The notes under the pieces were generated by a model that ran no database searches, had not been told where the DNA came from, and worked only from the letters and a program-made list of their open reading frames with translations. Below are positions 1-33,051 of a DNA stretch of 33,051 bases, in pieces; the stretch's first letter is position 1; the number at the start of each line of letters is the position of its first letter. The position numbers and the translations under genes were made by a program. The stretch comes from Alicyclobacillus acidiphilus NBRC 100859 (GTDB lineage Bacteria > Bacillota > Bacilli > Alicyclobacillales > Alicyclobacillaceae), in the NCBI RefSeq assembly GCF_001544355.1, contig NZ_BCQI01000033.1, positions 1 through 33,051 of the forward strand, in the 5' to 3' direction.

Positions 1-124
1 CTATTCTCACTTTCGCCCCCTTCGCTGGCGCCGCCCAGGTGTCCCCGCCTCATGCCGCCCAGGTGTCTCGTCCCACGCCGCCCAGGTGTCTCCGCCCCAT
101 GCCGCCCAGGTGTCCCCGCCCCGC
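1..124 (+). repeat. Probable tail of a dispersed multi-hairpin element with a 4-copy minisatellite
   Basis: Positions 30-124 hold four tandem units of 23-24 bp, each starting GCCGCCCAGGTGTC, at 30, 54, 77 and 101. The first 29 bases (CTATT, then CACTTTCGCC) resemble the sequence just after the last hairpin of the element copy near 26.04 kb, which reads TTATTT, then CACTTTCGCC. That copy also carries one related unit, GCTGCCTAGGTGCCC, at 26118-26132. This is therefore read as the right end of another copy cut by the window edge. The tandem units are seen directly; membership of the family is inferred. Confidence 0.6.
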
Positions 125-251
125 GCCACTTCACGCCCCTCGAGAATTCAACGTTCTCCATACCATTTCCATCTTTTCTTGGCCGAGTCGAGGTATTGTA
201 CAGAGTGTATGATCTCAAGCGCTGTTTGCAGAAAGAGAGGAACTCGAAAGT

Positions 252-1064
252 ATGCACGATCCGTCACGCGGTCAATCGACCCAAACATTGCGGCGTATGG
301 CAATGAAGGTTCCAGAAATCACGCTGTATTTCTGGGTTGTCAAGCTATTGACAACCGCTATGGGGGAGGCGACTTCGGACTGGCTGGTCACTCATATCGA
401 TCCGGTTGTCGCCGTCGTGTTGGGTGCTGTCGGATTTGTCGTCAGCATGGTTCTGCAATTCCGCGTTCGACGCTACATTGCCGCAGTCTACTGGCTTGTC
501 GTGGTCATGGTCAGTATCTTTGGCACAATGGTGGCGGATGCTATCCATATCGTCCTGCACGTACCGTACTATATTTCGACGTCGGTTTTTGCGATCGCGC
601 TCATTCTGGTGTTGGTCTATTGGCATAAGTCGGAACGCACGCTGTCGATTCACAGCATCTATACGACGAAGAGAGAGACGTTCTACTGGGCGACCGTTCT
701 GGCAACCTTTGCCCTTGGTACGGCGGCCGGCGACATGACGGCGGTGACTTTGCATCTTGGGTATCTATCGTCTGGCATCGCATTCAGCATTTTGTTCGTG
801 CTGCCGGGCATCTTGTATTGGGTGTTTGGATTGAATGAGATATTCGCGTTTTGGTTCGCGTACATCATGACTCGGCCAGTTGGCGCTTCGTTTGCCGACT
901 GGTTCGGCGTGGCCCGTCACGACGGAGGGATGGGTTTTGGGCGTGGCCCCGTTGCGCTCGTCTTGACGATCGCCATTGTCGCGCTCGTTGCTTTTCTGGC
1001 CATCACGAAAAGGGATGTCCAGGAAGCGCGCAAAAGTGCGCTCCGGCGCACGAACCCGTCCTAA
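252..1064 (+). CDS. Polytopic membrane protein of the COG4705 type, function unknown
   Basis: The 270-residue protein has about eight hydrophobic segments. It shows a repeated internal pattern: KVPEITLYFWVVKLLTTAMGE near residue 18, then a second block near residue 140 (ETFYWATVLATFALGTAAGD), then EIFAFWFAYIMTRPVGASFADW near 197. Repeated helix pairs with a conserved polar Gly-Glu or Gly-Asp are typical of the uncharacterised membrane proteins grouped as COG4705. The ATG at 252 follows a GAGAGG ribosome site at 235-240. The in-frame ATG at 297 has no such site and would remove only a polar leader. It is monocistronic and faces the end of the germination operon. The family assignment comes from recognising the repeated motif; no substrate can be proposed. 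Confidence 0.75.
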   Translation: MHDPSRGQSTQTLRRMAMKVPEITLYFWVVKLLTTAMGEATSDWLVTHIDPVVAVVLGAVGFVVSMVLQFRVRRYIAAVYWLVVVMVSIFGTMVADAIHIVLHVPYYISTSVFAIALILVLVYWHKSERTLSIHSIYTTKRETFYWATVLATFALGTAAGDMTAVTLHLGYLSSGIAFSILFVLPGILYWVFGLNEIFAFWFAYIMTRPVGASFADWFGVARHDGGMGFGRGPVALVLTIAIVALVAFLAITKRDVQEARKSALRRTNPS

Positions 1065-1104
1065 GCCCGCGAACCCGCCGTGATCGCGGCCCAGCCACCA
1101 ACGA

Positions 1105-1338
1105 TCAGTGCAAAATCGTCTTGCCAATCGGCTCGATGAAACTGCGGAGCAGCCACATGGGGCTGGTCAGGCTCCAACTGAGCACGAGGTTGGTGCCGAC
1201 AAAGGCCACCAGCAGCATGGTGCAGAGATAAACCGTCCACTCCTTTTTGGACTTGAGTGGCGCGAGATATCGCGTTTGGAACCAGCCGACTGCAACCAGC
1301 CCCAAAATCAGAAGCAACACGTTAATCATCTGTATCAC
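1105..1338 (-). CDS. Small membrane protein closing the germination operon
   Basis: This 77-residue protein has two predicted membrane helices: residues 4-20 (INVLLLILGLVAVGWF) and about 36-58 (VYLCTMLLVAFVGTNLVLSW). Its ATG at 1338 lies inside the last codons of the upstream gerC-type gene, whose stop is at 1322, so the two overlap by 17 bp and are probably translationally coupled. Some ger operons carry a fourth small membrane subunit (the GerD/GerXD class in a loose sense), and position suggests the same here. I see no sequence motif that proves it. It could be an accessory or stabilising subunit of the receptor. Confidence 0.6.
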   Translation of the reverse strand: MIQMINVLLLILGLVAVGWFQTRYLAPLKSKKEWTVYLCTMLLVAFVGTNLVLSWSLTSPMWLLRSFIEPIGKTILH

Positions 1339-2563
1339 CTTCCAACGAGTCTGTTGTATTGCCTTGGCTGGATCGAATGCCGTGCTGCGGTTTGCCGTAC
1401 AGCGGCGGTCCAGACTTGCCGCCTTCGATGATCTGTACGCGCGAATCGATGATGTAGTGGATGTGCGGCAGCGTCTGCCGCCACATCGGTTTGAGTTTCG
1501 GCCACAGGTACGGGTGCTGATGGTAGACGAGCTGACCGATTCCTGTCGGATCCGCGTTCATGTCCCGGTTGACCTGTTCCAGGCATTTCAACATGATGGA
1601 CTCCACGTATTTGTTCAATCCGATTTGAAAGCGTTGAACCGTCTTCGGGTTATCCGCGTCGAGCCCTGTTTCGTTCTCCGTCAACATGGCTGTCCCGAGC
1701 AACACGTACTTCACCGTGACGTCGTTTCCATGAACATAGGTGTAGGCGCGCCGCCTGGCTTGCGTCAGTTCGACGCTGATCGTGCCATGCATATTGGGCA
1801 CAGGGCAGGTCAGGGTGGTCCTGCGCAAGCGTTGGTTCAACCATTGGAGCGCGACAGTCTCCGGTCCTTGGACGTAGCCAATCAATTTGAGGTCGCGGAA
1901 AATCCCGGTACTGGAGAAGCGGAATATGTCGCTGTCTTCGTCCGACGTTCGCTCACTCTCTTCTTGTGGAATGAGTTCCACGGCGCTCGCCGATTGATCG
2001 ATGCCTTCTCCGGCGGCTTCAATCAGGAAATCCATCAACGTTTTGTTCGATCCCGTCAGTTGCCGCTCCAATTTCCGCACAGCTTCTCCGGACAGGCTTT
2101 CGAGCGGATACGTGCTCTGCAGCAGCGGCGCCGCGTCACTGTGCTTGGCGACCAGGATGGTCGTGCGGAGGCGGTTGGGAGGGTTGCGGCCGAAGTGATC
2201 GAGCACGTCTTCCATCCCGTTCTCCGCCATTCGTTCGCCAATCAACAGAATTCGCAAGTGCGGGAGATACATTTCACGCGGAAGCTTCTGTTGGATGTGC
2301 CAATCCGCTTCACTGACGGTTCGGCCCGTCGCGCTGACGAGAAAGAAGCTTTTGCCGCTTTCGCCCTTGCCGCTCCCGCTTTGCGATCCGCCGACCTGGG
2401 AGGGCAGCGCGACTTGTACGGTTACGCGAACATGGTTGTCGTCGGTCAGATCGACGCCCTTTGCCATCACCAACGCCAATTCGTTCACTTCCCGCCGATC
2501 CCAGCACCCGCCAAGCGGCAGTGTCGCGATCACGATACAGAGAATCCGCAAGGCTCTACGCAT
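1322..2563 (-). CDS. Ger(x)C family spore germination lipoprotein
   Basis: This 413-residue protein is the C subunit of a nutrient germinant receptor in the spore inner membrane. The N-terminus is a lipoprotein signal peptide with lipobox LGGC, so Cys20 is the predicted lipid-modified residue, followed at once by the family hallmark WDRREVNELALVMAKGVD. Length matches the Ger(x)C family. The start overlaps the stop of the B gene by 8 bp, typical of a tightly coupled A-B-C operon. A and C subunits are known to be essential for germinant response. The specific germinant cannot be read from sequence. The C-terminal part has the usual alternating domain layout but low motif density. Confidence 0.92.
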   Translation of the reverse strand: MRRALRILCIVIATLPLGGCWDRREVNELALVMAKGVDLTDDNHVRVTVQVALPSQVGGSQSGSGKGESGKSFFLVSATGRTVSEADWHIQQKLPREMYLPHLRILLIGERMAENGMEDVLDHFGRNPPNRLRTTILVAKHSDAAPLLQSTYPLESLSGEAVRKLERQLTGSNKTLMDFLIEAAGEGIDQSASAVELIPQEESERTSDEDSDIFRFSSTGIFRDLKLIGYVQGPETVALQWLNQRLRRTTLTCPVPNMHGTISVELTQARRRAYTYVHGNDVTVKYVLLGTAMLTENETGLDADNPKTVQRFQIGLNKYVESIMLKCLEQVNRDMNADPTGIGQLVYHQHPYLWPKLKPMWRQTLPHIHYIIDSRVQIIEGGKSGPPLYGKPQHGIRSSQGNTTDSLEGDTDD

Positions 2564-3662
2564 GGACGGGCCTCTTCACGGCCGACTTGAACTTGTCGAC
2601 AAGGAGCAAGCACGTCGGCAGGATGTTCTGAACCAGGGCGCCTTCGAACGGGAACGTGTAGAGCAGAAAGTTCCGCAGTTGTGCGATATTCGGGAAGAAC
2701 CACATGGCGCACAGTAATGTCAAAAGCGTGACAGGGATGACCACCAGTCGATGGTCTTCCAGATCGCATAAGTAAACCACGCAAATGGACAGGACGTACA
2801 GGCAGACGGCGGTCTTGATGATCATGCCGTACATCCAGATGGAGATAATCAGGGGATCGATCCGCTCGAAAAAGTCTCCCAGGCTGATATATCGCGCTGT
2901 GATGTAATACGAATAGATAAATTTTTCAATCAGAGGTCCAGCGACCATGGTGCTCTGCAACGCGACGAGCGTCACAAAGGCCCCGAGTCCAACCAACAGC
3001 CACAGGATGGACCTGCGGACTTTGTGGACGTCTTTGATATGCGGCAGCAGAAAGCCCATCAACAGAAATTCGCCGTACCATCCGGATGGCACGATGGACG
3101 CTTGAAAGATGGTCTCCAGCCAGTGTGGGCCGAGGATGGGGCGAATGAACGATGGATGCATATTGGGCAGCAAGAAGACAAAGACAAACAGCGAGAAGCC
3201 AATGAGTATCGGAATGAGCGTTTCCGCGCAGCGCGCTAACACTTCAATGCCAGCCCACGTCGCGATGGCGCACGCGAACAGAAACAGCCCGAGCACGACG
3301 TGTTTCGGCGTTCTGGGCAATGCGAACATCGAGATGAACGTCATCGCCTCGGCGCTGACTTTTGTCGTATAAATCAGGGCTTGGCACATGAAAACGACGC
3401 CCAGCAGCTTGCCCAGCCATGGCCCGAGAATGTCCGAGCTGTACTGCACAAGGTTGCGGCCAGGATGGCGTTTGGCGAGTTCAATCATCACAAGAATGGA
3501 CCAAACGCCTGTCAGCGTCGCGGGCATGGTGGCCAACCACGCCCGCTGATGGGCGAATTTCGCCGATAGATCTGTCACCGGAAGAACCTCGGTGGCGAGA
3601 ATGATGGGTAGCAGCAACATCATCAGTTGCCAAGTGGAGATCGTTTGTTTCTTCGAAGTCAC
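2556..3662 (-). CDS. GerAB/ArcD/ProY family spore germination permease-like subunit
   Basis: This 368-residue integral membrane protein has about ten helices. It starts with TISTWQLMMLLLPIILATEVL, a typical beginning for GerB-family subunits of the amino acid-polyamine-organocation superfamily. In known receptors this subunit binds the germinant in the spore inner membrane. Translation starts at GTG (3660-3662), overlapping the stop of the A gene by 4 bp (GTGA). The downstream C gene overlaps its stop. Length and helix spacing fit the family. No residue that would predict the ligand can be assigned with confidence. Confidence 0.92.
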   Translation of the reverse strand: MTSKKQTISTWQLMMLLLPIILATEVLPVTDLSAKFAHQRAWLATMPATLTGVWSILVMIELAKRHPGRNLVQYSSDILGPWLGKLLGVVFMCQALIYTTKVSAEAMTFISMFALPRTPKHVVLGLFLFACAIATWAGIEVLARCAETLIPILIGFSLFVFVFLLPNMHPSFIRPILGPHWLETIFQASIVPSGWYGEFLLMGFLLPHIKDVHKVRRSILWLLVGLGAFVTLVALQSTMVAGPLIEKFIYSYYITARYISLGDFFERIDPLIISIWMYGMIIKTAVCLYVLSICVVYLCDLEDHRLVVIPVTLLTLLCAMWFFPNIAQLRNFLLYTFPFEGALVQNILPTCLLLVDKFKSAVKRPVHA

Positions 3663-5308
3663 GTCGCACCTTGCCTCCTTCTCGACAAACGTTTCCTAGG
3701 CGGGCCGTTGCCGCGGTTCGGGCCCGGGCTTTGGCCGGATGGGATTCTGAGCGAGTTCTCGCCGGTCGTGCCATCTTGCCGCCTTTGCATCGCCCAGCGC
3801 GGAACGCGGACGAACACGTCTTTCAGGCTGCTGAACTGGGTTGGACCAACCGGCGTGAAGTAAGGCACGCCGAACGATCGCAACGCCACGAGATGGACAA
3901 TGATGATGAATAGGCCAATCGCCATCCCGTAAATGCCGAATAATCCCGCAAGCAGCAACATGGGAAAGCGCAGGAGGCGGATCGAGACCCCCACGTTGTA
4001 GCGAGGAAACGTGAACGACGCGATGCCTGTGATGGAGACGACAATCACCATCGGCGCCGAGATGATCCCCGCCTCCACGGCTGCCTGCCCAATCACCAAC
4101 GCCCCAACGATGCTCATCGCTTGCCCAATTTGCTTTGGCATCCGCACGCCAGCTTCGCGCAACGCCTCGAATATCAACTCCATGATCAACGCCTCAATGA
4201 CTGCCGGAAACGGTGTCGCTTCGCGCGCCGCCGCGATACTCAGCAAGAGCGATGTCGGAATCATCTCCTGCTGGAATGTGGTCATGGAAACGTACAGCGA
4301 CGGGAACAATAGGCTGATCATCATGAAGCTGATTCGCAGGATCCGCAAAAAGCTGGCCATGTACGTACGCTGGTAGTAGTCCTCGTTGGCGTTGAGTGCG
4401 CCCCAAAAGATGGCGGGCGCAAGCAGTACAAACGGTGTCCCATCCGTAAAGATGGCGACCTTTCCTTCCAGCAGGTTCGCGCAGACGATATCCGGGCGCT
4501 CCGTGTTTTGAAGCTGCGGAAACGGCGATCTCGGCTGGTCCTCGATAAATTCCTCGAGGAACGCGGATTCAATCACCGCGTCGATTTGGATGCGCTGGAG
4601 TCGGGACTTGACCTCTTCCACGACCGTTTTCTGCGCAATGCCCTCAATGTACGCCACACAGACATCCGTCTTGGTCAAGTCGCCGATGGTCATGTGGATC
4701 ATTTTCAGCCGTGGACTGCGAATACGTCTGCGAATCATCGCCGTGTTGGTTCGCAGCGTCTCGATGAACCCTTCCCGCGGCCCGCGAATGACCGGCTCGG
4801 ACGGCGGCTCTTCGATGCCGCGGCGTTCCCACCCCGGCAGGGCGGCCGCCAAGGCTGCCCGATCACCGTCCACCAGGATCACGGCAGCCCCTCGCAGCAC
4901 CGAGTCGACGATTTGCGATATCTCTGTGAGCACGTCCGTCTGCGCGATGGGAAGCGTATGTTCACTGAGAAAATCGCGTATCCACAAAGCCGGCGTCAGG
5001 TCTTTCGTCGGCAGTTGCCGCAACAGCAGTGGTTCGAGAACGTTCTCGTCGAGCTGCTTGGAGTCCACCAAGCCGTCGACGTACACGACCAGCATGTGTA
5101 TCGCTCGTCCGTTGCTGTCCGTACAGGTGATGGACCGGAGGACGACGTCCGAACAGTTTTCAAATTCGCGCCGAAGCTCGGCTTCGTTGACCGCCAGGTC
5201 CGTCGATAGAAACACGGTTTCCACGCTTTGCGGTTCGACGATGGGATGTTCGATCTCGACGATCGGCGCCTTCGGTATCAGGCTCTTTGGCTTTCGTATC
5301 TTCCGCAT
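3659..5308 (-). CDS. GerA family spore germination protein
   Basis: The A subunit of a nutrient germinant receptor, first gene of the operon. The open frame runs back to 5617, but the start is placed at the ATG at 5306-5308. A strong GGAGGAGCT site lies directly upstream of it, and the extra N-terminal stretch is rich in Arg/Cys and unlike the family. This gives 549 residues, normal for GerA proteins. The soluble N-terminal half is followed by the membrane part, with the family signature PDIVCANLLEGKVAIFTDGT before the first helix and hydrophobic segments near the C-terminus (MVIVVSITGIASFTFPRYNV, LLAGLFGIYGMAIGLFIIIV). The tail ends in a basic Arg-rich stretch. Confidence 0.92.
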   Translation of the reverse strand: MRKIRKPKSLIPKAPIVEIEHPIVEPQSVETVFLSTDLAVNEAELRREFENCSDVVLRSITCTDSNGRAIHMLVVYVDGLVDSKQLDENVLEPLLLRQLPTKDLTPALWIRDFLSEHTLPIAQTDVLTEISQIVDSVLRGAAVILVDGDRAALAAALPGWERRGIEEPPSEPVIRGPREGFIETLRTNTAMIRRRIRSPRLKMIHMTIGDLTKTDVCVAYIEGIAQKTVVEEVKSRLQRIQIDAVIESAFLEEFIEDQPRSPFPQLQNTERPDIVCANLLEGKVAIFTDGTPFVLLAPAIFWGALNANEDYYQRTYMASFLRILRISFMMISLLFPSLYVSMTTFQQEMIPTSLLLSIAAAREATPFPAVIEALIMELIFEALREAGVRMPKQIGQAMSIVGALVIGQAAVEAGIISAPMVIVVSITGIASFTFPRYNVGVSIRLLRFPMLLLAGLFGIYGMAIGLFIIIVHLVALRSFGVPYFTPVGPTQFSSLKDVFVRVPRWAMQRRQDGTTGENSLRIPSGQSPGPNRGNGPPRKRLSRRRQGAT

Positions 5309-5335
5309 AGCTCCTCCAGTAAACCAGATCCATGT

Positions 5336-5364
5336 TGTTATGTTTTCCGCCTGTTCCAAATTCA
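5336..5364 (-). promoter_or_regulatory. Candidate forespore sigma-G type promoter for the ger operon
   Basis: On the minus strand, TGAATT (5359-5364) and CATAACA (5336-5342) are separated by 16 bp and lie 28 bp upstream of the GerA start. The sigma-G consensus is roughly TGAATA, 17-18 bp, CATACTA, so both boxes match well but the spacer is slightly short. Ger operons are known sigma-G targets, which supports the call. Confidence 0.35.
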
Positions 5365-5380
5365 TGTAAGATATCCCGCC

Positions 5381-5421
5381 TAGTCCGTTCGGACCATCGA
5401 CGAACAGTCCGTATTGACCGC
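5381..5421. promoter_or_regulatory. Palindromic operator-like pair upstream of the quinol oxidase operon
   Basis: TAGTCCGTTCGGACCA at 5381-5396 is an imperfect palindrome (arms GTCCG/CGGAC). It has the same layout as the perfect palindrome at 18691-18706 (TAGTCCATTTGGACTA). A weaker second version, CAGTCCGTATTGACCG, follows at 5406-5421. The sites lie in the divergent region between gerA and qoxA, about 130-170 bp before the qoxA start. A shared regulator is inferred only. Confidence 0.4.
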
Positions 5422-5549
5422 TGAAAATAGGTCCTTTGTGTCTCATGGCCGATTTGGAATCCCGGTACCCTAGGGAAAGCCGGTATTCACGCAACCGCTG
5501 TGTCAACGCGCACAAAGTGCAGTGCAACGGGAAAGGTAGGCGTTTGGGA

Positions 5550-6482
5550 ATGAAACAGGGAGTCTGGCGGCGATGGTCGGCCATCTCAATCGTTGCCACA
5601 GGGGCAATCGTCCTCACGAGTGGATGTGGATCGAAGTACTTCGTGCTGCATCCGGCCGGCCCGGTCGGAGAAAAGGAACTTCACGTCATTTTGTGGTCCG
5701 CGGTTTTGACGCTGCTCGTCATTGTTCCGGTTTTGATGTTGTTGGCGTGGATCGTCTGGCGTTATCGGGACAGGCCGAACAACAAGGCCAAGTACACGCC
5801 GGAATGGTCGGAGAGCAGACTGCTCGAGATCGTCTGGTGGGGCATTCCTATCGTCATTATTGGCATTCTTGGCGTTTACACAGGCAAAGTGACGTTTGCG
5901 CTGACGCAGCCACCTGAGAAAGACGCGAAGCCGCTCACGGTGTACGTCACATCGCTGGACTGGAAGTGGTTGTTTCAATACCCGGGACAGAAGATTGCGA
6001 CGGTCAATTATCTCAACATCCCGACTGGCGTTCCTATCAATTTCGAGCTGACGTCGGACGCGCCGATGAACTCGTTTTGGGTCCCGAGCCTTGGCGGACA
6101 GGAATACACCATGCCCGGCATGGCAACGAGGCTCTGGCTGGAGGCCGACAAGCCTGGAACCTATTACGGGCACGGCGCGAACTTCACGGGTTCTGGATTC
6201 GCCGACATGTCGTTTCACGTCAAGGCCGAATCGCCAGCGCAGTTTAACGCGTGGGTCAAGTCCGTTCGGGCGAGTGCGCACCCGCTCACCACAGCAGGGT
6301 ACAAGCAGTTGCGCAAACCAAGCACGGTCGGCGATCTCACGTTCTCGTCATTCCCGCCGAACTTGTTCAACAACACGGTGTGGGCGGAAGGCGGCCGCTA
6401 TATGCAGAACTCGATGCCCAGCATGTCGAGCACCGTCTCCACGCTCGGAAAGAACCGCGGTTTAACCAATCATTCCAATTGA
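5550..6482 (+). CDS. qoxA: Quinol oxidase (aa3-600 type) subunit II
   Basis: Subunit II of a heme-copper menaquinol oxidase. The ATG at 5550 is chosen because a lipoprotein signal peptide starts there (lipobox LTSGC, Cys26) and a GGTAGG site precedes it; the longer frame back to 5436 adds a basic, unlikely leader. Two membrane helices (about residues 45-68 and 90-110) are followed by a periplasm-side cupredoxin domain. The region that carries the CuA ligands in cytochrome c oxidases reads GHGANFTGSGFADMSFHV, without the two Cys. This identifies a quinol rather than a cytochrome c oxidase. Length is 310 residues. It heads the qoxABCD-ctaB cluster. Confidence 0.9.
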   Translation: MKQGVWRRWSAISIVATGAIVLTSGCGSKYFVLHPAGPVGEKELHVILWSAVLTLLVIVPVLMLLAWIVWRYRDRPNNKAKYTPEWSESRLLEIVWWGIPIVIIGILGVYTGKVTFALTQPPEKDAKPLTVYVTSLDWKWLFQYPGQKIATVNYLNIPTGVPINFELTSDAPMNSFWVPSLGGQEYTMPGMATRLWLEADKPGTYYGHGANFTGSGFADMSFHVKAESPAQFNAWVKSVRASAHPLTTAGYKQLRKPSTVGDLTFSSFPPNLFNNTVWAEGGRYMQNSMPSMSSTVSTLGKNRGLTNHSN

Positions 6483-6518
6483 TTGTTCTCTTGCAGAGGG
6501 GCAGAAAGGAGTTTATCC

Positions 6519-8489
6519 ATGTCCGAGGCATTGAAGCACTTCGCGGATACGTACCTGATGTGGAACGAAGGGTACCTCATCTGGATCTCTGACATTTTAA
6601 TCGTGTTGGCCAGCATCGGCATTGTCGCCGCCTTGACGTATTTCAAGAAATGGAAATGGCTTTGGCGGAACTGGCTGACCACCGTGGATCACAAGAAAAT
6701 TGGCATCATGTATCTCCTTGCGGCGTTGCTCATGTTCTTCCGCGGCGGCGTTGACGCGCTGCTTCTGCGTACGCAATTGGCGCAACCGGGAGAGCATTTT
6801 TTGAGTGCCGAACACTACGATCAAATCTTCACGACACACGGAACCATCATGATTCTGTTCATGGCGATGCCGTTTCTATTCGCGCTCTTCAATATTGTCG
6901 TACCGTTGCAAATCGGCGCACGCGACGTCGCGTTTCCGTACCTGAACGCGATTAGTTTCTGGCTGTTCTTCTTTGGCGCGATGATCTTCAATCTATCGTT
7001 TGTCTTTGGCGGCTCGCCGGACGCAGGGTGGACGAGCTACCCGCCGCTGACGGAACTCGGGTTCGATTCCGGTCCAGGCGAAAACTACTACCTGATTGGC
7101 GTCCAGATTTCCGGTATCGGCAGTATGGCGACAGGTATCAACTTCATCGCAACCATTCTCAAGCTGCGCGCGCCTGGCATGAAACTGATGAGAATGCCGC
7201 TCTTCACATGGTCCACTTTGGCAAGCTGCATCGTGATCATCTTCGCGTTCCCAGCGCTCGCTATCGCCTTGGCCTTGTTGACGCTGGATCGAATCATTGG
7301 AACCGACTTCTTCACGATGTACCACGGCGGAGATCCGATGATGTTCATCAACCTCTTCTGGGTTTGGGGGCATCCGGAGGTGTACATCGTCGTCTTGCCA
7401 GCGTTTGGCGTCTACTCGGAAGTGGTCGCCACGTTCACGCGCAAACGCATCTTCGGCTACTCGTCCATGGTCGCTTCACTGATGCTCATCGCGGTCATCA
7501 GCTATTTCGTTTGGGCCCACCACTTCTTCACGATGGGCGCGGGTGCGGACGTGAACACATTCTTCGCGGTCGCTTCGATGATGGTCGGTATTCCGACAGG
7601 CGTCAAAGTATTCAACTGGTTGTTCACCATGTTTCGCGGCCGCATTCGAACGACGCTGCCCATGCTGTGGACTCTGGGCTTTATCCCGAACTTCGCCATC
7701 GGCGGCGCAACCGGGATCATGCTGGCTGCGGCACCCGGCGACTACCAGTACCACAACAGTTATTTCTTGATTGCCCACTTTCACCAGATGCTGATTGGCG
7801 GCGTCGTCAACGGTATGCTCGCCGGCATGTATTACTGGTGGCCGAAGATGTTCGGATTCACGCTGAACGAACGACTCGGCAAATGGGCATTCTGGATTTT
7901 CAACATCGGCTTCTACATCTGCTTCATGCCGCAGTACGCGCTTGGATTCGAGGGCATGCAGCGCCGGATGTACACGTATCCCACCGATATGGGCTGGGGA
8001 TCGCTCAACTTCGTTTCGACTATCGGCGCGTATCTGATGGGGATTGGCTTTCTGTTCATCGTCTGGCAGGTGCTGTACAGCCTTCGCCACATGGAGAAGG
8101 ATACGACGGGAGATCCCTGGGATGCCAGAACGCTTGAGTGGTCCCTGCCGTCTCCTGCGCCGCACTACAACTTCGCTGTCATCCCGACCATCTCGGATCG
8201 CGACGTCTGGTGGGAGGCCAAGGAACACCATCATACGAGCGACCTGCTGCCCAAGGTGGATCAGATTGAGGACGTTCATATGCCCAAAAATTCGGCACGG
8301 CCGTTCCTGCTCGGGTTATCGTTCTTCGTCGCAGGGTTCGGCGTCATCTTCAACTGGTACGTTCTCGCGTTCGTCGGTCTCGCCGGAATCGCCGCATGCC
8401 TCATCGCGCGAGCGCTCGAGGACGAGGAAGAGTATGTCTTGCCTGCTGAAGAAATCGTTGCGACCGAGCAAAGCCTAGGGAGGGTTTAA
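6519..8489 (+). CDS. qoxB: Quinol oxidase subunit I (heme-copper oxidase catalytic subunit)
   Basis: Catalytic subunit reducing O2 to water and pumping protons. The start at 6519 follows AGAAAGGAG; the upstream TTG at 6483 lacks such a site. All metal ligands are visible: low-spin heme His107 (TTHGT) and His422 with high-spin heme His420 (IAHFHQ), and CuB ligands His285 (WGHPEVY) and His334/His335 (WAHHFF). The cross-linking Tyr289 is present and Glu287 of the A1-type D channel is seen in GHPEVY. The 656 residues fit Bacillus QoxB/CtaD-type subunits with extra N- and C-terminal helices. The next gene starts 2 bp after the stop. Confidence 0.95.
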   Translation: MSEALKHFADTYLMWNEGYLIWISDILIVLASIGIVAALTYFKKWKWLWRNWLTTVDHKKIGIMYLLAALLMFFRGGVDALLLRTQLAQPGEHFLSAEHYDQIFTTHGTIMILFMAMPFLFALFNIVVPLQIGARDVAFPYLNAISFWLFFFGAMIFNLSFVFGGSPDAGWTSYPPLTELGFDSGPGENYYLIGVQISGIGSMATGINFIATILKLRAPGMKLMRMPLFTWSTLASCIVIIFAFPALAIALALLTLDRIIGTDFFTMYHGGDPMMFINLFWVWGHPEVYIVVLPAFGVYSEVVATFTRKRIFGYSSMVASLMLIAVISYFVWAHHFFTMGAGADVNTFFAVASMMVGIPTGVKVFNWLFTMFRGRIRTTLPMLWTLGFIPNFAIGGATGIMLAAAPGDYQYHNSYFLIAHFHQMLIGGVVNGMLAGMYYWWPKMFGFTLNERLGKWAFWIFNIGFYICFMPQYALGFEGMQRRMYTYPTDMGWGSLNFVSTIGAYLMGIGFLFIVWQVLYSLRHMEKDTTGDPWDARTLEWSLPSPAPHYNFAVIPTISDRDVWWEAKEHHHTSDLLPKVDQIEDVHMPKNSARPFLLGLSFFVAGFGVIFNWYVLAFVGLAGIAACLIARALEDEEEYVLPAEEIVATEQSLGRV

Positions 8490-8490
8490 C

Positions 8491-9117
8491 ATGTCGATCA
8501 CGCCGGCATCCGCATCGCACCACGGCCGCTCGCACGGTCCACTGGAGTATCGGGATCCGCATCAGGCCGTGAAGATCACGGGATTTTGGATCTTCCTCGC
8601 GACAGACATGCTGCTGTTCGGCTGCCTGTTTGCGACATACTTGGTTCTGCGCACACATACGGATGGCGGTCCAACCGCCGCCCATCTGTTTGACGTGCCT
8701 GGGTTCACCGCGGAAACGTTTGCGCTCTTGACCAGTTCTTTCACGGGCGGACTTGCGACCCTCGCCATGCGCAACGGGAACCGCAAGTGGGTCATGATTT
8801 GGATGGTTCTCACGATGCTGCTGGGTCTCACATTCATCGGGTTGGAAGTGCAGGAATTTGTCGCCGACGTCGGCCAAGGTGCGACAGCGCACCGCAGCGC
8901 GTTCCTCTCGGCGTTCTACACGCTGGTTGGCACGCACGGCACGCACGTGAGCATCGGCCTCATTTGGATGTTGTTGACGCTGATTCAGATTGCGCGCCGC
9001 GGTCTTACGGCGAAAACCGCCAGGAAGCTGTTTGTCGTCAATCTCTACTGGCACTTTCTCGACGTGGTCTGGGTGTTCATCTTCACGATTGTGTATCTCT
9101 CAGGGGTGGTGATGTAG
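8491..9117 (+). CDS. qoxC: Quinol oxidase subunit III
   Basis: This 208-residue membrane protein has five helices, the size of QoxC/CyoC subunits. The start of helix 1, KITGFWIFLATDMLLFGCLFATY, is typical of subunit III. The segment SAFYTLVGTHGTHVSIGLIWM carries the conserved THGxHV pattern, and the C-terminal WHFLDVVWVFIFTIVYL is the family signature. The subunit stabilises the catalytic core and proton uptake. It begins 2 bp after qoxB and qoxD starts 2 bp after its stop. The GGGAGGG site lies at the end of qoxB. Confidence 0.94.
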   Translation: MSITPASASHHGRSHGPLEYRDPHQAVKITGFWIFLATDMLLFGCLFATYLVLRTHTDGGPTAAHLFDVPGFTAETFALLTSSFTGGLATLAMRNGNRKWVMIWMVLTMLLGLTFIGLEVQEFVADVGQGATAHRSAFLSAFYTLVGTHGTHVSIGLIWMLLTLIQIARRGLTAKTARKLFVVNLYWHFLDVVWVFIFTIVYLSGVVM

Positions 9118-9118
9118 T

Positions 9119-9448
9119 ATGTCCGGAATGAATGGAACCGTCCAATCGCGATCCGAACGACACAGCCCGAAACTCTATATCATCGGCTACGCCGCATCGC
9201 TCGTGCTGACCGCGATCTCGTTTGTCCTTGCCCTGACGCACAGCATGCACGTCGGTCCGCTGGTCGTGCTGTTGACCGTGCTCGCCGGATTGCAAATTAT
9301 CGTCCAACTCTTTTTCTTCATGCACGTCACCGAGAGTGAAGGACCGCCGTACCACGTCGTTCTGCTCACATTGGGACTCATCTTCACGTTTGCGGTCGCG
9401 CTGATGTCCGTCTGGATCATGGCGTTTGGCACGAATGTCAGCTACTAG
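9119..9448 (+). CDS. qoxD: Quinol oxidase subunit IV
   Basis: This 109-residue protein has three helices, matching the small fourth subunit of bacterial heme-copper quinol oxidases. The pattern IGYAASLVLTAISFVLAL, then LQIIVQLFFFMHV, then LGLIFTFAVALMSVWIM is characteristic of QoxD/CyoD. It is the last structural gene of the oxidase and lies 2 bp after qoxC. It assists CuB assembly in related enzymes, a role known from the family and not visible here. Confidence 0.92.
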   Translation: MSGMNGTVQSRSERHSPKLYIIGYAASLVLTAISFVLALTHSMHVGPLVVLLTVLAGLQIIVQLFFFMHVTESEGPPYHVVLLTLGLIFTFAVALMSVWIMAFGTNVSY

Positions 9449-9552
9449 CCGCCGTTTTGCCCATGGTTTTACCGATTGTTTTGCGGGCTGTCCTGTCCAT
9501 TGACGTGATGCAAATCGAAGCTGCGGAGCATTGTCACAAAGGAGGCGAGAAC

Positions 9553-10485
9553 ATGAGTGTGGCAGAGAGAACTGCCGTTTCACCATCGGCGCGCGCTGTC
9601 CGTCTCGCGCGCGTCCGTGAGATCGCGAGCGCGTACGTGGCGTTGACGAAGCCGCGCATCATGCTGTTTCTGTTGTTTACCGCCTATAGCGCGATGATTG
9701 TCGCCCATCGGGGCCTTCCGGATATTCAATCCACCATCGTTTGTCTCATTGGTCTTGCGCTGTCGTCAGGTGGGAGTGCTGCGGTGAATATGTGGTATGA
9801 TCGGGACATCGATGCAGTGATGTCCCGAACGGCTGAACGGCCGCTCCCGAGCGGACTGGTCAAACCGTGGCACGCGCTTGCGCTCGGTCTCACGCTCGGC
9901 GTGCTGTCCGTACTCGTGTTCTGGGTGTTCGACGATCCGTTGGCCGCCGTGTTCTCGGCCGTTGGTTATGTGTACTACGCCGTCGTCTACACGATGTGGC
10001 TGAAGCGCAGGACGCCGCAGAACATCGTGATTGGCGGAGGTGCCGGGGCGTTCCCGCCGCTTGTCGGTTGGGCCGCCGCGACGGGCCATCAAAGCGCCGC
10101 CGCGTGGGTGATGTTCGCCGTCATTTTTCTGTGGACGCCGCCGCATTTCTGGGCGTTGGCGTTGTACAAGAACAAAGATTACGTCCGGGCTGGCATCCCC
10201 ATGATGCCTGTCGTCCGCGGAGCGGTTGTCACGAAAGTGCAAATGTTCGTATACGCCATGCTGCTGTTGGCCGCGAGTGTCTTGTTGGCTCCGTCTGTGC
10301 GCCACCCCATTGTGTTTGTGGCATCAGCGCTCGTGTTTGGATTCGTATTTCTGTCATCCACCTGGCGCTTGCTGCGCACGTCGGCTGTGGACGCGGAAGC
10401 AAAGCAGGCAAAACGCACATTTTTGCAATCGCTCATGTATCTTCCCGCCGTGTTTGGAGCGGCTGTATTATGTACACTGCTCTGA
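9553..10485 (+). CDS. ctaB: Protoheme IX farnesyltransferase (heme O synthase)
   Basis: A UbiA-family membrane prenyltransferase that converts heme B to heme O, the precursor of heme A for the oxidase encoded just upstream. The ATG at 9553 has an AAAGGAGGCGAG site; the longer frame from 9457 has none. The first Asp-rich motif is NMWYDRDIDAVMSRTAERPLP and the second is YKNKDYVRAGIPMMP, both diagnostic. LTKPRIMLFLLFTAY marks the first helix. There are 310 residues and about nine helices. No ctaA is found nearby, so heme A synthase must be encoded elsewhere if the oxidase uses heme A. Confidence 0.95.
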   Translation: MSVAERTAVSPSARAVRLARVREIASAYVALTKPRIMLFLLFTAYSAMIVAHRGLPDIQSTIVCLIGLALSSGGSAAVNMWYDRDIDAVMSRTAERPLPSGLVKPWHALALGLTLGVLSVLVFWVFDDPLAAVFSAVGYVYYAVVYTMWLKRRTPQNIVIGGGAGAFPPLVGWAAATGHQSAAAWVMFAVIFLWTPPHFWALALYKNKDYVRAGIPMMPVVRGAVVTKVQMFVYAMLLLAASVLLAPSVRHPIVFVASALVFGFVFLSSTWRLLRTSAVDAEAKQAKRTFLQSLMYLPAVFGAAVLCTLL

Positions 10486-10530
10486 ACAGATGGCCTTTGG
10501 TGTGGCTTTTTGAGGAGAAGGGAGTCTGTT

Positions 10531-11229
10531 ATGGAAGGCGCAACCGAGGAATCCATTCGAGTCATGGTTGTCGATGATCACGAGTTGTTTCGCAACGGCG
10601 TGTGCGGTCTGCTCGCTCGCACGCCTGGGATCACGGTGGTGGCGGAAGCCGAGAACGGAGAGATCGCGTACCGACAATGCGGCATCCATCGTCCCGAGAT
10701 CGTTCTGATGGATATCAATATGCCGGTGATGGACGGACTTGAAGCAACGCAGAACATCAAGCGGCAATGGCCGGAGATCAAAATCCTCATCCTCACCGTA
10801 TCCGACACGGAAGAGATGTTGTTTCAGGCGGTGAAGTCTGGAGCGTCGGGCTATGTGCTGAAGAACGCTGAACCGACCGTCGTGATCGATGCGCTGAAGC
10901 GCGTTCACGCAGGAGAACCGGTGATTCCGGGCAATTTGGCGATGCAAATCATCACCGAATTGTCGCGCCCGGCGGCCGCGCCTCAGCATCGGGAGCAAGC
11001 CGGAGCACATTCGCTGACAGCGCGAGAAATTGAAGTGTTGCAGCAATTGAGCACGGGGGCGACCAATCGCGACATCGCCCAAGCGCTGTATATCAGTGAG
11101 AATACCGTCCGCAACCATGTTCGAAACATCCTCGACAAGCTGCATTTGAGCAACCGTGTCGAAGCGGCGACATACGCGTTGCGAGAAGGACTGGTCGCCG
11201 ACCGCAAAGAGGACCCTTCGGATCTCTGA
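10531..11229 (+). CDS. NarL/FixJ family response regulator
   Basis: A two-component transcription regulator of 232 residues. The receiver domain carries the acidic pair in VVDDHELF and the phospho-acceptor Asp61 in VLMDINMPVMDG. The C-terminal LuxR-type helix-turn-helix is seen in LTAREIEVLQQLSTGATNRDIAQALYISENTVRNHVRNILDKL. The ATG at 10531 follows GAGGAGAAGGGAG. It lies 45 bp after ctaB and may be read through from the oxidase operon, with a sensor kinase gene 30 bp downstream. It could adjust respiration genes. The kinase next door is of another class than those usually paired with NarL-type regulators. Confidence 0.93.
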   Translation: MEGATEESIRVMVVDDHELFRNGVCGLLARTPGITVVAEAENGEIAYRQCGIHRPEIVLMDINMPVMDGLEATQNIKRQWPEIKILILTVSDTEEMLFQAVKSGASGYVLKNAEPTVVIDALKRVHAGEPVIPGNLAMQIITELSRPAAAPQHREQAGAHSLTAREIEVLQQLSTGATNRDIAQALYISENTVRNHVRNILDKLHLSNRVEAATYALREGLVADRKEDPSDL

Positions 11230-11259
11230 TGTCACGCAGACTGAGTTGCTTGTGTTACG

Positions 11260-12834
11260 ATGGCGAGAAGAGATTTCACGGAAAACCATCTCGACTCAGG
11301 AGCGAATCGGGGGATTGGTCATTTGCTACGACAGCATTTGCAAGTATTGACTTCGTTCATCAAAGACACGGAAGGACTGGATACGGTCGCGAAAGCCTTG
11401 CGCGAATTGACCGAGATCAACTATGCCTTGGACGAGGCGTTGATCATCGCCATCACGGACGTGCGAGGGACCATTACGTTCGCCAACCAACGGTTCTGCG
11501 AGATTTCCAAGTACAGCCGGAGTGAACTCATCGGTCAAAATCATCGTATCATCAATTCAGGGTACCATCCGCCAAGCTACTTCCGGGAGATGTGGCGGAC
11601 GATTGCAAACGGAAAAATATGGCGAGGCGAACTCAAAAATCGTGCCAAGGACGGCACATTCTACTGGATGGACACCGTGATTGTCCCGTCCTTGAATGAA
11701 AAAGGAAAACCATATCAATACGTCTCATTTCGAAACGAAATCACGAGCAGAAAATTGGCGGAGGAACGTCTCGACACCCTCATTGCGACGATGCCCGACA
11801 TCGTCATTTTCAAAGACGGGGAAGGCCGGTGGTTGAAGGCGAATAACGCCGCCATCGACTTCTTCGGGCTGTCCGACGGATGTTATCAAGGATTGACCAA
11901 CGATGATTTGCTTGCCCTGCCTGACGTTCGTGGCAAGGCCCTGCTTCGGTTCGGCGGATCCGACGAGGAAGCTTGGGCGCAAGGCACGCGCATGCGCTGG
12001 GAGACGGACGCCCTGCTGGAAAACGGCGAGACGAGAACGTACGAGGTCACGAAAGTGCCCGTGTTTCACAATGACGGAAAACGAAGCGGTCTGATCGTGA
12101 TCGATCAAGACATTACGGAGCGCAAACAGACGGAGCGCTTCCTGCGCCGGGCAGACACCATCTCCGCAGTGGGGGAAATGGCGTCCGGGATCGCGCACGA
12201 AGTTCGCAATCCGCTCGCTGCCATCAAGTGGTCGCTGAACGTCTTTGCCATGGACCATCCGGAACATGCGGAGGAATTTCAGGCGATGCTTGGGGAGCTG
12301 GATCGCGTCGATGGCATCCTCAGCGAACTGCTGATGCTCGCGAAGCCCCAGGAGATGAGGTTTGACTCGGTCAGACTCGAAGGTGTGCTGAACGTCGTCG
12401 CGACGCTGATGCGCAATCAGGCGAAGCGTCACGGCGTCGAGCTGGTGGTTTCGGTCCCGGACGATCTCCCGATGGTTCGCTGTGAACCGAATCAAATCAA
12501 GCAGGTGTTCATCAACTTGATTAAGAACGGGATCGAAGCGATGCCGAACGGTGGACAAGTGGCGGTTCGAGTGCGCGTTGTGGATCACGACCACCTCGAA
12601 ATCACGGTCAAAGACCAAGGTGTCGGGATTCCGGCTGAGCTTTTGCCGCGGCTTGGCGAGCCGTTTCTAACCACCAAGGACGCCGGCACAGGGCTCGGGC
12701 TGATGATGTGTCACAAGATTATCAAGGACCACCATGGTCAGATGGACATTCGCAGTGTCGAGCACGAGGGCACGGAAGTGACGGTTCTTCTTCCGACCGT
12801 GGCCAATCCCGTCGTCGAACCGCCAAAGCCATGA
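11260..12834 (+). CDS. Cytoplasmic PAS-PAS sensor histidine kinase (HisKA type)
   Basis: A soluble kinase of 524 residues without membrane helices. There are two PAS domains, about residues 55-165 (ITDVRGTITFANQRFCEIS; PAC end FRNEITSRK) and 170-290 (MPDIVIFKDGEGRWLKANNA; IDQDITERK). Next come a HisKA domain with His313 in GIAHEVRNPLAAIKW and an ATPase domain with NLIKNGIEA, DQGVGIP and GTGLGL. The His box resembles sporulation and Atos-type kinases more than HisKA_3 kinases. The ATG at 11260 lacks a good ribosome site. The in-frame TTG at 11323, preceded by GGGGG at 11309-11313, may be the true start. Signal unknown; PAS domains could bind heme, flavin or a small metabolite. Confidence 0.9.
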   Translation: MARRDFTENHLDSGANRGIGHLLRQHLQVLTSFIKDTEGLDTVAKALRELTEINYALDEALIIAITDVRGTITFANQRFCEISKYSRSELIGQNHRIINSGYHPPSYFREMWRTIANGKIWRGELKNRAKDGTFYWMDTVIVPSLNEKGKPYQYVSFRNEITSRKLAEERLDTLIATMPDIVIFKDGEGRWLKANNAAIDFFGLSDGCYQGLTNDDLLALPDVRGKALLRFGGSDEEAWAQGTRMRWETDALLENGETRTYEVTKVPVFHNDGKRSGLIVIDQDITERKQTERFLRRADTISAVGEMASGIAHEVRNPLAAIKWSLNVFAMDHPEHAEEFQAMLGELDRVDGILSELLMLAKPQEMRFDSVRLEGVLNVVATLMRNQAKRHGVELVVSVPDDLPMVRCEPNQIKQVFINLIKNGIEAMPNGGQVAVRVRVVDHDHLEITVKDQGVGIPAELLPRLGEPFLTTKDAGTGLGLMMCHKIIKDHHGQMDIRSVEHEGTEVTVLLPTVANPVVEPPKP

Positions 12835-12862
12835 CAGGCCGAATCGCCGCCGATCCGAGAGG

Positions 12863-13150
12863 CTATTGCACCCGGTATGCGATCCCGTCGTCTTCGTCGA
12901 CGTAATCCACGTAGAAGTCACGCCCGTCGAAATACCAAGTATCGTCCTCCTGAACGAAAAACAGCGTTCCAGCCACTTCATCTTGCAACGCGACTCGCTG
13001 CGGTGGTTCAACCGACAGGCCGATGGAGAAGCCAGGTTGAATATTCGATTGACCGCCGTAGCGAACCGTGAACCGAACCGCGTTTCCCTCTGGAACATCG
13101 AGCACCGATGTGAGCCACGCGGCTGCACGCGGATCCACATGCATCTTCAT
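12863..13150 (-). CDS. HesB/YneR-like small protein
   Basis: This 95-residue protein resembles the HesB/YadR/YfhF-like group related to A-type iron-sulfur proteins: MKMHVDPRAAAWLTSVLDV at the start, RFTVRYGG, FSIGLSVEPPQ in the middle, and an acidic C-terminus (DYVDEDDGI). The Cys residues that bind clusters in true A-type carriers are absent, as in YneR-type members, so a direct iron-sulfur role is doubtful. The start at 13150 follows GAGGAGA; the frame continues upstream to 13273 but without support. It is convergent with the kinase gene, 28 bp apart. Confidence 0.75.
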   Translation of the reverse strand: MKMHVDPRAAAWLTSVLDVPEGNAVRFTVRYGGQSNIQPGFSIGLSVEPPQRVALQDEVAGTLFFVQEDDTWYFDGRDFYVDYVDEDDGIAYRVQ

Positions 13151-13288
13151 ACCTATCTCTCCTCGCGTCTTAACCTCGTCGTGAGCCGATGTCAAACTGC
13201 TTTCCTGCTTTCGACTTCTTTCCTCTGTATTATGACGACAAAATCTACGCCTTGCACGTCTCGTTCGGATCATCGTCTATAGCTCGAA

Positions 13289-13345
13289 TGGACTAGTGAA
13301 CGGACTAGTCCGGAGAAGTGAGCCAGCGCGGAATTCACTAGTCCA
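13289..13345. promoter_or_regulatory. Nested palindromes upstream of the doxX gene
   Basis: TGGACTAGTGAA (13289-13300) and TTCACTAGTCCA (13334-13345) are a perfect 12-bp inverted repeat. Directly inside is a perfect 12-bp palindrome CGGACTAGTCCG (13301-13312). The core GGACTAGT therefore occurs three times in 57 bp. It lies about 115 bp before the doxX start in the divergent region. It could be a multi-site operator or alternative RNA hairpins; no T-run follows, so a terminator is unlikely. Confidence 0.5.
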
Positions 13346-13459
13346 CACGGGTCGGCGAAGAATGACACTTTCGTGTCTGCTCGGGCTGGAGCGAATCCGA
13401 GATAATGAGGCCATGAACAGGAGCACAAGGTTTCAGACGCTCCGAGGAGGCGATGTACC

Positions 13460-14008
13460 ATGGTAAAACTGTTGCGTGAGAATGTGTACGCACGGTGCAT
13501 TTTGACAGCGTTGCGGATATGGATTGGTGTTGAGTGGGTTCGGGCTTCTCTTGAGAAAATTGGTTCTCCTGCGTGGACCGGGGCGCAGGCGGGCACGGGT
13601 GTCGACGGCTTTTTGAAAGGCGCCATCGCGCAAAGCACTGGGCCTCACGCGACAGTTCAAGCCTGGTACGCCACATTCGTCAAAGATTTCGCGTTGCCGC
13701 ATGCCAAGTTGTTTTCCTACACCGTCAGCTTTGGCGAGTTGCTCGTCGGTATCGCGCTCGTGTTGGGCTGCCTGACCACGTTCGCCGCCCTGATGGGGAT
13801 TGTCATGAATATGGCCTATCTCCTCGCCGGCACCAGCAGTACCAACCCGAACATGATTGTATGGCAGATGATTTTACTCATCGCTGGGTTTAACGCAGCG
13901 TACTTCGGACTCGACTACTTCATCATTCCTTGGCTGCGCAAATTCGTACGGCGGGTGGAAGGCAGCTTTCAGCGCAAAACGCATATGCCCCACAAACTCT
14001 CAGCGTAG
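13460..14008 (+). CDS. DoxX family membrane protein
   Basis: This 182-residue protein has four hydrophobic segments in the DoxX layout. The N-terminal helix is TALRIWIGVEWVRASLEKIG (the family usually shows RxxxGxxxxxxGxxK here). FSYTVSFGELLVGIALVLGCLTTFAALMGIVMNMAYLLAGT is the central signature with the conserved Gly-Glu. DoxX proteins include the small subunit of archaeal thiosulfate:quinone oxidoreductase and many bacterial homologues with membrane redox roles, so the exact reaction is open. The ATG at 13460 follows GAGGAGGCGATG. The C-terminal tail is basic. The upstream nested palindromes suggest regulation. Confidence 0.85.
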   Translation: MVKLLRENVYARCILTALRIWIGVEWVRASLEKIGSPAWTGAQAGTGVDGFLKGAIAQSTGPHATVQAWYATFVKDFALPHAKLFSYTVSFGELLVGIALVLGCLTTFAALMGIVMNMAYLLAGTSSTNPNMIVWQMILLIAGFNAAYFGLDYFIIPWLRKFVRRVEGSFQRKTHMPHKLSA

Positions 14009-14122
14009 ACGCGAGCACAGGTGCGCCTGTCGCACAAAGCCGGGATCGACGATAGCAGTTGATGGCAGTTGTTGATAGGGATGGCAAGCGAACACGATTC
14101 ATTCGGAGAGAAGGTCAAAGTG

Positions 14123-14548
14123 ATGAACACCATTTTATTGGCAACGGATGGTTCAGATGGGGCTCGGCGCGCAGGACAGATGGCTCGTCAATTGTTGGGC
14201 GCGTTTCCGGAATCGAAATTGGTGGCGTTGCACGTTCAGCAGCCGGTTTACGCCACGGCCGGACTTGGCATGGGTTTTGTCAGCGAATTGCTGGATGACG
14301 GGGGCAAGGTGGACGAAACGATTAAGAACTACGTCGAGACGGAGTTCAGCGAGTACGCGGATCGGGTGACATTCCAGGTGATTCCCGGAACGCCCGTTAC
14401 GACCATTTGCGATGCGGCGAGGGCGCTTCACGCGGATTTGATTGTCGTCGGCAGCCATGGATATGGCGTGGTGGATCGGCTCCTGCTAGGCAGTGTCAGC
14501 AGCGGCGTCGTTCACGCGGCACACGTTCCGGTACTCGTTGTGAAGTAG
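14123..14548 (+). CDS. Universal stress protein (UspA family)
   Basis: A 141-residue single-domain protein of the ATP-binding Usp class. The N-terminal strand is MNTILLATDGSDGARRA. The C-terminal nucleotide motif G-x2-G-x9-GS is seen in GSHGYGVVDRLLLGSVSSGVV, followed by HVPVLVVK. IPGTPVTTICDAARALHADLIVVGSHG fits the family. The ATG at 14123 has GGAGAGAAGG upstream; the frame extends to a TTG at 14069 without ribosome site. It is followed by a small ORF and pfkA in the same direction and may be co-transcribed. Probable role in energy or acid stress response. Confidence 0.92.
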   Translation: MNTILLATDGSDGARRAGQMARQLLGAFPESKLVALHVQQPVYATAGLGMGFVSELLDDGGKVDETIKNYVETEFSEYADRVTFQVIPGTPVTTICDAARALHADLIVVGSHGYGVVDRLLLGSVSSGVVHAAHVPVLVVK

Positions 14549-14575
14549 GGCCAAATCGAGATGGGGGATGAGCGT

Positions 14576-14680
14576 ATGGGGATACGATTGCACGGTTCCA
14601 ATATCCGCGTGACGGAGGCGCTTCGGACCTTCGCGACGGAGAACGTCAGGCAGCATTTGCAGGGAGGTGGCGTCCAGTGA
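14576..14680 (+). CDS. 34-residue ORF resembling the N-terminus of a ribosome hibernation factor
   Basis: The ORF starts at ATG 14576 after GGGGGATGAG and ends in a TGA that overlaps the GTG start of pfkA (GTGA), so translation is probably coupled. The peptide begins MGIRLHGSNIRVTEALRTFA. It resembles the first strand and helix of HPF/RaiA proteins, which typically start like MxxxIRGxNIEVTxALxxY. The rest of the domain is missing. It may be a truncated hpf relic kept as a leader ORF for pfkA. The resemblance is from memory of the family and is short. Confidence 0.45.
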   Translation: MGIRLHGSNIRVTEALRTFATENVRQHLQGGGVQ

Positions 14681-15636
14681 AAACCATTGCTGTCTTGACG
14701 AGCGGCGGCGACGCGCCTGGCATGAACGCTGCGATTCGCGCCGTCGTCCGCACGGCGTCGGCGAACGACTGCACCGTCTTCGGCGTTCGTCACGGGTACC
14801 AGGGACTGCTCGACGACGATTTGGTGAAGCTGACGCCGGAGTCGGTCGCCGACATGATCCAGCGCGGGGGAACCATCCTCCAAACGGCGCGCTGCGAGGC
14901 GTTCAAGACGCCGGAAGGTCTGCAGCGCGGCGTCGAGGTGTTGCGAGCGCGCCACATTGAGGGCCTTGTGGTCGTGGGCGGAGATGGATCGTTTCGCGGC
15001 GCCTACTCGTTGGCCCAGCATGGGATGCAAACGGTGGGTATTCCCGGCACCATCGATAATGACATTCACGGCACGGATGAGACCATCGGTTTCGACACAG
15101 CCTTGAATACGGCTGTGGAGGCCATCGACAGGATTCGGGACACGGCGAGCTCCCATGATCGGACATATGTCGTCGAGGTCATGGGCCATCGATCCGGGGC
15201 CATCGCGCTGGCTGTCGGCATGGCCGCTGGCGCCACGTCCGTACTGGTCCCGGAAGAAGATTTGGATTTGCAGTATGTGTTGCGTCAATTGGTCAAAGGG
15301 GCTGCCCGAGGCAAGAAGCACCCCATCGTCGTCGTCGCCGAAGGCGCCGTGAGCGGCGCCGAGGTTGGAGAATTCCTCAAGCAGCATATCGCGTCGGAAG
15401 TCCGTGTTACCGTCCTTGGCCATATTCAACGCGGCGGCGCTCCATCGGCGCGGGATCGAATCCTTGGAGGATTGTTCGGCGCGGAAGCGGTGCGGCTGTT
15501 GCTCGATGGCGTGACCAACCACATGGTCGGGATGCGCTGCGGCAGAGTCGCCGCGACGAGCTTCGACGATGTGTTCTACCAGGACAGTCAACTGGATCTG
15601 AACTATCATCGCCTGATCGACACACTGGCTGTCTAA
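14677..15636 (+). CDS. pfkA: ATP-dependent 6-phosphofructokinase
   Basis: Converts fructose 6-phosphate and ATP to fructose 1,6-bisphosphate in glycolysis. The 319 residues equal the usual bacterial allosteric type. Visible motifs: ATP-binding LTSGGDAPGMNA (8-19) and GGDGSFRGA (101-109), catalytic PGTIDND with Asp127 and Asp129, MGHRSG for substrate contact, and GHIQRGG. Gly at the position after GGDG argues for ATP rather than pyrophosphate use. Start is GTG at 14677 with GGGAGG at 14662-14667. pyk is not adjacent. An ldh relic follows 36 bp later. Confidence 0.97.
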   Translation: MKTIAVLTSGGDAPGMNAAIRAVVRTASANDCTVFGVRHGYQGLLDDDLVKLTPESVADMIQRGGTILQTARCEAFKTPEGLQRGVEVLRARHIEGLVVVGGDGSFRGAYSLAQHGMQTVGIPGTIDNDIHGTDETIGFDTALNTAVEAIDRIRDTASSHDRTYVVEVMGHRSGAIALAVGMAAGATSVLVPEEDLDLQYVLRQLVKGAARGKKHPIVVVAEGAVSGAEVGEFLKQHIASEVRVTVLGHIQRGGAPSARDRILGGLFGAEAVRLLLDGVTNHMVGMRCGRVAATSFDDVFYQDSQLDLNYHRLIDTLAV

Positions 15637-15672
15637 CGGCGAATCCTATACAGCAAGACGGGAGAGAAGACG

Positions 15673-16160
15673 ATGGCTGCAACGGCGAAACCGACCAGAA
15701 TCGTGATCATTGGCGCAGGGGCGGTCGGCACGACAACGGCGAACACGGCGATACGGAAGTGCCTGTTTGGAGTACCGCGAATGTGGTTGGATTGCCTGTC
15801 GATCTCGCCGCGGAGACGCGCGATCGCATCGCTCGCCAGACGCGTGACGCGGCGTATGAAGTGATTCAGCTCAAAGGGTACACCAGCTACGCCATCGCAC
15901 TGGCGCTTGATCGCATATGCTCAGCCATTCTGTACGATGAACGCGCGATACTCAACGTATCAACGCTGCTCGAAAACCACCACGGGGTTGCAGACGTCTA
16001 CATGGGCGTACCATGCGTCGTGGGTGCCGGCGGGATCGAGCGAGTGGTCGAAGTACCTCTATCAAACCACGAACTGCGCCAGTTTCAAGAGTCCGCGAAA
16101 GAACTTCGCGTCCGCATCGAAACGGCGGTTACCACGCTTACGCGGGAGGAATCACGATGA
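15673..16160 (+). pseudogene. ldh: L-lactate dehydrogenase with large internal deletion and frameshift
   Basis: The N-terminal 20 or so codons give a Rossmann start, TRIVIIGAGAVGTTTA. At about 15735-15745 the sequence jumps to the catalytic region of LDH in another frame: GEHGDTEVPVWSTANVVG (from 15738), continuing through DAAYEVIQLKGYTSYAIAL and GAGGIERVVEVPL to the stop at 16160. About 170 codons between the nucleotide-binding loop and the catalytic His are missing, including the coenzyme loop and substrate Arg. The junction lies in repeated ACGGCGA microhomology. The two parts are seen directly; deletion as mechanism is inferred. The C-terminal ORF could still be translated from GTG 15759. 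Confidence 0.88.
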
Positions 16161-16576
16161 ACATGCTCATGGTGGTCAACGATGTGAACGACATCGATCA
16201 ATTTTCAAATCTCAAACGATACTTCGACATCGTCGAAGACTTACGATTGACGGTACTCTATATCTCCGACATTCATGAAGGACTCTGCATCCAAGAAGGG
16301 CCCAACCCGCGCTACATTTTGCCGGACGCGGAACTGCAGTATACGGAAGCCCTGGAGGAGCATGTGACGCACGAATTTTTGCACTGGCTGGACAGGGTGC
16401 AATTTCGGCACGAAGTTGGCGAACCTATCGACGTGATCCGGCGCGTGATGCAAGACGAGCGAATCGATGTCATGGCGGTTTGCCGCAAAGACTATGATGA
16501 ACATGCTTTATCGAGTCTCGAGGTTCCGCATGTAATGTTCGAAAGCGACGATCCACCGCTTCCGCTCGCAAACTGA
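16157..16576 (+). CDS. Degenerate universal-stress-like protein
   Basis: This 139-residue protein starts at ATG 16157, overlapping the TGA that ends the ldh remnant (ATGA), with GGGAGGA upstream. Its layout follows the Usp fold: MLMVVNDVNDIDQFSN, LRLTVLYISD, then HEVGEPIDVIRRVMQDERIDVMAVCRKDYDEH and VPHVMFES where Usp proteins read VPVLVV. The ATP motif G-x2-G-x9-G is absent, so it would belong to the non-nucleotide-binding class. The assignment is structural guesswork from motif order. It was probably once in an operon with ldh. Confidence 0.5.
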   Translation: MNMLMVVNDVNDIDQFSNLKRYFDIVEDLRLTVLYISDIHEGLCIQEGPNPRYILPDAELQYTEALEEHVTHEFLHWLDRVQFRHEVGEPIDVIRRVMQDERIDVMAVCRKDYDEHALSSLEVPHVMFESDDPPLPLAN

Positions 16577-16788
16577 AGGTGTGGCGGCCGGAAAACGTCA
16601 TCGTCCGTCAAAGTGGCCATCCCAAGCGCAGCGATCGCCTGACAGGGACGGCCTTTTTGTGCGGTTCGAGTGAGATTCACCTGTACAACCTCGTGATTCT
16701 CTTGACAGAAGTGGTATACAGTTCCACAATTAGTATGATTGTGTTGCAAGGCAGTACGGGTAAACGAATCGACCGTGGCGACAGAGGC
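16577..16788. other. Intergenic region before element copy A
   Basis: No convincing gene is seen. TTGACA at 16704-16709 could be a -35 box, but no good -10 lies at the right spacing. The sequence runs into the hairpin element at 16789. Confidence 0.4.
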
Positions 16789-17080
16789 GAATAAGGGGGC
16801 GACAGCCGCTTATTTGTGTCGAATCTTCCGATTCGCGCCGAATAAGGGGGCGACAGCCGCTTACGTGGTTGAAATCGCCCATTCCGGGCGCAACGGAGGC
16901 AAATAAGCGTCTTTGGGCCGCCTATTTGCTTTCCATCCCGTCATTTTAACGAAATAAGCGTCTGAGAGACGCCTATTGTGCCCGTTCGAGTCCGCCACTC
17001 TCCATCAGCCACGACCGGCTTCGGCCAACCTTCGCGATCACGCCCCCGTAAGGGAACTTTTGTCCCTTGCGACGCGCAAA
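16789..17080 (+). repeat. Dispersed multi-hairpin element, copy A
   Basis: The core at 16789-16977 has four hairpin units in the same order as copies B and C. Units 1 and 2 are exact duplicates of 24 bp (16789-16812 and 16840-16863), each starting GAATAAGGGGG and ending CCGCTTA. Unit 3 pairs GGAGGCAAATA (16895) with TATTTGCTTTCC (to 16934). Unit 4 pairs AATAAGCGTCT with AGACGCCTATT (16953-16976). The linker GTGTCGAATC after unit 1 is shared with the other copies. Conservation with copy B continues downstream through GCGATCACGCC and CCGTAAGGGAACTTTTGTCC to about 17080, where AAGGGA/TCCCTT forms a fifth stem. No minisatellite lies on the left side. Confidence 0.8.
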
Positions 17081-17244
17081 CCGGTCGCCGCTCTTCGACA
17101 TCGTTCCGCCGCAAGGGGGGTGACGTCCTGATCCATGGCGTGAAATCCCTTGTCCTGGAAGCTTTTATCCATCTGCGAAACGCTCGCTATCCGGTCTAAA
17201 CACAAAAACCATCGACCGGCGAAAGATAACATTTCATAAAAAGG
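17081..17244. other. Intergenic region without a recognised gene
   Basis: This stretch between element copy A and the permease relic contains short open frames only, none with a good ribosome site. I see no regulatory signal I can support. Confidence 0.4.
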
Positions 17245-17953
17245 GTGTGCATGAGACACATGAGCGTAATGATAAAAGCGCTCTACAGGCGTGAAGTCGT
17301 GCCATTGCCGCGACGGCTTTCGGTGTGGCGAAGGATGATTAAGTCACGACTGGCGTTGTGTGGCTTGATTTGGCTCGGAATTGTCGCTTGTATTTCCATT
17401 TTTTGTCCTCTGCTTGCTCCGCTGCTTGCTCCGCTGCTTGCTCCGCTGCTTGCTCCGCTGCTTGCTCCGCATCCGTACAACGCCCATTTTCTCTCTATCT
17501 TTGCTGTCACTGGGTTACATCGTCAAATTTATGCAGGCAGGGATGAGGGAGGCCTTGCATCAGGACTATCTGCTCATTGTGAGGTCTCGCGGTATTCCTG
17601 AACGGTTGGTCATTTTGCGGCATGCGGTCCGACCTGCGGTTCTGTCCGTTCTCACGTACATGGCACCGCAATTCGCCATAGTTGTTTCGAGCACCTTTCT
17701 CATCGAAAATACGTTCTCGATTCGCGGCCTCGGTACCGTGATGACTCAGGGCGCGCTCGCGAGTGAACAATTCTACAGCAATTTGTTCAATTCAGGGGTC
17801 ATGCCAGCGCCTGGCATGATTGGACTGTACGGGCCAACCTTGGCATTGCCCATTGCCATCTTGTACGTGCTGGGTTTCATGGTGATGGTGTTGAACTTCG
17901 CGGTTGACTTCCTGTACTACTGGATAGATCCCCGGATGCGGGCCGAATCCTGA
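17245..17953 (+). pseudogene. Chimeric relic of oligopeptide/dipeptide ABC permeases
   Basis: The first frame (from 17245) looks like the N-terminus of a DppC/OppC permease: SVWRRMIKSRLALCGLIWLGIVACISIFCPLLAP, then HPYN. Near 17485-17500 the match switches frame to the C-terminal half of a DppB/OppB-type permease: SLGYIVKFMQAGMREAL, then DYLLIVRSRGIPERLVILRHAVRPAVLSVLTYMAPQFA (the EAA-loop region) and the terminal helix ending at 17953. A deletion joining two neighbouring permease genes explains this, with order implying loss of the intervening sequence. Five 12-bp repeats sit in the first part. No ABC ATPase or binding protein remains here. Confidence 0.8.
17410..17469 (+). repeat. Five tandem 12-bp repeats (CTGCTTGCTCCG)
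   Basis: Five perfect copies of CTGCTTGCTCCG encode repeated Leu-Leu-Ala-Pro at the end of the first membrane helix of the permease relic. A normal DppC has one such APLLAP stretch. Perfect identity indicates recent slippage expansion. Confidence 0.95.
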
Positions 17954-17972
17954 TGACCGGTTATGCAATCGT

Positions 17973-18005
17973 AGAGGCGGATACGGTTTCCGCCTCTTAT
18001 TTTTG
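17973..18005 (+). terminator. Rho-independent terminator after the permease relic
   Basis: AGAGGCGGA (17973-17981) pairs with TCCGCCTCT (17989-17997) over a 7-nt loop and is followed by TTATTTTTG. Perfect 9-bp stem. It ends transcription from the left and overlaps the stop codon of the minus-strand gene. Confidence 0.85.
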
Positions 18006-18578
18006 ATTTCGATTTCGTTCCAAGTCGTGAAACAACTGTTCGAGACGGGAGAGTTCGCTTGTCGCCTTTTGAATCTCCTCTCTCGACTGCGTATCGTCTT
18101 GCAGAGGGAAGAGCAGAAAACGAATGGCTGACAACGAGGTCCGAACTTCGTTGACGACAGCCCATGGGAGCACTTGGTTGGCCTTCGAGGCTGCCTTTTG
18201 AAATTCGCGCAACGTCTTGTGCTTGTACCCCAAGAAAACGACGGCCAAGTAGCCTATTACCTGCAGCAGGATAGTGCCTATGTCGGTGACGAGTGACTGG
18301 CCGGCAAACAGATGGCCGGGATCAAGTACGACATTGCCGCAGAGATACAACATGGAGATACAAAGTCCGCACACAAGCCCTGATACGTAGGCAGATGCAC
18401 CCGCGAACGCCAAACCGAAGATGTAGCTGGGATGATTGGAAATCGCGCCCCAGACCGCCAAGCCCACCACACCGATGGCCAACATAAAATTCCCATGCAG
18501 GCGAACGAACATCATCATCCGCTCGTCGGCTTGATTGGTCCGCGAACGGAACGAACGAACAGGTTCCCGTTTCGTCAT
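17997..18578 (-). CDS. Membrane protein with histidine-kinase-like dimerisation segment lacking His
   Basis: A protein of 193 residues if started at ATG 18578 (the frame reaches 18617). Four or five hydrophobic segments run from FMLAIGVVGLAVWGAI to ILLQVIGYLAVVFLGY. The cytoplasmic tail reads WAVVNEVRTSLSAIRFLLFPL, then EEIQKATSELSRLEQLFHDLE. This resembles a HisKA dimerisation hairpin (HExRTPLxxIxxxxxLL and the second helix), but the phospho-acceptor His is replaced by Asn and no ATPase domain follows. It may be a truncated kinase or a partner that titrates or binds a phosphorelay component. The ribosome site is weak. No family name is assigned. Confidence 0.65.
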   Translation of the reverse strand: MTKREPVRSFRSRTNQADERMMMFVRLHGNFMLAIGVVGLAVWGAISNHPSYIFGLAFAGASAYVSGLVCGLCISMLYLCGNVVLDPGHLFAGQSLVTDIGTILLQVIGYLAVVFLGYKHKTLREFQKAASKANQVLPWAVVNEVRTSLSAIRFLLFPLQDDTQSREEIQKATSELSRLEQLFHDLERNRNQK

Positions 18579-18686
18579 TCGCCATACCCGCTTTCCGCAT
18601 AATCGGCTGAGGCCCATGATAATAGCATGATGATGTACATTCTAGAACGCCGCGCGCGTGATCGACAGATGAAGTCGGACCAATTC

Positions 18687-18710
18687 GCATAGTCCATTTG
18701 GACTATGCGG
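18687..18710. promoter_or_regulatory. Perfect 24-bp palindrome upstream of the FMN-binding gene
   Basis: Arms CGCATAGTCCA (18687-18697) and TGGACTATGCG (18700-18710) are perfect inverted repeats around TT. The central TAGTCCATTTGGACTA shares layout with the site at 5381-5396. It lies about 105 bp before the start at 18815 and is an operator candidate; no T-run follows. Confidence 0.55.
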
Positions 18711-18814
18711 CGCGACTGATGGGCGCCCAGCCGTGTTTGTCTCAAATGTGTTTTCAAGCGACGTTTGGTGATCTATGAACATACCGATTCCATCATGGCT
18801 TGGAGGAATGTACG

Positions 18815-19357
18815 ATGTCGCAGAAACCAAACGGAATCAACCGCTCATTGATTGCACTCTGTTCGTCAGCAATTGTCAGTATCGCCGCCGCAGCTCCCTT
18901 GGTCATGGCAGGAACCGATGCGACAGTTGGCTCAGTATCCGCACACACGACCGCCATCGGACTTCCTTCGCAGGTGTCGCTTGGCCGCGTGGCATTCGTC
19001 GTGGCTCCAAATGAAGCTGCGGTCAAGAAATCGACCAAGTCGACGACGACGTCCAAGAAATTGACAACGAAGCAGAAGTACAAGGATGGTACATACAAGG
19101 GAACGGGATCGACGCGCATCGGCTCGGTGACAGTGGCCATCACGTTGAAGAAGGACAAGATCACGCGAGTGCAAATCGTCGATTTCACAACGCACTATCC
19201 CATTCAATACATCGATCCAGTGTTGCCCAATGAATTGCTGAAAACGCAGAATATCAACAAGATCGACGCCGTAAGCGGGGCGACGCTCAGCTCGGAGGAC
19301 TTTTACGAAGCTGTCGTCACGGCTTTGAACGAGGCGCAGCAGGCGGAACGAGCTTAA
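18815..19357 (+). CDS. Secreted FMN-binding domain protein
   Basis: This 180-residue protein has an N-terminal signal or anchor segment (SLIALCSSAIVSIAAAAPLVMAG), a Lys/Thr/Ser-rich linker (about 70-90) and a C-terminal FMN-binding domain. The domain starts YKDGTYKGTG and ends DAVSGATLSSEDFYEAVVTAL. D151-A-V-S-G-A-T157 fits the flavinylation pattern DxxSGA(S/T) used by ApbE transferases, so FMN would be ester-linked to Thr157. The ATG at 18815 follows GGAGGA. The next gene, an RnfD/NqrB-like membrane protein, begins 26 bp after the stop, so the two probably form one extracytoplasmic flavin electron-transfer unit. No apbE is in the window. Confidence 0.88.
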   Translation: MSQKPNGINRSLIALCSSAIVSIAAAAPLVMAGTDATVGSVSAHTTAIGLPSQVSLGRVAFVVAPNEAAVKKSTKSTTTSKKLTTKQKYKDGTYKGTGSTRIGSVTVAITLKKDKITRVQIVDFTTHYPIQYIDPVLPNELLKTQNINKIDAVSGATLSSEDFYEAVVTALNEAQQAERA

Positions 19358-19383
19358 GTCCAATCGCAAGGAGTTGAGACAAC

Positions 19384-20304
19384 GTGACGACGCAACGTGT
19401 CAAGATGCGCCCCAAGCGGAAACGAACCAATTCGCCCAAGCCATCGCGCCTGCGGCGGTTCGTCCAAACGCCCAAGGGCCTTGTGACGGTCATCCTGAGT
19501 GTATTGGCCTTGATTGCAATCTGTGCCGAGAAAGGGTTGGATCCCGCCGCGCTAAGGAACACCATCGCCGCCGTGGCCAGCGCGCTGGTGATGGACTGGA
19601 TCGTCTCGCGATTCTACTTTAAGAAACCCAGGATCTCGGACGGCGGCGCCGTGACCGGACTCATTGTGGCGATGGTCCTGGGATCGCTGACCGCCTGGTA
19701 TCTTACCATCTTGACGGTGGCGGTTGCGCTTGCGTCGAAGCACCTGTTGAAAACGAAGCGCAAACCGATTTTCAACCCGGCTGCAGTGGGATTGCTTGTT
19801 TCGACGATGGCGTTCTCGACGATGCAGAGTTGGTGGGGCGGCATGTCGCTGTTGCCGCCGGAGTACTTGGCGTGTCTGTGCCTGCTTGGGTTGTGGACGG
19901 CCATTCGCGTGAAAAAACTGCCGCAAGTGCTCGCGTTCCTTGGCGCATACGCGATCGTGTCGGTCATCTTTATGGCGTTTCCAACGACGCGCATGGACGC
20001 GTTGTACGCGCTCGAAAATCCCATGCTGAACTCGGCGTTGTTTCTCGCCTTCTTCATGCTCACCGATCCGCCGACGTCTCCCGCGATCCGGCGCGACCAG
20101 GTGTGGTTTGGCGTGTTGGTCGGCACGTTGAGCGTGGTCATTTACATGGTGTTTCCCGCGGAATTGTCCTATCTCTTCATCGCATTGCTCATTGGCAACG
20201 CGACGAAGTGGCTGCAAAGTGTTTGGAAGCAGAGGCACAGGCTGGCGAGAACCGCCGAACCAGGGCCGTCTCGGCAAGTTCCGGCGGAGCGCCACGGTCT
20301 CTAA
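19384..20304 (+). CDS. RnfD/NqrB-like membrane protein
   Basis: A polytopic protein of 306 residues, start GTG 19384 after AAGGAGTTGAG. Features that recall the RnfD/NqrB family are KHLLKTKRKPIFNPAAVGLL in the middle and FFMLTDPPTSPAIRRDQVWFGVLVG near residue 220, plus an Arg/Lys-rich cytoplasmic N-terminus. RnfD and NqrB carry FMN and pass electrons across the membrane. The typical covalent Ser-Gly-Ala-Thr attachment site is not visible here, so this member may bind flavin differently or serve as partner to the FMN protein upstream. It overlaps the end of the convergent kinase gene by 4 bp. The family call is by motif memory. Confidence 0.78.
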   Translation: MTTQRVKMRPKRKRTNSPKPSRLRRFVQTPKGLVTVILSVLALIAICAEKGLDPAALRNTIAAVASALVMDWIVSRFYFKKPRISDGGAVTGLIVAMVLGSLTAWYLTILTVAVALASKHLLKTKRKPIFNPAAVGLLVSTMAFSTMQSWWGGMSLLPPEYLACLCLLGLWTAIRVKKLPQVLAFLGAYAIVSVIFMAFPTTRMDALYALENPMLNSALFLAFFMLTDPPTSPAIRRDQVWFGVLVGTLSVVIYMVFPAELSYLFIALLIGNATKWLQSVWKQRHRLARTAEPGPSRQVPAERHGL

Positions 20305-21593
20305 ATGGGCATGGTCACCTCCACCGCTGTGCCATGCCCATTTGCGACCGGGCTCCTGATGGAGATTTTTCCTTGGTGAGCCTCGACAATCCACTTCGCG
20401 ATGGCCAAGCCAAGACCGCTGCCGCTGCCGGATCGAGCCTTGTCCGACTGGTAAAAACGATTGAACACGTGCGGCAGATCGACGGGTGAGATGCCGATAC
20501 CGGTGTCCGTGACCACCAATTTGACATGGTGTCCCACGGGTTCGAGGGAGACGTCGACGCGGCCGCCGGTATCGGTGAACTTCATGGCGTTGTCCAAAAG
20601 AATCGTGAGCAGTTGGGTCATGCGTTCGGGATCGACCTGCACTGTCACAGCCTGCAACGCAGCGTCCAGGTGAATGTCTTTCGTCTCGGCGAAGGGTCGA
20701 AACGATTCCACAGTGGCGGCCAGACATTCGTGGAGTTCCGTCGGTTGGCGCTGAATTTGCAATTGGTTGGAATCCGTCCGCGCAAGCGTCAGCAAGTCTG
20801 CGACGAGGCGGCGCATCCGAGACGTTTCGCGCTGGATGTTTCCGAGGTTTTCGCTCATTTCTTCAATGGTGCGACTGGGATGCCGAAACAGTCGATCCAA
20901 CTGTGTTTGCGTGATGGCGAGCGGTGTGCGCAGTTCGTGTGAAGCGTCCGCGACGAATTGCTGTTGACGCAGCCACGCGTTCTGGATGGGAATCAGTGCT
21001 CGCTGCGCCAAGTAAATTCCGATAAGGAGCGACAATGCGGCGCCTATCACGGTGCCGATCTCGATCATCCGAAGCAGGTTTCGCAAAAAGGCTACATCCT
21101 CGGCCCGGTTGTACAACAGGAGGACTACGCTTGGCTGCGGTCCAGTCATGGCCGCTGATCCCGTTGGCGGGGCCAGCGACATGACGCGGAACGAAGTTCC
21201 CCCGACATCCATGGTCGTGAGTTGATTGAGCTGAGCATTTTTTCGGACAAGTTGAATGGTCTGCGTCGAGAGGCTGTTCGCTGGGTCCTGCTCCAAAACG
21301 TGTCCCTGCTTGTCCAGTAAAATGGAAATCACGTGTGTCTGTTTCACCTCTTCGGTTTCGTTCTGGTTTTTATCATGATGATTGTCATGGTCATCGTCGT
21401 GGTGATCATCGTTGCGCATGCGATCCAGATCGCCGTTGCGGATCAAACTCGCCTGAGTCGTCAACGTGGTATTCTCCTCCATCACGAAGCGATGTCGCGT
21501 GACGAAGAAAATGGAGGCGCCGAAGATCAAGAGGATGCCGAAAAAGGCGATTGAATTGAGGAGGGCCAGTTGAAACCTGGTTTTACGGAACAA
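20301..21593 (-). CDS. Sensor histidine kinase with Asp/His-rich extracellular loop
   Basis: A membrane kinase of 430 residues: helix 1 about 7-31, external sensor domain about 32-175, helix 2 about 176-198. It then has HisKA with His219 (ADASHELRTPLAI) and an ATPase domain (LLDNAMKF, DTGIGI, GSGLGLAI). The sensor domain contains DDHHDDDHDNHHD at 62-74, a run able to bind transition metals such as Zn, Ni or Cu; this is an inference from composition. It lies 3 bp after the response regulator, same strand. It converges on the FMN/RnfD-like pair, which may be its target. Confidence 0.93.
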   Translation of the reverse strand: MFRKTRFQLALLNSIAFFGILLIFGASIFFVTRHRFVMEENTTLTTQASLIRNGDLDRMRNDDHHDDDHDNHHDKNQNETEEVKQTHVISILLDKQGHVLEQDPANSLSTQTIQLVRKNAQLNQLTTMDVGGTSFRVMSLAPPTGSAAMTGPQPSVVLLLYNRAEDVAFLRNLLRMIEIGTVIGAALSLLIGIYLAQRALIPIQNAWLRQQQFVADASHELRTPLAITQTQLDRLFRHPSRTIEEMSENLGNIQRETSRMRRLVADLLTLARTDSNQLQIQRQPTELHECLAATVESFRPFAETKDIHLDAALQAVTVQVDPERMTQLLTILLDNAMKFTDTGGRVDVSLEPVGHHVKLVVTDTGIGISPVDLPHVFNRFYQSDKARSGSGSGLGLAIAKWIVEAHQGKISIRSPVANGHGTAVEVTMPI

Positions 21594-21596
21594 CAG

Positions 21597-22271
21597 TCAG
21601 CCCTCCTTCAACATGTATCCGACGTTGCGCACCGTTTGAATGTGCTGATCCAAACCGTAAGGATGTAACTTCTTGCGCAGGTAGTGGACGTAGAGATCCA
21701 CCGCAGATTCGACGGTTTCCGTATCAATTCCCCAGACGCGGGATGATATTCGTTCGCGCGTCAAGATTTGGCCTTTATTGAGAACAAAGTATTCGAGCAA
21801 GCGAAATTCTGTTTCGGTTACGTGAAGCGGCTGTCCATCCACGGTCGCTTGTTTGGTTTCCGGAACGAGCACGAGATCCTGATAATGCAAGGTCATGTCC
21901 GTGTCGATATCGCGGTTTCTGCGCAGCAAAGCGCGAATACGGGCAAGCAGTTCTTCGATAGCAAACGGTTTGACCAGGTAGTCGTCGGCTCCGGCATTCA
22001 GACCGTCGACGCGCGACTCGACACTATCCTTGGCCGTCACGAAGATGGCTGGAGCGTAAATCGCCTGATCGCGCAGCCGTTTCATGAGTTCGATACCGTC
22101 AAGTTCAGGCATCATGATGTCGATCACGAACGCGTCGTAGACGTCGGTCTCCGCCAGGTACAACCCTTCGTCGCCATTGGCCACCTCGTCCACTTCATAA
22201 GCCGCTTCGCGCAGAACGTCAGCCATCGCCGTCCGCAATGTGTCGTCGTCCTCGATAAGCAATATCCTCAC
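21597..22271 (-). CDS. OmpR/PhoB family response regulator
   Basis: A 224-residue regulator beginning VRILLIEDDDTL (GTG start at 22271). The receiver has the acidic cluster 8-10, phospho-acceptor Asp51 in FVIDIMMPELDG, Thr in FVTAKD and Lys in VKPF. The winged-helix domain has LTRERISSRVWG and DLYVHYLRKKL, then TVRNVGYML. It is first in an operon with the sensor kinase. A TAGTCC half-site at 22318-22323 lies about 50 bp upstream and could mark autoregulation or shared control. Confidence 0.95.
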   Translation of the reverse strand: MRILLIEDDDTLRTAMADVLREAAYEVDEVANGDEGLYLAETDVYDAFVIDIMMPELDGIELMKRLRDQAIYAPAIFVTAKDSVESRVDGLNAGADDYLVKPFAIEELLARIRALLRRNRDIDTDMTLHYQDLVLVPETKQATVDGQPLHVTETEFRLLEYFVLNKGQILTRERISSRVWGIDTETVESAVDLYVHYLRKKLHPYGLDQHIQTVRNVGYMLKEG

Positions 22272-22362
22272 TGTTTGTCCCTCGTTTCAAACGCGGGGAT
22301 GATTTCAAGGAATACTATAGTCCATAAGCTTCGAAATGGGATTAGAAGCCGTCCTGCGACGC

Positions 22363-22402
22363 AAAAAAGGCAGCCGATGATGGGTCATCCATTCGGCTGC
22401 CT
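22363..22402 (-). terminator. Rho-independent terminator for the small gene
   Basis: On the minus strand, GGCAGCCGA (22401-22393) pairs with TCGGCTGCC (22377-22369) and is followed by TTTTTTGC. Perfect 9-bp stem. It lies about 50 bp after the stop of the 49-residue ORF, supporting that ORF as expressed. Confidence 0.88.
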
Positions 22403-22449
22403 GGGGGGCGAGATCGTCAGATTCCATTGTGACGGACACCAGCGAGCAA

Positions 22450-22599
22450 TCATCGACGGCCGGAAATACCGTTCCACAGTTTCTTGATGAAGTTGCCCGA
22501 CGTTCTGACCGTGAATCGCCCCTGTGGATAATAGCTCCGGTGCGCGTCTTCCAGCATCGCCTGGTGTACACATCTCATGACTCCGCAATTTTGTTCCAT
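22450..22599 (-). CDS. 49-residue small protein, unknown
   Basis: A short ORF not covered by longer genes. The ATG at 22599 is preceded by GGAAGGAAGAGG about 8 bp upstream, and a strong terminator follows. The peptide begins MEQNCGVMRCVHQAMLEDAH and ends NFIKKLWNGISGRR. It has two Cys (5 and 10), a basic C-terminal half, no signal peptide and no membrane helix. I do not recognise a family. Ribosome site plus terminator make it more convincing than its length alone. It is divergent from the xylanase gene, so it may share the regulatory region at 22665-22747. Confidence 0.6.
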   Translation of the reverse strand: MEQNCGVMRCVHQAMLEDAHRSYYPQGRFTVRTSGNFIKKLWNGISGRR

Positions 22600-22664
22600 C
22601 CAGAACACCTCTTCCTTCCTCGGATGCCCTCATTATATGAGCCGCGGAATGAACCGTGGGAATC

Positions 22665-22747
22665 AGGAAGCGTTTCCAATATGAACATTTTTCTTTGTAA
22701 AACGCTTGCTTTGTGAACAACTTTTTTGTAACCGTTTACGCTATGAT
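22665..22747 (+). promoter_or_regulatory. CcpA/LacI-type operator array and -10 box before the xylanase gene
   Basis: TGTAACCGTTTACG at 22727-22740 matches the catabolite-response consensus TGWAANCGNTNWCA except for the last base and lies just before a TATGAT -10 box at 22742-22747. Two weaker versions occur upstream: GTAAAACGCTTGCT at 22697-22710 and AGGAAGCGTTTCCA at 22665-22678. The central CG dinucleotides are 32 and 30 bp apart. Catabolite repression by CcpA, or a LacI-type xylose regulator, is inferred. Confidence 0.6.
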
Positions 22748-22800
22748 AGAGACAGGTCTATATGTCCATATTTGTTCGTCTATAGGAGGGCTTGCCAAGC

Positions 22801-23820
22801 ATGAGTGAAGGTCAGAATACGCCATCGCTCCGCGACGTCTATCGTCCCTATTTTTCCATTGGCGCCGCGGTCAATCCCAGATCGCTCGTCTCGCACGCCG
22901 ACTTGCTGCGAACGCACTTCAACAGCGTGACCGCGGAAAACGAGATGAAGTTCGAAGTGATCCACCCCGAGGAAGATGTGTATCGGTTCGATCACGCCGA
23001 CGCCTTGGTCCAATTCGCCAAGGACAACGGCATGCGCGTTCGCGGCCATACACTCGTTTGGCACAATCAGACGCCCGACTGGGTCTTTGTCGACGATGCC
23101 GGACAGCCAGCTTCTGCCGACAAAGTCCGACGGCGGATGCGCGCCCACATGGAAACCGTCCTCGGCCGCTACCAGAACGACGTCTATTGTTGGGATGTCG
23201 TCAACGAAGCCATCTCCGATCACGCCGACGCCTACCTCCGTCCCAGCCGATGGATGACCGCGCTCGGCGACGGGTACATCGCCGAAGCTTTTCGGTGCGC
23301 CCACGAGATCGCCCCGTCGGCCCTGCTGTTCTACAACGACTACAACGAAACCAAACCCGACAAGCGCGATAAAATCTATCGGCTGGTTGCGGGATTGCTC
23401 GACGAAGGCGTGCCGATTCACGGCATCGGCATGCAGGGGCACTGGATGATGACAGAACCGTCTATTGAAGAAATTCGCGACGCGATCGAAAAGTACGCCT
23501 CGCTCGGCGTGCAAATCCACGTCACCGAACTCGACATCAGCGTCCACGAGTACGTCCATGAGCCCGACAAGTCCTCCGCTGCGGCGCGCGTGTTTGACGA
23601 GCGACTGGAACGGGAGCAGGCGGATCGATATGAACAGTTGCTTCAGTTGTTCCGCGAGTACAGCCGCGTCATCCGCAATGTGACATGGTGGGGAATCGCC
23701 GACGACGAGACTTGGCGCGACAACTTTCCCGTAAAAAACCGCAAGGACTGGCCGCTCATGTTCAACGAGCAGCATCAGCCGAAGGAAGCGTTTTGGCGCG
23801 CGGTGAATTTCGCGAAGTAA
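22801..23820 (+). CDS. Intracellular GH10 endo-1,4-beta-xylanase
   Basis: A glycoside hydrolase family 10 enzyme of 339 residues, a single catalytic barrel without signal peptide or carbohydrate-binding module. The acid/base is Glu136 in WDVVNEAI and the nucleophile Glu243 in IHVTELDIS. GHTLVWHNQTPDW and ENEMKFE are further family signatures. Lack of export suggests hydrolysis of imported xylo-oligosaccharides, as for cytoplasmic GH10 enzymes in Geobacillus and Alicyclobacillus. ATG 22801 follows GGAGGG by 12 bp; TTG 22792 is too close. No xylose transporter or other xylan genes are adjacent. Confidence 0.95.
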   Translation: MSEGQNTPSLRDVYRPYFSIGAAVNPRSLVSHADLLRTHFNSVTAENEMKFEVIHPEEDVYRFDHADALVQFAKDNGMRVRGHTLVWHNQTPDWVFVDDAGQPASADKVRRRMRAHMETVLGRYQNDVYCWDVVNEAISDHADAYLRPSRWMTALGDGYIAEAFRCAHEIAPSALLFYNDYNETKPDKRDKIYRLVAGLLDEGVPIHGIGMQGHWMMTEPSIEEIRDAIEKYASLGVQIHVTELDISVHEYVHEPDKSSAAARVFDERLEREQADRYEQLLQLFREYSRVIRNVTWWGIADDETWRDNFPVKNRKDWPLMFNEQHQPKEAFWRAVNFAK

Positions 23821-23918
23821 GAAGTCAATCGAAGTTACGCCGCACATCTCCGTCAGCGGGCAATGGCAGGGGAATACAGCGAAAAAGCGCATGCACACGC
23901 GTTCCGAGGAGAATGAAG

Positions 23919-24488
23919 ATGATCACACACGTCGTATGGGATCTAGGGGACACCATCATCACTCCGCCGCCGGGAGGGCAGGATCTCCAACCGATTGACC
24001 TATATCCTGACATCCATTTGCGGCCCGATGTCGAGCTGACTTTGCAGACACTCACAGATTGGGGATACCAACATGCTGTCCTGAGCAATACGGCGACGAG
24101 TGACAGCGGCGCTGCCACAAGGATGTTGGAGAGGCTAGGCATCGCCCATTACTTTGAGTTCATATACGCCACACAGTCAGAATTGACGCACGACAAGCCG
24201 GAAAAGCCGAATCCGGTTGTATTTGATCTGGTGTTGGATGCGTTAGGCATTGAACCTGAACACGCTGTCATGGTCGGAAACAGTTGGGATAACGACATAT
24301 TGGGGGCAAACCGCAGCCGCATTCACGCGATTTGGCTGCAGCGTGATTCCGTCTCCGTACGGCGCGACTTTACCTCACCAGTTCAATGCCCGCCGTGGAT
24401 TGTCCCCGTATGGGATGTCGTCGACGTACCCAAGGCACTGACGATTCTCCAAGTCGGCTTCACGCATGAGCCTGCGGGATTGGACTAG
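23919..24488 (+). CDS. HAD superfamily hydrolase
   Basis: A 189-residue HAD-type hydrolase. Motif I is WDLGDTIITP, in the D-x-G-D-T form common in phosphatases of this branch. Motif II is AVLSNTATSD, the Lys lies around DKPEKPNP, and the acidic motif IV is MVGNSWDNDILGA. The cap is small. The start ATG at 23919 is 7 bp after GAGGAG; the ATG at 23913 is too close. It may be co-transcribed with the xylanase gene 98 bp upstream. The substrate cannot be predicted; a phosphosugar is possible from context only. Confidence 0.88.
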   Translation: MITHVVWDLGDTIITPPPGGQDLQPIDLYPDIHLRPDVELTLQTLTDWGYQHAVLSNTATSDSGAATRMLERLGIAHYFEFIYATQSELTHDKPEKPNPVVFDLVLDALGIEPEHAVMVGNSWDNDILGANRSRIHAIWLQRDSVSVRRDFTSPVQCPPWIVPVWDVVDVPKALTILQVGFTHEPAGLD

Positions 24489-24519
24489 ACAGAGGAGAAA
24501 GGCTAAGGCAGCACAACGG

Positions 24520-24621
24520 ATGAAGAGTGACGCCGTCAATTCCCGCAGTGTGGCTGCGGAACAACAAGTTTTACAAGAGACGACGAGTCACGTTGCGAAG
24601 GAAGCTGCCAATCCGTTCTAA
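24520..24621 (+). CDS. Possible 33-residue ORF
   Basis: [20 protein letters not shown] opens a short hydrophilic peptide that ends KEAANPF at a TAA, overlapping the end of the convergent NOS gene by 4 bp. An AGGAGAAAGG site lies about 17 bp upstream, which is farther than usual. The peptide is Ala/Gln/Glu-rich and could be a small spore protein or simply chance. It has no recognised family. Confidence 0.3.
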
Positions 24622-25676
24622 TACGGAGCCTCTTGCTTAAAATAATTCGGTTTTACGATGGTATTGTCGTAGTGGCTGTGAAAAATGTGCGTTGTGGCAG
24701 GGGATACCGGTGGAATCAGCCAAGTCCAGTCGCCCGTGACCTTCCGCCCCATGTCGCTCTCGATCCGCTCAAAATACCCAAACTGCTTCGCCGCGGTGTG
24801 GTGATCCACAATCGTCACGCCGCGTTCCTTGAACGAGTGCAGCACGGCCACATTCAGCTCAATCAATGCCTTGTCTTTCCACAGGGACGACTCGATCGCG
24901 GTATTCAACCCCATGAGAGACGCTACCTTCGGCAGCATATTGTAACGATGCGGATCGGCAAAATTGCGAGCCCCGATTTCCGTCTCCATATACCAACCAT
25001 TGAACGGTGCCGCTGGGTAGCGAATGCCTCCTATCTCCAAAGCCATATCCGAAATGATCGGCACAGCGTACCACTTGAGATCGAGATCTTCGAACTCAGG
25101 GCGTTCTGGGTGGCGGATGTTCACCTCCAACACCAACTCGTCAGGAATCGGAAATACTTTCGGCGATTCTCCATGGATTTGAATCACCAACGGCAGCACG
25201 TCAAAGGCTGTACGTCGGCCCGTCCAGCCTAATTCTTCACAAACACGCGTAAACCGTACCGATTGAGGGTCTCCGACGATACCTCGCTCCGTCTCGTACC
25301 CCGCATATCGAATCAGTTGATGGTTCCAAATGCGGACTTGTTGATGAAAGATGGTAATAGCAGGTCGTATCTTCCCTGAATTGGTCGCGAATTCAATGTG
25401 ATCGAAGAGGGCCTCAGCAACTTCTTCCGCCGTCCCTACATCCCTTTTGTCGAAAACGTTGAGCGTCTTCCAGAACAGCCGTCCAATGCAGCGATTGCTG
25501 TTTCTCCAAGCCATCCGGGCGCCATGCTCCAATTCTTCGTAGGTAAGCTCGCTGGTTCCATGCCGCTTGATACTTTCCGCGATCACGCCCAGCCGCTGCT
25601 CAATAGCCTCAGCACTCTTACCAAGTTCGTTGTAACACGCGACGATGAATTCTCTTTGCTCGTCATAGAGACTCAC
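24618..25676 (-). CDS. nos: Bacterial nitric oxide synthase oxygenase
   Basis: A 352-residue heme enzyme that oxidises arginine to citrulline and NO, corresponding to the oxygenase domain alone. The heme thiolate is Cys63 in [11 protein letters not shown]. Substrate and cofactor regions are [14 protein letters not shown], with the Glu that binds arginine, and [21 protein letters not shown], with pterin-stacking aromatics. There is no fused reductase, so electrons come from a general flavodoxin/reductase system, as in Bacillus and Staphylococcus. Start is GTG at 25676 with AGGGGAAG upstream. The gene stands alone. Confidence 0.97.
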
Positions 25677-25771
25677 GATGATGCTTCCCCTCTTGTCGCT
25701 CCCTAGAATTCGGCCCCTGCCGCCTAGTGTACTTCATGGCATCACCAAAATGAAATCCGAGCCCGCGGGGA

Positions 25772-26135
25772 GTTACGGCGGCGGAGTGGGCGGCGGCGGA
25801 GTGGCGGCGGCGAGCGCGGACGGCGGAGTGGACGGCGGAGTGGCGGCGGAGAAGAATAAGCGGTCCTCAGTCGCTTAAGTGTGTCGAATCCGCAGATTTG
25901 CGGCGAATAGGCGGCCCTGGGCCGCTTAACCGGCTGAGATCGTCGAGTTTTGGGCGTAGGGAAGGCAATTAGGCGGTCTGTGGCCGCCTATTTGCCTTCC
26001 ATTTGATTGTCTCGGGGAAATAAGCCTCTGAGAGACGCTTATTTGGCTAGTCACTTTCGCCACCCCTCCCGCCCCCGCCGCGATCGCGCCGCCGTAACGG
26101 TAGTTTTGTCCTCTATCGCTGCCTAGGTGCCCTGC
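25772..26135 (+). repeat. Dispersed multi-hairpin element, copy B, with inverted terminal repeats
   Basis: GTTACGGCGGCG at 25772-25783 is a perfect inverted copy of CGCCGCCGTAAC at 26087-26098. Between them are a GC-rich minisatellite (25784-25853, units like TGGCGGCGGAG) and four hairpins: AATAAGCG/CGCTTA (25855-25877), GCGGCC/GGCCGC (25906-25929), GGAAGGCAA/TTTGCCTTCC (25960-26000) and AAATAAGC/GCTTATTT (26018-26044). A small CCGCA/TGCGG stem sits at 25890-25903. The linkers GTGTGTCGAATC and ACCGGCTGA match copy C. Downstream, TAGTTTTGTCC and a GCTGCCTAGGTGCCC unit extend the similarity to copy A and to the left edge. No coding capacity is seen. Confidence 0.82.
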
Positions 26136-26256
26136 GCCCCCCGCGCTCATTCGACAGATTCCGGTGATTTTCGATCGTCAGCAACTCTAGCGCATGTTAC
26201 CATAGAAGTATCTGAAAAATGAGTAGAATCGCCGCAAAGTGATTGGAGGGCCTTCA

Positions 26257-27708
26257 ATGAAACTGGAAGGAAGAGCGGCATTTCGCGTCGGGGCTGTGTC
26301 GTGTGTGTTGGTGGGCCTGACGTGGTCGGCCTTTCCGACGATGCCGTACGCGTCTTCCACCATCGATAAAGCTCAGTTTTTGCAGTTGTTTTGTCAAAGT
26401 GTTCAGTTGAAGCCGGATGCCACGGGCAAATCGTCGTACACGGATGTGCCTGTGACGTCGCCGTACTGGGGGTATGTGCATCGAGCTATCGAGCTTGGCC
26501 TGGTCAAGGCGGATTCGGCGAAGCTGTTCGGCGCGAGTGATTCGGTGTCGACGGCTTTTGCGGCGCAGATCGTGACGAAGTATGAGAACATGGCCTTGGG
26601 TGGACTGACGCCAACGCAGTGGGCGGAACGGCAGGGGTTGGTAACCGCTTCGACGGCTCCTTGGACGCCCGAGCAGGCGCAGCAATTTCTGGCTGGCTTG
26701 AAGAGTCTTGCGGCGTCCCACAAGGCTTTGCCCGGTTCTTGGATGCTGACGACGCCTCAGGTCAGCGAGTTCACCAAGGCGTTGGCGGCATTGGATCAGG
26801 CCTCGTTCTATCAAATCTCTTCCGTCATGACAGACGGCTTCTCGTACCAGTTGACGGCGGCGGGCAAGAAGAATACGAAGATCGCGAATGCCTTGCAGAA
26901 GCAGGCGAACGATTCGAAGAGTGAACTTGATGCGGCGAGATCGGTCGGTGTCGTGGGTGGAACCAGTGTGTCGGTCAACCAGTCGATGCTGACGTCCGTC
27001 AATGCCAAGACTGGCGCCAAATCTACGCAGACGATTCAAGACGTTTCGTTCGGCAACACGCTGTACACCAAACAGGGGAATGCGACTCAGTGGTCGTCGA
27101 AGACGGCACAGGTCAACAATACGGTTGAGTTTATTCCCATGTTTGGATCGGGATCGTTCACCAACATCACCATCGCTCAGGGAACGGGCAGGGATGTGTT
27201 CACGGCGAATTTGACGCCGGCGGCGCAGAATGGCTTTTTCGCGTCGTATCTCAGCGGGCTGGCTGGGGTTCATGCGAATGGCAGCGCGAATTTGATTTCG
27301 ACGATGGAAAAAGGGATGACCAGCACGGTGAAAATTTACGTCAACACGTCGGGGAGGACACCGACGGTGACGGAGGAAGATCTGACGACGAACATCAAGA
27401 TGACGCCGACGACGTTCGCGCAATTGGCGGGCGAAGGGTCGCAGGCGAAGACCATCGCGACCTATGTCTCCAATGTCACGGTGTCGATCTCGGCGAAGGC
27501 CCAGATTTCCTACAACCAGACGGTTCCGGTGCTGCCGAGCGGACTTTCCATAGCCGGTTGGTCTTCAGGAGATGGAGCACCGACGAACGCGACGGGTGCT
27601 AGCGCGAATGGCACCGGCACGAACAGCGCCAACTCCATCGATGCTTCTGGGAATGGGGCGGCTGGCGGATCGAACACCCTGGATATCGGTACGAATCTGT
27701 TCAACTGA
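26257..27708 (+). CDS. Secreted protein with an SLH-like N-terminal domain
   Basis: This 483-residue exported protein begins with a signal peptide (residues 1-32, cleavage after PYAS). Next comes one S-layer-homology-like domain: QFLQLFCQSVQLKPDATGKSS, then YTDVPVTSPYWGYVHRAIELGLVKAD. The middle region (150-430) is Ser/Thr/Ala/Gln-rich with beta-strand character and has no recognised family. The tail (440-483) is Gly/Ala/Asn/Ser low complexity. ATG 26257 follows TTGGAGGG. A single SLH suggests a cell-wall or spore-surface role. It lies just downstream of element copy B. Confidence 0.78.
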   Translation: MKLEGRAAFRVGAVSCVLVGLTWSAFPTMPYASSTIDKAQFLQLFCQSVQLKPDATGKSSYTDVPVTSPYWGYVHRAIELGLVKADSAKLFGASDSVSTAFAAQIVTKYENMALGGLTPTQWAERQGLVTASTAPWTPEQAQQFLAGLKSLAASHKALPGSWMLTTPQVSEFTKALAALDQASFYQISSVMTDGFSYQLTAAGKKNTKIANALQKQANDSKSELDAARSVGVVGGTSVSVNQSMLTSVNAKTGAKSTQTIQDVSFGNTLYTKQGNATQWSSKTAQVNNTVEFIPMFGSGSFTNITIAQGTGRDVFTANLTPAAQNGFFASYLSGLAGVHANGSANLISTMEKGMTSTVKIYVNTSGRTPTVTEEDLTTNIKMTPTTFAQLAGEGSQAKTIATYVSNVTVSISAKAQISYNQTVPVLPSGLSIAGWSSGDGAPTNATGASANGTGTNSANSIDASGNGAAGGSNTLDIGTNLFN

Positions 27709-27767
27709 GTATAGATTCAGGTATAGGCAACAAAGATAGGACAAAAACGTTGGAGGAGGGTCTGCCG

Positions 27768-28055
27768 ATGCATATCCGCGCGAAAGCGAACGGTTTTGAG
27801 GCCGTGGATGACCGGGGTCAGGTCATTGGCCGCATCGATTGTTCGGAAGTGAGGGAGGGTGTCGTCTCCATCGATCACACCATCGTCGCGCCTGAGCATC
27901 AGGGGCAGGGCATCGCCGCGCAGTTGGTCGAGCAGGTGGTCAAGCAGGCGCGCGCCGAACACAAGCGGATCCGCCCCGTCTGTTCCTACGCGTACGCCGT
28001 GTTTCGCCGCAACGCCGAGTACCGCGAGGTAATTGATCCCGATTACGACCTGTAA
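27768..28055 (+). CDS. Small GNAT-type N-acetyltransferase (COG2388-like)
   Basis: A 95-residue protein matching the short GCN5-related acetyltransferases of the YjdJ/COG2388 type. After an N-terminal beta region (FEAVDDRGQVIGRIDC), VVSIDHTIVAPEHQGQGIAAQLVEQVV carries the acetyl-CoA loop (Q-G-Q-G-I-A). IRPVCSYAYAVFRRNAEYREVI includes the conserved Cys and Tyr. The ATG at 27768 has GGAGGAGGG upstream. Substrate unknown. Convergent with galK. Confidence 0.9.
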   Translation: MHIRAKANGFEAVDDRGQVIGRIDCSEVREGVVSIDHTIVAPEHQGQGIAAQLVEQVVKQARAEHKRIRPVCSYAYAVFRRNAEYREVIDPDYDL

Positions 28056-28103
28056 CTCACCCGTTTGTGGAGGACATGGCTGTCACGGTTCGTGGAACGA
28101 GCG

Positions 28104-28136
28104 ACCGCCCTTCATCGCTGGTCGGGGAAGGGCGGT
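28104..28136. terminator. Strong hairpin between convergent genes
   Basis: ACCGCCCTTC (28104-28113) and GAAGGGCGGT (28127-28136) form a perfect 10-bp stem. It lies between the convergent GNAT and galK genes and could end transcription, but no T-run follows in either direction. Confidence 0.4.
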
Positions 28137-28204
28137 GGTCGGTCGTTGAAAGTCGTTCGTCGCAGAAGGTCGTTCCTCGCCAAACGGCGTTGCCAGCGGT
28201 CAGC

Positions 28205-29422
28205 TTATGGTTGGAGATCCAGCGCGATTTCCCGCGCCCCGTCGCCGATTTCGGTGATGTAGAAACTCGGAGCGATGCCAAGCCGGGCTTCGTAGGCTGC
28301 GGCAACCGACGCCACGAACTCGTCGATGGCGTTCTCGCGCACCAACGAGACTGTGCAGCCTCCGAATCCAGCGCCCGTCATCCGCGAACCGATGCAGCCT
28401 GGAGCGGCCCAGGCCGCTTCAGCCAAGGCGTCGAGCGCGTCGCCTGTGACTTCGTAATCGTCCCGCAAGGACTGGTGGGACGCGTTCATCGACTCGCCGA
28501 ACGCTTCGAGCTGGCCGTTTGCCAGAAGCGTCGGGGCTTCTTTGGCGCGGGCGTTTTCGAACACCACGTGTCTTGCGCGTCGAATCAGGATGTCCGCAGC
28601 GGTGTCGTCGAGCTTATCTGCCGCTGCACGCAGCCGCGCCTGTGCGTCTGGCCACATCTCGGGTGTGACGTCCGCCAAGGCGTCGAGATCCGGCCAAGTG
28701 TCTCGGAGGATCGCCAGGGCCTTGTCGCACTCGCTTCGGCGCTCGTTGTATTTCGATCCGGCCAAGGTACGCTGCACATTCGTATTGGCGATGACGAGCC
28801 GGCAGCCATCCGCGTGCATCGGTACCACTTCGTAGGCGAGCGTCGAGCAATGGAGCGACAGCGCCGAATCTCGTTTCCCCATCGCGACCGCGAACTGATC
28901 CATAATGCCGCTGTTGACGCCGACAAACTGATTTTCCGCGCGTTGCGCAAGGATCGCGATTTGCTCTCCAGACCACGCCGTGTCTGTCAAGGCACAGATC
29001 GCCGTGGCCGTCGCGACCTCGACCGACGCTGACGAGGAGAGTCCGGCGCCGATCGGGAGATTGCCGTGAAAGAAAAAGTCCGCGCCTGGCAGATGGATGT
29101 CTTCCCGGGCGAACATGTCGATCACGCCAAGCGGATAATTCGCGAAATCTTGCTCCGGGCGATAGGCGATGTCGTCCGCCCGAACCGCGATCACGCCGTC
29201 CGCGAAGGTTGAGCCGAAGCGGAACAGGCCGTCTGTCCGGGATCGCACGAACAGCCAGGTTCCCAGGGACAACGCGGCAGGCAAGACATACCCTCCGTTG
29301 TAATCCGTGTGTTCGCCAATCAAATTGACGCGGCCCGGTGCGAAGAATAGACGCACATCCGAGATCGGCCCCGGCGAAAAAGCCTCCCACTGGTTCAGCG
29401 CGTACTGCCACTCGTGATTCAT
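28205..29422 (-). CDS. galK: Galactokinase
   Basis: Phosphorylates galactose to galactose 1-phosphate, first step of the Leloir pathway. A GHMP kinase of 405 residues. The galactokinase signature GRVNLIGEHTDYN is at 30-42, the ATP motif LPIGAGLSSSASVEVAT at 121-137, catalytic Asp174 in NSGIMDQF, and motif 3 GAGFGGCTVSLV near the C-terminus. The start overlaps the galT stop by 4 bp, so the two are coupled. The operon order is deoR-galT-galK with no galE or galM here. Confidence 0.97.
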   Translation of the reverse strand: MNHEWQYALNQWEAFSPGPISDVRLFFAPGRVNLIGEHTDYNGGYVLPAALSLGTWLFVRSRTDGLFRFGSTFADGVIAVRADDIAYRPEQDFANYPLGVIDMFAREDIHLPGADFFFHGNLPIGAGLSSSASVEVATATAICALTDTAWSGEQIAILAQRAENQFVGVNSGIMDQFAVAMGKRDSALSLHCSTLAYEVVPMHADGCRLVIANTNVQRTLAGSKYNERRSECDKALAILRDTWPDLDALADVTPEMWPDAQARLRAAADKLDDTAADILIRRARHVVFENARAKEAPTLLANGQLEAFGESMNASHQSLRDDYEVTGDALDALAEAAWAAPGCIGSRMTGAGFGGCTVSLVRENAIDEFVASVAAAYEARLGIAPSFYITEIGDGAREIALDLQP

Positions 29423-30396
29423 TCCTCTGTTCCTGCCTTTCTCGATTCAATCGCTGCTCGGAGCAGCGGCGCCGTGGCCTCCACCGCCGTCGGATTGCAC
29501 GGGGCCCAGGCTCCCGATTCGGACGACGCCAGGAACTTCAACCGATCCTTGGTCTGCAAGGGCGGATAAAACTCGATGTGAAAATGGTAGTACTCGTTGA
29601 CGTCGGGACCGTTCACCGGCCGTTGATGGATCACCATCATGTACGGAAACGATCGGTCGAACAAGGCGTCCATCCCTGCCGTGACTTGTTTGAGAATCCG
29701 GGCGAGATCTGTCCGTTCCGCGTCGGTGAAATCGGTGATGCCGCTGACATGCCGTTTGCTGGAAATAAACGCCCCATACGGATAGTCCGTGAAGAACGGG
29801 ATATAGGACACGAATGACTCCGTTTCCGTGAGCATACGGAGCCCAACGCGAACTTCGTCGGCGTTGATGTCGCACATGAGGCAACGTCCCGTCTCGTCGT
29901 GATGATGACGGCACGACTCCAGTTCGACCCGCAGCTTTTGCGGGATGTATGGATACGCGTAGATCTGGCCATGCGGGTGCGGCATCGTCACGCCGACTTC
30001 AGGGCCGCGGTTTTCAAAGATGAACACGTACTTGTGGTTCGGATTGGCGGACAACGACTCAAATCGTTCCACCCACAAATCCACCAGCTTGCGAATGTGG
30101 GCGACGGACAATTCAGGCAGACTCGTCGTGTGGTCCGGCGAATAGAGGATGACCTCGCATTTGCCGTAGGCTGGCGCGACCTGGTACAAGCTCGTCGCGA
30201 CCGGATCGGGATCGGGCGGCGTCGGCGACAGCGCAGGAAAATCGTTGTTGTACGCATACACGTCATACGTGTCAGGCACCTTGCCTGACCCAGGACAGAA
30301 CGGGCAGTCGCCTTTTGGCAAATTCGGCCGCTTTTGCCTGTTGGAAGCGACCATCGTCCAGTCGCGCAGGAGTGGGTTGAAGCGAAGTTCCGTCAT
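29419..30396 (-). CDS. galT: Galactose-1-phosphate uridylyltransferase
   Basis: Exchanges UMP between UDP-glucose and galactose 1-phosphate. HIT-superfamily type I GalT of 325 residues. The zinc-binding CPFC is at 31-34 and the active site TMPHPHGQIYAYP carries nucleophile His142 (H-P-H-G-Q). The C-terminal NEYYHFHIEFYPP is the second family block. The start at 30396 follows GAGGTGATC; the longer frame to 30444 has no site. It is 4 bp from the regulator gene stop. Confidence 0.96.
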   Translation of the reverse strand: MTELRFNPLLRDWTMVASNRQKRPNLPKGDCPFCPGSGKVPDTYDVYAYNNDFPALSPTPPDPDPVATSLYQVAPAYGKCEVILYSPDHTTSLPELSVAHIRKLVDLWVERFESLSANPNHKYVFIFENRGPEVGVTMPHPHGQIYAYPYIPQKLRVELESCRHHHDETGRCLMCDINADEVRVGLRMLTETESFVSYIPFFTDYPYGAFISSKRHVSGITDFTDAERTDLARILKQVTAGMDALFDRSFPYMMVIHQRPVNGPDVNEYYHFHIEFYPPLQTKDRLKFLASSESGAWAPCNPTAVEATAPLLRAAIESRKAGTEE

Positions 30397-30400
30397 AGGA

Positions 30401-31219
30401 TCACCTCGTGTCCATCTTGGTTGGCTTGGGATACTCGTCGTCATTCCTCGCGTCGATGCCGTCGGCGCAGATCACGTCCACGCCGTGCGAAGCGAGCGTG
30501 CGCTCTGCGAATGCGCCGGGCAAGGCATCCGTCACGAGGACGTCGATCTCGTCCAATCCGCCGAAACGGCACATCGCTTCGCCGTTCCATTTCGTTCGAT
30601 CCGCCAGCAGCACCACCTTGTCCGTCCGCTCCATCAGCGCCCGGTTGATGGACGCTTCGAGCAGGTTGGGGGTGGATAGGCCGTGATCGACATGCAGCCC
30701 GTTGGCGCCGACAAACAGGATATCGGTGTGGAACTGCCGCGCGGCCATTTCGGCAATGGGCCCGACCAACGCGTCCGACGGCGTACGGAACACGCCGCCG
30801 GTGATGTGGATATCCGTCCAACCGATGGCGCGCAAATCCGTCGCGATGTTCACAGAGTTGGTGACGAACGTCAATTCGGAAAAACCGACGAGATGCTTCG
30901 CAGTCACCCAAGTCGTGGTGCCCGCCGCAAAGCCGATGGTCATTCCGTTTTCCACCAAACGTCGTGCCGCCGCAGCGATGGCCTCCTTTTCACGAATTTG
31001 CATGATCTGCTTGCTCGTGTAGGGAAGTTCCATCGCCGCCCGGGAAACCTGCGCGCCGCCGAAAGCTTTTTCAACGAGCCCTTGTTCACGCAGAATTTTC
31101 ATGTCGCGGCGAATCGTAATTTCCGATACCTGCAATTTCTCCGCCAATTCCTGATAGGAGAGAAATCCCTCCTTCGCGAGCAGGGACAACAGCAGCGACT
31201 GTCGTTCTTTCGGATACAT
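30401..31219 (-). CDS. DeoR family transcriptional regulator
   Basis: A 272-residue regulator. The N-terminal winged helix (19-42) carries the family signature LSYQELAEKLQVSEITIRRDMKILREQGLVEKAFGGA. The C-terminal sugar-phosphate-sensing domain is of the DeoRC type with GFAAGTTTWVTA and LFVGANGLHVDHGLSTPN. The ATG at 31219 has GGGAGG at 31226-31231. It heads the gal operon and probably represses it until a phosphorylated sugar binds. An inverted repeat at 31330-31382 in its promoter region is a likely operator. Confidence 0.95.
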   Translation of the reverse strand: MYPKERQSLLLSLLAKEGFLSYQELAEKLQVSEITIRRDMKILREQGLVEKAFGGAQVSRAAMELPYTSKQIMQIREKEAIAAAARRLVENGMTIGFAAGTTTWVTAKHLVGFSELTFVTNSVNIATDLRAIGWTDIHITGGVFRTPSDALVGPIAEMAARQFHTDILFVGANGLHVDHGLSTPNLLEASINRALMERTDKVVLLADRTKWNGEAMCRFGGLDEIDVLVTDALPGAFAERTLASHGVDVICADGIDARNDDEYPKPTKMDTR

Positions 31220-31329
31220 GGCCCGCCTCCCTTCCCATGCGGATTTCGCTACGCGGATAGCTTCATGCGGTCTCCTGGATGCGACTGTATTCACGTGGCG
31301 TCCTCGGCCTTTGGCGTGCTGGCCATGAT

Positions 31330-31382
31330 GATGATCATGATTTGATTTAAGAATATCATATTTAGATCAAATTGTGATCATC
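31330..31382. promoter_or_regulatory. Probable operator of the deoR-gal operon
   Basis: GATGATCATGATTTGAT (31330-31346) and ATCAAATTGTGATCATC (31366-31382) are 17-bp inverted repeats with 2 mismatches, separated by 19 bp of AT-rich DNA. The spacer contains a TATGAT-like -10 box read on the minus strand. Located 110 bp before the regulator start. Autoregulation is inferred. Confidence 0.6.
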
Positions 31383-31490
31383 ATTTGATGAATCGAGCAT
31401 GGTTCAAACCTTCACCATGACTTCGCATGAATTTTCATTGATAGGGGAATATATCCAACGTATCAGACCATTTTTTGTGGAGGTATTTGA

Positions 31491-32099
31491 ATGCAACAGC
31501 AACAGCAGCAACAGCAACCGAACGCACAGTACGGCGCACACGAAGTGCTTGGTATGAGCGAAGCGCTGACCACGAAGGCTGCCAATGTCGAGTTGTTTTC
31601 GTTTTTAAGCAATCAAGTTCAGGACATGCAGTTGCGCAACATGCTGGAGAATCAGGCTCGCATCATTGAGCAGCACTACATCCAGGGTGTGCAAATCCTG
31701 CAGGGAACGGGCCAGGCTTCTCAGTCGCCGACACAATACGCGGGCAACATGAACGCGCAGCCGAAACTCGGTCTTCGCCAGCCCAGCCACCCAGCCCCGA
31801 ACATGAACCCACAGACGCTTTCGGACCGCACCGTGTGTACCATTGCGCTGAATGTGCATAAATTTGGCGCGATCGGCTGGACCACATTCGCGTTGGAATG
31901 CACGAATCCGCAGTTCCGGACCTACTTGATGACCGGGGCGAGCGTGTGCGATCGAATGGCGTACGACATCTGGGCGTACATGAATCAAAAGGGTTGGTAC
32001 CAGGTCCCAACGCTTCAGCAAAACACGACCCAAACCATGATGCAGTCCTATCAAGTGCCGCAACAAGGCCAAGCGCAAAACATGCAGCATTTCCAATGA
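31491..32099 (+). CDS. CotF-like spore coat protein
   Basis: A 202-residue protein of the CotF family with ferritin-like four-helix character. It begins with a poly-Gln tract encoded by CAG/CAA repeats (MQQQQQQQQP). Two helix-pair blocks follow: VLGMSEALTTKAANVELFSFL to IIEQHYIQGVQIL, and LSDRTVCTIALNVHKFGAIG to MAYDIWAYMNQKGWYQVP. The second block, with a Trp-rich end, is typical of CotF proteins. The tail is Gln-rich. ATG 31491 follows TGGAGGT. Monocistronic, ended by a terminator. Sporulation control is expected, but no clear sigma-E or sigma-K promoter was found. Confidence 0.9.
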   Translation: MQQQQQQQQPNAQYGAHEVLGMSEALTTKAANVELFSFLSNQVQDMQLRNMLENQARIIEQHYIQGVQILQGTGQASQSPTQYAGNMNAQPKLGLRQPSHPAPNMNPQTLSDRTVCTIALNVHKFGAIGWTTFALECTNPQFRTYLMTGASVCDRMAYDIWAYMNQKGWYQVPTLQQNTTQTMMQSYQVPQQGQAQNMQHFQ

Positions 32100-32162
32100 T
32101 GGCTTGACGGATCGAACGCGCTCGCGCGTTCGGTTCCGCCCATTCCATATCGCGATCTGGCC

Positions 32163-32208
32163 AGGGCTGTCCCAAACGCGGTGAATCCGCAGGCGGGGCA
32201 GCCCTTTT
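32163..32208 (+). terminator. Rho-independent terminator after the coat gene
   Basis: AGGGCTG(T)CCC (32163 on) pairs with GGGGCAGCCCT (to 32205), followed by TTTT. It is about 65 bp after the coat gene stop. A second perfect hairpin (CGAACGCG/CGCGTTCG, 32113-32132) lies between and has no T-run. Confidence 0.75.
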
Positions 32209-32254
32209 GGCGTACGGTTTGCGCGCGGCGTGTGTTCGACGGGGGCAGCTTCTC

Positions 32255-32350
32255 ATGAAGAAGATTTTGTTCACCGGCGGCGGATCCGCCGGGAACGCCC
32301 AGGTGAAGCCCGCGTTCAATGTGTTTTCGAGACAGGCTCGCTATGCTTAA
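32255..32350 (+). pseudogene. Fragment resembling the N-terminus of MurG
   Basis: A 31-codon ORF begins MKKILFTGGGSAGNAQVKPA. MurG glycosyltransferases begin MKKIxFTGGGTAGHVxxNLAL, so the first Rossmann loop is recognisable with His replaced by Asn. The frame ends at TAA 32348-32350 and no further MurG sequence is seen. It looks like a relic of a MurG-like gene. Confidence 0.5.
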
Positions 32351-32417
32351 TCCTGTAGGAAGCGAATCGTGCTCACCGTAGACGTGCTCATCACAATCGA
32401 AGCGAGGGTCCGCTCAT

Positions 32418-32783
32418 ATGGAGAATTTGACGCACCTGGCTGACCCGTGGCACATGGAACAAGCGATGATTGCATACTGCTACGGGCATCCGAAGACACT
32501 TGCAGACGGAACGAATCACTTCGACGAAACCATCGCAGAGTTGCGCCAAGATGGTCACGAGCTGTGGCACTATGGGCAGACTTGTGGCTTGGTCGATCGC
32601 GACGGCCACTGGTACGTATGGATTAAGCTGTATCGCGAAGACGGCATCATGGAGGGCAAGGTACACGAGTTCCTCCAAGTTGAGACAGCGATTCAACATA
32701 TCTTCGACGAACTTCCATCGCTCGACTCGAACGAGCGAATCCGCCTGGTACGAAGCGTGTTTGCCCGCAAGCACGTTACATAA
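32418..32783 (+). CDS. Hypothetical protein
   Basis: A 121-residue soluble protein with acidic and His/Trp-rich content. MEQAMIAYCYGHPKTLADGTNHFDE opens it, CGLVDRDGHWYVWIKLYREDGIMEGKVHEFLQVETAIQHIFDEL forms the middle, and the end is Arg-rich. There is no signal peptide and no membrane segment. I do not recognise the family. The start is ATG 32418 with a modest GAGGG upstream. The stop codon TAA at 32781 abuts the start of element copy C (TAACGG), so the element may have inserted at or near the gene end. Confidence 0.7.
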   Translation: MENLTHLADPWHMEQAMIAYCYGHPKTLADGTNHFDETIAELRQDGHELWHYGQTCGLVDRDGHWYVWIKLYREDGIMEGKVHEFLQVETAIQHIFDELPSLDSNERIRLVRSVFARKHVT

Positions 32784-33051
32784 CGGGGCAGCGGGGCGGC
32801 AGTGGGCGGCCGGCTGAGGAGCGGGACGAGCGCGATCTCGGGCGGCCGGCTGAGGAGCGGCGGAGAATAAGCGGCCCCGGGCCGCTTAAGTGTGTCGAAT
32901 CGGCTGAATGGCGCCGAATAAGCGGTCGTGAGCCGCTTAACCGGCTGAAACCATCCGGATTTTGGCGGAGGGAAGGCAAATAGGCGGTCTGAGGCAGCCT
33001 ATTTGCCCTCCATTTGGCCATTTCGGAGAAATAAGCGTCTGTGAGACGCTT
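32781..33051 (+). repeat. Dispersed multi-hairpin element, copy C (cut by window end)
   Basis: The left flank TAACGGGGCAGCGG resembles the copy B terminus. It is followed by a 21-bp exact direct repeat (32804-32824 and 32840-32860, starting GGGCGGCCGG). The four hairpins are: TAAGCGGCCC/GGGCCGCTTA (32868-32888, 10-bp perfect); TAAGCGG/CCGCTTA (32919-32939); GGCAAATAGGC/GCCTATTTGCC (32975-33007, 11-bp perfect); AAGCGTCT/AGACGCTT (33033-33051). Linkers GTGTGTCGAATC and ACCGGCTGA are as in copy B. The right part lies outside the window. Confidence 0.82.

Follow-up and report, generated by a model that had tools for sequence, protein, structure and literature searches.

The repeats in the window, by which we mean the whole analysed stretch of 33,051 nucleotides of Alicyclobacillus acidiphilus contig NZ_BCQI01000033.1, all represent one non-coding DNA element with four 21-letter palindromes. 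On balance we favour the explanation that this element is non-autonomous mobile intergenic DNA whose palindromes form a phased set of sites for a candidate dimeric protein. The sites themselves, their near-fixed spacing over unrelated sequences, the compensation between palindrome arms across genomes, the high copy number, the patchy distribution and the insertion in Rossellomorea are all directly supported. The repeat family is defined by its geometry and not by its sequence, so sequence-based repeat finders would tend to miss it, and the accessible portions of the open-access literature yielded no description of the element.

Copies in A. acidiphilus

The core in the A. acidiphilus genome comprises 196 bp with four palindromes of the form TAAGC-N11-GCTTA, spaced by 51, 62 and 51 bp. 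Most cores sit between a G-rich left arm and a C-rich right arm, and these flanking arms are frequently made of tandem repeats peculiar to a single locus. The preliminary description had noted three copies in the window, and cores A, B and C indeed all lie on the + strand with identical order and linkers. Its wider ranges also include flanking arms:

16787..16981, + strand: core of copy A, palindromes at 16792-16812, 16843-16863, 16904-16924 and 16955-16975
16982..17080, + strand: C-rich right arm of copy A, module GTAAGGGAACTTTTGTCCCTTGC at 17048-17070
25772..25851, + strand: G-rich left arm of copy B, short repeats of GGCGG type
25852..26047, + strand: core of copy B, palindromes at 25857-25877, 25908-25928, 25970-25990 and 26021-26041
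26048..26140, + strand: C-rich right arm of copy B, contains GCGATCGC
32784..32862, + strand: G-rich left arm of copy C
32863..33051, + strand: core of copy C, palindromes at 32868-32888, 32919-32939, 32981-33001 and 33032-33051 (the last incomplete)

The core of copy C lacks its last 7 nt, the contig ending there. A degenerate GTAACGG..TTTTGTCC module was recognised by eye near 26093 in the right arm of copy B.

That the repeats form a family with a high genomic copy number, as had been suggested from the window, was confirmed: the A. acidiphilus genome contains no fewer than 122 complete or truncated copies (elements of at least 75 bits in the 322 kb examined). A sequence search listed 54 matches, of which 45 were counted as separate copies, and a profile search gave at least 157 matches at E<=1e-3, both-strand overlaps included (150 of 1341 candidates scored). 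Nearly all copies are intergenic, with a single core of the 122 inside a called ORF. The 87 copies between two called genes occupy 50 tandem, 24 convergent and 13 divergent gaps, compared to 20, 7 and 12 among control gaps of at least 100 bp, and the A. acidiphilus copies have no clear insertion target. Among 40 aligned copies we counted 1400 substitutions versus 17 indels. Synteny with the relative G012 stops near copy A, and no empty site could be demonstrated for the A. acidiphilus copies.

With G-rich left and C-rich right arms, the composition is identical from whichever side the element is approached. This pattern is strong in genomes G000 and G056 and weak at the Bacillaceae loci, its direction being unchanged. 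Pairing of the two arms of one locus with each other was considered and set aside: the mean duplex energy of -61.9 kcal/mol (82 loci) versus -60.1 for mismatched loci lay outside all 20 shuffles (-61.8 to -58.1), a margin too small to build on.

Spacing and distribution across genera

The distances of 51/52 and 61/62 bp correspond to about 5 and 6 helix turns. When any 8+5+8 palindrome was accepted in A. acidiphilus, 100 pairs fell at 51/52 bp, 38 at 61/62 bp and single counts at other distances; in the relative G012 no distance stood out over 400 kb. At 20 Bacillaceae loci 33 pairs were found at 51/52 bp, a peak partly pre-selected by the scan pattern, and 16 at 61/62 bp. The named loci have 222 spacings of 51/52 bp and 11 of 61/62 bp, the exceptions being three of 53-54 bp and one of 95 bp. 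When 13 genomes were searched with a free gap of 36-66 bp, 4 of them contributed to the matches listed, which lay at 50-52 and 61-63 bp, with one at 57 bp; the reversed-pattern control gave no match in any of the 13. In Cohnella, long runs of sites follow one another at 51/52 bp, a register that tandem duplication by itself could maintain. Weak palindromes at linker midpoints, suggested by the A. acidiphilus consensus, were not general and were dropped because their counts were near shuffle level (123 versus 116.7 over 32 linkers, reached by 515 of 2000 shuffles); with the axis moved rightwards by one base the result was 140 of 416, noticed post hoc.

Beyond Alicyclobacillus, three genera of the family share this geometry in other letters, as do Cohnella, Paenibacillus, Rossellomorea, Cytobacillus and Neobacillus. 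Two of 80 listed matches, L173 and L231, lie outside Bacillota and have non-palindromic inner letters. One stretch in viral contigs, again with non-palindromic inner letters, was taken as chance, and a viral origin was discarded. Next to 84 loci of other genomes no neighbour gene recurred clearly, the best candidate having relatives at 6 other loci, and no candidate binding protein emerged from these genes.

The copies might instead be, in line with the chromosome-organising repeat that the preliminary description had considered, chromosomal sites useful to the host, in nucleoid organisation or as barriers to replication forks or transcription, selected at each place and not selfish. The geometry, constant although copies have strongly diverged, the position almost exclusively between genes and arms that read the same from both directions would all fit. 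However, searches of 14 further Alicyclobacillus genomes found no match, and the element is borne by 4 of 41 genomes of the family Alicyclobacillaceae, 14 of 31 in the Cohnella genus sample and 2 of 299 in the phylum sample. This distribution is too patchy for a conserved function, and the oriented insertion in Rossellomorea described below also argues against such sites, so we regard them as rather unlikely.

Palindromes as DNA dyads or RNA stems

The preliminary description had also offered a structured RNA, and it had read hairpin arms that differ between copies with pairing mostly kept as a sign of selection for structure. Within the genome this is hardly borne out: among 40 A. acidiphilus copies pairing is found in 82.7% of cells against 82.1% for shuffles (reached by 10 of 500), 43 cells versus 34.1 are changed on both sides (12 of 500), and the covariation score is 0.097 versus 0.088 (11 of 500). 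No hairpin pair exceeded the column-shuffle null; one pair of the fourth hairpin swaps G-C (14 copies) for T-A (12 copies). Compensation is clear only between genomes. Of 34 genomes, L173 and L231 included, 25, 26 and 24 have Watson-Crick letters at the three inner pairs, compared to 11.0, 15.7 and 12.0 in shuffles, with none of 5000 shuffles reaching any of these counts. Without L173 and L231 the counts are 25, 27 and 25 of 32. Relatedness of the genomes is handled solely through a count of the 23 distinct arm types, of which 14, 15 and 13 are Watson-Crick (reached by 3, 1 and 46 of 5000 shuffles).

Compensation between genomes does not separate RNA from DNA, as it is equally expected of RNA stems. 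A structured non-coding or retro-inserted RNA, with the palindromes as stems of four hairpins, would further agree with the good fold of the consensus and with the slight surplus of compensated cells within the genome. Against it, the hairpin pairs all stay within the null and the spacing is close to whole helix turns. Mismatches in the 40 copies comprise 54 G.T and 65 A.C, and these near-equal numbers suggest that a double-stranded dyad fits better than a folded RNA; a second count was tilted to G.T (63 versus 40), so that a wobble surplus is not consistent. Rfam gave no match in the window at gathering thresholds, and in the E-value lists for the copy B region and the L221 region no match attained its gathering score, nor was an intron RNA among the matches of the latter. 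We consider an RNA improbable. The element would be a natural case of arms that covary as apparent protein-binding dyads, not as RNA stems.

Insertion and comparison with known systems

In Rossellomorea the core lies within a unit of ~490 bp, present in at least 16 places with 80-92% identity, and most copies share a common left and right end. Empty sites are seen in relatives at one locus, where the flanks are 8, 17 and 115 bp apart in G075, G074 and G077, respectively. The right neighbour gene points toward the unit in 15 of 16 cases, and 13 of 16 have a clear terminator hairpin with a T-run at their fixed end; the unit is inserted in a single orientation, behind a gene's terminator. These empty sites, dispersed units and oriented insertions support, for Rossellomorea, the earlier suggestion of a non-autonomous mobile element. 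Five of 16 copies start late on the left and 15 of 16 keep an intact right end, a pattern that resembles target-primed reverse transcription and would suit a retro-inserted RNA. However, a group II intron reverse transcriptase was rejected as mover, as it shows no association with the element (present in 3 of the 4 genomes of the family with the element and in 22 of the 37 without it) and is absent from the bearing genome G054.

A classical MITE, derived from a DDE-transposase insertion sequence with the outer half-sites as its ends, could account for the shared ends in Rossellomorea and for the inverted ends that these half-sites form in G000 and, as TAGAGATCC...GGATCTCTA, in G056. We nevertheless think this origin unlikely: no target-site duplication was visible by eye at the 16 Rossellomorea junction pairs, neither an autonomous copy nor a clearly recurrent neighbour gene was met at the loci examined, and we know of no MITE with four internal phased palindromes.

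For the favoured mobile element with phased protein sites, each 21-bp palindrome is shaped like the target of a symmetric, presumably dimeric, DNA-binding protein. Sites ~5, 6 and 5 turns apart would all lie on one helix face, and with this whole-turn spacing the four could assemble into a single nucleoprotein complex. We infer that a putative protein binds the palindromes and that the resulting complex may drive or regulate insertion; it may also block polymerases, so that tandem repeats accumulate in both arms. More tentatively, a putative new family of DNA-binding proteins and the phased array might co-evolve across Bacillales, the inner specificity drifting by genus and the 5-6-5-turn geometry being kept, while the complex would move the element behind intrinsic terminators and act there as a barrier to polymerases from either direction, generating the tandem repeats of both arms. 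This makes it testable whether a single DNA-binding factor stands behind abundant intergenic repeats of spore-formers and why these elements collect behind terminators.

Among known systems a CRISPR array was dismissed, in agreement with the preliminary description, since linkers are alike between copies and within arrays and are no unique spacers. Group IIC introns insert directly downstream of intrinsic terminators, as the Rossellomorea unit does, but in the latter the fixed end abuts the terminator and the far end is the shortened one. The Firmicutes MITEs bcr1, RUP and BOX are, like the element, non-coding, dispersed, intergenic, foldable and patchy, and the discrete ~490-bp unit at empty sites (one locus, three relatives) is MITE-like as well. 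Unlike in bcr1, RUP and BOX, the sequence changes from genus to genus under a constant geometry, and insertion is oriented behind terminators.

The element has several traits of REP/BIME and REPIN sequences: plentiful short palindromes between genes, many genomic copies, clustering, and tandem and mosaic arrays. Mobilisation by a RAYT (Y1 transposase), or descent from IS200/IS605, is nonetheless highly improbable: Y1_Tnp (PF01797) was found in 0 of 4 bearing family genomes and in 17 of 37 others, which rules out such a mover for these four assemblies, barring unassembled parts, and agrees with the earlier view that the repeats do not match REP. The element further differs by its near-perfect 21-bp dyads at whole-turn spacing. 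REP repeats carry a GTAG/CGTC tag at the stem foot (PMC3733652). Bhal-1 (74 bp) and Bant-1 (72 bp), Bacillus stem-loop repeat families classed I in Cozzuto et al. 2008 (PMC2267715), were compared by length and class; their lengths are close to the 72 bp that a pair of 21-mers spaced by 51 bp would span.

Copies and anatomy of the element

The three places which the preliminary description had assigned to one element indeed hold it in a single orientation, with the conserved core of 196 bp located at all of them:

16787-16981, core of copy A
25852-26047, core of copy B
32863-33051, core of copy C, cut by the contig end

A high genomic copy number had been supposed from these three and was borne out. 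The G000 assembly (3.86 Mb in 165 contigs, the window being contig 33) gave 54 BLAST matches, 45 of which were taken as separate copies, and at least 157 matches in a profile search; this figure counts overlapping hits on the two strands and is a minimum, since 150 of 1341 candidates were scored. Once overlaps were resolved, 322 kb of fetched G000 sequence contained 154 places, 122 of them scoring at least 75 bits; these 122 elements, some cut by contig ends, were used for the flank, spacing, and neighbour-gene counts of this genome. According to our reading of the element list, ∼20 places hold two copies ∼280-380 bp apart. Alignment of 40 of the 45 copies (five near-duplicates excluded) showed a mean column identity of 80% and few gaps.

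Each of the four hairpins is a 21-bp palindrome of the form TAAGC-N11-GCTTA, and the distances between successive starts in the G000 core are 51, 62, and 51 bp. With a strict pattern, exactly these distances were found in 29 of 122 elements, while nearly all remaining ones have the same distances ±1 bp, or their sums where a site was missed, and three yield too few sites. In the lower-scoring element set the linkers differ, yet the spacing is kept. The flanks adjoining the core average G 0.50 and C 0.25 on the left and C 0.50 and G 0.21 on the right, with a return to background within ∼125 bp on both sides. Short tandem repeats, which by eye vary from place to place, occur in 75 of 111 left flanks (units mostly 5-11 bp) and 59 of 114 right flanks versus 52 of 1722 control stretches; C-rich repeats are also present in the right arm of G056, a genome of the same family. 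With up to five mismatches allowed, another hairpin module, GTAAGGGAACTTTTGTCCCTTAC, is located 46-119 nt right of the core in G000 (e.g. window 17048-17070); 11 of 116 right flanks and none of 113 left flanks carry it, and two further matches lie elsewhere in the fetched G000 sequence.

Geometry and distribution of the palindromes

By sequence the family seems private: the core search proposed in the preliminary description found many copies in G000 and none in relatives (BLAST, 0 of 40; profile search, 0 of the 14 other genomes in the genus). Its geometry, however, is shared more widely. Two palindromes with exact TAAGC/GCTTA and a gap of 28-32 bp occur in 4 of 41 family genomes (106 in G000, 12 in G054, 10 in G056, and 6 in G019), the reversed-pattern control giving 0 in all 41. 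From identical coordinates and letters we infer that G054 is an Alicyclobacillus MAG (L185) and G019 the MAG HSP1.bin40 (L180, L203). Scanning of named genomes returned at least 84 stretches. Among the 80 matches listed with names, 76 carry Bacillales genus names (Cohnella, Paenibacillus, Rossellomorea, Cytobacillus, Neobacillus, Pseudoneobacillus, Bacillus, Sporolactobacillus, and Alicyclobacillus), a Bacillota MAG accounts for two more, and the last two come from other phyla. The distribution is patchy: in the genus that includes Cohnella sp. CFH 77786 the pattern occurs in 14 of 31 genomes, and in a phylum-wide sample in 2 of 299, with just ten of the remaining genomes belonging to the same class. 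Since exact TAAGC/GCTTA was demanded, these scans undercount and cannot show conservation of TAAGC itself. A 1.6-Mb genome of another class of the phylum (G206) contains TAAGC palindromes in three pairs, their arms being CCCA/TGGG-like; the distance between two of these pairs is 115 bp, which may represent the four-site layout again.

The spacing is quantised. In the named-scan loci and one viral locus, successive palindromes lie 51 bp apart 101 times and 52 bp apart 121 times, a peak partly chosen by the search pattern; 61-62 bp occurs 11 times and 100-104 bp 12 times, and the other values are 50 (twice), 53-54 (three times), and 95 (once). In 13 genomes scanned with a free gap of 36-66 bp, the listed matches, which come from 4 of the 13, had spacings of 50-52 and 61-63 bp and one of 57. 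In a letter-free test counting any 8+5+8 palindrome, 100 pairs at 51/52 and 38 at 61/62 were found in G000 loci, 33 and 16 in 20 Bacillaceae loci, and 2 at 51 and 5 at 61 in G056, which has few pairs in all; 400 kb of G012, the nearest relative of G000 as judged by one gene, showed no such peaks. With imperfect sites admitted, Rossellomorea, Cytobacillus, and G056 each have by eye four palindromes at ∼51-61-51. We read 51-52 and 61-62 bp as 5 and 6 turns of ∼10.3 bp.

Pairing within and between genomes

Selection for structure had been suggested from the three window copies, and within G000 the evidence for it is slight. For 56 pairs in seven helices of 40 copies, 82.7% of cells pair versus 82.1% after shuffling (reached by 10 of 500 shuffles), 43 versus 34.1 cells are changed on both sides (12 of 500), and covariation scores 0.097 versus 0.088 (11 of 500); shared descent by itself can produce an excess of this size. 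When partners are shifted by 1-3 columns, 34-47% of cells pair, which is what a consensus-derived structure would lead one to expect. In the fourth hairpin, G-C in 14 copies is exchanged for T-A in 12 at one pair. No hairpin pair stands out within G000 in a G-test with background correction. Length is clearly constrained, with 17 indel events versus 1400 substitutions in the 40 copies.

Between genomes the palindromes covary, judging from one palindrome of each of 34 genomes, the two matches in other phyla included. The three pairs adjoining TAAGC are Watson-Crick in 25, 26, and 24 genomes compared to shuffled means of 11.0, 15.7, and 12.0 (0 of 5000 shuffles reach the observed values). With kinship handled only by counting each of the 23 distinct arm types once, the numbers become 14, 15, and 13 of 23, values that 3, 1, and 46 of 5000 shuffles attain. 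A slight rise is seen at the fourth pair (14 of 34; 195 of 5000) and none at the innermost (8 of 34; 4449 of 5000).

Stems of a one-strand RNA tolerate G.U and not A.C. The stems of the 40 G000 copies contain 54 G.T and 65 A.C cells, both as expected for independent sides, the inner pairs of the 122 copies 63 and 40, and the Rossellomorea mismatches 2 and 10. No consistent one-strand wobble excess appears across the three counts, as expected for a double-stranded dyad, and this together with the helical spacing favours protein-bound DNA over a structured RNA. Rfam has no family for the window, and copy B and the Rossellomorea stretch gave no match at any gathering score.

Insertion and a putative site array

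Compared across genomes, Rossellomorea (G058) is the clearest case of how the element arrived. A 2.6-kb query around one copy revealed a ∼490-bp unit with 80-92% identity at no fewer than 15 further places of G058. At the queried locus the flanks are ∼1190 bp apart, the gap being filled by the core's unit and other repeats, while in relatives the same flanks are 8 (G075), 17 (G074), and 115 bp (G077) apart. The right end of the unit is intact in 15 of 16 copies and the left end starts late (unit position 32-111) in five. In 15 of the 16 copies the right-hand neighbour gene is oriented towards the unit (simple ORF calls), and a clear terminator hairpin with T-run stands against the fixed end in 13, L309 among them; L311 has a T-run without stable hairpin, and in L299 and L310 the fixed end abuts another repeat. 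It follows that the units were inserted behind terminators in one orientation. The proposed non-autonomous mobile element finds its support in Rossellomorea. No such rule is apparent in G000: the 87 elements flanked by called genes on both sides fall into 50 tandem, 24 convergent, and 13 divergent gaps, a mild lean to convergent compared to control gaps of at least 100 bp (20, 7, and 12). One further element lies inside a called ORF and 34 have no called neighbour on one side.

The same Rossellomorea intergenic region (L221:2372-3090) also contains at least two other repeat families, one of them built on a ∼125-bp unit that G074 carries in tandem and in abundance. In a G056 subfamily (L241, L245, L248-L250, L253, L254) the five '+' copies are all confined to the first 2.4 Mb of a 5.2-Mb contig and both '-' copies lie beyond 4.1 Mb, a possible orientation bias with replication in seven copies only.

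Y1 transposases are encoded in 0 of the 4 family genomes with phased palindromes and 17 of 37 others, group II intron reverse transcriptases in 3 of 4 and 22 of 37, and no gene family is clearly recurrent beside the elements at 84 loci. We propose that each core is an array of four candidate sites for a dimeric protein, all on one helix face, and that the array belongs to a non-autonomous mobile element. In either arm of the G000 and G056 elements, the strand leading 5' to 3' into the core is G-rich, so that polymerases encounter an identical strand bias whichever side they come from. The arms would be explained by tandem duplication beside a roadblock; this origin we only infer, and the arm bias is weak in Bacillaceae loci.

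The palindrome GCGATCGC, the cyanobacterial HIP1 octamer, occurs within 200 bp of G000 cores at 1.1 per kb on the left and 1.9 per kb on the right versus 0.14 per kb elsewhere in the fetched loci (8-13 times denser), and also in linkers of the G054 arrays. In Cohnella caldifontis, more than 20 near-identical palindromes with a 52-bp period (L205:1049-2422) form an array of such length that it could pass for a CRISPR locus.
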